A DNA stretch of 64,000 bases. It comes from Geosiphon pyriformis. Lineage: Eukaryota > Glomeromycota > Glomeromycetes > Archaeosporales > Geosiphonaceae. Under the pieces are notes generated by a model. That model ran no database searches and had not been told where the DNA came from. It saw nothing but the letters and a program-made list of their open reading frames with translations. Below are positions 1-64,000 of this stretch, piece after piece. The number at the start of each line of letters is the position of its first letter. Position 1 is the first letter of the stretch. The stretch lies in NCBI GenBank assembly GCA_016748015.1, contig JAAOMT010000057.1, positions 390,763-454,762 of the forward strand, given 5' to 3'. The position numbers and the translations under genes are program-made.

Positions 1-195
1 AATTGCGATTCTGGAAGGCTACTGAAACAACTATTGAATCTTTGTCCATTATACAAAGAACTCCACAATCAAATCTTCAGATCAACAAAATCTTTGGATC
101 CATAACACTTCTAACAACCGATATCAAGCAAGACATTGAGCACCAAGTTATGGGTTTGTTATTTGATTTGAGACCCCAAATAATTATCTGTAACA
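1..195 (+). repeat. 3' part of the 5' LTR of E1 (family A)
   Basis: Matches the end of the 3' LTR at 12180-12377 and the LTRs of E3. It ends TAACA at 195 and is followed by the primer-binding tract. The motif AGCACCAAGTTA near 138-150 is complementary to the tract across the LTR end (190-205). Confidence 0.9.
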
Positions 196-215
196 TTTGG
201 TGCTCTTTGTAAGAT
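196..215 (+). other. Primer-binding site of E1
   Basis: TTTGGTGCTCTTTGTAAG directly follows the LTR terminal CA. The core TGGTGCTTCCTGTGAG is found intact in E3 (27302) and in the otherwise different family C (20982), so it looks like a shared priming site. A primer tRNA would end GGAAGCACCA. I cannot name the tRNA. Confidence 0.7.
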
Positions 216-2230
216 ATAATCCTACAAAGAACTGGCACCAACAACAATTATCCAAAAGTGGCAGAATCAGAAATTATAAGAACAAACCATTTAGAATTTG
301 CCAAATCCTTATTTCAACAGTACAGCCAACAATTGGGCTTAATCAACAACCATTATCCAACAGAATCAGCCTTCAACTTTTACATCAATGAAAGAATCAC
401 GAATTTGCTAGGAAGACCAGTTGATATTGAATCAGTAAGAAAAAATTTTTATACAGAATTAATCCAACACACCAGCTTACCACAGAATTACAGTTTTGCA
501 CCAATTATTAAAGAAATTAATCAAGAAATTGAAAGATATATGCAATAACAATTTCCCATTACCTACACAGATAAGAATAAAAAAAAATTACAAATACCAG
601 CAGTAACACCAAGAGGAATAGAATTACTGATGTGAAAAAAACAAAGAATTGAATTCCCACTATATCTATTATACTATCACACATCCAGTAGTATTATCAA
701 CATTACATCAACAGGCACATTTACATTAAATGCGACATCAACATTTAGATGACTCCTATTTCAAAGTAAACAAAAAAAAGTAGAATTATTAAAAACTTAT
801 GGCAATTATTTTGAAAAATTTAAATCACAATCCCCAATACTATCAGAATTCCAATCACTACCACTTCAACCAGATTTTGGAAACACAAGTCCCTGAGAGA
901 TAACAGCATCAAAAGAAAAAGAAAAAGAGAATCAAAAATTTAATTATCAAAATCTGATCACAGAAAATCCAGAAGTTGAAACTCCAAATATTCAAATCTA
1001 GCAAATTCCGAATAATCCAAACTCTGAGCTAATTAATCAAAAAAACTTATCTCCAGAAATTGTTATCAATCAGCAACCAATTGATCTGATTGCTGAACAA
1101 TCTCAACAGCCATCAATATTACCTCAACCACTATTTTTTCAACCACCACAACAACCAAACATAGATCCAATGGCCTATGCCTCAATAGCAAAACTTGAAA
1201 AATTCACAGATGAAGAAGATGACACACAAGTGTGGCTGAATAATGTGAAAAAAGCTATCACAGCCAATGGATGGAATGATGCCAGAGTACTTTAAGCCAT
1301 CCTCTATTTCTTACAAGATACTGCCAACTCGTGGTATCAAAGTTTAGTCACTAAATCTTAAACATTCTAGGAATTTAAAGTTGCATTCTTGGGATATTTC
1401 AGTAATAATAACAGTATTAATTGTCTAGCCAACATCTTCACCATCATCAAACAAGGAGAAACTGAAGCAGTTACTATTTACTTGGGATGTTTTTACAGAA
1501 ACTTGTGCCAAATTCAAGCAATCCAAGCTGACTATTTTATGGCACCACAGATTCTAAACCAGTTCATTCATAGACTGCACAGTAGCATCCTTCAATGCAT
1601 ATGTCCAATGTACCCACAAACACTCCAAGATGCAGTTATCAATACATGAGATTTTGAAACTGCCAAACTCAAAGCTAACCACATTCAAGCTGTTAACTTA
1701 GTGATGAATGAATCATCTGAATTAAATTTTAAGTTAAAACAATTCAGTGATTTCATTAATCAAAAATTAGAGAGATACTTAGTTAACAATCAAGTCATCT
1801 ATCAACCTTCACAATGACACAATAATCAAAGAAACTCAAATTGGTTCCAAAATTAATCACATTTCTTATCATTAACCAATCAACTATGACAGCCAAAAAC
1901 ACATACCTGCCATAATTGTAGTAAACAAAATCACATAGGAATTAACTGCTATTATAATAGTAACTTATGATCAGAAAATCAATATTGAAATCCTGATTAC
2001 TGGTTTTAAACTCCAAATTATTCACTAAACCAAGATCAATATCAATTTTATTATCCTCAAATGATACAACAACCAATATACATACCTCTAATCTAACAAA
2101 CACCAGTTCCAGTTATTTATTAACCACAGCCATCAGGAATTTATTAATCCCAATCTATTCTAATACTGCCACAAAACTTAGTTCAAATATTATCCAAAAA
2201 TTAAAGGCCAAGAATCACACATACCCAATA
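216..2230 (+). pseudogene. gag: Gag polyprotein of E1 (capsid and CCHC zinc knuckle), broken
   Basis: Structural protein that would form the virus-like particle. One frame can be followed for about 2 kb despite stops. The N-terminal part (258-548, 97 codons) has NHLEFAKSLFQQYSQQLG. A capsid-like domain lies at about 1170-1790 (WLNNVKKAITANGW, then the stretch 1389-1649). A CX2CX4HX4C knuckle with all four ligands is at 1908-1949. A Gln/Pro-rich linker precedes the capsid part (1080-1170). No ATG opens the frame: the conserved start region reads GTG in E1, E3 and E5. Stops are mostly TAA for Gln and TGA/TAG for Trp. Confidence 0.85.
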
Positions 2231-3090
2231 AAACTGAAGATTGGTGATAGTAATACACCAACTGATTCTTAGCTTAGCAAGCCAACCATTAGGATCTTGT
2301 CAACAGAGTTCAGGAACTGGGTACAACCAAAACCCAAATTTCCAGAACTATTTAAGTTTTCTGGTTATCCCAAAAGATGCCAAACTCAGCAAAGAGGAAC
2401 CCAATCAAACTCAACTACTCAATAACATATCTCCAGCTATCATTACAAAAAACAAATCACTTACTGCCATCTTTCCTTTTGAACTGAAAAAACCAGTTAA
2501 AACACCACTATTCAGTGAAGTCACACTTAAATCAAAACTTATCACTACAATATATACAGATGTCAAAGTTGATGGTCAGTTCATTAAACTAATCCTAAAC
2601 AGTGGATTAGCTAGCAGTATCATTACATGACAATTCATAGACCAATTGGGTTACCAAGTTGATTGCACTGTTAGCACCAGAATTATTACAGCAAATAAAA
2701 TGACCAAAACTCCTATTGGTGAAATTGACAATTTTTTTTTTGAAGTCAATGGCATTATTACACCCATTAAGGTATTAGTAATAGAAACCACTCAGTGCTA
2801 AGCATTAGTTTGTAATGACTAACTATCCAAAACCAATGCAGTACTCGATTGAACCATACAGAAACTTTAGCTCAGTCTGAACAGTCAATATACATAAGTA
2901 CTGGCAACCTACAGACACTTCAAACCCAACATACCAGCACCACTAATAAAATTAGAAGAAGAAGAAAAGAAATCTATCTGGGAAGTCTACCAAGTCTTAT
3001 GGGCTGATACCAATTACAACAATCTATCACTAGTACCTACTTAGGAAAAAAACAAAAAAGAAAAGAAAAGAAGAAAAATCCCAAGCAATT
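2231..3090 (+). pseudogene. Retropepsin-like aspartic protease of E1, catalytic Asp lost
   Basis: Protease that would cleave the polyprotein. The stretch 2241-2630 is open for 130 codons and reaches LILNSGLASSII, where the family shows LILDSRSTGSII (E5): the catalytic Asp codon has become AAC (Asn) by G-to-A. Downstream GIITPIKVLVIE and LSKTNAVLD match the protease flanks of E3 and E5. The rest to 3090 is a Lys/Glu-rich degenerate linker. Confidence 0.85.
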
Positions 3091-4056
3091 ACCTTTATCT
3101 ATACATCTTATACTGCCATCACTCAATACTAATCAAACTATTGTTGATCCAAGTTAATTTGCATTGATTGTGATAAAAAATTGTTAACAATAGGTATATA
3201 TTGTGGCAATAACAAGAAATGGTCCATAACAATAAAATACTACTGTTAATCATGTGTTCTTAAATGTTTTGAACGACCAAAATGACAAGATAAATGGGAC
3301 AATAAGCCTTGTCTTGCATGTAAAATGATTCTTCCTAATAAAGAAATATGGAATGACATTTCTGAACAAAAAAAAACATGTGACAAAACATGTCAATACA
3401 CAATTTTGATTAACAATTGGATATAAAAAGGGACTCCAATTAATAATGTCTGAAAACAAGCACTACAATACCTAAAAAAATATCCACATAACAAGCATGA
3501 GATTTGGAAAATAGCAAATGCCAAGATTAAAGATGCTTTTCTTAGCAAACTACTGGAAATTAAGAATAATCCATTCACACTATCTGAATACATCCTTACT
3601 TTTGACATCTTTAATGACATTAAAAATGATCTAAAACACTTTTATTAACACTATCAAAACCTGGCACCTACATGAGAAAAACAAAAACAGTGTTTAGAAG
3701 AACTAAACACTCAACTATGTGATCATTGTTTAATTCTATATAACTTTCAATATTGTAATGATTGTGATTTTATTTACAATCTACCATCATGAATGATTTA
3801 TTCAATCTTTAAAAAAGAAGAGCCAATTAGCAAATGTGCAGCAGAATTGGAATCAAAATTCAATCCCAATTCAAACTCTGACAATAATGACAACAATAAC
3901 AGTTTCAGCTTCATTTAAAATGGCAATAACAACAGCAAAAATTCAAATTTTGATTCAAATCCAGAACAATACATTGCATTATTTAATCATTTTAAAGAGC
4001 AAGAACTAAAATGATTCAGTGATAACAATGAAAGTATTATACCAGAACATGTGCAT
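3091..4056 (+). pseudogene. Cysteine-rich block (Zn1, Zn2) and acidic linker of E1
   Basis: Conserved between protease and dUTPase in families A and B. Zn1 spans about 3157-3415: CIDC, then KYYC..C, CLAC and CDKTC, with the signature WDNKPCLAC. Zn2 at 3718-3767 is CX2C-x3-Y-x4-CX2C: the third Cys of the E3/E5 pattern CX2CX3CX4CX2C is Tyr here. An Asn/Ser/Asp-rich stretch (about 3850-3970) follows. The spacing suggests zinc ribbons; the function is unknown. Confidence 0.6.
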
Positions 4057-4437
4057 AATACTGATGTAAAGTTTAATTTGAGATATCTGGGAAAAAATAT
4101 CATAAAATTGAAACCATATTTATTCACTTGTATTGATTTGAAAATAGCTTAGAAATTCTGGCAACTATCATAATGTAATCAGCATCTAGATTTAGTTTAG
4201 CAAAGAAAGGAATTAACATTAGAGAAGGAATAATTGATGCAGAATATGTAGGAAATATTATTGTAATACTACAAAATGACTTGGAAAAAGAATATATTAT
4301 TAAACCAAATGAAAAAATAGCACAGATAATATTTCTATCTCTGGTAAAAATAGCTTAGTTAGTGTCAGTTGAAACAAGGGAAAAATTAAAGATTACAGCC
4401 AGAGAAAAAAATGGATTTGAATCCATAAGTAGGATAG
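4057..4437 (+). pseudogene. dUTPase-like domain of E1, degenerate
   Basis: Trimeric-type dUTPase hydrolyses dUTP to dUMP. Motif 1 is TDVKFNLRY (Mg-binding Asp of FDL now Asn). Motif 3 is GIIDAEYVGNI with catalytic Asp and uracil-stacking Tyr retained. Motif 4 is NEKIAQIIF. Motif 5 is GFESISR, against the family GFGSTGR. The block needs a frame change near 4150. It lies between the zinc block and the reverse transcriptase, as in E3, E4 and E5. Confidence 0.75.
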
Positions 4438-4890
4438 ATATACCAGTTAATATAACAGAGAAAAAAGTTATTGACAAGAGAGAAATTATCTTTACCTGTC
4501 AATTAATTTCCATTCTGCCATATAACTAGTACATGTTAGTCATAAAAAAGAAAGTAAAAGATCAAGCTCAAATTTTTGAAGTAGAAACTACAATTTGTGA
4601 ATCAGGAAATATTGGACTTATCAATCTTTACATATTAGTCAAAAGCCCAAAACACATAAAAATTTCCATCCACAACACAACTGAAAACATTATCGAAATA
4701 CAAAAAAGAACCATCATAGGATATTTAAGCATTGAAGTCGAAAAACAACCACCAGACACCATTCCAGATTTTCCACAACTGTGTAAATATGTAAACATTA
4801 CATTACAAACAATATATAAACAAGAAAAATGTTATTTGCTCCAATCAAAACAATTAAAAGAAATGAACTTGGAAAATCTAGACCCACTTT
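4438..4890 (+). pseudogene. Beta-rich linker between dUTPase and reverse transcriptase, E1
   Basis: Open from 4533 to 4892 (119 codons) in the pol register. It contains GLINLYILVKSPKHIKIS and IQKRTIIGYL, a pattern like the short segment found before the reverse transcriptase in many gypsy Pol proteins. It ends LENLDPL, which continues into the reverse transcriptase. The same linker is present in E5 (53871-54300) and absent from E3 through a deletion. Confidence 0.6.
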
Positions 4891-5790
4891 AAAGAATGCA
4901 GCTCAAAATATTACTCAACAATTTTACAGATATTTTTGCAAGCAAAAATGAATTTAGTAAAACTGATATTATTCAACATTAAATCAAAACTGGAGATGCA
5001 ATGCCAATTAAACAATGAATATACTAAATACTATCAGCTAGTTATAAAATAATTCAATAAGAAATCAACAGAATATTAGACAATGGGTTCAATTATCAAT
5101 GAGTCTATGATTATCACCAGTGGTATTAGTCTATAAGAAGAATAGAAAAATCTGCTTTTGTGTGAATTACAGAAAACTTAATAGTATTACTTATGGAAAC
5201 AGCTATCCAACTCCACATATTCAGAAATTATTTGACACTTTTGGAAGAAAGAAATAGTTCTCAACACTAAACCTAAATAGTGGTTACTGACAAGTAGCCA
5301 TAAAACCAGAAAACAAAGAGAAAACCATATTCACCACAAGAGAAGAAAATTTCAAATTTCAAATAATGCCATTTGGTTTAACCAATACACCAGTCATGTT
5401 CCAATGGCCAATGAAAATTGTTTATACTGGACTGCTATGAAAATCAGTAGTAGTCTACTTAGATAACACCAACATATTCTCAAAAACATTTAATGACTAT
5501 TTTTATTATCTACAGCAAGTGTTTGAGAGATTTAGAAGAGCTGGATTGAAACTAAATACAACCAAATACTTCTTTGGTAAAACAGAATTAAAATTTTTAG
5601 AATATGTCATGAGCAAAAATAAAATTAAGACAGATTCAGATAAGATTGAAATCATTAAAAACTTTCTAGTACCAACAAATCTTATTGAGTTAAGAGCATT
5701 TTTGGGATTTGCTGAATATTATCACCACTTTATCCAAAATTTCTCCAAATTGGCTCAACCACTTTACCAATTTTAAGCCAAAAATGTGAA
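4891..5790 (+). pseudogene. pol: Reverse transcriptase of E1, catalytic YLDD changed to YLDN
   Basis: RNA-dependent DNA polymerase. Recognisable pieces are RKICFCVNYRKLNSI, the VAIKPENKEKTIF palm segment, MPFGLTN, and YLDNTNIFSKTF at about 5455-5490. The second catalytic Asp of YLDD is Asn (GAC to AAC). The thumb/connection is the open stretch 5519-5776, including LKLNTTKYFFGKTELKFL and LRAFLGFAEYYHHFI. The same YLDN is present in E3, while E4 and E5 keep YLDD. Confidence 0.9.
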
Positions 5791-6235
5791 ATACAAATGG
5801 ACAAAAAAACAACAAAAAGCTTTTGATATTTTAAAAAGAAAGTTTATTCAAGCCCTAATATTAATCTATTCAGATTACAGTAAGCTATTCATTATTACTA
5901 CTAATATATTTGGCCAAGCATTAAAAACAGTACTATTTTAGAGAGGACCAGATGGATTAGAACATCCAGTCATATATGCCAGCCAAAAAAAACTATGAAA
6001 CACCAGCACTAAAATACTTAGTTATCTATTAGGCAATTATAAAATAGAAAAAATATTTAAGCCAGAAATTCAAAATATACACTAATTATAAAGGATTGAC
6101 ATCAATCCAAAAACAGAAATTTGGAGACAACTATTATGCCAAATGAAAAATAGAACTTTCACTATTCAAATATATAGTACATTATAAAAAAGAAAAAAAA
6201 ATGAAAATGCCAATAGTTTGTCATAAATGAAACAA
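5791..6235 (+). pseudogene. pol: RNase H domain of E1, broken
   Basis: Follows the reverse transcriptase: WTKKQQKAFDIL, then FIITTNIFGQAL (family FIITTNASGQAL, where the usual Asp of TDAS is Asn), EHPVIYASQKKL, and VHYKKEKKMKMPIVCH in shifted frames. Several single-base shifts and stops. It would degrade the RNA strand of the RNA:DNA hybrid. Confidence 0.75.
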
Positions 6236-6560
6236 ATATAAGAACATTTTAAACCCAAAATATAACAAAAAATGAATACACAAAAATATCAACAACTTCA
6301 GCACTATATTAATACTTAATAGTTTAAGAAAAAATTATCTTAAAAGGAACAAAACAGCATCAAACAACAATCCAAATATTTTATTACTTACCAGAATATA
6401 TTATATTGAAAAAACAGAAAGAATTCAAATTAACCATTCAGAGTAATTTCAGATTCAGAAAAAAAAACAATACTATACAACATGTACTCAAATCCCACAG
6501 CAGAATATTTCTATAAAGAAATAACCATAGAAAAAACCAAAAAAAAATATTATTGGCCAT
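6236..6560 (+). pseudogene. pol: Integrase N-terminal part of E1, cut by E1b
   Basis: Contains the tether and the start of the HHCC zinc-binding domain. The piece ends KYYWPL at 6560, exactly where E1b enters. In E3 the same text continues LMYPDIIQYIQNCDAC (33410-33460), which is found here after 9742. Confidence 0.75.
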
Positions 6561-7501
6561 TGTTACTTATAAAATATAGGAAGTATATTAGCATATAAAT
6601 TAGCCAATCATAGGTAGACGTAGTAAATGTGGAATTTCAAGATTCCTTTCAGAAGAATTGCAGAATTCCAGGAATTGTAGGATTCTTACATGAGGAATCA
6701 CAGGATTCCAGAATTCCAGGATTCCTCTCAAAGGAATTGCAGAATTTCAGGATTCCTGACATAAAGAATTGAAGAATTGAGGAATCTCAAATATGTATAT
6801 ATAGCAGTAGTATCAGAAATTAGAAAATTAGTCAATAGGACTTAAAGTCAATTGATTCGCAGAGTCAATTAGACTCATAGAATCAATTAGACTCGCAAAA
6901 TTATAATAATTAAAAAAAAAAAGAGAATGGACACCAAAAATTCTTAGCTTAGTTACCACAATCCTCAAATAAATAATTATTCACCATATCAAATTCACTC
7001 TTTACTATCAACATGAAGTGTTGATAGTAATTGATACTTAACTACACTGAAACAATAGCTCTTAATCATGGCTATTAACAGAATACTAACTTGCAAATCA
7101 TCTTGGCTTATTTCCTTATATTTTTTTATTTTTTTTATGTTTCTTTGGATTTTGTTATTTGTGCACTAACCAACTGATTCAAAGTGCTAATTACTGATGT
7201 CAAGAATTACCTGGTAAAAGACCTCTGTAAGTAAGTAGACCATGTACAGAAGATATGGATTACTTACCAGAAGATTGCCGGCCACCAAGCCGAGAAAAAA
7301 ATTGACAGATTTGTAAGTCTGAGAAGCTATAGATAAAACAACTATTGAATCTCTGTCTATTATACAAAGAACTCAACCCAAAACCTTTAGATATCAAAAC
7401 CTTCAGATTACCAATACCAACAGCAACAGAAATCAATAGCTTTTGAGCACTGAGTTACGTGTTTAGTATTCACTCTCCACCCCAAAGAAACACCTGTAAT
7501 A
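6561..7501 (+). repeat. 5' LTR of E1b (subfamily A2)
   Basis: 941 bp. The upstream part has an array of GGAAT/ATTCC words (about 6625-6785), then TATATATA near 6795, hairpin HP1 (7002-7030, loop TGAAG), hairpin HP2 from 7052, a T-rich tract and the U5 complement of the primer site. The array differs completely from the TTGCTNAGCAA array of subfamily A1, although the flanking LTR sequence aligns. Confidence 0.9.
7002..7030 (+). other. HP1 palindromic hairpin, loop TGAAG
   Basis: Perfect 12-bp arms TTACTATCAACA and TGTTGATAGTAA around the 5-nt loop TGAAG. The 3' LTR of the same element has identical arms around CTTCA, the reverse complement of this loop. Confidence 0.9.
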
Positions 7502-7626
7502 TTTGGTGCTTTCTGTGAAGTATAATTCAACAAAAAACCAGTACCAACAACAACCATGCAAGAAAGTGGCAGACCAAGAGAAAACAAGGGAAAATCACTT
7601 AGAATTTGCGAAATCCTTATTTTACT
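7502..7626 (+). pseudogene. Primer-binding site and gag N-terminal remnant of E1b
   Basis: TTTGGTGCTTTCTGTGAAG follows the LTR. Then GTGGCAGAC opens about 20 codons matching family-A Gag (ENHLEFAKSLF). Gag stops abruptly where the tandem repeat begins. Confidence 0.75.
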
Positions 7627-8160
7627 ATTACTATTGATAAACTCGTTAAAACTCCAATTATTCAAAACCCAATTGTTAAAACCCCAAACATTTGAAACTC
7701 ACCTTTAAAAAAAAAAAAAAAATTGTTAAATTCAAACTCTGATTATTCAAGATCTGATCATTAAAACCCTGAACATTCGAAAATTACCATTGATAAATTT
7801 GTTAAAAACTCGTTAAATTAAAAAACTCTGTTTATTCAAAATCTGATTGTTAAAACCCTAACTATTCGAAATGTACCATTGATAAATTCATTAAAAACTC
7901 TTTAAATTAAAAACTCCGATTATTCAAGACCCGATCATTAAAACTCTAAACATTTGAAAATTACCATTGATAAATTTGTTAAAAACTTGTTAAATTAAAA
8001 CTCTGATTATTCAAGACCCAATTGTTAAAAAAAAATAAAAAAAAAAAAAAAACCCAAACATTCGAAACCCAATAATTCCAATCCCACTATCGTACAAAGA
8101 AACTTACCATCGATAAAACTTGTTAAACCTTTAGCAATTCAAACTCCTGGAATTATCCAA
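7627..8160 (+). repeat. Tandem repeat array inside E1b
   Basis: Imperfect units of roughly 80-110 bp built on TTGATAAATTTGTTAAAAAC, CTCTGATTATTCAAGA and AACATTCGAAAATTACC; about five to six copies, some broken by poly-A runs. No protein frame is evident. It replaces most of gag-pol and is not seen in E1, E3, E4 or E5. Confidence 0.75.
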
Positions 8161-8330
8161 AAAACCAAACATTTGAAGTCCAATAAATTCCAAACCCTGC
8201 TATCATACAAGGAAACTTATCTCCGATAGCTCAATAAAACCTAATTCTCATAGTACCAATAAATCAGCAAAACTCACCTGATGGTCCTAAGTCAGAATAT
8301 TGGGACGTAGTCACAATCTACTCTTATGTG
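8161..8330. other. Unassigned interior sequence of E1b
   Basis: A short stretch between the tandem array and the pol remnant. It repeats pieces such as AACCAAACATTTGAAG from the array. I see no gene. Confidence 0.4.
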
Positions 8331-8814
8331 TTATATATTCAATGAAGAGCCAATCAGCAAGAACAAATGGGAATCGGAATTAGAACTTAATCCTGATTCA
8401 AACTCCACTGATGACAGCAACAATCCAAACTCTGCTAATGATAGCAACAATTCAAACTCTGCTGATGACAACAACAATTCAAACTCCACTAATGACAAAT
8501 GACAATTTAAACTCCACCAACAACAATTCAAACTCTACTTCAAACACCAAACGATATATCACACTTTTAGATCTTACAATGGAGCAGGAATTAACTCAAT
8601 TCAGTAATAATAATAAGGGCATTATGTTTGAACATGCACATAATACAGATGCAAAATTTGAACATGAATATTCTGAACAGACCACTATAGTTAAAAACCC
8701 CAGTCACATATAAAATTAAATTTACAAATAGCAATAGAAATTACCATAACAACATTGATACAAAAGAGAGATTTAGAAGATTTTGCAGAAGCTCAATATT
8801 AAAGAAGGGAATAA
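8331..8814 (+). pseudogene. Pol remnant of E1b: acidic linker, dUTPase motif 1 edge, C-terminal tail, polypurine tract
   Basis: EEPISKNKWESELELNPDSNS at 8340-8400 matches the linker after Zn2 in the full elements. It is expanded by a 27-bp repeat (about 8396-8510) encoding SNSANDSNN-like nonapeptides. 8580-8680 gives FSNNNKGIM and NTDAKFEHEY, the edge of dUTPase motif 1 (family TDAGFDLRY-like). It then jumps to DFAEAQY, the tail seen before the 3' LTR in E1, E3 and E5, and ends in a purine-rich tract at 8801-8814. Confidence 0.75.
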
Positions 8815-9742
8815 TGTTACTCATAAAATATAGAAAGTATATTAGCATATAAATTAGCCAATTATAGGTAGACGTAGTAAATATGGAATTCCAGGATTTC
8901 TCTTAAAGGAATTGCAAGATACCAGGAATTGCAGGATTCCAGAATTCCAGGATTTCTCTCAAAGAAATTGCAGAATTCTAGGAATTTCAGGATTCCTGAC
9001 ATGAAGAATTGAGGAATTGAGGAATCTCAAATACATATATATAACAATAGTATCAGAAATTAGAAAATTAGTCAATGGAACTTAGAGTCAATTGATTCGT
9101 AAAATCAATTAGACTCATAGAATCAATTAGACTCGCAAAATCATAATAATTAAAAAAAAAAAAGAGAATGAACACCAAGAATTCTTAGCTTAGTTACTAC
9201 AATCCTTAAATAAATAATTATTCACCATATCAAATTCACTCTTTACTATCAACACTTCATGTTGATAGTAATTGATACTTAACTACACTGAAACAATAGC
9301 TTTTGATCATAGCTATTGACAGGATACTAACTTGCAAATTGCCTTGGCTTATTTCCTTATATTTCTTTATTTTCTTTATGTTTCTTTGGATTTTGTTATT
9401 TGTGCACTAACCAACTGATTCAAAGCACTGATTACTGACATCAAAGATTACTTGGTAAAAGACCCTTGCGAGTGAGTAGAACACATACAAAAGTTACAGA
9501 TTACTTACCAAAGGATTGCCAGCCACCAAGCCGAGAAAAGAATTGACAGACTTGTGAGTCTAGAAAGCTATGGATAAAACAACTATTGAATCTTTGTCCA
9601 TTATACAAAGAACTCAACCCAAAACCTTCAGATATCAAAACCTTCAGATTACCAATACCAACAGCAACAGAAATCAATAGCTTTTGAGCACTGAGTTATG
9701 TGTTTAGTATTCACTCGACATCCCAAAGAAATACTTATAACA
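8815..9742 (+). repeat. 3' LTR of E1b (subfamily A2)
   Basis: 928 bp, aligned along its length with 6561-7501. GGAAT/ATTCC array at about 8880-9030, TATA near 9033, HP1 at 9243-9271 with loop CTTCA, HP2 from about 9292. Ends ATAACA, followed by CCAT. Confidence 0.9.
9243..9271 (+). other. HP1 palindromic hairpin, loop CTTCA
   Basis: Same 12-bp arms as 7002-7030, with the loop in the opposite orientation. Confidence 0.9.
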
Positions 9743-9746
9743 CCAT

Positions 9747-10790
9747 CAATGTATCCAGATATTATCCAATATGTTCAAAAATTGTGATGCTTATTAAAAA
9801 AGAAGAGAAACATGACTCAGTGAATCACTAAGATCAATTCAAGTAGAACAACCATTTAATAGAATTGGAATTGACTTAGTCAGATCATTAACAATAACCA
9901 GCAAAAGCAATTGTTATATAGCAGTAGTCATAGACTATCTCACAAAATGGCCAGAGGTAAAAGCAATTCAAAAAACAGATGCAAAATTTATAGCCAAATT
10001 TGTTTACCAAGATCTGATCTGTTGACATAGATGTCTAAAAGAATTTTTATCAGATTAAAGAACTTACTTTGTAAACAAAATATTAGCAGAATTAAGCCAA
10101 AGATTTAGAATTAAGAAACTATTATTATTACTATATCATCCACAAATAAATAGTTTAATTAAAAGATTCAACAGAATATTGTGTGAAGCAATTACCAAAA
10201 TCAGCCAAGAAAACCAAGATAAATAGGATTTGTTTATACCATTAGTATTATTTGCTTATCAAATAATGAAGCAAGATACCACACAAATAACATTATTTAA
10301 ATTTGTTTATGATAGAACAGCAACTTTACCAGTGGAAATAAAAGTCAACACATATTTAATTAAACCAATAACAGAAGCCAACTTTCAAAAAACATTGCTA
10401 AGAAGAATGTATGACTTAATGAAAACATTGGAAAACAAAAGACAAAGAGCAGCTGATAACATTCAGAAATCACAAAAAAAACAAAAAAAATGACATAATA
10501 ATTAATTATTAGATAAACCAATTGAATTCAAAAATAAAAACAAAGTACTCTTATGTTATACCAAAGCAGAAAAACAATGGAGTGGAAAATTTGACCCCAA
10601 ATAAAATAGACCATTTCACATTAAAAAAATTCTAAGAAATAGAGCTTATAAATTAAGATAGGACAACAAAATCTTAGCTAAAGCAGCATATAGTAATTGA
10701 CTAAAATTATATTGCAATATAGCATCATTGACCAGTAATATTCTACAACTGAGAGTACAACAAATACTAGTCTAACCAAATGAAATTTCA
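9747..10790 (+). pseudogene. pol: Integrase catalytic and C-terminal parts of E1, broken
   Basis: Resumes the frame cut at 6560. FNRIGIDLVRSLTI carries the first Asp, LKEFLSD the second, and the third position (family GLVERFNR) reads SLIKRFNR, Glu to Lys. An open stretch of 88 codons (10230-10493) includes LFIPLVLFAYQIMKQDTTQ and AADNIQKSQKKQKK. EKQWSGKF and LRNRAYKL mark the C-terminal domain. Integrase would insert the cDNA; this copy cannot. Confidence 0.85.
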
Positions 10791-11548
10791 TGAGATTTGG
10801 AACCAATCATAGTTATTAATACAAACACATTAAATTAACCAACCAAAATAATATATAAAAACACAGTATATGCAACCAAAAGCAACAAAAAAAATGGAAA
10901 TACCAGATCATATCCACATCTTAGTTCAACAATTATTTTAAGTCTTAAATTAACAACAATTAGATATAGAAATTGTTATCAGCCACCAAACAATCTGTTA
11001 TCAGAACACCAAACAAGAAAAAAAAACAAAGAATACACTATATTAGTGATCCCAAAACCAAACAAAACACTGATCAAATAAAATAATTGAAAAAGTAAAG
11101 AACACTTTTGGAAAATTATCTATTATAGCTCCAACAGAAGAATTCTTAAAAGAAAATTGGAAACAATGGATAAAACAACTTCTAATACCATATTGCTACT
11201 ATCAATTAAAACAAAAGTTGGATATTCAGAAGTTATATCTTGATAAAACCAAAAGAATATTCAATCAAGAGATAATATGGAACATTAAAGACATTATTGG
11301 AAAGAAAACAAATCTGACATTACACATTAGAACAATTTATCAACTATATACAATATTTCAAAACTACCCAGAAATATTGTTACACTCCAACATAGAGACA
11401 ATAACCATTAACCAGTGGGGGAAAATAAACAACTTGTAAATCAAAGAGATAAGAAGCAGAGTTAAACAAATGATATTAGAAAAAGAAGTTATAAAACTAA
11501 TTCAAAATAAAAATTTTGATAGAGCTCAATATTAAAAAGAGAAGATAA
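10791..11548 (+). pseudogene. Post-integrase C-terminal extension of E1 and polypurine tract
   Basis: Conserved in family A after the integrase. The stretch 11218-11439 reads QKLYLDKTKRIFNQ and PEILLHSNIETITINQWGKI. E3 (34880-35110) and E5 (49560-49870, minus) have the same text. It ends at a purine-rich tract (11533-11548) directly before the LTR. I see no signal peptide or membrane segment, so it does not look like an envelope protein. Function unknown. Confidence 0.65.
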
Positions 11549-12377
11549 TATTACTCATAGAAAAAGTATACAAGAAAATAGTAGGAAAAAAACAGATAAA
11601 TTAATAGAAAAATAGTAGCTAATACATAAGTACATTGCTTAGCAATATAGAGCATTATAGAGAATTATGGCATATTGCTTAACAATATGAAGCAATGTTA
11701 GAAAATCATGACACATTGCTTAAGAAATTATAGCATATTGCTTGAGAATGTAAGTGATCTTGTAAAACTCAAATTATGTATATATAGTAAGAGTGTTAGA
11801 AGCAAAAAAGAGAAAATCAATATCTAGACTATCCTATTAAAACATTTTAGTTAGAATTATTAATATCAATAAAATAATTATTCATTATCTAAATTACTTT
11901 CCTCACTATCAACACTTTATGTTGATAGTATCCAATACTTAACCACACTAGAACAATAGCTCTTAATTATGATTATTGACAGGATACTAATTCTTTCTTG
12001 TCTTGGCTTATTTTCTTTATTTTTTTTTATTTTTTTTATTTTTTTTGTTGATTTACTAAATTAATTAAGAATTAATATGCAGAGTTATTAACATTAAAGT
12101 AATTGGTAAAAGACCTAGGAATAAGAATAGAACATTCAAGAATTGAAGATAGCTTACCAAAAAGATTACTGGTCATTATATTAAGAAAAAATTTGATAGA
12201 ATTACAATTCCAGAAAACAATAAATAAAACCATTATTGAATCTCTGTTAATTATACAAAGGGCTTCACAAAACCTTCAAATCATTAAAACCTTTAGATAT
12301 TACCAATACCATCAGCTATTAAGCACCAAGTTACAGATTTGTTAATTGGTTTAAGACTCCAAATATTATCTGTAACA
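11549..12377 (+). repeat. 3' LTR of E1 (subfamily A1)
   Basis: 829 bp, starting TATTAC (TGTTAC with G-to-A) and ending GTAACA. It has a TTGCTNAGCAA-type array at about 11635-11750, TATATATA near 11771, HP1 at 11905-11929 (loop CTTTA) and HP2 at about 11953. It is followed by GTGA of LINE1; the matching left duplication is outside the window. Confidence 0.9.
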
Positions 12378-12445
12378 GTGAAAAGACCTGTATCATCAAT
12401 TATTATTTAGTTACTTATGTTTGGGCCAGATGTGTGATTGTTTGT

Positions 12446-13186
12446 TTTGACTCTGCAGCTTTTCTGAATGCTATTATAAAAACCACACTAGTGTTATAGA
12501 ATGTTAATTTATATTGGTCTTAGTTGAACTCTGTCAAATGTGTTAAGTATGAAAAATTGGGTTACACATCATTGGGCTGTGTTTCTGGTAAAAAAAATTC
12601 TCTTGGCACTCCTTCTTATAAAATGCTATCTGAAAAGAATAAAAACAGGCTGGCTTCCATCTATATCAAACATTCAACTTCTATTGCTTGTTCTGTTTTT
12701 TTTGGTAGTGCTTCTTGGGCAAAGATTGTTGGTGGATTTTTTTTTTCTTTTCTTTCTGCACATAATGGTTTGGCTTATTTTGGTTTCTCTTCAAAGATAA
12801 AATTCTTTTTGCCTGTTGTCAATAAGTTGGAATTACATTTAGTGAATATTAAAAGCAGTTTTACCAGTCTTACAAGACAAATTAGTAAGTTGGCTAAGAA
12901 GTTAGAATCACTTGTGCTGATGGTTTCCCAGTCTAGCTCTGAATGTTAGCCATTAGTGACTCCCCTATTATAAGATTAAGTGAACAATATAGTGATGGGA
13001 AAGAGCTCAAGTAAAATCATTAGTAATAAAACTGTTATGGTTTTGGGCTTTTCTGTCTCTCCTAATGTGGTACAATTGGAAAACATACTAAAAAGACTTA
13101 CTGTTTCAGTGCTGAATCTGTTAACATGTTTTGACAGTTTAGTTTTGGCTGGTGGTGTGCTTCCTAAACTTCTTTTTTAATAAGTA
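12446..13186 (+). pseudogene. LINE1 ORF1-like region with destroyed zinc knuckle
   Basis: Open for 141 codons at 12524-12949, then a 66-codon piece at 12980-13180. The expected CX2CX4HX4C knuckle reads C-V-K-Y-E-K-L-G-Y-T-S-L-G-C (about 12536-12579): second Cys and the His are both Tyr through single transitions. KLELHLVNIKSSFTSLTRQI and PNVVQLENILKRL look helical, possibly coiled coil. Probably an RNA-binding particle protein. Confidence 0.7.
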
Positions 13187-14100
13187 GTCTGGTGTGAAAA
13201 ATTGCTATATGTAATATTAAAAGAATAAACAATTCTACAAAACAGATTGATATTATTTGTTGGCACAAAAACATGAATAATTTGATTTCTATTTTCATGA
13301 AAATAAAGCTAAAAAAAAAGATTTGCCCATGGATTGTCAACAAATTTGATTGCATTTGGGTGTTTATTTCTGGTTTAGATTCTGGGTATTTGGGTGTTAG
13401 TGTTGTAATTGTCATGAATATTTTTTGGCAAAATATGTGTATAAGATTTCTGAGATGCCTGATTGGCTCCTTTCCATTAAATTACTTTTCAAAAATAAAT
13501 TTTCTGTTTTAATTTTGGGGCTTTACACTGGCACTTTCTTAGTGGTTTGATTTTTTCAAGCTGGTAAAATCAATTTTCTGGTTGTGAAGACTGTAAATAA
13601 GTCTTTTTTGTTATCTTCAGTGGCAATTTCAATGAGGATGGTTTTTGTAAGTATGTCAGTTTCAAGAGATTTCTTGATTTGGAGTTGGTTAATTCATTGG
13701 TTGAAAGTTCACTTACAAGATTGTCTATATGAAAGAACTTTAAAGATGTGTTTAGAACAATTGATTATGTATTTGTTTTTTTGAATTTAATTAATGCAAT
13801 AGTAAATTATGAGGTTAAGGATATTAGTAATTACTTTGACTTGGATTACCAAGCTATTTCTGTTTCTGTCAGTTTGAGTGGCTTGTTGAATGTACATCTG
13901 AATCATTTGTGTAAACAGACTAATAAAGACTATTGGAAGTTTGACATTAAAAATGCTAATGAAACAAAATAGATTAATTTTAAGAATGCTATAGTGGCTA
14001 ATATAATCTTATTCTCTAATGAGTTTATTTTTTTTAGTAAGTTCTCAGATCTGAATTCTATGTAAGATATTGTTTGCAAAGTGATAATTCTTTTAGCTGG
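13187..14100 (+). pseudogene. LINE1 APE-type endonuclease, catalytic residues lost
   Basis: Would nick the target DNA. Readable pieces: NNLISIFMKIKLKKKICPW, where the family has TETKL, so the catalytic Glu is Lys; LDSGYLGVSVVIVMN; NFNEDG near 13627; TIDYVFVFLNL; and FDLDYQAISVSV, where the catalytic His of DHQAVS is Tyr. Needs two or three frame changes. Coding continues after the D insertion at 15920. Confidence 0.8.
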
Positions 14101-15915
14101 TGTTATAGTTCAAGAATTTAATAGGAATTATAAATAATATAAATTAGCCAATCATAAAATAGCACAACAACAATTTATAAAAAGAAATGATTTACAAATA
14201 AAAGTAAGCACTATTTTACAATAGCAGTAAGCACTATCATGTAAAAGCAGCAAGCACTATTTAGAAATAATGAAAATAGAGTATTACAAGACATTATTTT
14301 GTAAAACAATAATTATATATATATACAATAGTTTTTAATGATGAAGAAAAACAGCTTCAACTTGAAGCAACAAATATCTAAATAAAATCTTATTCAAAAA
14401 AAATTAATAAAAATAATAAATTGAATGAATATCACAATTACAAGATTAACAATAGAATTTACATACTCTCTCTAGTGAATGAAACTATCATTTCATCTTT
14501 AAACTCTTTGAAAGAATAATCCCTGATTAAAATTATTTATGTGATTATTAATTAAATTGAAAAAGCTTTATTATATACTTAAGGAAATCACAAAAAAACT
14601 ATTAACATTCCATGTTTTTAGATCAAAGAAACACATCAGACAATTGCATGGATAGCTTTAGAGAAGACCCCAGACAATAGATAGATTTCAGATTAGCCTC
14701 TGGAAAGGAATATACAACATACAAAGACAACTAGAATTAAAGAAAAAACTTACATTACAACATTGTTATCCGAGTAAAAAAACCAATTTGAAGTTATGAA
14801 AAAATGTGACCAGAATATGACATAATACAGAATAGCATACAATAACATTGAATAATGCATTATAACTTAGGATAGTACAGAATAATGCATTATAACATAG
14901 AATAACACAAAATAACATGTAATAACACCAGATAATGTGTTATAACATAAGATAACTAGTAATAATATAGAAAAACAAAGCAATAACAGAAATAACAAAA
15001 CAATAGTTAGCAATAATAAAACAATCAGAAGTAATTCTATAAAACCAAAAAAATGTATAAAAGCGAGTAGTTATAGAAAGTAGAAATGAGAGACAGATAG
15101 ATATAAACCATTAGACAAGAATCAAATATCTTTACCTTTTTCATTATTTATCCTATTTCATCTTCATCTTCTGAAATAAATCAATTATTAAGAAATCAGA
15201 ATTATGAATTTATGTTCTCAAACTTTGTGGAATTTACATGAACTAACCATTGTTTTGTATTTTTGTTCTAGGACAGATGCTCTTAGCATAACCATCTCAA
15301 CTATTAATGATTTGGACCAATTGCTCTTAATCACAATGATTGACAATACTAATTTATCTTTTTTTTTATTTTATTTTTTTTATTTTTTTTTTTTTGTGGA
15401 GTGGCAACATAGGAAAATTGACTGTTTAGGAATAGACTTCATAATAACCTGGTAAAAGAGGGAGGCTCTCCCTAAGTTTTGGATATTAACATTATCTTGT
15501 TAGCTTATCAGAAGGGCAAAAAAACAATGCCAGACCCTAACAATTGTGCTCATTAGCTCAGAGAAAATAGCTCACATTCTTAAAGAAATTGCAATCAGTA
15601 AAAACCAAATCTCTGTGTCTTATAACCAAAGAACTCAATAAGTAAATTCACAACCAGTAGATAAGACTTTCAGAAACTGATAATTAAAACTAAGCCAATA
15701 GAATTATGCAAAAGATGCATTACCAATAATTGAAAGCACCAAATGTTACTATTTCCCTACCCCACCCAATTTACCTATAGCAACATCAAGAGAAAACCTT
15801 CAGTACATTATTATTAATATCCAATACATAAAAATTGAGAAACTCATGAGAGACTGATTGCAATTAAAACAGGAGATCAACAATTAAAATATACCAAAAA
15901 AACACTCCCATAATA
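14101..15915 (+). repeat. Family-D solo LTR in LINE1, itself split by a B LTR
   Basis: Starts TGTTAT at 14101, ends ATAATA at 15915, flanked by CTGG (14097-14100) and TTGG (15916-15919), a 4-bp duplication with one C-to-T. Removing it and one duplication restores LAGETFKKKWFKDF in LINE1. Without the nested B LTR it is about 792 bp. It aligns with the D copy at 20168-20310 plus 37717-38385. Repeated AGTAAGCACTATT-type words lie at 14200-14270, then TATATATATA at about 14315. Confidence 0.87.
14764..15782 (+). repeat. Family-B solo LTR nested in the D LTR
   Basis: 1019 bp, starts TGTTATCC, ends TATAGCA, with a perfect 4-bp duplication ACAT (14760-14763, 15783-15786). It aligns with the 3' LTR of minus-strand E4 (44452-45501). 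Contains ATAATGCATTATAAC-type words at about 14850-14950, TATAAAAG at about 15055, a hairpin near 15317 and AGCACCAAATGTTAC near its end. Confidence 0.9.
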
Positions 15916-15919
15916 TTGG

Positions 15920-17840
15920 AGAGACATTTAAGAAAAAATGGTTTAAAGACTTTGTTAATGTTTTTACCAAGAACTCTTTTAAATTTTACAGACTGGAAGT
16001 TTTGATTTCAAAGATTGTTAAAACTTCTCATATGGAGAGCAATGATAGATTTGTATCTTTAATAAGCAGCTAAGTGGTTTTAGACTTTGATAAGGCTACA
16101 ACTATTCAAGTTTTATTAGAGTCTAGTACAAGTTTCAATCATGTGAGATCTGCTTTTTTTGGCATAAGAAAGGCTTATCATACTTCTAAGCTTGCTGAAT
16201 CTCTAAAAACTAAGAAGTCAAGTATTAGATCTGTTATTAATAGACAGATAAAAAATTTTGCTTCTGATAAAGATCATACTATCAAGAGTATATTGGAATG
16301 TTTTTTCCATAAGATGGAATTAAATTATCTAGTCATTGATAATGAATTGATTCTGAAATCTGATTTGGTTAAGACCAAGATGAATGTAATTATAGAGGGA
16401 TAGATTAGAAAACATATAGTGGTTTCTAATATCTCTGATGACTGGTCTTGTCAATATTAGCCATTGAAATATGTTTTTGATGATGCTTTCTCAGATGTAA
16501 TATGTTCAGTTGGCTTTGATGAATTGTTCTGTGTAATTTCTAATTTGCCCAATGGTAAAACTATTGGTTTTTCTGGTATTTCAAATAAGCTTTGAAAACA
16601 TTGTGACAAATCAGTTTTAGATATGCTTCTGGTACTTTTGAATACTTGTTTGTCTCGTGAATTCATGTCCAGTTCTTGAAAAAAGATTTGGGTCTTAATA
16701 ATTCCTAAGTTATATGAATGGAAAAATGTTCTCATAAATACTAGTCCTATTGCTCTGATTGAAACAGCTTGTAAGATTCTCTCTAAAATTCTGTCTGATA
16801 GAATTTTGTTGGCATGCAGCACCTTTGATGTTCTTTATGAGAACAATTTTTCAGTTCTAAAAGATACAACTACATAATCTTTTATTTATGCAGTCAGCTC
16901 TATAATAAAAAATGCTTTGAAAAAGAACTGTGAACTCTGGCTGGTTTTGTAAGACATGCAAAAGATTTATGATTCTGTTGGTTAGAAACACCTTAAGAAA
17001 AGCTTAATTAAGATTAAAATATATAGCAAGTTCATTTATTTTTTAGTAGTATTCATAGTGATTACATCAACAAAGTTATGACTAATTTCAATTTAACAGG
17101 TGGTTATTATGTGCATGATGGTTTAAATCAAAGAAAAATCTTCTTATCTCTTCTCTGATGCATATTTTATGACCCCTTTTTTTGTAAAGTTAAAAGACAA
17201 AAAAGTGTATGAGTATAGATTAAATTCTTACTTTATTTCAAAAAATGGTTGTGCAGAATCTAGAGCTGAGTTGTCTTCTTTTTTTACTGCTGGAGCTTTT
17301 GTCAATAATACAATTTAGATTGGTAGCAGTCAAAGTACTATCCAACATATTTTCAATGTTGCCAGTGAATTTTTTCAGATCAATAACATTTTCATCAATA
17401 TTGACAAAACTGTGGTCATCCCTATTAATTGCAGAGTTGTCAGTCCTACTTTGTTTATTAGTGGCTTACTTATTTTTATTGTTAAAAAAAGAGAATCTTA
17501 TTAATATCTAAGTATCTTTTTATTAACTAAAAGTCTCTCAAAGCTTAACTTGGCCAAGACATATTATGATGTTTGTTTTTTCACCAACTTTGTGCTAAAA
17601 AAAGCCATCTCAAATAAGCAGTTTTTATATTTGGTGTGAGCCATTTTCTATTCTATTATCAGTTACAAAATGCAATTCAGCTTTATTCCTATTGGTGTAT
17701 ACAATAAGTAAGATGTTTTAATCTGTAAAAGCCTAAAATTAAAATCTAATCTGCCTCTTAATTTTCCAAGTAATACAATTTATCACCCTTTTTTTTATAA
17801 TTTAAAAACTTTTAAGCAGGTTTAATCTAAGAGTAAATTG
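15920..17840 (+). pseudogene. LINE1 reverse transcriptase, FVDD changed to FVNN
   Basis: Begins ETFKKKWFKDF after the D insertion. The stretch 16074-16403 is open for 109 codons (SAFFGIRKAYHTSKLAESL). Further RT text: FDELFCVISNLPNGKTIGFSG, VLIIPKLYEWKNVLINTSPI, ALIETACKILSKILSDRI, then IYDSVG (motif A Asp kept, about 16965). The active site at about 17295-17312 is AGAFVNNTI: both Asp codons of FVDD are Asn. Many stops. Confidence 0.85.
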
Positions 17841-18900
17841 GCATTACTTGTGAGTTTTGCAAACTCTAGTGGTATTTTGAGTCGTTTGTTTTCTCACAGG
17901 TCTTATGACTTACAAGTTTTGTGTTGGCACTCTATTTATTTCTTGAGTTCTTCAGTTCATACTTGAGTCAATCCTTCTAATAACTTTTTGGCAGAAGTAG
18001 TCTGTATCTTTTTTGATTACAATTTGTCTTTAGGTGGTCTTATGTACAATTTTTTTTATCTTCAGGACAAAGTGCCCATGTCAACTGTTCTTGGTGAGTT
18101 TAAATTTTTCAAGCTTCTCTTTTTACTTTGACATTATAATATTGTCTTTGTGGACCAGTTTTATAATCATTATGGTGATATTTTTAATTGAAAAACCTTC
18201 AGACAGTGGAAGAAATTAGACTCTTATGGCTTTATTCTTAACTGGTTCAATCTTTTTGTTGTCTTTTTCAATGACTTGGCTTCTTTTTTTGTTTATTCTT
18301 CTTTTTCTAAGAGTGGTGTTGGTTCTTCAAATGTTCTTAAGTCTTATGAATTTGAATCAATTAGTAATCAACTGTCTTGTATTAATGCTGGTAGTTTGTC
18401 TATTGATATGGATGGGTCTTTGAAAGACTTAGACATTATTAACAGAAGAGCTGATGCTATAGTCTTTTTTGATAATATTAATTTGGGTTTGGATGTTAAA
18501 GTTTCTGGCTTAATGTTCTCTACTTTAATGGAGTTATAGACTATTATATTGGTGTTTTAGAGAATAAATATGCTGATGCTTTTGCTGTTGCCACTTTCCT
18601 TTCTGATTGATATCTTTTCTCCCCTTTTGTTTAAGAGAATACTGTATTATGGCTGGTGGTGGTGGTGTTGTTTCTAATAACTTTAGATATTTTGTTTGTG
18701 ATATTTTTAGATCTGTTTATTATGCATACTGAGAGATTGGTTTTAGTTTTAAAGTTTTGGCAGATAATTTGCTTTTAAACATTGACTGGCTCAATTTTTT
18801 TTTGGTGTGGCATCCTGATTTGCATATGGCTGTGAATTTTACAAGCAAACTTTCTACCAATATATGCACTTATTTCATAAAGGCTTTATATTATCAGCTG
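17841..18900 (+). pseudogene. LINE1 connection and RNase H-like region
   Basis: SFANSSGILSRLFSHRSYDLQVL continues from the RT. The 18276-18539 stretch holds LSIDMDGSLKDLDIINRRA and VSGLMFSTLMEL, resembling the first two blocks of RNase H (D..GS and the E/L helix). After 18540 the frame is heavily broken. Confidence 0.65.
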
Positions 18901-19494
18901 TCTATTACTATTTGAAAGCACTTGTATAACAGACACTATTTTAGTGTGTTATGTTTGTAATATGATAATGTTGAGATTTTGGAACATGTGTTTTCTTGCA
19001 AAGCTAACAGTTCTATTTATTATCAATTGTTGGATGCTCATACAGCTTACTGGAGGGTGCTTTTTGGTCTTCTTTGTTTTTTTTCTCATGTTTTTCAGAT
19101 TCTGTTATCTTGTGCTTTTAATGTCTCTGTGTATATGGCTCTTTGTAAGAGTTTTGTTTTTGAGAGTTGGCTCCAAGAGACTATTTCTGTCTTTCATGAT
19201 TCCAAGATTGCAAGTCAAAGAGTTGTAAAATTTTTGCATGCTTTTTGTTTTGTTTTTAGAGATAATATCTGGTTAGTCTGTGCTAAATATTGTGTCTTTA
19301 TGGAAAAAAATGAACTGATTCCACTTGATAGTTCAGCTCCTATTTTGGTTTTTGGGCTTTTTTTGGGGTTTTCTGCTGGTATTGTCAAGTTGCTTGGAAT
19401 TGCTAAGACATTTGGTATTTGTTTTGGTTTTTATAAGTTTTGCTTATTTTTTTTAAGTATTAGTAACATGACTTCAGTTTACATAGTTGCTTAG
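18901..19494 (+). pseudogene. LINE1 C-terminal region, longest open stretch (171 codons)
   Basis: 18979-19494 is open to its natural stop and starts EHVFSCKANSS, the end of a C/H cluster whose first cysteines lie in another frame near 18940. It continues YMALCKSFVFESW, FRDNIWLVCAKY and ends SVYIVA. LINE2 has the matching end near 44380-44409. No motif of known function beyond the C/H cluster. Confidence 0.65.
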
Positions 19495-19630
19495 TGTTGT
19501 CTTAATCAGCCTGAGTGGCTGGTTATGTATAATAAAAGCATGATTTACACCTAGTTTAGATTACTTATATAATATATGATACTAAGTAGCATTTGGATTT
19601 CACTTATAAAGCATAAAAAAAAAAAAAAAA
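19495..19630 (+). other. LINE1 3' untranslated tail with poly-A
   Basis: Contains AATAAA (19530) and ends GCAT followed by 16 A (19615-19630). LINE2 sequence begins at the next base. Confidence 0.8.
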
Positions 19631-20167
19631 GCTTATATTTAAAATTTTTTGTAAAAAATTCAATTTTTATAGTAAAGTAAATATATATTATTAAAAGCTT
19701 ATAAATATAAAAAACTTTTTTTTTCTTATATTTTAGAAAAAGTTTTTTTTTGTTTTTGTTATTTTTATTATTTAGTTAAATATCTTTAAATTTTTTTTTG
19801 AATATAAAGCTGTTAATATTAATAGTGGTTTGAGTATAAAAGAATTTAAAAAAAACTAGTATTAATTCTGTAGTTTCAAATTTATCTGTCAGAAAAAAAT
19901 ACAAAGATAGTATTTTAAAAAAATCTGTTGTTAAAATTAATGCTAAAATTTTTTAAAAGTTGTTTAAGACTAATAAAATAGCTGATTTAGATGTTAATAA
20001 CTCTATTAATATTGAAAATATAAATATAAATAAAGAGTTTTTAATTAAAAAAACCAGCTTTTAGCTTAGTAATAATAATAAATTAAAGCTTTAAAAATAT
20101 TAATATAACTTTTAAAAAACTGAATAGAATTGTTATTAAGTATATACTTAGAAAGTTTTTTAAATAG
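19631..20167 (+). pseudogene. 5' piece of LINE2
   Basis: Highly A+T-rich. Readable fragments KIADLDVNNSINIENINI and FLIKKTSF at about 19975-20065 suggest ORF1. No counterpart is seen in the visible part of LINE1, whose matching region is upstream of the window. The first about 350 bases show no frame. Confidence 0.5.
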
Positions 20168-20310
20168 TGTTATTGTTTAAAAATTTAACAAAAAAATCAT
20201 AATATAGCACAATAATAATTTTAAAAAAATAATAATTAATATAGTAGCAAGTATTATTTTATAATAATAGTAAACACTAATTTGTAATAATAGTAAACAC
20301 CAATTGGTAA

Positions 20311-20975
20311 TGTTATAGTTGAAACTTATATTTCTTATTAATTATTACATGTATTAGCCACTAATGTCATATAAATTATCCACACTATTTTTAGATAGTA
20401 ATCATTGACCTGATTAATGATCTGACTATTGATCTGATCATTAACCACTTTTGACAGCTATATAAATGATGAATCTCTTAGCTGTAGAAAAGCATGTTCA
20501 AAATAATTAAGAATAAATAAAGTAACAATTTTCATCTCAATCATTCTCTTATCGCTAATTTCCTTTTCTTTACCTTCAAGTATCTGAATATCTTGGAATA
20601 AAAGATTACTTGTTGGTTAATTTTTACTCTTTTCCTGAAATGTATAAGTGTAACATTTGAAGATTATTGAATAAAACATGACTGAAAAGCACATTTGATA
20701 TTTGATATTGAATTCTAAGAGCACTGACAGAAGGCATAAAATTATATCAAGTGTGATCATTTGTTGACAGTACAGACTATCCCTCTATCTTTAGATTCTT
20801 TAGTTACCTTTTTAAAAAGAATAGTGACTAAGATATTTTATGAGACTGATCTCACATATTGAATTCATACTTATTCAATTTGCTCTTTGAAATTGAATTC
20901 CCTTTGATTATTTCCATTACTCTACAATCTTGTTCTCTCTTGCTATCCATTAGCTTGTTATTTCAACCCATAACA
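20311..20975 (+). repeat. 5' LTR of E2 (family C)
   Basis: 665 bp, TGTTAT to ATAACA. Contains a 12-bp tandem array of 3 units (20404-20439), then TATATAAATG at about 20460. It is 83 bp shorter than the 3' LTR, accounted for almost exactly by the array. Confidence 0.92.
20404..20451 (+). repeat. 12-bp array, 3 units plus a partial
   Basis: Unit ATTGACCTGATC with TGATCA palindromes at the junctions. The 3' LTR has 10 units. Confidence 0.9.
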
Positions 20976-21027
20976 TAAAAGTGGTGCTTCCTGTGAGATT
21001 GTTAAAATCCACTTTGTTTCCTATTGT
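20976..21027 (+). other. Primer-binding site and leader of E2
   Basis: After LTR end CA: TAAAAG then TGGTGCTTCCTGTGAG, a 16-nt tract identical to that of E3. The leader runs to the gag ATG at 21028. Confidence 0.75.
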
Positions 21028-22526
21028 ATGAGTGATTATTCATATCTGCCACAACAATTAGAAGAACACTTTGAAGCATACAACAAAAATGATCTAGACT
21101 TTATTGAATTAAATCTTTTGTCCTTTTGCTTAATTTGCTTCCCCATTGAAAATCAATCCAGTAGACAATTCCAAGATTTTTGGAACTGGTTCTTGAACGA
21201 GCATTCAGCTAAAACCTACACAGCCTATACAACTTATTACTTTGACCAAGCTTATTTTGAAGACAACTTTGAAGAAAGAAACAACAGTATCAATCAACTC
21301 TTGTATTTTACAATCTTTGAACAACAGCCCCCTGATTTCGAATATCTGAGTCATCAAATCCACATTTGAATTACTGCCCATCAAGCAACTAAAACTTCCT
21401 TTAAAACAAAAGAAAAAAGCTACCAAACTGCTCTTGTTTTTGACTTTTTATCAAGTGAATCAGACTTATCTACATAAACAGTTATCCCTGAACCAATGGC
21501 TAATAACCCTATGCAAACAAACATTCTGGCTGCCCTCCAAGGTATACAAACTGTTTTAGGAAGAAGAAACAATACCCCACTATTACTATTTAGAAATAAT
21601 GCACAAGATCTAAAAGAGCTGTCACAGCCAACCAGTATGATAAAGAATACAAGTTTCAAATCATTGGTGGCTATTTCCAAGGCTCTCCTGTTACCTGGTT
21701 CTCACAAAAAACAGATGCCAATGCTCAACACCAAATAATCAGATAGACACCAACCAATGCTGAAAAAAAAAATACCTCTTTCATTACCCAATTTGAAACC
21801 AAGTTCAGAACCCCAATATTAATATCCAAATGACACATGAAATTGGAAAAAAGAACCCAAGGCCTTAGAGAAATAATGATTGAATATGCCAAAGCTATCA
21901 AAAAGCTAATCAAACATGTAGACTCTGGGAAAAACTGGACAGAAGAGCAAAAGATCTATTTCTTCACAAAAAGATTAAGAACTAATCTATTGTATGCTCT
22001 TTGGCCTTTTTTGGCTTTAAAAAACAACTCAACAATGGACATGGCTATTGAATTGACACAAAAAATTGAAGATAACCAAAAGATGCATTTGAGATTTACA
22101 CTTCCAGTTTTTGCTCCTGCTCCACAAATGGCTGCTGTCTCTTTTGCTGCCCAAACTCAAGACCCAAATGAACAGTTAATAGATAGACTTACAGCTAATT
22201 TTGTCTGGCTACTAAAATCTTTGGCCCAAGCAGTTAGAGAAAATCAACAACTCCAAAGACCCAGATTTGAATTCTGCTTTAATCAGCCCCAACAATTACC
22301 ATATCAAAGACAGCAAAATTGTGGCCCACCTGTGTACTATTACTGTGGACTAACTGGACACTTTTCAAGAGACTGTAATAATCTTCCATTGCCCCCTCCA
22401 GCTCCTAAAAATAATGACACCCAGAATAACAGACCCAACAATAATAATGTTCCCAATCAAAGATCTAATTATGCCAATATCAATTTCTTTGGAGAGGATT
22501 GCCTAGTGGAAGTCACTGTTTATTAG
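21028..22526 (+). pseudogene. gag: Gag of E2 (capsid and zinc knuckle), frameshifted
   Basis: Starts at a true ATG (MSDYSYLPQQLEEHFEAY). A frame change near 21620-21650 moves to the frame containing GGYFQGSPVTWFSQK and FITQFETKF, typical gypsy capsid text. 21837-22526 is then open for 229 codons. The knuckle at 22335-22376 reads YYYCGLTGHFSRDC: the first Cys is Tyr. An Asn/Pro-rich tail follows. The end overlaps the next frame at 22469-22523. Confidence 0.85.
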
Positions 22527-23300
22527 CCTTTAAACTGGTAGGCGCACCTCCAAAGGGTGAGAGTACAAGCCAACCAGAAAAAAACCTCTTTTATGCTTTT
22601 AACCTAACTGACAATGACCATAACATAGATAAACTAACAATCAACACTTCTGAACCAACAAAAAAGAAGAAGAAAGCCAAGGTTGATTTCGTTATAGATC
22701 CAAAAAAAGCCTCCACATCAACTGCTGATAACAATGAGCTACCAAAAGCTAAAGTTTTTAAAAATCCTCCAAAGTTGGAACTTCCAGAAATTGTACAAAA
22801 ATCTGGACCATATTCTGTTGTCAAAGATCTCATGAAAACTCCTGCTCACATTACCTTTGGCCAGTTAATAATCCATCCCCAATTCAGAAAAGATCTTCAT
22901 AAATCATTAATACCAAAGAAGAAGACACCAAAAACCAACAAGCGCCCTTGTCAAGCTAGACTTGCTGACAACAGCAATGTCACTCCTCTAATTTGCAAAG
23001 CCCAAGTGGCTGGCTACTTTATTGATTTGATTTTGGACAGTGGATCATCTGTTAGTGTTATTGTCAAACACTTTTTAGAAGCAATTGGCAAAAAAATTAA
23101 TGAACCATCCACAAGACCAATGACTAATGTACATAGTGACAAAAAAAAAAGTCTGGGCATAGCCAAAGCTGTTCCTGTCCAAATCAATGGCATCAGTATT
23201 AAAACTGACATAAAAGTATCTAAAGCAAAAGAATACACCATAATAGTTGGCAATGAATGACTCAAGAAAGCAAAAGCCTTGCTTGATTATAAACTCTGTA
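22469..23300 (+). pseudogene. pol: Protease region of E2, active-site motif intact
   Basis: Open in the -1 frame relative to gag from 22469 to 23257. A Lys-rich linker is followed by LILDSGSSVSVIVKHF at about 23030-23075, keeping the catalytic D-S-G. It ends at TGA (23258) where the family reads NDWL, a Trp codon change. Either a -1 frameshift site or an old indel links it to Gag; no classical slippery heptamer is visible. Confidence 0.82.
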
Positions 23301-23960
23301 AACTAACCATCAGATGTGGTGAGAAACCCATTGTGGTTAAGTGCCATTATTGGACAACTTCTCCAGTAACCCGACAAAACCAAGAAAAAGAACAATTAGA
23401 TAAATCAGATAATAATAAGAGCAATGATGATGAAGATCAAGAAGAATAAAAAGAAACTGCTAAACTTGCTTATATTATCTTCACCAACAATGGCAAGCCA
23501 CTAGACAATATTCAAGCTGACAAAAAAGGAATTATAGTGAATGGCAAGCTGATTTGCTGGCCCTACTATGATATCCTTAGAAGAATCTTTGATAAAAAAC
23601 CTGGCAAAAAAGCCAAATACAGTTATTGGTAGCATAGTTCTTGTGTACAATGCTGGTGTAATAAATCTTTGTATTTACCAAGTGATGAATGCAAATTTTG
23701 CCTGATCTATTACAAAAATTGGGAACCAATTAGCTTGATATCTTAAGAAAAATTTAAAGAAATACAAAAGTTCTTTGAGAATGAACCACCTGAAATCCAA
23801 TCATTAGTTGTAGAACAAAGAGAACCTTCCCCTAAAGAAAGAAAAGTGGACATTGAAAATCTGTTGGCTAGAAATAGCCCAGTAATCTTAAAAGAAGGTG
23901 ATACCTCTGGATGAATCCATGTAATACAACACACTATCATCACAAAAGAAACTCACCCCA
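23301..23960 (+). pseudogene. Spacer between protease and RT of E2, with a Cys cluster
   Basis: Reads ADKKGIIVNGKLICWPYYDI, then SSCVQCWCNKSLYLP and CKFC (about 23635-23705), a small C-x2-C-x-C...C-x2-C cluster, interrupted by TAG and TAA. No dUTPase motif here, unlike families A and B. It occupies the place of their zinc block and may be a reduced relative. Confidence 0.5.
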
Positions 23961-24760
23961 TCTATTTGAAGCCTTATCAATCCAATCGACACAATAATGA
24001 GTTTATCAAAAAAGAGATAAACCGGATGAAAGATCTTGGATTCATACAAAAAACCAAGAGTAAATGAACTTTTCCAGTTGTAGTGGTATTCAAGAAAGAT
24101 GGAACCCTATGCTTTTGTGTTGACTACTGCCAATTAAATGCTATTACTATAAGAGACATGTACCTACTTCCCAAAATTGATGCAATGCTAGATAAATTCA
24201 ATGGTGCTGCTTTTTTCTTAATTATTGACTTAACTGTTAGATTCTGACAAATAGAGATGGATCCAGAAAGCAGAAAGAAAACTGTTTTCATTACCAAGTA
24301 TAGCACTTATAAATTTACAGTCATGCCTTTTGGTCTTATCAATGCTTCTTTCACTTTTCAATGCCTAATGGATAAAGTGTTTGAATTAGTAAAAGAAAAC
24401 TTTGTTTTGGTTTACTTGGATGACATAATAGTATATTCAAAAACCTGGGATGAATACCTTGAACATTTACAGAAGGTTTTTGACCTGCTCAGAAATGCTG
24501 GCCTTAAAATCAATCTAATCAAATCTTTCTTTGGATGCCAATTCACCCAGTTCCTTGGTCATCTTATTACAAAAGATTGAATCTTCTCTGATCCAGCTAA
24601 AGTTAAAAAAGTTCAAAATATTAGACAACCAATAAATGTTCCTGAACTATGCTCTTTCTTTGGTTTGGCCTTTTACTATCACAAATTTATCAAAGATTTC
24701 TCCAAAATTGCCTTTTTTCTCAATCAGCTACTTAGAAAAAATGTTAATTATCACTAGGAC
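23961..24760 (+). pseudogene. pol: Reverse transcriptase of E2, YLDD retained
   Basis: Starts near IYLKPYQSNR, then FPVVVVFKKDGTLCFCVDY, ITKYSTYKFTVMPFGLINA and LVYLDDIIVYSKTWDEYL (about 24410-24450). 24257-24580 is open for 107 codons. TGA replaces Trp at 24065, 24245 and probably others. The family-C form YLDDIIVYS differs from YLDDTNVFS of families A and B. Confidence 0.9.
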
Positions 24761-25230
24761 ACTCATTAACAAAAAGCTTTTGAAATTCTGAAGGAAAACT
24801 TATTACTGAACCAATTCTCAAGCAACCAGATCTGGATTAATCTTTCATCTTCCACACTAATACATCTGGCTATGGGCTTGGTGCTGTCTTTTCACAAAAA
24901 AATGAAAATAGCAGAGAACATGCTATAACATATGCCAGTAGATTCCTCACATCAGTAGAAAAAAATTATTCAGTTACTGAACAAGAATATCTAGTAGTAG
25001 TTTGGGCTACTAGCTACTGAGATCAATATCTTCTTGGTACAAAATTCTTAGTGATAACAGATTATCAAGCCTTGGTTTGGCTGTACAATAAAAAGAAGCT
25101 GAAACACAAATAAATAACTTGCTGAATACTCCACTTAGATGAATTCGACTATAATATTCAACACCACAAAGAAGCAAATCATCAAAATGCCAACACTCTC
25201 TCTAGACTTATCATTCAGTGATAGTACAAC
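24761..25230 (+). pseudogene. pol: RNase H of E2, broken
   Basis: QKAFEILKENLL, then HTNTSGYGLGAVFSQ (usual TDAS is TNTS), AITYASRFLTSVEKNYSVTE, EYLVVVWATSY, LVITDYQALVWLYNKK, HHKEANHQNA. Stops TGA at 25018 and 25123 stand at Trp positions. A frame change occurs near 24830. Confidence 0.82.
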
Positions 25231-26412
25231 CTCTCAAACCAAACTAACTTAATTATTAGTAACTCCTTCACAAACAAACACGATAATGGACTTGGACAAC
25301 TACTCTGCTTTAATAAATTTCTGGATAAAGGACAATACCCACTAAAATACACTTGACAGTAAAGAGAACATTGGCAAAAACAATCAAATTTCTATTTGAT
25401 CTGCCAGAACCAATTATACAAAAGAAACAAAAAAGATCTTGACCATCCTCAAAGAGTTATCAAATTTGAAGAAAGAGAAATTGTAATATACAACATGCAC
25501 ACTAACCCATTAGCTGAACACTTTGGAAAAACAAAGACAATTCAGAAAACTTTAGCTCACTATTATTGGCCTATCTTGAGAAAAAACATTGCTGAATACA
25601 TCAAAATCTGTAATATCTGTCAAAGAAAAGGCAAACCCAATTGCAAAGAAAATATCCATCCAATTTCTGTTGGTCAACCATTTAACAGAATTGGTATAAA
25701 TGTTGTTAGATCTTTAACAATAACTTCTGATGGCAACAGATACATTATTACAGCTACTGACTATCTTACAAAATGGGTAGAAGCAAGAGCCACTCCAGAC
25801 CAAACAGCAGTCTCAATAGCCAATTTTATTTATAAAGATATCATTTGCTGTTATGACTGCTCCAAAGAACTTTTATCTGATAGAAGAAGAGCTTTTTACA
25901 GTATACTGATTGAAAAACTTTGTAGAAAAATAGGAATACATCATAAACTTTTCTCTCCTTATCACTCCTAAACAAATGGCCTAGTAGAATGTTTTAATAG
26001 AACACTATGTGAAATTCTAGCCAAAACCAGTAAAGAAACAAACTTATGGGACAAAGTACTGCTTTCAGCTTTGTTTGTTTATAGAACTGTGAATTATGAC
26101 ATAACAAGTTATGAATCTTTTTATCTGCTCTATGAACACATGGCAACACTACCAATAGAAACTGACATTGAAACAATACTCTTTGAAAAAATCACAATAG
26201 GAAATTACAAAAACATTTTGCAAAGAAGACTTGGTACTATTCTTGACCTCTTGGTAAAAGCACAAATAATTGCTTTTGAAAAGATAAAACAGTTCTAAGA
26301 AAAGCTTAAGAAAAAAAAAACCTATAAAACACTTTCTTTAAGTGTTGGTGACTTGGTATTGGAATATTGTTCAGACAAAGACAATGTCTATAATAATAAA
26401 TTCTCTAGCCGG
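25231..26412 (+). pseudogene. pol: Integrase of E2 up to the E3 insertion
   Basis: HHCC domain: MHTNPLAEHFGKTKT and ICNICQRKGK. Core: FNRIGINVVRSL (first Asp is Asn), CSKELLSDRRRAF (second Asp kept), NGLVECFNRTL (Glu kept). 25396-25971 is open for 191 codons. C-terminal VGDLVLEYCSDKDNVYNNKFSS ends at the E3 insertion. Confidence 0.88.
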
Positions 26413-27299
26413 TATTACTCATAAAAAGAAAACAGATATAGAAAAATAGTAAACCAATAGGAGAGTAGTAGTTAGCATGTGAGCACATTGCTCAGCAATG
26501 TAGAACAATGTCAAAAATCATGGCACATGGCTCAGCAATATGGAGCAATATCAGAAATTATGGTATATCACTTAGCAATATGAAGCAATGTCAAAAAAAT
26601 ATGGCACATTGTTCAGCAATGTGAGCATTGCTTGAGAAATTATAGTACTTCATTCGAGAATATGAGTGATCTCATAGAACTCAAATTATGTATATATAGT
26701 GGTAGCATTAGAAGTAAAAAAGACAGACCTCTTAGTTTAGATTTTATCTAAGCAACTTTTTAATCCACAAATATTAATAAATAATTATTCTCTATCTCAA
26801 ATTCACTTCTATTATTAACACTCCATGTTAATAGTAATTGATACTTAACCACACTAGAACAATAGCTCTTGATCACAGCTATTGACGAGATACTAACTTG
26901 CAATTGCTTTTGTTATTTCTTTATTTTCTTTTATTTCTTTTGTTATTCTTTGATTTTTTCTAAGTGATTAAAAATTAAGCACTGAGGTACAGACATCATA
27001 GGAACTTGTAAAAGACCCATGAAACAAGGGTAGAACACTCATAAATTTGAGGATAGCTTACCAGAAAAATTACCAGCCACCATGTTGAGAAAGAAATTTG
27101 ATAGAATTGCAATTCCGAAAGGCTATTGAAAACAACTATTAAATCTCTGTCCATTATACAAAGAACTTAACCAAAACCTTCAGATACCAAAACCTTCAGA
27201 CAACCATACCTTCAGAAATTAACAACATCACTATATTCATCAAGCACCAAGTTACAGGTTTGTTATTTGCTTTGAAACCCCAAATAATTATCTGTAACA
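26413..27299 (+). repeat. 5' LTR of E3 (subfamily A1)
   Basis: 887 bp, starts TATTAC (TG to TA), ends GTAACA. TTGCTNAGCAA array at about 26475-26640, TATATATA at 26691, hairpins HP1 (about 26808-26835, loop CTCCA) and HP2 (26860-26884), T-rich tract, U5 motif AGCACCAAGTTAC. Confidence 0.92.
26860..26884 (+). other. HP2 leader hairpin of family A
   Basis: Arms CAATAGC and GCTATTG around TCTTGATCACA (family loop TCTTGATCATG). It lies about 165 nt downstream of the TATA box, so within the predicted transcript leader. Family B has CAATTGC/GCAATTG with the same loop. Confidence 0.75.
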
Positions 27300-27320
27300 T
27301 TTGGTGCTTCCTGTGAGGTA
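27300..27320 (+). other. Primer-binding site of E3
   Basis: TTTGGTGCTTCCTGTGAGGT follows the LTR; shares 16 nt with the E2 site. Confidence 0.75.
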
Positions 27321-29300
27321 TAATCTTACAGAGAACAGCACCAACAACAATTATCCAAAGGTGGCAGAATCAGAGATCATAAGAGCAAACCACTTAGGAT
27401 TTGCCAAAGCCTTATTTCAACAGTACAGCCAACAATTAGAATTAAACAACAACTATTATACAGCAGAATCTGCTTTCAACTTCTACATCAATGATAAAAT
27501 CACAGACTGCTTAGAAGAAACAGTTAACATTAAATCCACAAGAGAAAATTTCTATACAGAATTATTCTAACATACCAGCTTACCAAGAAATTAAAGTTTT
27601 GCACCAATCATCAGAGAAATCAATCAAATCATTGAAAGATACACACAACAACAATTCCCAATCACCTATGCAGATAAAAGAAAAAGAAGACTACAAACAC
27701 CAACAGTGACACCAAAAAGAATCCAACCACTTACTTGAAAGAAAACTAGAGTTAAATCACCAACAAACCTATCATACCACTACACACCTGGAAGCGCCAT
27801 TAACATCTTATCAACAGGTGCATCAATATTACACACAACATCAACATTTGGATGACTTCCATTTCAAAGTAAACAAAAGAAAGCAGAATTACTAGAAACC
27901 TATAGCAATTATTTTGAAGGATTTAAATTGTGATTGTCAATACCATCAGGATTTTGATTACTGCTATCTTAACCAGATTTTGGAAACATGAGTCTCTGGA
28001 AGATAATAGAATCAGAAGAGAAGAAAGAAAAAGAAGCCAAAGATCAAGAATTTACTTACCAAAACCTGATCTTAGAAAATCCGGAAATTGAAACTCCAAA
28101 CTTTCAAACTCCTCAAAATCCAAACAATACAAACTCTGAAACAATTAATCAGCAAAACTTACCTCCAGTAATCATTATTGATCAACCATCAATTGAACTG
28201 ATTATTAAACTGATTCAATAGCAGCCACTTCAACCACCCCAACAACCACAACAGCTGTCTCAACAGCCACAACAACAACTTCAACAACCAAACTTGGACC
28301 CAATGGCTTGTGCTCTAATAGCAAAACTTAAAAAGTTCACTGGCAAAAAAGACGACACTCAAATATGGCTCAACAACATTGAAAAGACCATTACAGCAAA
28401 TGGATGGAATAACACAAGAGCCCTTCAAGTCATCCCTTACTTTCTCCAAAATATTGCCAATTCATGGTAACAAAGTCTAGTTAACAAACCCCAAGATTTT
28501 AATGCATTCAAGCTTGCATTTCTACAATACTTTAATAATAATAATAGCATCAATCAGTTGACAAACACTTTTACCACTATCAAGCAAGGAGAAAATGAAG
28601 CAGTTACTACTTATTTAGGATGCTTTTACAAAAATTTGTGCCAAATTCAGGCCATACAGGCTGATTATTTTACAGCACCACAAATCCTAAATCAATTCAT
28701 CAGAGACTTGCGCAGTAGCATCCTCCAACACATATGTCCAATGCATCCAGTAGATCTTCAAGCTGCAGTTACAAATGCCAGAAATTTTGAAACAACTAAA
28801 CTTGAAGCTAACTATGCCCAAACTGTTAATCTAGTAATGAATGAATCATCTGAATTGAATTTCAAATTAAAACAATTTGATTCTATTAATTAAAAATTAG
28901 AGGAATACTTAACTGACAATCACACAATTTATTAACCACCACAATGATGCAATAATTCCAGAAACATGAATTGTTTCCAGAATCAGTCATGTTCAACATC
29001 TTTGACCAATTAACAGTGGCAGCAGGAGACATGTGCTTGCCACTATTGTAATAAACAAGGACATTTACAGTTTGAATACCATAAATGACTAAATGAACAA
29101 AAATCAAACTATTAATATTGAAATTTTGATCGCAACTACAAACTCAAAATTATGTCAGTAATCAATCACCAAAACTGTATCAACCAAATTACCTACCTAT
29201 AACACAACAGCCAATCTATCAACCACCAATTTATTAGCCAACAACACCCATTAGTTATCAACCACAGCTCCAACTCATTTATCAGCTACAGTTTCAGGTA
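27321..29300 (+). pseudogene. gag: Gag of E3 (capsid and zinc knuckle), broken
   Basis: N-terminal ESEIIRANHLGFAKALFQQY (from 27360), a Gln-rich linker (28220-28290), capsid text FTGKKDDTQIWLNNIEK and the stretch 28558-28893 (FTTIKQGENEAVTTYLGCFY). The knuckle at 29038-29079 is CX2CX4HX4Y, the last Cys being Tyr. No ATG precedes the conserved N-terminus. A Gln/Tyr/Pro-rich tail follows the knuckle. Confidence 0.85.
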
Positions 29301-30100
29301 ATTTATCAGCTCCAACAAATTCAAACACCACTGCAGAACTTACTTCAAAATAGAATTCAAAAACTAAGATTGACACAACAGAGCTGGAAATTGTCAATAG
29401 TGGTTTATCAACCAATCCCCAGTTCTCCAAACCAGTCATCAAGATCTTGACAACAGAATTTGGGCACCAAAAACTCCCAAAACCCGAATGTCCAACACTA
29501 TTTAAGTCTTCTGGTTACCCCAAAAGACACCTCACCCAACCAACAGAAACCCAATCAACACAAATTACTTATCAGCAATATACTTCCAGCCACCATAACC
29601 AACAACAAATTGCTAGCCACAATTTTTTCATTTGAATTCGAAAAAACCATACCAGTCCTATTATTCAGTGAAGCCACTCTTGACACCAAACCAATTACCA
29701 CCATGTACACTGACGCAAAGGTTGATGATCACACCATTAAATTGATACTAAACAGCAGATCAACTGGCAACATCATTACACAACAACTTATAGACCAATT
29801 AGGTCACCGAGTTGATTGCGCTGCTAGCACTTGCATAATTACTGCTGATAGGGCAATCAAAACTCCTATTGGTAAAATTGATGACTTCTCTTTTGAAGTT
29901 AATGGTATTATTGTCTTAATCAAAGTACTGGTCATGGAAGCCACCTAATACCAAGCACTTGTTGATAATGATTGGCTATCCAAAACCAATGCATTGCTTG
30001 ATTGGAATACACAGGAGCTTCAAATTAGCCAGAACGGCTAACACACATGTGTATCAGTTACATGTGGCCATTTCAAGACCACTAACTTGACAACACCACT
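29301..30100 (+). pseudogene. pol: Protease of E3, catalytic Asp lost
   Basis: 29460-29948 is open for 162 codons. The motif is LILNSRSTGNIITQQLIDQLG: Asp to Asn and Gly to Arg relative to LILDSG. Flanks IDDFSFEVNGI and LSKTNALLDWNTQ match E5. Confidence 0.88.
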
Positions 30101-31327
30101 CATTGAGTTCGAGAAAAAAGAGAAGAAACTTACCTGGGAAGCCTATCAAATGTTATGGGCTGAAAAAAACCACAACAAGTTACTACCAATACTCTTTTGG
30201 GACAATAATAGAAAAGGAAAACAAAAGCAAAGACTTACTTGAAATGCTGACCAAGACTGAAAAACCAACAATGACTCAAATGAACTACTAACCTGGGAAT
30301 GGAAAGAAGCTAACAAAGGAAAAAAAAAAGGAAGGAAAAAGATATAACCAAAGAAACCACCATCACAAAAGAAATAACTAGTGGCTGGAAAAGAGAATAC
30401 TCATGGAAACTGATCAAGGAGCTATCATATATACCTCTCAAATACAAGGACTATGGGAAAAAACTTTCTTCTATGAGAGCTTGGATCATGCCAGACAAAG
30501 ATTATTGGATGCGAACCCACTATTATTGCAAGCCATGCCACCACAAACGCTATGGCTACCCAAAAAGACAAGACAAGTGGAACAATAAACCATGTCTTGC
30601 TTGTAGCGAACAATTATTGGACAAAAGAATATGGAATGACATTCCTGGACGAAGAGAAATGTACAATGCTTTATGCCAATACATGATCTTTATCAGCGAT
30701 TGGGTGAGTCATAGTACACCAATAACTGCCGCCTGACATCATACAATATCTCGCTTAGATGGTTACCCACATGACAAAGATGAGATCTGGTGGATGGCAA
30801 ATGCCAAAATAGAAGGTGCCATGCCTAGCAAAATATTGGAAATCAAGAACAACCCTCTAGAGCCAGTCAACATTGTTCTGATTTCCAACCCAGATGCTTT
30901 CTTGGACCTAGAAACAGGCCCAGAAGAATTCCATAAGCACTACCAAAATTTGGCATTAACAAGAGAGGAACAAAAGCAGTGTTTAGCTCAAATAAACACC
31001 CAACTATGTGACTATTGTTTGATCTCATGTGACTTTCAATATTGTAATGAGTGTGATTTTATTTACAATCTACCATCATGCATGATCTACATGATTCCAG
31101 AGGAGGAACCAATTAATAACTGCACATCAGAATCAGAATTAACTTTCAATCCTGATTCAAACTCCAACAATGATGATGCCAAAAACAATGGTTCCAGTTT
31201 CACTCAGTATGGCAACAAAAATAACAATGATTCGAACTCCAATTCAAACTCTAAAACATATATCACACTCCTTGATCTTACCAAGAAACAAAAACTCAAA
31301 TAGTATAGTGACAATAATAAAGGTATC
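30101..31327 (+). pseudogene. Zn1/Zn2 block and acidic linker of E3
   Basis: Zn1 (30473-30736 open) reads HYYCKPCHHKRYGYP, WNNKPCLACSEQL and IPGRREMYNALCQY. The segment MANAKIEGAMPSKILEIKNN begins the open frame 30794-31303, with Zn2 at 31007-31054: CX2CX3CX4CX2C with all five Cys (CDYCLISCDFQYCNEC). The Asn/Asp/Ser-rich linker is at 31140-31250. No function assigned; the spacing fits zinc-binding folds. Confidence 0.65.
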
Positions 31328-31667
31328 ATGCCAGAACGTACACATAATACTGATGCAGAATTTGATTTAAGATATCCAGGAAAATATTCCATCAAATTAG
31401 AACCCCATTTGTGCATCAGTATTGATCTTAAGATAGTATTAGAAATTCCAGCAACAACAATGGTTCAGTTAGCATCTAAGAATAGCCTAGCAAAAAAGGA
31501 AATCAACATCAGAGAAGGAATAATTGATATAGGATATGTAAGAAATATTATTGCTATGCTACAAAATGATTCAAAAAAGACATATATTATAGATCCAAAT
31601 GAAAAAATAGCATAGACAATATTTCTATCTCTGGTGAAAGTAGCTCAACTAGTATCAGTGGTTTACA
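31328..31667 (+). pseudogene. dUTPase-like domain of E3, motif 5 deleted
   Basis: Open for 96 codons. Motif 1 TDAEFDLRYPGK, motif 2 SKNSLAKKEI (family SRSSLAKKG), motif 3 GIIDIGYVRNI with catalytic Asp and Tyr, motif 4 NEKIA then TAG. Text jumps from VAQLVSV to YYLLQPEQLE at about 31668-31690, so motif 5 and the linker seen in E1 and E5 are gone. Confidence 0.85.
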
Positions 31668-32655
31668 GATAAAGCAAATATTATCTGCTCCAACCAGAAC
31701 AATTGGAATAAATAAACATAAAGAATCTAAACCCACTCCAACAGATGCAACTAAAGATGTTACTCAACAATTTCAATGACATCTTTGCCAGTGAAAACAA
31801 ATTTGGCAGAACTGACATAATCCAGCATCAAATTAAAACTGGAAATGCAATGCCAATTAAACAAAGAGTATACAGAGTACTACCAGCCAGCCATGAAATC
31901 ATTCATCAAGAAATCAACCAGATGCTTGACAGTGGGTTAATTCAACCATCAATAAGCCCATAGTCATTACCAGTGGTACTGGTTCATAAGAAGAATGAAA
32001 AAATCCATTTTTGTGTGGACTACCAAAAACTGAATGGAGTAACTAAAGGTAATAGCTATCCAACCCCAAAGATCCAAGAATTATTTGATGCTTTCAAAAG
32101 GAAGAAATGGTTTTCAAAATTAGATTTAGACAGTGATTATTGACAAGTAGTCATAAAGCCAAAAGATAAGGAGAAAATGGCTTTCATAACACGAGAAAGG
32201 AACTTTGAATTTGAAGTTATGCCATTTGGATTGATGAATGCTCCAGCAATATTCCAATGGCTCATGGAAATTGTTTATACTGAATTACTATAAAAATCAG
32301 TAGTTGTTTACTTAGATAATACCAATGTGTTCTCAAAAACATTTGATGATCATCTGCATTATTTCCAACAAGTGTTTGAAAGATTAAGAAGAGCCAAATT
32401 AAAACTAAATGCAACCAAATGTTTCTTTGGAAAAACTGAACTCAAGTTTTTGGGACATGTTGTGAACAAAGATGGAATCAAAATGGATCCAGACAAGATT
32501 GAAATTGTCAAAAACTTTCCAGTACCAAATAATCTTACAAAATTGAAAACATTCTTGGGATTTGCTGAATACTACTACCACTTCATTAAAGACTTTTCCA
32601 AAATAGCTCAACCACTACACCAGCTCCAAACAAAAAACACCAAATATAAATGAAC
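31668..32655 (+). pseudogene. pol: Reverse transcriptase of E3, YLDN
   Basis: LNNFNDIFASENKFGRTDII, KIHFCVDYQKLNGV, KLDLDSDYWQVVIKP with Trp as TGA (32141), MPFGLMNAPAIFQWLM, VVVYLDNTNVFSKTFDDHL. 32327-32653 is open for 108 codons (thumb and connection). The second catalytic Asp is Asn, as in E1. Confidence 0.92.
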
Positions 32656-33115
32656 AGAAACCCAACAAAAAGCTTTTGATATATTAAGAAGAAAGCTTAT
32701 TCAAGCCCCAATACTGATTTATCTGAATTATAGCAAGCCATTTATAATTACAACTAATGCATCTGGTCAAGCATTGGGAGCAGTACTATTGCAAAAAAGA
32801 CCAGATGAAAGAAAGCATCTAGTAGTTTATGCCAGTAGAAGCTTAAGTCCAGCAGAAAAAAACTATGGAACTCCAACACTGAAACACTTAGCTATTTATT
32901 GGGCCATCATCAAATAGAAAGAATACTTGAGTCAGAAGTTTGATGTATACACTGATCACAAAGGATTGACTTTAATCCAAAAACAAGAATTTAGAGACAA
33001 TTGCCATGTCAGATAGAAAATAGAACTTTCACTATTCAATTATACAATACATTATAAAAAAGGAAAAAATAATGGAAATGCCAATAGTTTGTTACAAATG
33101 AGACAAATCTAAAAC
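32656..33115 (+). pseudogene. pol: RNase H of E3, broken
   Basis: KAFDILRRKLIQAPILIY, FIITTNASGQALGAVLLQK (Asp to Asn), VVYASRSLSPAEKNYGTP, LKHLAIYWAII, FDVYTDHKGLTLIQKQEF, IHYKKGKNNGNANSL. Stops at Trp and Gln positions. Confidence 0.85.
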
Positions 33116-34450
33116 ATTTTAACCCAAAAATATAACAAAAAATAAATATACAAAAATACCAACAACTCCAACATTATATAAATATCCAATTGTTCAAGGA
33201 GAAATTATCTCAAAAAGAACAAAAGAACATAAAACAACAATCAAAATATTTTATCAACCATCAAAATATACTTTACCAGAAGAACAGAAAAAAGCCAGAT
33301 CAATCAACCAGAGAAAGAGACAATATTATTCAACATGCACTTAGATTCAACAGCAGAACATTTTTATAAAAAAGCAACCATAGAAAGAACCAGAAAAAAA
33401 TATTATTGGCCATTAATGTATCCAGACATCATCCAGTATATTCAAAATTGTGATGCTTGTCAGAAAAGAAAAGAAACAAAACCCAGTAAACCATTTAGAC
33501 CAATCAAAGTGGGACAACCATTTGACCATATTGGAATTGACTTAATTGGACCATTAGTAATTACCAGCAGAGGCAACAGATATATTGCAGTAGCTATGGA
33601 TTATCTCACAAAATAGCCAGAAGCAAAAGCCATTCAAAGAGCAGATGCAGAATCTATTGCTGAATTTGTCCATTAAAATTTGATCTGTCAACATGGATGT
33701 TCAAAAGAACTACTATCAGATTAAGAAATCCACTTTGTGAACAGAACATTGACAGAATTAAGTCAAAGATTTGGAATTAAAAGACCATTGTCATCATCAT
33801 ACCATCTACAAACCAATGGATTAGTAGAAAGATTCAATAGAATATTGTGTAAAGCAATTGCCAAAATCAGTCAAGAAAACCAGAACAAATGGGATTTGTT
33901 CATACCATCAGTATTATTTGCTTATTGGACAATGAAGTAAGATACCACACAAGCAACACCATTTGAATTGGTATACGGTAGAACAGCAATATTACCAGTT
34001 AAGATAAAGGTCAATACATATTCAACTGAACCAATAACAGAAGATAATTTCCAAGAAACATTGTTGAGACAAACCTATGACCTAATGGAAACACTAGAAA
34101 ACAGACAACAAAAAGCAGCTGATAATATCCAAAAATCACAAGAAAAGCAAAAAGAATGACACAATAACTAACTACCAAATAAACCAGTTAAATTCAAGAT
34201 TGGAAACAAAGTATTATTACATTGTATCAAAGCGGAAAAACAATGGAGTGGAAAATTTGACTCCAAATGAGATGAACCATTTTACATAAAAGAAATTCTA
34301 GGAAATGGAGCTTATAAATTAAAATGGGACAACAAAATCTTAGCCAAAGCAGCACATGGTAATCAACTAAAACAATATAACCAGATAGCATCATCATCCA
34401 TCAATAACATTTCACAACTGGGAGTACAAAGAATATTAGTTTAACCAGAT
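33116..34450 (+). pseudogene. pol: Integrase of E3, DDE residues visible
   Basis: HHCC part: MHLDSTAEHFYKK and NCDACQKRK. Core: FDHIGIDLIGPLVI (Asp), CSKELLSD (Asp), NGLVERFNRILCK (Glu). Open stretches 33335-33616, 33737-33940 and 33968-34159. C-terminal KAEKQWSGKFDSK and ILGNGAYKLKWDNK. The three acidic residues survive, but stops at 33614 and 33723 break it. Confidence 0.9.
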
Positions 34451-35212
34451 GAGATTCCATGAGATCTGGAACCAATCATAGTTATTGAACCAAACACGTC
34501 AAATTGAACAACCAAAAGAGTATATAAAGACACAGTACATGTGACAAAAGCAACCAAGAAAAATAGAAATACCAAATCATATTCACAGTATAACTTAACA
34601 ATTGTTCTAAGCCTTAAGTAAACAACAGTTAGACATGGAAATTATTATTAACAACCAAATAATTTGCTATCAAAACATCCAAAAAAAGACAAAAAATACA
34701 CCATATTAGTGGCCACTAAAGAATAATCAAAACTGAACAGATAACTTAATAGAAAAAGTGAAGAACACTTTTGAGAAAATACCTATTATGGCACCAACAG
34801 AAGAGCTTACAAAAAAAAATTAGAAGCAATGAACAGAATGACTTCCAATATCATATTGCTACTACTAGTTAGGTCAAAAGTTAAATATTCAGAAGTTGTA
34901 TATTGACAAATCCAAGAGAATATTCAACCAAGACATAATACAACAAATAAAAGAATTTATTGGAAAGAAAATGAATTCAACATTACATGTTAAGACAATG
35001 TACTGACTACACAACATATTTTGGAACTATCCAGAAATACTGTTACACTTTGACATAGAAACCATAACCATTAACCAATAGGGAAGAATGAACAATACAC
35101 AAGTAGAAGATGTAAGAAACAGAGTCAAACAAACAATACTTGAAAAAGAAGTATTAGAATTAATTCAAAACAAAGATTTTGATGCAGCTCAATATTAAAA
35201 AGAAGGAGATAA
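34451..35212 (+). pseudogene. Post-integrase extension of E3 and polypurine tract
   Basis: Reads DLEPIIVIEPNTSN, VYKDTVHVTKATKKN, then QKLYIDKSKRIFNQDIIQQI, PEILLHFDIETITINQ, RVKQTILEKEVLELIQNKDF and ends DAAQY. It parallels E1 and E5. The purine-rich tract AAAAAGAAGGAGATAA abuts the LTR at 35213. Function unknown. Confidence 0.65.
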
Positions 35213-36110
35213 TGTTACTCATAAAAAGAAAACAGATATAGAAAAATAGTAAACCAATAGGAGAGTAGTAGTTAGCATGTGAGCACATTGCTCAGCAATA
35301 TGGAACAATATCAGAAATTATGGCACATTGCTCAGCAATATGGAGCAATGTCAAAAATTATGGCATATCACTCAGCAATGTGAAGCAATGTCAAAAAAAT
35401 ATGGCACATTGCTTAGCAATATAAGCATTGCTTAAAAAATTATAGCACATCACTCGAAAATGTGAGCAATCTCATAGAACCCAAATTATGTATATATAGT
35501 AATAGCATTAGAAGTAGAAAAGACAGACCTCTTAGTTTAGATTTTATCTAAGCAACTTTCTAATTCACAAATATCAATAAATAATTATTCTTTATCTCAA
35601 ATTCACTCTCATTATCAACACTCTATGTTGATAGTAATTGATACTTAACCACACTGAAACAATAGCTCTTGATCACAACTATTAATAGAATATTAACTTG
35701 TAATTGCTTTTGTTATTTTTTTATCTTCTTTTATTTTCTTTTATTTCTTTTGTTATTCTTTGATTTTTTTCTAAGTGATTAAAAATTAAGCACTGAGGTA
35801 CAGACGTCATAGAGACTGGTAAAAAACCCATAAAACAAAGGTAGAACACTCATAAATTTAAGGATAACTTATTAGAAGGATTACTAGCCACCATGCTAAG
35901 AAAAAAATTTGATGGAATTGCAATTCCGGGAGACTACTGAAAACAACTATTAAATCTCTGTCCATTATACAAAGAACTTAATCAAAACCTTCAGATACCA
36001 AAACCTTTAGACAACCATACCTTCAGGAATTAACAACATCACTATATTCATCAAACACCAAGTTATGAATTTGTTATTTGCTTTAAGACCCCAAATAATC
36101 ACCTATAACA
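35213..36110 (+). repeat. 3' LTR of E3 (subfamily A1)
   Basis: 898 bp, TGTTAC to ATAACA. TTGCTNAGCAA array about 35285-35465, TATATATA at about 35490, HP1 at about 35602-35632 (loop CTCTA), HP2 at about 35660. It differs from the 5' LTR mainly by transitions. Confidence 0.92.
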
Positions 36111-36330
36111 CCAGTGAAAAGGACTCTTTATAGTCAACAAAGTTTTGAACAATGGTTTTTATATTCTTCAAGATCAATCCAGAACAATCTTCAATAATTG
36201 TCCTGTTCATGGTACACAACTCAAGAAATATCATAAACAACCTGATTGGCTGCCTGTTGTGGTAATACCAACTCAAATAATCATCAAAAATCAAGTATAA
36301 ATAAATGCATCATTCCCAAAACAGAGGTAT
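36111..36330 (+). pseudogene. pol: Integrase C-terminal end of E2 after the E3 insertion
   Basis: TLYSQQSFEQWFLYSSRSIQ and related text in neighbouring frames resumes the domain cut at 26412. Ends in IIIKNQV near 36300. Carries the second copy of the duplication (CCAG). Confidence 0.7.
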
Positions 36331-36964
36331 TTTCAATTAATATGAACAATTATTTTCTGGATCAAAACATTCAAAATGCCTTCTATACTCTCCATAAGTA
36401 TTGAATCAAAAACTATCCAAATGCTACTCTGACCATTGGAAAACAAACCACTATAACTGATAACAGTAGAACACATACTGTTATTAAACCAAAGAAAACT
36501 ACTACTAAAAAAAAAAATTGGTAGTAAAATGAATAAATATCTGTTAAAAAGTATAATAACAGCTATACTTCTACCTTCCAACACAATTGGAAAAACACTT
36601 CAAGAAATCTTACCCATAGACAAAAATTTGTTATATGGAAGGCAATTAGAACTCTATGGTTACCTTAGTGAAATCATAGAGAATATGAACTCATGAAAAA
36701 AACAACTTCAGAGATACAGGCAGAAATTTTGGACATTATATGATTAGATGTCTTAAGAGTTTTAACTATTGTTAAAAAAACCAAAACTCTAATACAAAAA
36801 TTTGGTCTTTTGGATACAAAACTCATTTTGTTTCAAGTGTTATATATCTTATCCACAAAAGATTTCAACAAACTAGTTAGCTTTGAATTAGATAAAACTT
36901 TTCAAATAGATTACCTCATAAATAGCTTGATTTTGCTGGAGCTCAATCTCTTTGGAGAAGATGA
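36331..36964 (+). pseudogene. Post-integrase region of E2 and polypurine tract
   Basis: NNYFLDQNIQNAFYTLHKY, TITDNSRTHTVIKPKKTTT and KTLQEILPIDKNLLYGRQLE, then a broken stretch (36650-36960). It ends GGAGCTCAATCTCTTTGGAG and AAGATGA next to the 3' LTR, like the AGCTCAATATT end of family A. It may be a distant counterpart of the family-A extension. Confidence 0.5.
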
Positions 36965-37712
36965 TATTACAGTTAAAACTTATACTTCTTATTAATTATC
37001 ACATGTATTAGCCACTGATGTCATATAAATTAGCCACACTATTTTTAGATAGTAATCATTGACCTGATCAATGACCTGACCATTAACCTGATCATTGATC
37101 TGATCATTGATTTGATCAATAACCTGATCATTGACCTAATCATTGACTTAATTATTGACCTAGTTATTGACTTGATTATTAACTACTTTTGACAACTATA
37201 TAAGTGATGAATCTCTTGCTGTAGAAAAGCATGTTTAAAATAATCAAGAATAAATAAAATAACAACTTTCATCTCAATCGTTTTCTTATTGCTAATTTTC
37301 CTTTTCTTACCTTTAAGTATCTGAACATCTTGGGATAAAAGATTACTTGTTGGTTAATTTTTACCCTTTTTCTGAAATGTATAAGTGTAGCATTTGAAGA
37401 TTATTGAATAAAATGTGACTGAAGAGCACATTTGATACTTAATATTGAATTCTAAGAGCACCAACATAAGGCATAAAATTATACCAAGTGTGATTATTTG
37501 TTGACAGTATGAACTATCCTTCTATATTCAGATTCCCTAGTTACCTTTTTGAAAAGAATAGCGACTGAGATATTTTATGAGACTGATCTTACACATTGAA
37601 TTCATACTTATTTAATTCACTCTTTGAAGTTAAATTTCTTTTGATTATTTCTATTACCCTACAATCTTGTTCTTCCTTGCTATCCATTAGCTTGTTACTC
37701 CAACCCGTAACA
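36965..37712 (+). repeat. 3' LTR of E2 (family C)
   Basis: 748 bp, starts TATTAC and ends GTAACA, followed by GTAA. TATATAAGTG at about 37197. Confidence 0.92.
37058..37177 (+). repeat. 12-bp array, 10 units
   Basis: Ten units of ATTGACCTGATC and variants in register, followed by a partial. TGATCA and near-palindromes recur at unit junctions. Seven more units than in the 5' LTR. Confidence 0.92.
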
Positions 37713-38389
37713 GTAATAACAACAAACACCAAATTGAAATATTAAAAAAAGAGTATTATAATGTGTTTTTTTATAGAACTATAAATATATATATATATAA
37801 TAACTTTAATATTAAAAAAAACAACAAACTATTTAACAATTTATTTAACAGTTTAATCTTTTATTTTAAATATCTTTTAGTTTTTAGTTTTAAAATAAAT
37901 ATTCAAAAAAATTTTTGATTAAAAAAAATATTAAAAAATATTAAAAACTAAATTATCATAATTTAAAATATTAAAAAACTTACTTGTGTTATTTATTAGC
38001 TAAATTTCTTGAAAAAATAATTTTTGATTAAGATTATTTATATTGTTATTAATTAATAAAGACTTTATTATAAAAATTAGGAAAAATATTAAAAATTATT
38101 AATATTCTATGTTTCTAAATTAGAGAAACACATTAAATAATTGCAAAAATAGTCTTAAAAAAAACTTTAAACAGCAAATAAATTTTAATTTAGCCTTTAC
38201 AAAAGAGTATATAAACATATATAACAATTAAAAATTAAGAAATAACTTATATTATAATATTAAGAGAAAGCTTTTAGTATAATAATAATAATATTATATA
38301 AATAAAATTAAAAAATTTACAAAAAATTAATTGTAATTAAAACAGAATACTAGCAATTAAAATAACCAAAAAAACTATTATAACAATAT

Positions 38390-39830
38390 ATTAACTTTAA
38401 TTTTGGTAGTAATAATAAAAATAATGGTTTAAATAAGTTTTTTTTTTAAGTCTTTAGTAAATATTTCAGTCTGCAAATTTTTTGCTTTAAATTTTTTTGT
38501 TATATCTAAAAAATCAGTTTAGAATAAACTAAAAGTTGTTTAAAATATTTTTTCTGGTATTAATAATTTTGGAGAGACTTTTACTCTCTTAAAATTTAAT
38601 AGAATTATTTAGATATTTTTTACTTTTAAAAAGATAATAATAATTATAACTAATTTGGCAAATTTAAAGAATATTATAATAAATACTAATCTTAAGTATT
38701 TAGTAAACAATTAAATAAATTAAACAGTGATTATTAAGAAAATTTTTGTAAAAACATCTTTTAAAATTGTGTGAATTGTATTTGCTAAGTTTGATGTAAT
38801 TAAATTAATTAAAATATAATTAGTAAAGTTGTAATAAAAAGTAATTATAGAATTGGATAATTAAAATTAAACTGATTTTTTGACATCTAAATAATTTATT
38901 TTTATCAGAAAATATACACTTTATATAGCAAAAGCTAATATTAACAAACAATTATAAAATTTCAAGAATAAGTTTAAAACTTTGCTTTATATACTTTTTG
39001 TAAAAATAAATGCTCATAATATTTGGAATTTTATTAGTTTAATTGGTAAAAAATCCTGTGTAATTAATTGTAATTTAGTTAACTATACTTATGCCAAATA
39101 TGTTATTATATATTTTAATTCAAAAAAAAATTTAATTAAAACACTAGTTATAATTTTTATTATAAGAAGTATTACTTTTTATTAGTTTTGTCTGTTTTTA
39201 ATTTTTTGCTTAATTTGTAATAAGCTTGGTTATATCTTTTTAGATATAGTTTAGTTAATACTGAATTGGTATTTAAAAGAAAAAAAAGCTTCTCTTTTGG
39301 CTTTAAACTAATTTAAATTAACTTAAATTTACATAAAAAAGTCTGCTTTTGTTATCTGCTTAATAGCTTTTAGAAATAAATCTTAAATATTTATTGCTAA
39401 CAGATCTTTTTTTAAAATGTTTTTTTTTAATCTGGTTTTTCAAGTAAAGTTAAATTTTTTTTAATAATAATAAGTAAAATAAAAGTACAATTTAACAGAA
39501 TTATATACAGTTTTATTAGTTTTACAAGATAAATTAGTGAGTTGGCTAAAAAATTGGACATATTTGTCAGTAATTTCTTAATTTAGCTCTAAATATTAGT
39601 TGCTAGTAATCTTTTTATTACAAAATCAGGTAAGTAATATAATACTAAGAAAAAGTTTAGATGTATTTACTAATAATATGACTGCAATAAAACTAAATCT
39701 TTTAATACTTTTAGATATAGTTAAACTAAAAACTTAATTAAAGAGTTTGTTTAACTTGGTTATAAATTTGTTAATAAAATTTAATAATTTGGTTTTAGTT
39801 TAAAATATGTTTTTTTCTTTAATATTTTAA
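38390..39830 (+). pseudogene. LINE2 ORF1 region, heavily decayed
   Basis: Few readable residues. The 39520-39720 stretch aligns with LINE1 12855-13110 (SFTSLTRQISKLAKKLE region, here with multiple TAA). The 38400-39300 part has no visible counterpart in the LINE1 piece present here, and I see no other gene in it. Confidence 0.55.
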
Positions 39831-40690
39831 TAACCAATCTTATCTGAAAAATTACTATATGTAATATAAAAAAAATAAATAATTTTACTAAGCAAGAAAA
39901 TATTATTTATTGGTATAAAGAAACAAATAATTTGATTTCTATTGTTATTAAAACTAAATTAAAAGGCAAAATACATTTATAAATAATTAACAAACTTAAA
40001 AATATTCAAGTCTTTATATTTAGTTTGGACTTTAGTTATTTGGATTTTAATATTATAATTATTATAAACAATATACTAATCAGACATATGTGCAAAGTTT
40101 CTAAGATTGCTATTAGCTTTTGTTTGTTAAGTTATTTTTTAAAAATAAGCTTTTTGTTTTAGTTTTAGAACTGTATACTGGTATTGCTCTGATAATATGC
40201 TTAATTCAAGTTAAAGAAATCAACTTTTTAATTATAAAAACTATAAATAAATCTTTTTTTATAATCTTAGGTAGTAATTTTAATAAAAATAGTTCTTGTA
40301 AATATGGTAGTTTTAAAAAATGTCTTGATTTAGAACTGGTTAATTCTTTGGTAAAAAGCTTAATTGTTAAAGTTTTAACATAAAAAATTTTTAAAAATGC
40401 TAAAAAAACAATTAATTATGTATTCATTTCTTTAAATCTTGTTAATATAATAATAAATTATAAAGTTTTGAATGTTAATAATACTTTAATACTAATCATT
40501 AAGCTGTTTTCATTTTTGTAAATTTGAATAGTTTGCTAAATATACAATTAAGCTCTTTTTACAAACAAGCCAACAAAAATTGTTAAAAATTTAATTTTAA
40601 AAATACTAATAATGCCAAATAAAACCAGTTTAAAAATGCTATATTTGCTAATATTGCAATATATTCTGAAAAATTTGCTGTTTTTAAAAG
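39831..40690 (+). pseudogene. LINE2 endonuclease, decayed
   Basis: NNLISIVIKTKLKGKI aligns with LINE1 NNLISIFMKIKLKKKI, so the catalytic Glu is Lys in both. INYVFISLNLVN replaces IDYVF. Stops at most Trp and Gln sites. Confidence 0.65.
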
Positions 40691-42480
40691 ATTTATAGAT
40701 TTAAATATAATATAAAATATTATTCGAAAAGTGATATGTTTTTTGGCTAATAAAATATTTAAAAAAAATAGGTCAAAGAGTTTAATAGTATTTTTATCAA
40801 AAAATCTTTAATGTTTTATAAGTTGGAAATTTTAGTGTCTAAAATTGTTAAGTTTTATAGATAAAGTCTAATAATAAGTTAGTTTTTTTAACAAGTTGCT
40901 AAATATTTTTAAACAGTAATAAGACTTTAAGTATTTAAATTTTAATAATGTAAAATCTGTTTTATCTAGTGTAAAGAAATTTTATTACATTTTTAAGCTT
41001 GTCAAGTTATTAAGAACTGAAAAATCAAATATTAAATTTGCTATTGCCAAATAAATAAATGGTTTTATTGTTAATAAAAATTATATAATCAGAAGTATTT
41101 TAAAGTATTCATTTTAAAAAATAGTTTAAATTACTTAGTTGTTAATAATAAGCTAGTTTTAAATTTTGGCAAAGTTAAGTTTAAGGTTGATATAATTATA
41201 AAAAATTAAATAAAAAAGAAATTAGTATTAGACAATATTTTTAATTTATGGTATTATTAGTATTTAGTTTATGTTAATAATAATGCTTTTTTTGGTATTA
41301 TAATTATTATTATATATGATAAAATATTATATGTAATCAAAAATTTGTCTGATAAAAAAACCACTGGTTTGTTTGATATTACTAATAAATTATAAAAGCA
41401 TTGTGGTAATTTTGTTTTGAAGATACTCTTAGATCTGTTAAATTTTTATTTAGTATATAAATTTGTCTTTTAATCTTAGAAAAAAATCTGAGTGTTTATG
41501 ATTTTTAAGTTGTATAAATAAAAAAAAGTTTTAATTAATACCAAATTTATTGTTTTAATTAAAACTGCTTGAAAAAAAATTTTCAAACTTTTTTTAAACA
41601 GAATTTTTTTAGTTTATAGCAAATTTAATATTCTTCATAAAACCATTTTTTCTGTTTTAAAAAACATTATTACTTAGTTACCAATTTTTACAATAGATTT
41701 GGTAATTAAGAATACTTTAAAAAAGAATTAAAAACTTTGGCTGGTTTTGTAAAATATGTAAAAAACATATAATTCTGTTAGCTAATATTATTTAAAAAAT
41801 AGTTTAATTTGTATAAAGATATATAAGCAGTTTATAAATTTTTTGGTAATATTTACAATAACAGATTATAAACTAATTAATAAATACTAGATATATAATA
41901 ATTTAAATTAGAATAAGATTTTTTCTTTACTGTTTTGAAAAATTTTTATGATTTTTTATTATGCAAAGTAAAAAAACATAAAAATTTGTGTAACTATTAT
42001 ATTAATATTAAATTAATTGTTTAAGTTAGTAAAATTAAAAGCCAAACTAAGTTAACTTTTTATTTAATAGCTAATGTTTTTGTTAATAATATTATTTAAA
42101 TGGAAAATAATCAGACTACTATATAATATATACTAAATATTACAAATAAGTTCTTTAAAATTAATAATATTTCAATTAATAATAAATAAATAATGGCTAT
42201 TTTTATCAATTAAAAAATTAAGAAAGATTTATTATTAATAAGTAATTTGTTAATTTTTATTATACAGAAAAGAAATTTTATAAGTATTTAAATATATTTT
42301 TGTTATTAAGAAGTTTGTTTAAATTCAGTTTAATAAAAGCTTATTTGAACATTAAATTTTTGCTAATATAGTTTTAAAAAAAGCTATTTTGAATAAACAG
42401 TTTTTTTATTTAGTTTTAGTTATGCTATAATTTATTGTTAATTATAGAATCTAGTTTAGTTTTGTTTTTAAAAGTATATA
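40691..42480 (+). pseudogene. LINE2 reverse transcriptase, FVNN
   Basis: Aligned blocks: KIFKKNRSKSL, KTEKSNIKFAIAK, DKKTTGLFDITNKL, YNSVS (motif A Asp now Asn) and ANVFVNNII at about 42070-42096 (FVDD changed to FVNN). No frame longer than about 80 codons is open. Confidence 0.7.
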
Positions 42481-44451
42481 CAACAAATAGAATATGTTAA
42501 TTAGGAAAGATTTAAAGATAAAAGCTAATCTGTCAAAAAATTTTCATAGTAAAGCTATCTATTATTTATTTTTGTATAACTTAAAAACTTTTAAACAAAT
42601 ACAAACAAAGAATAAAATAGTTATAGTAATGAATTTTTCAAATACTAATAGTATTCTTAATTATTTATTTAATTACAAATTATTAAATTTACAGATATTG
42701 AATTGGTCTTTTAAGTATTTACTATAGTTTTTTATAAAGTTAAAAGTCAGTTTAGTAAACAATTTTTTGGTTAATATAATAAAATTTTTTTTAAATTATA
42801 ATATTTTTTTGGTAAATATATTATTTTTTGTGTTTTATTTTATTTATAACATTTTAATATTATTTATTCTAAGTAATTTAGTCTTTTATAGAGTTTTTTG
42901 TTCTTTTAAAAAATTTGGTATTATTTTTATTGAACAACTTTATATTAAAAAAGTGTTAATTTTTTATTAGAAGTTTTTATTATTAGAAAAAACTTGATCT
43001 TAAAAATTTGGTTTCTGATTAATTTAAGTTGGCCTCTTATTGTTTAGTTGGTAATATCTTTTGTTGTATTAATTAGTTTTTAATTAATGTCTTTTAAATA
43101 TTTATAGTTTTAATAATTTTTCTATAGTTAAAAGATATCTTTTTAATGCTAATTTAAATGTTATTAATGTTTATACAAATAAATTTTTGAAAATTTGAAT
43201 ATGCTTAAAGTAAAATAGAATAGAACTGTATTTTTTGTTGATTTAAATTTAGTTGTAAATATTGAAATTAGTGGTTTGGTTTTGTTTATATTGGCAAAAT
43301 TGTAGATAATTACTTTAGTACTTAAATATATTTTTGTTTTTAGTGTTATTATAATATATTTAGATAGTTAAACTACTTTGAATATTTATTTAACTGAACT
43401 AAATATAGTTTTATTAAACTTTTATAACTATTATTAACTTAAGAAATATTATATTATGAATTTTGTTAAAGAATAAGAATTTTAATATTAATTTATCTAA
43501 GATTAAAGACTATTTGAGTGTTTTAGATAACAAGCAAACTGATAAACTAGCTGTTATTGTTTTTTATTTAGATTTGGTATTTTTTATTTATGTTTATAAA
43601 AATTTTCTTAAAGCTAATAGAGTGATAATATTTAAAAATATTTAATATTTTGTTTATAATATGTTTAGAATTATCTATTGTGCTCATTAAGAAATTAAAT
43701 TTGGTTTTAGTGTTGTAAATATAAATATTATTAAGATTATTAATTAAAATCAAATTATTTTAGTTTGATACTTTGACTTATATATGACTTTTAGTTTTAT
43801 AAATAAAATTTTTATTAATTTGTATTGTTATTTATTTATTATTATTCATAAATACTTATACAATAAAAAATATTCTAGTATTTTGTGTTTTTATTGTGAA
43901 AAAATAGAATTTTTTAATTATTTTTTTACATATAAAATAGATTTTGTTGTTTATAAGAAGTTAATTAGATTACATGTGACTTTATAAAGTTTTTTGTCAA
44001 GTTTAAGCTTATTATTATCTTATGTTTTACAGTTACTCTTTTAATATACATTTAATAATATGATTTATATTATTTTAAACAAAAATATTATGTTTAAAAA
44101 GTGGTATTTAAAAACTTTGTTTATTTTTGGTTGTGTCTAAATTGTTAAAAAAATTGTTAATTTTGTATATAACTTAAGAATAACTTATTGTAAAAAGATA
44201 TAGTTAATTAAATCTAAATAAAAAACAATTTTAAAAAAGAATAGTCTGGTTTTTTACAATAATTTTATGTTTTCAGTAATTTATAATTTTATGTTTTTTG
44301 ATAATATTATTAGATTGCTCAAAATTATAAAAAACATAATATTGGTTTTGATTTGTATAGATTTTGTGTTTTTTTTCTGGAATTAATTATAATGTTTCTG
44401 TTAAAATATATTTGTAATATTGTTCTGATTAGTCTAAATAATTAATCATAT
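42481..44451 (+). pseudogene. LINE2 RT connection, RNase H and C-terminus
   Basis: 42494-42727 reads KANLSKNFHSKAIYYLFLYN, aligned with LINE1 17735-17830. 43880-43990 reads CFYCEKIEFFNYFF, a C/H cluster with His and last Cys as Tyr. The ORF end near 44409 matches LINE1 19494. The 3' tail stops at 44451, where the E4 LTR begins. Confidence 0.65.
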
Positions 44452-45501
44452 TGTTACAAATAAACTTAGTGGAGTAAGAAAATAATAATGTTTAGTGCTC
44501 TTAATTATCAATGATGTATCTTTCATGTAATTTTGTTGGCTTAGTCTTAATTATCAATTTTTGAAGGTCTTATTTACTGGTTGTGATTTTACTTATTAAG
44601 TTCTTTAGTTATAAGACACAGAGGTTTGGCTTTTGCTAATTGCAACTTTTTATAAATGTAAGCTATCTTTTTCAAATTAACAAGCATAGTTGTTAGGATC
44701 TGGCATTATTTTTTTGTCCTTTTGGTAAGCTAACAAGATAATGTTAATATTCAAAACTTAAAGGGAGCCTCTTTCTTTTATCAGACTCTCACAAAGTCTA
44801 TTTTTAGACAGTCAATTTTACTATGTTGCTGCTCCATAAAAGAATAAAGAAAAGAATAGAAAAGAAATAAAAAGAAAAGAAATAAAAAAAAGAAAAAAAG
44901 AAAAAAATTAGTATCGTCAATTGCCATGATCAAGAGCAATTGGTCCAAATTGTTAATAGTTTAAGGTGATTATGCTAAGAGCATCTGTCCTAAAACAAAA
45001 ATATGAAACAATGGTTAATTCATGTAAAGTCTACAAAGTTCGAGAACATGAATTCATGATTTTGATTTCTCAATAATTAATTTATTTTAGAAAATGAAGA
45101 TGAAATAGAATAAATGATGGAAGAGGTAAGAATATTTGATTTTTGTCTAGTGAGTTGTATCTAGGTGTTTTTTTTTTTTCTAACTTTTACAACTATTCAT
45201 TTTTATATATTTTTTTGGTTTTACAGGATTGCTTTTAATTGTTTTTATTATTACTAGCTATTGTTTTGCTATTTCTGTTATTGTTTTATTCTTCTATATT
45301 ATTTCTAGTTATTCTATGTTATAACATACTATCTGGTATTATTACATGTTATTATGTATTATTCTATGTTATAATGTGTTATTTTGTATTATCCTAAGTT
45401 ATAACATGTTGTCCAACGTTATTGTGCACTATTCTGTGTTATGTTACATTTTGGTCATGTTTTTTTCATAACTTTGGATCAGTTTTTCTACTTGGGTAAT
45501 A
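44452..45501 (-). repeat. 3' LTR of E4 (family B)
   Basis: 1050 bp; on the minus strand starts TATTACCC and ends GTAACA. Aligns with the solo LTR 14764-15782. Contains the palindromic ATAATGCATTAT-type array at about 45290-45440 and a hairpin at 44918-44942. Confidence 0.92.
44918..44942 (-). other. HP2-type leader hairpin of family B
   Basis: Minus-strand arms CAATTGC and GCAATTG around TCTTGATCATG, perfectly paired. Same loop as family A with a swapped base pair in the stem. Confidence 0.8.
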
Positions 45502-46330
45502 TTATCTCTCTCTTTTTAGAATTGAGTTTCTGTGAAATTGTATGTATCTGTTATTATGACTTTGTTTATATAGTGTTTGATAGTTGCATTGAGTATTGTT
45601 CTTTATAGGTTTTCAAACTGTTGATTGGTTATTTGTTCTATGTTATTAACTATTATAGTCTTTATAGATCTATACACCAGTATGTTTAGACAATGTTAAA
45701 AAGTGGCATATAATTGATATGCTGCTTTGTAATATAAAATCAGATTGCTTTTTTCTAAGAATTTTTCTACTTGTTGTATTGCTTCTTTGTTAAAAGTTTT
45801 CTGGTTAAGATCTCTATATAGTGTCTTCAAATCTAGTTGTTTACTAATTTTGTAGAATTAATATACTGAAAAAAGTCTTTTTTTCTATTCTTAAACATTA
45901 TTAGATGTCTATTTTTTTGTTTCAGAAAGTTTGGTCCCATGAGCTAAAGCTTTTTTAATTTCTTTGAGCTCGGAGACCACATATCTTTTATAAACTTCTT
46001 TTATTCTCAGTTCTACCCAAGAGGAATTTTTTTTCCAATTTCTCCTCTTGAGCATTGGGTAGAGATGTGACCATTTAGTTCTAGTTGAACTCTTGCTCTC
46101 TTCTTTCCTGCTTTTATTTTTATATTGTATCTTTTTTTTATCAATTGTTACTTTTATTTAAGCAGAAAATTGTTGAATTGCTTCAAATAGTTGTTTCGAG
46201 AGTTGTAGAATTTGATCTAACAGATTTATATTAAAAGTTTTATTATTTTTTGCTGCTTTTTGAATACTATATATATTTGAATTTCCTAATTTAATTTGCT
46301 GTACATTGTTTATGTTTCAATGATGATGAT
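45502..46330 (-). pseudogene. Polypurine tract and post-integrase extension of E4
   Basis: The minus-strand purine tract AAAAAGAGAGAGATAA abuts the LTR. Upstream, LDQILQLSKQLFEAIQQFSA near 46150-46210 parallels LAQQLFQLIQQQEMEI in E5 (50935-50990). The rest is too decayed to read reliably. Confidence 0.55.
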
Positions 46331-47640
46331 TGGTTTCAGATCTCGTGATATATCTTCTGGTCTGATTAATAAAATTTGTGTTTCTAGTTGAGATACTAAT
46401 GATGATAATTCTTATTTTGCATAATAAATTTTTAACCAATTTCCATGTGCTATTTTTTTTAGAATTCTGTCTTCCAATTGTAATTTGTAAGCTCCATTGC
46501 CTAAAACTTTATGTATGTGAAATAGATTGTTTCACTTTGGATTGAACTTTCCACTCTATTGTTTCTTAGTTTTTGTATAATATAACAATACTTGGTTTCC
46601 AATTTTGAATTTTATTGGTTGTTCAGGTAGATGTTTATCATGTTTTCTTTTTTGTTGTTCTTAAGTGTTACTAATATTGTTAGCTGCTGTTCTATGATTA
46701 TTTTCTAATATTTCACTGAGCTAGTATGTCTTATGGTGTAAGATCACTTTGAAATTCTCTTTGGTGATAGCTTCTGTTGAATATAACTGTATTTTTTTTT
46801 CAATAAGTAAAGTGGCTTTTCTTCTATAGACTAATTCAAATGGTGTAAACTAAGTTGTATCTTGTTTCAGTGTTTGGTATGTAAAAAGTACAGAAAGTAT
46901 GAATAAATCTTATTCTTGTTCATTTTCATGACTTATTTTTGCTAATGCTTTACACAATGTTTGGTTAAATTGTTCTACCAATCCATTCATTTGTGGGTGA
47001 TATAGTGATAATAAAGGATGTTTTATTCCAAATCATTGACTTAATTTGGTTAACATATTATTGACAAAATGCATTTTTTGATCAAATAGCAGTTCTTTCA
47101 AACATCCATGTCTGCAAATCAGATCTTGGTGTATAAACTCAGCTACTGTTTTAGCATCTGCTACTTGGATGGCTCTGGCTTCTGATTATTTTGTTAAATA
47201 GTCTACAGCTACAGCAATATAACAATTTTCTTTAGATATTATAGAAAGAAGACCAACCAAATTGATTCCAATTCTATTAAATAGATTTCCAACTGGAATG
47301 AGTCAAAGTGGTTCCATTGTTCTGGCTTCTCCTCTTTACTGGCATGAATCACAATTGAGCATATATTCAAAAATGTCTTTGTACATTATTGACCAATAAT
47401 ATAAATTTAGAATTTTTTCAAGGATAGTATTTTTGTTAAAGTGTTTTGCAGTTGGATCAAAATGCATACTGTGTAATATAGTTTTCTTTTCATTGTTTTT
47501 AATAACTTGTTGTAAGATAAGACAGTTTTGTCATTCTCATTAATATAGTTAGTTGTCTTAAATAAAATAATTTCAGGCTTGTTTTCATATAATACTTTGT
47601 TTCTGTTAAGATAATATCTTCTTAAAATATAATGTTAATA
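46331..47640 (-). pseudogene. pol: Integrase of E4, broken
   Basis: Minus strand: NRIGINLVGLLSI (first Asp is Asn, about 47270), CLKELLFDQKMHFVN (second Asp), NGLVEQFNQTLCKAL (Glu), FEFVYRRKATLL, GNQVLLYYTKTKKQ, VLGNGAYKLQLEDR. Trp positions are stops. Confidence 0.85.
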
Positions 47641-48110
47641 GGTACTAATGTAGTTGGTAGTAATTAGTTGTGTCTATGGGTCTGAGATTAGGTTTGTAGC
47701 AACCTTGATAAACCATCAGCATTGGTGTTTTTGGATTCTTTCTTGTAATGAATTTTGAATAGGAATTGTTGCAGATAAGTATTCTATCTTGCATATTTTC
47801 CCTCTAGTTATAAATTGTTAAGTAACCAAACAAGTTCTTTATGATTAATATATAGATTAAAGGGCAAATTAAGATAATGTTTCTATGTTTGTATGGCCCA
47901 ATAAATAACAAGACATTCCAGATCTGTTGTACTGTAATTTTTTTCTGCTGGGCTAGTACTGTGACTGGTATAGACAATTGGATGTTCTATATTGTCCAGT
48001 TCTATTTGTGATAAGACTGCTTTTAGAGCATTTTTTGAGGCATTTGTAGTGACAATAAACTGTTTAATGAAATCTGAGTAAATCAGAATTGGAGATGTGA
48101 TCAATCATTG
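47641..48110 (-). pseudogene. pol: RNase H of E4, broken
   Basis: Open 74 codons (47883-48104): SPILIYSDFIKQFIVTTNASKNALKAVL (TNAS for TDAS), EHPIVYTSHSTSPAEKNYST, DLECLVIYWAIQT with Glu kept. The left part carries tether text near 47640-47830. Confidence 0.8.
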
Positions 48111-48686
48111 CTTAAGATAATTGAATGCTTTCTGTTGGTCTTTTTTCTATAGATACTGTACATGTTTGAACAATAACTGGTAAAGTGGTTTTATAATAGT
48201 CAAGAATTCTTTGATGAATCATCAATAGTATTCTGCCAATTCTAAAAATTCTTATAATTCTTTGAGGTTGATTGGAGCTAGAAAATCTTTGACTTTTTGG
48301 ATCTTATCTGGATTAGGTTTGACTTTATTTTTTCTGATTACATGTTCTAGGAATTTCAATTCAGTTTTTTCAAAGAAGTATTTATTAGAATTGAGTTTCA
48401 ATCCAACACCATGAAGGCATTTGAAAACTTGCTGAAAATAGAGCAAGTAATTATCAAATGTTTCTAAGAAGACATTAGTGTCATCTAAGTATACTATAAC
48501 TGATTTCCACAAGATTTTTTTGTACATAACATTCATAAGACATTAGAAAATAATAGGAGCATTATAGAGTTCAAAGAGCATTACGTTGAACTTGAAGTTT
48601 CTATTTCAGATAGTAAATGCTGTTTTTTTTTTGTCTTTGGAGTCCATTTCAATCTGCTAATATTTACTGGCTAGATCTAATAATGA
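48111..48686 (-). pseudogene. pol: Reverse transcriptase C-terminal half of E4, YLDD kept
   Basis: Open 94 codons (48252-48536): VIVYLDDTNVFLETFDNYLL, FKCLHGVGLKLNSNKYFFEK and KVKDFLAPINLKEL. Left of it is connection text. To the right it reads TLDLASKY-like text up to the E5 insertion at 48687. Confidence 0.9.
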
Positions 48687-49540
48687 TGTTACTGATGATT
48701 ATTTGGGGTCTCAAATCAAATAACAAATCTGTAACTTGGTGCTCAATAGATATAATAATGTTGGTAATTTCTGAAGGTGTGTTGTTCTGAAGGTTTTAGT
48801 TGAATCTTTTGTATAATGGACAGAGATTTAATGATAATAGTGTTATCCATAGCTTTCCAAAATCTTAGTTTTGTCAATTTCTTTTTTAGTGTAATGGCTA
48901 GTAATCCTTTTGATAAGCTATTCTTAATCAAGTGTTTTACCCTTATTTCTGGGTCTTTTACCAGTTACTTTATTCTGATGTTAGTACCTTTATCTGTAAA
49001 TTTTTTTTAATTAAGTTAACAAATAACAAAGAAATAAAACAAGAAAAAAAAATAAAAAAAATAAGAAACATAAGTCAAGGCAATTTGCACATTAGTATTT
49101 TGTCAATAGCCATGATCAAGAGCTATTGTTTTAGTGTGGTTAAGTATCAATTACTATCAACACTTCATGTTGATAGTAGAGAGTAGATTGAGATAGTGAA
49201 TAATTATTTATTGATATTTGTGAATGGAAAGTTGCTTAAATCAAATCTAAACTAAAAAGTCTGTCTTTTCTACTTCTAATACTACCACTATATATACATA
49301 ATTGAGATTCTTCAATTCCTTAATTCTTCACACCAGATATCCTGGAATTTTTGTAATCTTGCAATTCCTTTGAGAGGAATTCTGAAATTCTGAAATCCTG
49401 CAATTCCTTGTACAAGAATCTTGAAATTCCTGGAATCCTGCAATTCCTCTGAAAAGAATCCTGGAATTCCACATTTACTATGATTACTTCTGATTGGCTA
49501 ATTTATATGCTAATATACTTCTTATATTCTATGAGTAACA
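48687..49540 (-). repeat. 3' LTR of E5 (subfamily A2)
   Basis: 854 bp. GGAAT/ATTCC-word array at about 49305-49475, TATATA near 49292, HP1 at 49151-49178 (LTR-sense loop TGAAG), HP2 at about 49109-49130. Confidence 0.92.
49151..49178 (-). other. HP1 hairpin, LTR-sense loop TGAAG
   Basis: Plus strand shows TTACTATCAACA, CTTCA, TGTTGATAGTA; in the sense of the minus-strand LTR the loop is TGAAG. The 5' LTR of E5 has the other orientation. Confidence 0.85.
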
Positions 49541-51110
49541 TTATTTTTTTCTTTTTAATATTGAGCTTTGTTAAGATCTTCTAATTCTAATTCTCTATTT
49601 TTAAGTATTTCTTGAATTTTTTTTTCAAAAATTACTTATGTTATCTTGTTCTGTAATTCTTCAAATTGAGCATTGGTTATTTTTTCCATTTGGTTGATAG
49701 TAATGGAGTTTATTTCTGGATTGAGTAAAATTTCTGGTCAATCTTAAAATCTGGTGTATAGCCAATAAATGGTTTTTGTGTATATAGTCAAATTGTTTTT
49801 CCTTACAAATTGTTTCAATTGTTGTAGTATTGTTGCATCAAATAATCATTTTGTTTTATCTGTGTACAAGCCCTGAATGTTCAAGTGTTGTTCCAAATAA
49901 AAGTAACAAAAGTTTTTTGAAAATTGTTGTATTCACCAATTCCAAGTTTCTATAGTTAATTCTTGATATTGGGTGACCTTTGGTTGTGTTTCTATTGCCA
50001 ATTTCACTTTTGTGATTATTTTGTCCACAGTGTTTTCTGTTTTTCTCTGTATTTTCACTCATGGTCCTTTTCTGATGTTACTCATAAAAAGAAAACAGAT
50101 ATAGAAAAATAGTAAACCAATAGGAGAGTAGTAGTTAGCATGTAAACACATTGCTCAGCAATGTGGAGCAATATCAGAAATCATGGCACATTGCTTGAAA
50201 AATTATAGCACATTGCTCGAAAATGTGAGTGATCTTGTAGAACCCAAATTATGTATATATAGTGATAGCATTAGAAGTAGAAAAGACAGATCTCTCAGTT
50301 TAGATTTTATCTAAGTGATCTTTTAATTCACAAATATCAATAAATAATTATTCTCTATCTTAAATTTACTTTCATTATCAACACTCTATGTTGATAGTGA
50401 TTGATACTTAACCACACTGAAACAATAGCTCTTGATTATGGCTATTGATGGAATATTAACTTGCAATTGCTTTTGTTATTTCTTTATTTTCTTTTATTTT
50501 CTTTTATTTTCTTTTATTTTCTTTTATTTCTTTTGTTATTCTTTGATTTTTTTCTAAGTGATTAAAGATTAAATACTAAGATACAAACATCATAGAGACT
50601 GATAAAAGACCCGTAAAACAAGGGTAGAACACTCATAGATTTAAGGATAGCTTACCAGGAAAATTACCAACCACCACACCGAGAAAGAAATTTGATGAAA
50701 TTGTGATTCTGGGAGGCTACTGAAAACAACTATTAAATCTCTGTCTATTATATAAAGAACTTAACCAAAATTTTTAGATACTAAAACTTTCAGACAACTA
50801 TACCTTCAGAAATTAACAACGTCACTATATCCATTAAGCACCAAGTTATGGATTTATTATTTGCTTTGAGATTCCAAATAATCACTTATAACACTGGTGT
50901 TTGTGTATTTAATAATTTGTTGATTAATTGTAATTTCCATTTCCTGTTGTTGAATTAGTTGAAAGAGTTGTTGTGCTAGTAAGTGAATATTATCCATAAT
51001 CTTCATTTTTTGCTGTCTTTTGTTACGTATATTGTGTCTTTATATACTTTTTGGTTGTTCAATTTTATGTGTTTGGTTCGATGATTATAATTGGTTCTAA
51101 ATCTTGTAGA
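49541..51110 (-). pseudogene. Post-integrase extension of E5, split by a solo LTR
   Basis: Two pieces, 49541-50074 and 50894-51110. Minus-strand readings include FEELQNKIT, FEKKIQEILKNRELELEDL, then AQY and a purine tract before the LTR. PEILLNPEINSITINQMEKI matches the E1 and E3 extension. LAQQLFQLIQQQ lies on the far side of the solo LTR. Confidence 0.62.
50075..50893 (+). repeat. Solo LTR (subfamily A1) in E5, opposite orientation
   Basis: 819 bp, TGTTAC to ATAACA, flanked by CTGA (50071-50074) and CTGG (50894-50897). Nearly identical at its start to the E3 LTRs but with a shorter TTGCTNAGCAA array (about 50148-50225). HP1 loop CTCTA. TATATATA at about 50256. Confidence 0.9.
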
Positions 51111-52330
51111 ATCTCATCTGGTTTGACTAGTATTCTCTGTACTCCTAATTGGAGAATATTATTGGTAGATAATAATGCTATATGGTGATATTGTTTTAGT
51201 CAATCACTATGTACTGCTTTGGTTAAGATTTTGTTGTTCAACCTTAATTTATAAGCTCTATTTCCAAGAATTTTTTCTATGTGAAATGATCTGTCTCATT
51301 TGGGGTCAAATTTTCTACTCCATTGTTTTTCTGCTTTAGTATGATGTAGAAGTACTTTGTCTTCAATCTTGAATTCAACTGGTTTCTATGGTAGTTGGTT
51401 ATTGTGTTTTCCTTTTTGTTTTTCTTGTGACTTTTGAATGTTATCAGCTGCTCTTTGCTGTGTGTTTTCTAATGTCTCTATTAAGTCATATGTTCTTCTT
51501 AACAATGTTCTTTGAAAATTCTCTTCTGTTATTAATTCTGTTGGATATGTCTTGACTTCTATCTCAACTGGTAATGTTGCTGTTCTACCATATACTAATT
51601 CGAATAGTGTTGTCTATGTAATGTCTTGCTTCATTGTTCTATAAGCAAATAATACTGATAGTATAATCAAATTCTATTTGTCTTGGTTTTTTTGGCTGAT
51701 CTTGGCAATGGCTTTACACAATGTTCTGTTAAATCTTTCAACTAACTTATTTATTTGTGAATGAAATAGTAATGATAATGGTCTTTTTATCCCAAATCTT
51801 TGACTTAATTCTGCCAATGTTCTATTCACAAAGTAAGTTCCTTAATCTGATAGTAGTTTTTTTAGACATTCATGTTAACAGATCAAATTTTGATGAACAA
51901 ATTTGGCAATAGATTCTGCATCTGCTCTTTGAATTGCTTTTGCTTCTGGCCATTTAGTGAGATAGTCCATGACTACTATAATATATCTGTTGCCTTTGCT
52001 GGTGATTGTTAATGATCTAACTAAGTCAATTCCAATGTGATCGAATGGTTGTCCTATTTTGATTAGTCTTAATGGTTCACTGGATTTTGTTTTATCTCTT
52101 CTTTGACAAGCATTACAACTTTGAACATATTAAATAATGTTTGGATATATTAATAGCTAATAGTATCTTTTTCTGATTTTTTTTATAGTTGCTTCTTTAT
52201 AAAAATGTTTTGCTGTTGGATCTGAATGCATGTTAAATAATATTGTCTTTTTCTTTGATTCTATAATTACTCTGGTTGATTAATCTAGATTTCTTTTGTT
52301 TTTCCAGTAAAGTATATTTTGATGATTAAT
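51111..52330 (-). pseudogene. pol: Integrase of E5, DDE residues visible
   Basis: Minus strand: IGIDLVRSLTI (Asp), LKKLLSD (Asp), KLVERFNRTLCKAIAKIS (Glu), VLFAYRTMKQDIT, RTATLPVEIEVKTYPTELI, ENTQQRAADNIQKSQEKQKG, KAEKQWSRKFDPK, AYKLRLNNKIL. Stops at Trp and Gln codons break it. Confidence 0.85.
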
Positions 52331-52960
52331 AAAATATTTTGATTGTTGTTTTATGTTCCTTTGTTCTTTTTGAGATAATTTCTCCTTGAACAATTGAGTA
52401 TTTATATAATGTTGGAGTTGTTGGTATTTTTGTATATTCATCTTTTGTTATATTTTTGGGTTAAAATGTTTTTAGATTTGTTTTATTTGTGACAGACCAT
52501 TAGCATTTCTGTTTTCTTTTCCTTTTTTGTAATGTACTGTATAATTGAATGGTAAAAGTTTTATTTTCTATCTTGCATAATAATCATCTCCAAATTCTTG
52601 CTTTTGGATTGAAGTCAATTCTTTGTGATTAGTGTATACATTAAACTTTTGACTCAAGTATTCTTTTTATTTGGTGACAGCCCAATAGATAGCTAAGTGT
52701 TCTAATGCTGGAGTTTTATAGTTCTTTTTAGCTGGACTTAAGCTTTTACTGGCATAAGCTACTGAATGGTTTTGTCCATCCAGTCTTTTCTGAGATAATA
52801 CTACTCTTAATGCTTAATCCGATACATTAGTTGTAATTATGAATGGCTTGTTATGATCTGAATAAATCAATACTGAAGCTTGAATAAGCTTTTTTCTTAA
52901 TGTATCAAAAGCTTTTTGCTGGGTTTTTGTCCATTCATATTTAGTGTTTTTTGTTTGGAG
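52331..52960 (-). pseudogene. pol: RNase H of E5, broken
   Basis: KAFDTLRRKLIQ-like text, FIITTNVSD (TDAS to TNVS), SVAYASKSLSPAKKNYKTPAL, HLAIYWAVTK, FNVYTNHKELTSIQKQEFGD, VHYKKGKENRNANGLSQ. The left 150 bases are tether text. Confidence 0.8.
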
Positions 52961-53870
52961 CTGGTGTAGTAATTGAGCTATTTTGGAAAAGTCTTTGATA
53001 AAATGGCAGTAGTATCCAGCAAATTCCAAGAATGCTCTTAATTTTGTGAGATTATTTGGTATTGGAAAGTTCTTGACAATCTCAATCTTATCTGAATTTG
53101 TCTTAATTCTGTCTTTGCTAACAATGTGTCTCAAAAACTTAAGTTTAGTTTTTCCAAAGAAATATTTGGTTGTATTCAATTTTAATTCTGCTTGTCTAAG
53201 TCTTTTAAATACTTGTTGGAGATGATACAAATGATCATCAAATGTTTTTGAAAACACATTGGTGTCATCTAAATATATGACTACTGATTTCCATAGTAGC
53301 TCTGTATAAACAATTTTCATAAGTCACTGAAAAATGGCTGGATTATTCATCAAGCCAAATGGCATAACTTCGAATTCAAAGTTTTTTTCTTGTGTTGTAA
53401 AAGTCATTTTTTCTTTGTCTTCTGGTTTCATGACTACTTGCCAGTAACCACTGTCTAAGTCTAGTGTTGAAAACCATTTTTTTTCTCCAAAAGCATCAAA
53501 CAGCTCTTAAATCTTTGGTATTGGATAGCTATCTCTTTTGGTTACTTCATTCAGTTTTTAGTAATTTACACAAAAGTGGATTTTTCTATTTTTTTTATGG
53601 ACTAGTACCATTGGTGATAACCATGGGCTCATTGATGGCTAAATTAGCCTTTGTCAAACATCTGATTGATTTCTTGATGAATGATCTCATGGCTGGCTGG
53701 TGGTACTCTGTATGCTCTCTGTTTAATTGGCATTGTATCTTCAGTCTTGATTTGATGTTGGATAATATCAGTTTTGCCAAATTTGTTTTTACTGGCAAAG
53801 ATATCATTAAAATTGTTGAGTAATATTTTGAGTTGCATACGTTGAAATGGGTCTAAGTTTTCCAAATTCA
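52961..53870 (-). pseudogene. pol: Reverse transcriptase of E5, YLDD kept
   Basis: The open stretch 52814-53320 (168 codons) begins KIVYTELLWKSVVIYLDDTN and runs through LKLNTTKYFFGKTKLKFL and LRAFLEFAGYYCHFI into RNase H. The N-terminal piece (53644-53880) reads LKILLNNFNDIFASKNKFGK and MPIKQRAYRVPPASHEII. Palm text between them is broken by stops. Confidence 0.9.
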
Positions 53871-54300
53871 TTTGTTCCAATTGTTTTGGTTGGAGCAGAT
53901 AACATTCTTCTTATCTGTATATAGTTTGAGATGTGATATCTACATATCTGCACAGTTATAGAAAGTCTGAAATAGTGTTTGGCATTTGGTCTTCAATTTT
54001 TGTGATCAAGTATTCAATGATGGTTTTTTTTGGTATTTCAATGATATCTCTTATGTTGTTATAAATGGGAATTTTGATGTGTTTGTGGTTTTTGGCTGGT
54101 ATGTATAGATTGATTAATCCAATCTTTCCTGATTTACAAAGTGTTGTTTCTGCCTCAAAAATCTGAACCTGATCCTTTACTTTTTTTTTTATGACTACTA
54201 TGTACTGGTTATATGGTGGAATGGAAATTGATTAATGGGTGGAAATAATTTCTCCCTTGTCAATAATTTTTTTTTCTGTTATATTAACTGGTATATTTAT
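53871..54300 (-). pseudogene. Beta-rich linker between dUTPase and RT, E5
   Basis: Minus strand: INIPVNITEKKIIDKGEIIS, KKKVKDQVQIFEAETTL, IGLINLYIPAKNHKHIKIPI, EYLITKIEDQ, then YLLQPKQLEQMNLENLDPF. Full-length counterpart of the E1 linker and of the part missing from E3. Confidence 0.65.
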
Positions 54301-54700
54301 TCTACCCATAAATTTGAATTCTTGTATCTCTCTTGCTGTTATCCCTAATTCTTCTTGGTTTTCTACTAATACTAATTAAGCTATTTTAACTAGAGACAAG
54401 AATATTGTCTGTGTTATCTTTTCATTTGGATTTATAATATATGTCTTTTCTGAGTTATTTTGTAGTATAGCAATGATATTTCCTATGTATCTTGTGTCAA
54501 TTATTTCTTCTCTGATGTTGATTCCCTTTTTGGCTAAGTTACTCCTAGATATTAATTGCACTATTGTTGTTGCTGGAATTTTCAGTGCTATTTTGAGATC
54601 AATGCAGATGCATGAATAGGGTTCCAATTTAATAGGATTTTTTCCCAGATATCTCAGATCAAACTCTGTATTGGTATCATGCACATGTTCTGACATAATA
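54301..54700 (-). pseudogene. dUTPase-like domain of E5, motifs 1-5 in order
   Basis: Motif 1 TEFDLRYLGK (about 54640-54690, Mg-binding Asp kept), then KLEPYSCICIDLKIALKIP, motif 2 SRSNLAKKGI, motif 3 EIIDTRYIGNI (54481-54510, catalytic Asp and Tyr kept), motif 4 NEKITQTIF, motif 5 AREIQEFKFMGR (54301-54340; family RGIQGFGSTGR, glycines lost). Open from 54376 to 55008 apart from motif 5, which follows one stop in the same frame. Confidence 0.87.
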
Positions 54701-55590
54701 TCTTTATCATTATTGCTGAACCATTTAAGTTCCTGCTTTTTGGTAAGATCAGGAAATGTGATATATGTTTCAGGGTTTGAATCAGAGTTTGAATTATCAT
54801 AATTTTCATTGCCATTTTGAATGAAGCTGAAACCATTATTTTCATCATTATCATTGTCAGAGTTTGAATTGGGATTGAAAGTTGATTCTAATTCTGATGT
54901 GCAGCTGCTGATTGGTTCGTCTTCTTCTGGAATCGTGTAGATCATGTGGATTGGTAGATTGTAAATGAGATTACACTCATTACAATATTGAAAGTTACAT
55001 GAGATCAAACAGTAGTCACATAGTTAAGTGTTAATTTTTTTCAAATATTGTTCTTGTTCTTTTCAAGTGGGTGCCAATTCTTGGTAGTGCTCATAGAATT
55101 GTTCTGAGTCTAAGAAATTTATGACTGGTTCTGGGTTCCAGTCAAGTTTTATGAGTTTTGGAGGGTTATTTTTTATTATCCTAATTTCTTTTGGTGATGT
55201 GCCTTCAATTTTGGCAAGTGCCATTCATCATATTTTATCATTATTGTGTGGACAGCCATCTAAACATTTAACTGTTTATCTCTAGGCAATGTCTATGAGT
55301 GTTTTTTTTCTTATCCAGTCACTTATGAGAATTGTGTACTGACATGATTTGTTGCACATTCCTCTTCTCCCAGGAATTTTATTCCACATTCCTTCATTTA
55401 GGAGAGTTTCACTACATGCCAAGTATGGTTTGTTGTTCCATTTTCCTTGTTTTTTTGGTTGTCCAAACTGTTTAATATTGTATGGGTGGCAATAGAATTT
55501 AGTTGCCATTTGCCATTCTTCATCATCATCACAGCATGTGCCTATTGTGGACAATTTCTTGTCACAATTAATGCATACTAGTTTCAGTCA
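54701..55590 (-). pseudogene. Zn1/Zn2 block and acidic linker of E5
   Basis: Minus strand. Zn1: LVCINCDKKL (about 55560-55585), FYCHPYNIKQFGQPKK, WNNKPYLACSETL, IPGRRGMCNKSCQY; open 55282-55554. Zn2 at 54972-55022: CX2CX3CX4CX2C with all Cys (CDYCLISCNFQYCNEC). An Asp/Asn/Ser-rich linker at 54770-54900 leads into the dUTPase. Confidence 0.68.
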
Positions 55591-56350
55591 GCAATAGTTA
55601 GATGGTGGTGGTGTGGTATAGGTATAAAGAATATAAGTGGCAGTAGTGGTTAGTGCTGGCTCTTCTTTTTTCCTTTTTTCTTTTCCTTTTGTTTTTTCCT
55701 TCCACTCTCAAATTGATGATTTGTTTGGTTCATTATCAGTTCTTTAGGCTTGGTTGGCATTCCAGGTAAGTTCTTTCTTTTGTTTTTTTTTTCTGTTGTT
55801 TCAAGAAGGTATTAACAGTAACTTGTTGTGGTCATCTTTAGCCCATAACACTTGATAAGCTTTCCAGATAAGTTTCTTCTCTTCTTCTTCAAACTTAATG
55901 AATAGTGCTAATGGCATAGTGATGGGTTTGAAGTGACCACACATGACAGATACCCATGTGTGTTAACTGTCCTGGCTAAGTTGTAATTTCTGTGTGTTCC
56001 AGTCAAGCATGATATTTGTTTTGACTAGCCAGTCATTACCAACTAAGGCTTGGTACTGCATAGCTTCTATCACCAAAACTTTGATTGGGATAATAATGCC
56101 ATTTACTTCAAAGAAAAAATCATCAATCTCACTAATAGAAGTTTTGGTCACTCCATCAGTCATTATTATCCTGGCACTGGCAGTGCGATCAATCTGGCAA
56201 TCTAATTGGTCTATAAGTTGTTTTGTAATGATGCTGCCAGTTGATCTACTATCTAAGATCAGTTTGATGAAGTGGCTATTCACTTTAGCATTTGTATACA
56301 TGGCAGTAATTGGTTTTTCTTCAAGTATGGCTCTACTAAACAAGAGCATA
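55591..56350 (-). pseudogene. pol: Protease of E5, catalytic Asp kept
   Basis: Open 128 codons (55963-56349): LILDSRSTGSIITKQLIDQL near 56210-56275, VNGIIIPIKVLVIEAMQYQA and GNDWLVKTNIMLDWNTQ. Gly of DSG is Arg. The left part, 55591-55960, is a Lys/Glu-rich linker including TWE/KAYQVLWAKD-like text. Confidence 0.85.
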
Positions 56351-58675
56351 AATGACAGTTCTTCAAGTTCAAATAGGAATATTGTTGCTAGTGAGTCATT
56401 GTCAATAACAGTGGCTGAAAATATGTTGCTGGTCAGTGATTTGGTTTGATTAGATTCCTGGTTGTTGGATGAGGCATCTTTTGAGGTAACCAGTAGACTT
56501 AAATAGGATTGGGAATTTGGGTTTTGGGCATACCTGGTGCCTGAATTCTATTGTTGAGATTCTAATAGTTGTGTTAAAGAACTGGAGATTGGTTGGTAGA
56601 CAATCATTGATAATCTCCAAATTTGGGTAACTCTTGATCTGGGATTCTCTGATGTTATCTGAGCTGAGTTTACTGGTGGTGATAGAATTGGTTGGAATTA
56701 ATATATTGTTTGAGGCTGTAGCTGATAGATAGGTTGAGACTGCAGTTGATAAATGATGGGTGTTGTCAGCTGATAAATTGGAGCTTAATATATAGGTGGT
56801 TAATAAATTGGCTGTTGCATCATTTGGGTGTAATGAGGTAAGTATTGATCTTAATTTGTATTCTAATTCAGAGTTTGAAACCTGTGATCAAGATTTTGAT
56901 ATTGATTTCCTGATTGTGAGTTATTATTATAAAAGCAGCAGTCAATTCTCAAATGGTCTTATTTACCACAATTGTGGCAGATATGCGTTTCTTGCTGCCA
57001 TAGCTAATTAGATAATAATTATGAACATGATTAATTTTGGGAGCAATTTATGTTTCCAGAATTATTATGTCATTGGAGTGGCTAATAAATTGCATGATTG
57101 TCAGTTATGTATCCTTCTAATTTCTGATTAATTGAATCACTGAGTTGTTTCAATTTGGAATTCAAGTCAGATGATCTATTTATGACTAAGTTTACAGCTT
57201 GGGCATGATTAGTCTTTAATTTAGCTGACTCAAAGTCTCTGGCCTGTGTAACTGCATCTTGGAGTGTTGGTGGATGTAATAGTCATATGCATTGAAGAAG
57301 GCTACTGTGCAGGCCATGAATAAATTGGTTTAGAATCTGTGGTGCTGTAAAATAGTCAGTCTAAATTGCTTGAATTTGGTGCAAGTTTCTGTAGAAGCAT
57401 TCCAAGTAAGTGGTAACTGCTTTAGTTTCTCCCTGTTTGATTATAGTGAAGGCATTGGCTAAGTGATTAATACTATTATTATTGCTGAAATATCCCAAGA
57501 ATGCAATTTTAAATTTCTAGAATGTTTGAGATTTGGTGGTTAAACTCTGATATCACAAGTCGGCAGTATCTTGTAGAAAATAGGAGATCACTTGAAGGGC
57601 TCTGTTATTGTTCTATTTATTGGCTGTGATGGTTTTTTCTACATCATTAAGTCATACTTGAGCATCATTCTCTTTGTCAGTAAATTTTTCTATCTTGATG
57701 ATTGGAGCATAGGCCATTGGTTATTGTTATTGTGGGGGTGGTGGTTGAAGTTGTTGTTAAATAGGTTGCTGAAGTGGCTGCTGTTGAATCAGTTCAATAA
57801 TCAGTTCAATTGGTTGCTAATCAATAACAATTACTGGAGATAAAGTTTTGCTAATTAATTGTTTCAAAGTTTGGATTGTTTTGAGTTTGCTGGGTTTGAA
57901 TGTTCAGAGTTTTAACTTCCAGATTTTCAAAAATCGGGTTTTGATAATTGAATTCCTGATTATTGTCTTTCTCTTCTTTTGATTCCATTAATTTCTAAGA
58001 ACTTGTATTTCCGAAATCTGGTGGAAGTGGTGGTGATTAAAATCCTGATGGCATTGGTGATCATAATTTAAATTCTTTAAAATATTCGCCATATGATCCC
58101 AATAACTCTGCTCTTCTTTATTTATTTTAAAATAGGAATTGTCCAAAGATTGATGTTGTATTTGATGTGGACATGTCTGCTGAGGAGATATTGATGGCAC
58201 TTCTTGACATATAATGGTATAATAGATTGGTTGGTAATTTAACTCTGGTTTTCTTCCAAGTGGGTAGTTGTATCTTTTTGGGTATTACTGCTAGTGTTTA
58301 CAATCTTCTTTTGCCTTTGTCTATGTAGGTGATGGGGAATTGTTGTTGGGTGTACCTTTCAATGGTTTGATTGATTTCCCCAATAATTGGTGCAAAACTG
58401 TAGTTTCTTGGTAAACTGGTATGTTAAAATAATTCTGTATAGAAATTTTCCCTTGTGGATTCAATATTAATTGTTCCTCCTAAGCAGTCTGTGATTTTAT
58501 TATTAACATAAAAATTGAAGGCTGATTCTGCTGGAAAATGGTTATTGTTTAATCCTAACTGTTGGCTGTACTGTTGAAACAAGGATTTGGCAAATCCTAA
58601 ATGGTTGGTTTCTATGATTTCTGATTCTGCCACTTTTGGATAATTGTTGTTGATGCTGGTTCTCTGTAGGATTAT
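56351..58675 (-). pseudogene. gag: Gag of E5 (capsid and zinc knuckle), broken
   Basis: Minus strand. N-terminus 58424-58633 (ETNHLGFAKSLFQQY), Gln/Pro-rich linker near 57720-57800, capsid text 57100-57700 (YLGCFYRNLHQIQAI-like, ILNQFIHGLHSS-like), knuckle 56938-56979 reading C-H-N-C-G-K-stop-D-H-L-R-I-D-C: four ligands kept with a CAA-to-TAA stop inside. Gln/Tyr-rich tail 56350-56900. No ATG for the N-terminus. Confidence 0.82.
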
Positions 58676-58695
58676 ACTTTACAAAGAGCACCAAA
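58676..58695 (-). other. Primer-binding site of E5
   Basis: Minus strand TTTGGTGCTCTTTGTAAAGT directly after the LTR end, like E1. Confidence 0.75.
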
Positions 58696-59510
58696 TGTTA
58701 TTAATGATTATTTGCAGTCTCAAATCAAATAACAAATCTGTAACTTGGTGCTCAATAAATATAATAATGTTAGTAATTTCTGAAGATGTGTTGTTCTGAA
58801 GGTTTTGGTTGAGTCTTTTGTATAATGAACAGAGATTTAATGATAATAGTGTTATCTGTAGCTTCCCAAAACCTTAATTTCATCAATTTTTTTCTCAATG
58901 TAATGGCTGGTAATTCTCCTGGTAAGCTATCTTCAATCAAGTGTTCTACTCTTATTTCTGAGTCTTTTACCAATGACTTTATCCTGACATCAGTACCTCC
59001 ATATGTAAATCTTTTTTAATCAAGTTAACAAATAACAAAGAAATAAAACAAGAAAAGAAAAATAAAGAAAATAAAAAACATAAGCCAAAGCAATTTGCAC
59101 ATTAGTATTCCATCAATAACTATGATCAAAAGCTATTGTTCCAGTATGGTTAAGTATCAATTACTATCAATATAAAGTGTTAATAATGGGGAGTAGATTG
59201 AGATAATAAATAATTATTTATTAATATTTGTAAATAGAAGGTTGCTTAGATTAAATCTAAACTAAGAGATCTGTCTTTTTTACTTCTAATACTACTGCTA
59301 TATATACATAATTGAGATTCCTCAATTCTTCAATTCCTCAATTCTTTACACCAGGAATTCTGAAATTCTGCAATTTTTTGTATGAGAATCCTGAAATTTT
59401 TGGAATTCTGCAATTCTTCTGAAAGGAATCCTGAAATTTCACATTTACTACAGTTATTTCTAATTGGCTAATTTATATGCTAATATATTTTCTATATTCT
59501 ATGAGTAACA
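58696..59510 (-). repeat. 5' LTR of E5 (subfamily A2)
   Basis: 815 bp. GGAAT/ATTCC-word array about 59310-59440, TATATA near 59300, HP1 at 59161-59189 with LTR-sense loop CTTTA, U5 complement of the primer site at about 58740. Confidence 0.92.
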
Positions 59511-59514
59511 ATAA

Positions 59515-60337
59515 GAACCATTTTTTGTTTCCTAAATTGTTCAGAATTTCTTAAATAAGAGGTGTGAGATAACTATCTTCTTGGGTGATGCTGTTTAGCT
59601 TTTAGTAGTCTACACAGAATCTTATCTTCCCATTTTTCTTGGTGACCAGGACCACTGGAAAAAACCAAGAGCTTAGTAATTCTTTAATTAAGCCATTGTT
59701 AAGCATTTATTGTACTTCTTGCTTAATTAGATTATCATCAAATGGGAGCACTCAGTAGACCTACTGTTTAATAGGTTGTGTATCTTCTGTATCAATCTAA
59801 TGCTTTACAATGTCAATGTGTTCAAACTCATTTTTATTGACAAAAACATCAACATATTAATTTAAGAGAACCTTAAATTGAATTTGCTAGAGAGTATTCA
59901 GGTTTCCCAAATGTAGTTTGTTGATTTCTTTTGATATGAACAGATAATTTTTTTTTGACAAGTTCTATACTTGTAAGATAATATTGCAAAATAAGAATAG
60001 TTGTGTAAAGTCTGGAATGGGTTGGGTTTTTTTGGGATGTTAAATGTCTGATGAAATGGAACCAATAAGAGTCTCTTTGGGGATTTTAATGACATCTTTT
60101 ATGGGTTTGTGGATGGAGATTTTGAAGTGTTTATGAGTTTTGGCTGGTAGGTATAAGTTAGCAACATCAGTTAGGGAACAAATTTCAGAACTGGCTTCAA
60201 ATAACAGGACTTGATCTTGAATTTTTCAATTCATTTTAAGGATATATTGTTGATATAAAGGAATAGAAATAACTGTATCAGTATAAATAAGTTCTACCTG
60301 GTCATTGTCTTCCTCCATGAAGTTGATTGGTACATTT
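59515..60337 (-). pseudogene. pol: Linker and N-terminal half of the E4 reverse transcriptase
   Basis: Minus strand: VNVPINFMEEDNDQVELIYT, SIPLYQQYILKMN, NLYLPAKTHKHFKISIH, IPKETLIGSI, NYLFISKEINKLHLGNL, DVFVNKNEFEHIDIVKH, WFFPVVLVTKKNGKIRFCVDY, LNSITQEDSY, EILNNLGNKKWFL. It ends at the E5 insertion, resuming at 48682. Confidence 0.87.
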
Positions 60338-60725
60338 ACTCTTTTACTTGATCCAAATCTGTTGATTCTTTGGACAGTGAAGCCTAATTCTTCTTGAATT
60401 GTTACCAAAATTAATTGGAGTATTTTGACTAAAGATAGGAAGATAGCTTGAGTAATTTTTTCTTGTAATTCTATTTTGTAAAATTTGTCTGAATTGTTCT
60501 GTAGCATCATACTAATGTTTTCCATATAATTAGCATTAATGATTCCTTCTTTTATGTTGATTTCTTTCTTGGCTAGATTAGATCGAAAAGCAACTTGTAC
60601 CATTGTACTAACAGGAATTTCTAATGCTATCTTAAAATTTATTGTTACAAGAGAATGTGAGACTATAACTATAGGTGATTGTCTGGAATATCATAGGTCA
60701 AAACTAGCATCAGTGTCATGTGTTC
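60338..60725 (-). pseudogene. dUTPase-like domain of E4 (family B)
   Basis: Motif 1 DTDASFDL (about 60690-60725), motif 2 FRSNLAKKEI, motif 3 GIINANYMENI (catalytic Asp is Asn, Tyr kept), motif 4 QEKITQAIF, motif 5 RINRFGSSKR at 60338-60385 (family GFGSTGR). 60226-60603 is open for 125 codons. This shows the domain in a second LTR family. Confidence 0.87.
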
Positions 60726-61570
60726 TATTAAACAGATTTTTTTTTTGTTGTCACTATATCATTTTAATTCTAATTCTTTGAAAAGATTTGGATAAGCAAG
60801 ATACTATTCTGTTTTAGTATCCTTAGTTGAATTTTGAAATGACATATTCTCAGTGATTAATTCCTTTTCTACCTCAGACTCAGGTAGTTTGGTAATTGAA
60901 TATAGTTTTCTTAGAGATGGATTAAACATAAGATCACATTTATTGCAGTACTGAAAATAACAAGAGATCAAACAATAATTGCACAGTTTTATGTTTAAGT
61001 TAGCTAACTACTGTTCTTGCTCTTTTCAAGTTAGAGCCAATTCCTAATATTGATTTTGAAATGTGTCTAAGTCATCCATAAAAAAATCTTCTATGATGTA
61101 GTTGGGTTCATTGTATTCTGGTATAAACAGATTTTCTTTGATTTTTTGTATTTTACCAAGTGTGGCATATTTGGCTTTGGCACTTGCCATTCTCCATATT
61201 TTGTGTTCATTATGTGAGTAATCATTTAATCTACTGAGTGCTTGTTTCCAGGTATTTTTAATTAGGGTTTTTTTTCATACCCAATCATTGATCAAAATAG
61301 TGTATTAACATGCTTCATCATATGTTCCTTCTCTGCTGGGAACATCATTCCATAGTTCTTCATTTGGCAGGATCTTGCCACAAGCAAAACATGATGTATT
61401 ATCTTATTTATCTTGTCATTTTGGTTTGCTAAATCTTTTTAACACACAAAATCTGTAGTAATGTTTGGTAGTGGTTGGCTATTTTTTGTTATCTTTGATA
61501 TATGCACCCATAAAAGATAACTTTTTCTCACAGTTAACACAAATTAATTTCAGGATTTAATATCATTAAT
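60726..61570 (-). pseudogene. Zn1/Zn2 block of E4
   Basis: Minus strand. Zn1: LICVNCEKKLSFMGAY, YYRFCVLKRFSKPK, CFACGKILPNEELWNDVPSR, DEAC; MASAKAKYATLGKI follows. Zn2 at 60934-60983: CX2CX3CX4CX2C complete (CNYCLISCYFQYCNKC). The acidic linker is shorter than in family A. Confidence 0.65.
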
Positions 61571-62400
61571 TTCTTTAATTTGGAGTGAGATAGTCTGCAG
61601 GTGCTAATTGTAGTTCTTTTTCTGCTTTTCCTTTGCTTTTTTCTTCTCAAGTTGGTGGTGGAACTAACTCTGCTCAGTAATCATCAGTCCAAGAAACTTG
61701 ATAGGCCTCTAGTGTTGGTGGTGGTATTAAGTCTTCAAATTCAATTAGCAGTTCTTTTGGGCTTTGAGCTTTTAAGTGTCTACATGTAGCCAGAACTTAT
61801 GCATGCTGTTTATTAACAGTAATCTGTAGTTTTTGTATATTCCAGTCAATAGTAGCATTAGCTTTAGTTAACTAATCATTTCCTACAAGAGCTTGATATT
61901 GGGTGGCCTTCATAACAAGCATTTTGGTGGGGATTTGAATTCCATTGATTTTGAAAAAGAAGTTGTCAATTTTTTCTATTGGAGTTTTAGTATTTCTATT
62001 TGCAATTATGATTTAGGTGGTAGCTGCATAGTCTACTTGGTAACCTAGTTGATTTATGAGTTGCTTTGTGATTATACTATCTGCTGATTCACTATTGAGA
62101 ATTAATTTAATGTTAATGTTTTTAACTCTAATATCAGTATACAAGACAGTTATTGGTTTATTCTGATTAATGGTGGCTTTACTGAAAAGACTATTGGTGT
62201 TCAGATTGTCAATGTTGAAGAAAAATATAGTGGCAAAGGTGGTGTCTTCAATAATAATGGCAGGTAAAATAGTATTGTTGATTTGATTTTGACTTGAAGA
62301 GTTGAATATTTTTCCTACATTTTTCTCTTCTAAAGATATAGAGCTACAAAAATTCTGGTTTTTAGTAAAACCAAGATATAAAGCTTGATTTAGGTATCTA
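61571..62400 (-). pseudogene. pol: Protease of E4, catalytic Asp lost
   Basis: Minus strand: NKPITVLYTDIRVKNINIKL, LILNSESADSIITKQLINQL (about 62045-62120, Asp to Asn), IDNFFFKINGIQIPTKMLV, ATQYQALVGND. The left part is a Pro/Glu-rich linker. Confidence 0.82.
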
Positions 62401-64000
62401 GTTGGTGCTAATTGAGATAAGACATTACTCTAATTGAGGAGTTGCAATAGTTTACTGTTAGTCTGCATCTAATTGTTGTTGGAGTTCCTCCATTCTTGGT
62501 TGTAGTTAATCATACAAGGTCTAAGTAGATTATAGATAGAGTTTTAATACTGTAGTTACTTAAGTCATTGGCTACAATGACTAATAGTAGTTCTGAGACA
62601 GTTGTTGAGTATACATGATTGGTTGTACATATTGGGACAGTAGATACTAGGACATGGAGTATTAGGGTTCTATTGTCTGGGGATATCTTGGATGATGATA
62701 TTGAGTTTCTTGATTCTGGTCTGCTAATTTCTGTTGGCAATCCTGGGCAATATGTTCAAGTTTCTGACAATAATAACAATTGCAAAGATCAGATTTCCAA
62801 GATTGCTGTTGTTGCTGATGTTTCTGTTGTTAAAGATACCTACTGCTATTATTGTTTTTTATTGGGATGACTGATAAGTTTCTGTTGTACTGGTTAAGAA
62901 TCTCTCAATTTTCTGAGTTAATTTCTCACTTAATTGGATTATTTTTGCATCAATGTCCACAGTTTTGTTGATGGCTAAATTAACAGTTTGGGTGTGATTG
63001 GCTTTTTGTTCTGCTAACTCAAAATTGTGAGCAAAGACAATGGCATCTGGTAAATTTGTTAGATGTCAAGATCTCATGAATCTTAGGAGACTGCTCCTTA
63101 GTTCCTTGACAAATTGATTAAAAACTTGCACCATAGTGTAGTAGTTTTTTTCAATTGCCAGTATTTGATGAAAGATTTGATTGAATCATCTAAGATAAGT
63201 AGTCACTGCTTTATGATCTTTTTGTTTTATTATACTGAATTGATTCTGTAATCTAATAAAAGTATTGGGGTCACAAAAGTATCATAGAAAGGCAAGTTTA
63301 AAGGTAGTAAAGTCAGTGGGTTTTTTCATTAGACTTTGATACCATGAATCTGCAGTTCTGGTCAAAAAAAATGACAGTGCTTGAATAGCTCTGTCATTAT
63401 TCCAGTTGTTGGTGGTAATTGCTTTCTTGGCTTCCACAATTTACAAGTATGTATTGTCTTCTTCACCAGAAAATTTTTCTAACTTGGTGATATCTTGATA
63501 AGTCATAATCTGGTAGGTAGGTGAAGTCTTACTAATTAATACTAAAAGGTTTGGAGTTTGCATGCTAAGGAGTTCTCCTGGTGCTAATTCTGGTTGTTTT
63601 TTTTTGTTAATTTTCTCAATAGGCTAAAAAATAACTGTTTCTTCAAAGGGGGTAGTTGATAATTCAGTTAAGAATTAAATTGATAGTAGTTCTCATGTCA
63701 ACATATTTCTATCTGTTTTATTAATTGTTGGGGTGAGGTTTCCAAATAATGATCCATATTCTTTTAGAGATTTGGTCCAACTGTTGTGATCTTATGGGTA
63801 TTGATTTTTGGAAGTTTATGGTATTTCTGCCTAGGTTTCTATGATTGGGTTAAATACAATTCTACTTTCCAGTATTTGATGATATAATGAAGTTGTTGGG
63901 AAAAGAATTCTTGGTTTCTTGTTGACTGTGGAGTGAGGTTGTTTTCATGTGACTACTGTGTTATTAGGTTCGAATTCATATTCTTCAGAGTCAAGTCTTG
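62401..64000 (-). pseudogene. gag: Gag C-terminal part of E4, runs out of the window
   Basis: Zinc knuckle at 62737-62778: C-Y-Y-C-Q-K-L-E-H-I-A-Q-D-C, all four ligands kept. Gln-rich text follows it (62460-62700). Capsid text lies at about 62900-63500 (family pattern of TxYLGxF and ILNQF helices, in decayed form). The N-terminal part is beyond 64000. Confidence 0.78.

Follow-up and report, generated by a model that had tools for sequence, protein, structure and literature searches.

The window analysed here is a stretch of 64,000 nucleotides from Geosiphon pyriformis. It was queried by tblastn with pieces of an intact Pol frame (L007/P0001) from the same genome. dUTPase matches were found at 4015-4149 plus 4146-4433 (E1), 31304-31660 (E3), 54729-54301 (E5) and 60726-60337 (E4), with E values of 3e-25 to 6e-33, and in all four copies a protease (PR) match lies in line on one side and a reverse transcriptase (RT) match on the other. 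The reversed window, used as a control, gave no match at E 0.01. A truncated fifth dUTPase remnant lies within element E2, which is inserted into E1, and E5 is nested in E4, whose RT match breaks at 59506 and resumes at 48686. In family C (PR 22955-23311, RT 23837-24805) the same pieces yielded no dUTPase match. The copies in the window are dead. Their features are as follows.

2475..2924 (+) E1 protease; tblastn with P0001 piece, E 1e-33
3142..3765 (+) E1 cysteine-rich (CYS) domain in the PR-dUTPase interval; tblastn E 7e-39
4015..4433 (+) E1 dUTPase, one frameshift at ~4147, two stops; tblastn, motifs, PF00692
4473..4871 (+) E1 LINK domain, predicted dUTPase-like fold (low-confidence model) without catalytic motifs; tblastn E 5e-21, fold model
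4878..5905 (+) E1 RT, in two frames; tblastn
6561..9740 (+) E2, LTR element within E1, LTRs 6561-7499 and 8815-9740, identity 0.904; self-comparison
8522..8701 (+) fifth dUTPase remnant, in E2, domain start only; tblastn with P0011, E 5e-11
26415..27299 (+) E3 5' LTR; pair of 35215-36110, identity 0.905
29661..30077 (+) E3 protease; tblastn E 4e-46
30458..31054 (+) E3 CYS domain; tblastn E 2e-51
31304..31660 (+) E3 dUTPase, motif 5 and LINK deleted, RT follows directly; tblastn, motifs, PF00692
31727..32782 (+) E3 RT; tblastn E 2e-135
32654..33937 (+) E3 RNase H, parts of integrase; RNase H 92.5 bits, H2C2 62.4 bits, rve_3 below cut-off
35215..36110 (+) E3 3' LTR; pair of 26415-27299
48686..49543 (-) E5 3' LTR; pair of 58695-59513, identity 0.862
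52820..53856 (-) E5 RT, in two frames; tblastn
53863..54267 (-) E5 LINK domain; tblastn E 5e-22
54301..54729 (-) E5 dUTPase, one stop; tblastn, motifs, PF00692
54973..55593 (-) E5 CYS domain; tblastn E 1e-47
55927..56373 (-) E5 protease; tblastn E 3e-46
58695..59513 (-) E5 5' LTR; tblastn and self-comparison
59905..60321 (-) E4 LINK domain; tblastn E 1e-12
60337..60726 (-) E4 dUTPase with one stop and a substituted motif 3 Asp; tblastn, motifs, PF00692
60936..61550 (-) E4 CYS domain; tblastn E 5e-37
61752..62192 (-) E4 protease; tblastn E 6e-45

The elements belong to Ty3/Gypsy (Metaviridae): E3 shows the order PR, RT, RNase H (92.5 bits) and integrase (H2C2, 62.4 bits), and paired LTRs are present in E3, E2 and E5. 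In Pfam, the integrase core of the E3 piece stayed below its cut-off and the E5 piece had no match.

The original prediction of a dUTPase between PR and RT in four copies is confirmed by the profile search it had proposed, since the stop-free pieces score 39.5 (E1), 33.6 (E3), 41.5 (E5) and 39.0 bits (E4) against PF00692 (cut-off 22); the 45-residue start of the E1 dUTPase, the fifth piece submitted to Pfam, had no match. The dUTPase of the intact frame scores 87.4 bits, and its modelled fold likewise points to the trimer-type family. The expected legibility of the motifs holds for motif 3, where Asp and Tyr are readable in E1 (GIIDAEY), E3 (GIIDIGY) and E5 (EIIDTRY), and fails for motif 5, which E3 has lost along with the LINK domain and which E1, E5 and E4 retain in worn form; in E4 the motif 3 Asp has become Asn. 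Intact relatives carry all five motifs in order, including the motif 3 Asp and Tyr, and the window copies do so only partly. The element dUTPase of intact copies is predicted to be an active, all-beta enzyme of the trimer type. Beyond the window, all 150 scored places in G. pyriformis passed the PF00692 cut-off and 127 were stop-free (both lower bounds, i.e. at least 150 places), which shows dUTPase-bearing Gypsy elements to be abundant in a glomeromycete.

Origin and inheritance of the element dUTPase

dUTPase distances track RT distances closely (Mantel r 0.93, P0193 omitted). The trees comprise 16 of the 54 loci plus the window copies, rows with too little RT (e.g. E4, P0170, P0011) having fallen out; P0193 was also omitted from the second RT tree, and W_E4 and P0198 from the second dUTPase tree. 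The host's own dUTPase gene (L050) is split by introns, its best exon shares 71% identity with a generic cellular query, and it groups with the dUTPases of yeast, Chaetomium and Naegleria. A clade of element and host dUTPases is rejected (AU p 1.5e-12), which rules out that the element domain is a copy of the host gene. Because the domain tracks RT and a host-gene copy is rejected, the dUTPase is most likely an old, inherited part of Pol, an enzyme that has remained with its RT across deep splits. Its relatives extend beyond the Geosiphon families to ENA/JGI elements and one Racocetra protein, so the uptake predates the family split; the proposed acquisition before families A and B parted is thus borne out, and the event is in fact older. 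The data are compatible with a clade of dUTPase-bearing AM-type elements that excludes family C and P0180, but do not establish it (AU p 0.19), and family C may have lost the domain. A phage source was also considered: 788 records match, all below 60% identity and the six listed at 33-40%, and no clear source emerged. Scanning of viral contigs confirmed no relatives.

The CYS and LINK domains

Two parts of these Pols are, in our reading, novel: the CYS domain 5' and the LINK domain 3' of the dUTPase. The CYS domain had no match in Pfam and nothing under E 0.17 in the PDB. LINK matched nothing in Pfam (two sequences searched), nor did its profile match PDB sequences. Its low-confidence fold model hints at a dUTPase, all 50 PDB rows among the matches listed being dUTPases; no Asp-Tyr motif 3 stands at the aligned place. 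The fold alignment (A3) used 26 of 37 prepared rows, those left out including P0001 as well as P0030, P0040 and P0182, which reach into the dUTPase. Residues 1-6 of the fold query still belong to dUTPase motif 5, as its end; the PDB match rows start at residue 15 or later.

In hhalign comparisons LINK aligned with the element dUTPase profile at a local E of 0.028 (2/200 shuffles as good; global 0/200), with the cellular dUTPase set at 0.12 (12/200; global 53/200) and with the dUTPases of other elements at 0.0042 (0/200; global 97/200), using a LINK profile that included rows reaching into the dUTPase (P0004, P0030, P0045 and, at their start, others), a bias that could only strengthen the dUTPase match. 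The common Gypsy PR-RT connector, represented by 8 of 10 dUTPase-less Pols (P0207, whose stretch starts within the domain, and P0180, which showed no such domain, were out), matches LINK at the same place in Pol with E 4.6e-5 over 74 columns (1.5e-5 to 4.4e-4 with one row left out), its ends having been cut by eye, which favours this match more than the one to dUTPase. The connector aligns with dUTPase profiles too (0/200 shuffles as good). In the Geosiphon elements a putatively live dUTPase may stand next to a dead one. We tentatively regard it as plausible that the connector is in general a dead dUTPase, the Geosiphon tandem being live plus dead, and that apparent captures are survivals, duplications or re-fillings of an old slot instead of unrelated gains. 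If so, an unnamed stretch of Gypsy Pol would gain an origin and a fold, and the recurrence of dUTPase at this one place would become testable.

Selection, decay and the role of the enzyme

Our preferred reading, held with good confidence, is that these are decayed Ty3/Gypsy elements with a Pol of the order PR-CYS-dUTPase-LINK-RT-RNase H-integrase, whose dUTPase was gained once, was inherited with RT and is predicted to clear dUTP. Most likely there was a single uptake long before the Geosiphon families parted, followed by vertical inheritance. The protease would most likely excise the dUTPase from Pol, or the domain would act inside Pol; in the particle it would split dUTP into dUMP and pyrophosphate and thereby keep the cDNA made by RT poor in uracil at times of low host dUTPase. 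In one family of 30 loci dN/dS is 0.43 for dUTPase versus 0.50 in a neutral C-to-T simulation, 0.49 versus 0.60 for RT and 0.48 versus 0.58 for PR. Since these values lie barely below neutrality, recent copies show mostly decay, and because the simulation yields nearly equal values, selection inside one family is uninformative as a test.

The domain might have lost or changed its enzymatic role and now be structural or regulatory, as a spacer before RT or a contact for a host protein. In the 30-locus family, motif columns are conserved no better than others (mean 0.896, versus 0.924 outside motifs), and the LINK model suggests that a dUTPase-type domain can persist in Pol without catalytic motifs. 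Between AM-type families, however, the motifs are kept at mean dUTPase distances of 0.7-1.1, and we consider such a loss of role unlikely. A separate capture of the host gene in each family would fit the common gain of domains by LTR elements and the independent gains by which the Postia and Phanerochaete elements are interpreted in the available part of PMC2864245. The position within Pol is, however, identical in all loci mapped, and the tree placement of L050 together with the rejected clade contradicts the earlier alternative of separate host-gene insertions; captures of the present host gene, the case covered by this refutation, are barely credible, and a capture from another fungus is conceivable.

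The original prediction had further linked the enzyme to elements drowned in C-to-T change, and a dUTPase countering C-to-T or uracil-based defence could be imagined. dUTPase-less retroviruses accumulate G-to-A changes, according to part of PMC4531489, and the coding strands of the elements tend to be A-rich and G-poor. Between the LTRs of the three pairs there are 265 transitions versus 20 transversions, the former on both strands (C/T 114, G/A 151), and G/A per G (0.347) modestly exceeds C/T per C (0.243; Fisher p 6e-4). This excess favours the idea only a little. CpA is not preferred above background over the three pairs, though the G/A changes of E3 lean towards it, and differences between LTRs would postdate integration, beyond the reach of a dUTPase acting during reverse transcription. 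Because the transitions strike both strands and were made after integration, the link to C-to-T decay is unsupported, and a role in defence is decidedly improbable.

Comparison with known systems

The nearest dUTPase relatives are the ENA/JGI Pols P0170, P0032, P0033, P0166, P0167, P0169, P0171, P0175 and P0176 and the Racocetra protein P0140. P0170 shares PR-CYS-dUTPase-LINK-RT within one frame; no LINK match was found in the other ENA/JGI Pols, and in P0032, P0033 and P0176 the RT match begins within about 30 residues after the dUTPase. The last Gly of motif 5 is absent in P0032, P0033, P0166, P0167 and P0169.

In non-primate lentiviruses and betaretroviruses the dUTPase is likewise part of Pol or Pro, and the folds of FIV and EIAV are among the best, tied structure matches; in these viruses, as far as the excerpt of PMC4531489 describes them, it sits between RNase H and integrase or with PR upstream of RT. 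The EBV dUTPase (2bsy, 2bt1) has two dUTPase-type domains per chain, as may be the case in Geosiphon, and the LINK model aligns to its second half (residues 121-233). Foldseek aligned the EBV chain over 231-248 columns of the model at an rmsd of 20 or more, and the EBV motifs are arranged otherwise (PMC4531489, in part), whereas Geosiphon has all five in the first domain. As far as these models go, the likeness is one of build, not of kinship.

dUTPase is called rare in retrotransposons (PMC5408684, in part). The position between PR and RT, which the original prediction took to be unusual, is no novelty for Gypsy elements, having been published for the basidiomycete Postia and, among animals, for bdelloid rotifers and planarians. 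PosPlaTy3-5 of Postia is, like the Geosiphon elements, a Ty3/Gypsy element of a fungal host; the part of PMC2864245 describing the dUTPase-bearing chromoviruses of Postia and Phanerochaete mentions no CYS or LINK, a comparison by description and not by sequence. Juno, Vesta and TelKA of bdelloid rotifers share the position but have an animal host, and Juno has an extra Zn knuckle after the dUTPase where Geosiphon has its cysteine-rich domain before it (PMC5408684, in part). The giant Gypsy elements of planarians carry a dUTPase-like domain at the same place and differ by giant Gag-fusion frames and, again, an animal host (PMC6431247, in part). With their PR-dUTPase-RT order, the Geosiphon elements are a further case of this already published Gypsy kind.

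dUTPase-bearing Gypsy copies in the window and genome

The genome holding the window comprises 124.7 Mb and belongs to Geosiphon pyriformis, a glomeromycete of the order Archaeosporales. The window was searched with pieces of P0001, the 1132-residue product of an intact frame in this genome, with the following domains:

58-147, protease (PR)
501-632, dUTPase
866-1025, reverse transcriptase (RT; RVT_1)

PR, a cysteine-rich domain (CYS), dUTPase and RT were collinear in four Ty3/Gypsy copies (E1, E3, E4 and E5), and in three of the four so was LINK, a domain between dUTPase and RT; the reversed window gave zero matches. The four dUTPase places of the original prediction were reproduced to within 42 bases, and each of the four copies yielded stop-free translated pieces scoring above the Pfam cut-off. 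E3 has lost both motif 5 and LINK, and E4 the Asp of motif 3. E5 is nested inside E4; likewise, the LTR element E2, which carries a fifth dUTPase remnant, lies inside E1. An E3-like LTR in + orientation was also seen inside E5 (window 50147-50899). Between elements, window 38001-44000 has a G+C content of 15-17%, compared to 23-36% in the other 2-kb steps.

CYS, which separates PR from dUTPase, is some 225 residues long and lies at these window positions:

3142-3765, CYS
30458-31054, CYS
54973-55593, CYS
60936-61550, CYS

In an alignment of 17 copies, 14 cysteines are conserved in most rows having a letter there. CYS had zero matches in Pfam and none under E 0.17 in PDB.

Genome and public-protein abundances are lower bounds. 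All 150 places scored with the Pfam dUTPase profile PF00692 exceeded the cut-off (none of them in the window) and 127 are stop-free inside; these were the best-looking of 3181 first-look candidates and thus are not informative about an average copy. Searching with a dUTPase-LINK query yielded at least 123 genome matches (122 of 4708 candidates scored). At least 1192 public proteins match a dUTPase query, and the 120 matches listed comprise 117 from Geosiphon, two ENA proteins and one from Racocetra fulgida.

Descent of the element dUTPase

In a tree of 43 dUTPases the element sequences form a clade apart from all other rows (support 100), which recurred in a 41-row repeat (support 100/98). Its members are three Geosiphon families, P0170, P0032, P0033, P0166, P0167, P0169, P0171, P0175, P0176, P0080, P0155 and P0140 from Racocetra. 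Geosiphon's own cellular dUTPase, an intron-split gene at C262:402632, clusters with cellular enzymes. A topology joining the host enzyme and the dUTPases of the Geosiphon elements in one clade was rejected (AU p 1.5e-12), which speaks against a host-gene origin and, in agreement with the original prediction, against separate captures of the host gene. Across 28 elements, dUTPase and RT distances correlate with r 0.93 (0 of 5000 permutations as high), from which we conclude that the dUTPase domain was carried along together with RT. Between groups, dUTPase distance is 1.0-1.45 times RT distance. The branching order of the three families differs between two trees, each with weak support (59 and 69). 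Together with P0180, family C, a dUTPase-less Gypsy family in the window, has a weakly supported position among the RTs of dUTPase-bearing elements; dUTPase loss in family C is likely.

Decay and selection

Three LTR pairs were compared:

6561-7499 and 8815-9740, LTR pair
26415-27299 and 35215-36110, LTR pair
58695-59513 and 48686-49543, LTR pair

Transitions to transversions amounted to 81:3, 80:8 and 104:9, a 10 to 27 fold excess. The pooled pairs hold 114 C/T differences against 356 conserved C and 151 G/A against 284 conserved G, so that on the coding strand G/A per G exceeds C/T per C; over the three pairs there is no CpA preference above background. The LTR differences are post-integration changes on both strands, with G/A modestly in excess. 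The suggestion that the dUTPase answers C-to-T decay is not supported, since it would act during reverse transcription and the changes are two-stranded and post-integration.

Within one family (24 to 30 loci, varying by domain), dN/dS was 0.43 for dUTPase, 0.48 for PR, 0.32 for CYS, 0.43 for LINK and 0.49 for RT, near the values under simulated C-to-T decay (0.50, 0.58, 0.38, 0.58 and 0.60, respectively). Young copies are therefore neutral for the most part, all domains alike, and constraint is visible between families only.

Mechanism and known systems

Place, motifs, fold and a descent common with RT are established for the element dUTPase. Modelled on lentiviral dUTPases, which matter in non-dividing cells according to PMC4531489, the enzyme would be released from Pol by the protease, may form a trimer and could hydrolyze dUTP inside the particle, while host dUTPase would be low as reverse transcription runs.

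Other Pols carry dUTPases as well. In the Copia-type ENA proteins P0197, P0198 and P0202 the domain is C-terminal to an integrase SH3-like domain; in P0198 (SH3 111-182, dUTPase 224-350, RVT_2 585-771) it precedes RVT_2. No such Copia-type Pol appeared in titles or abstract openings among the literature matches listed. P0193, a Dendrobates tinctorius Pol, has RVT_1, integrase core and dUTPase domains.

Our literature search covered papers free of subscription. Within this scope no report was found of dUTPase in Rhizophagus retrotransposons, of Geosiphon pyriformis retrotransposons, or of a "dUTPase fold" tied to a retrotransposon; dUTPase-like, retrotransposon and reverse transcriptase together retrieved a planarian paper alone (PMC6431247). 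Fungal chromovirus dUTPases are called similar to betaretrovirus ones (PMC2774666), Entomophthora muscae is enriched in dUTPase domains (PMC11105155), and the metavirus serving as ancestor proxy for PNMA genes is noted with a dUTPase (PMC11011659). The PR-dUTPase-RT order in Gypsy elements is already published: it is described for PosPlaTy3-5 of Postia (PMC2864245), for bdelloid Juno, Vesta and TelKA (PMC5408684) and for the giant elements of the planarian paper.
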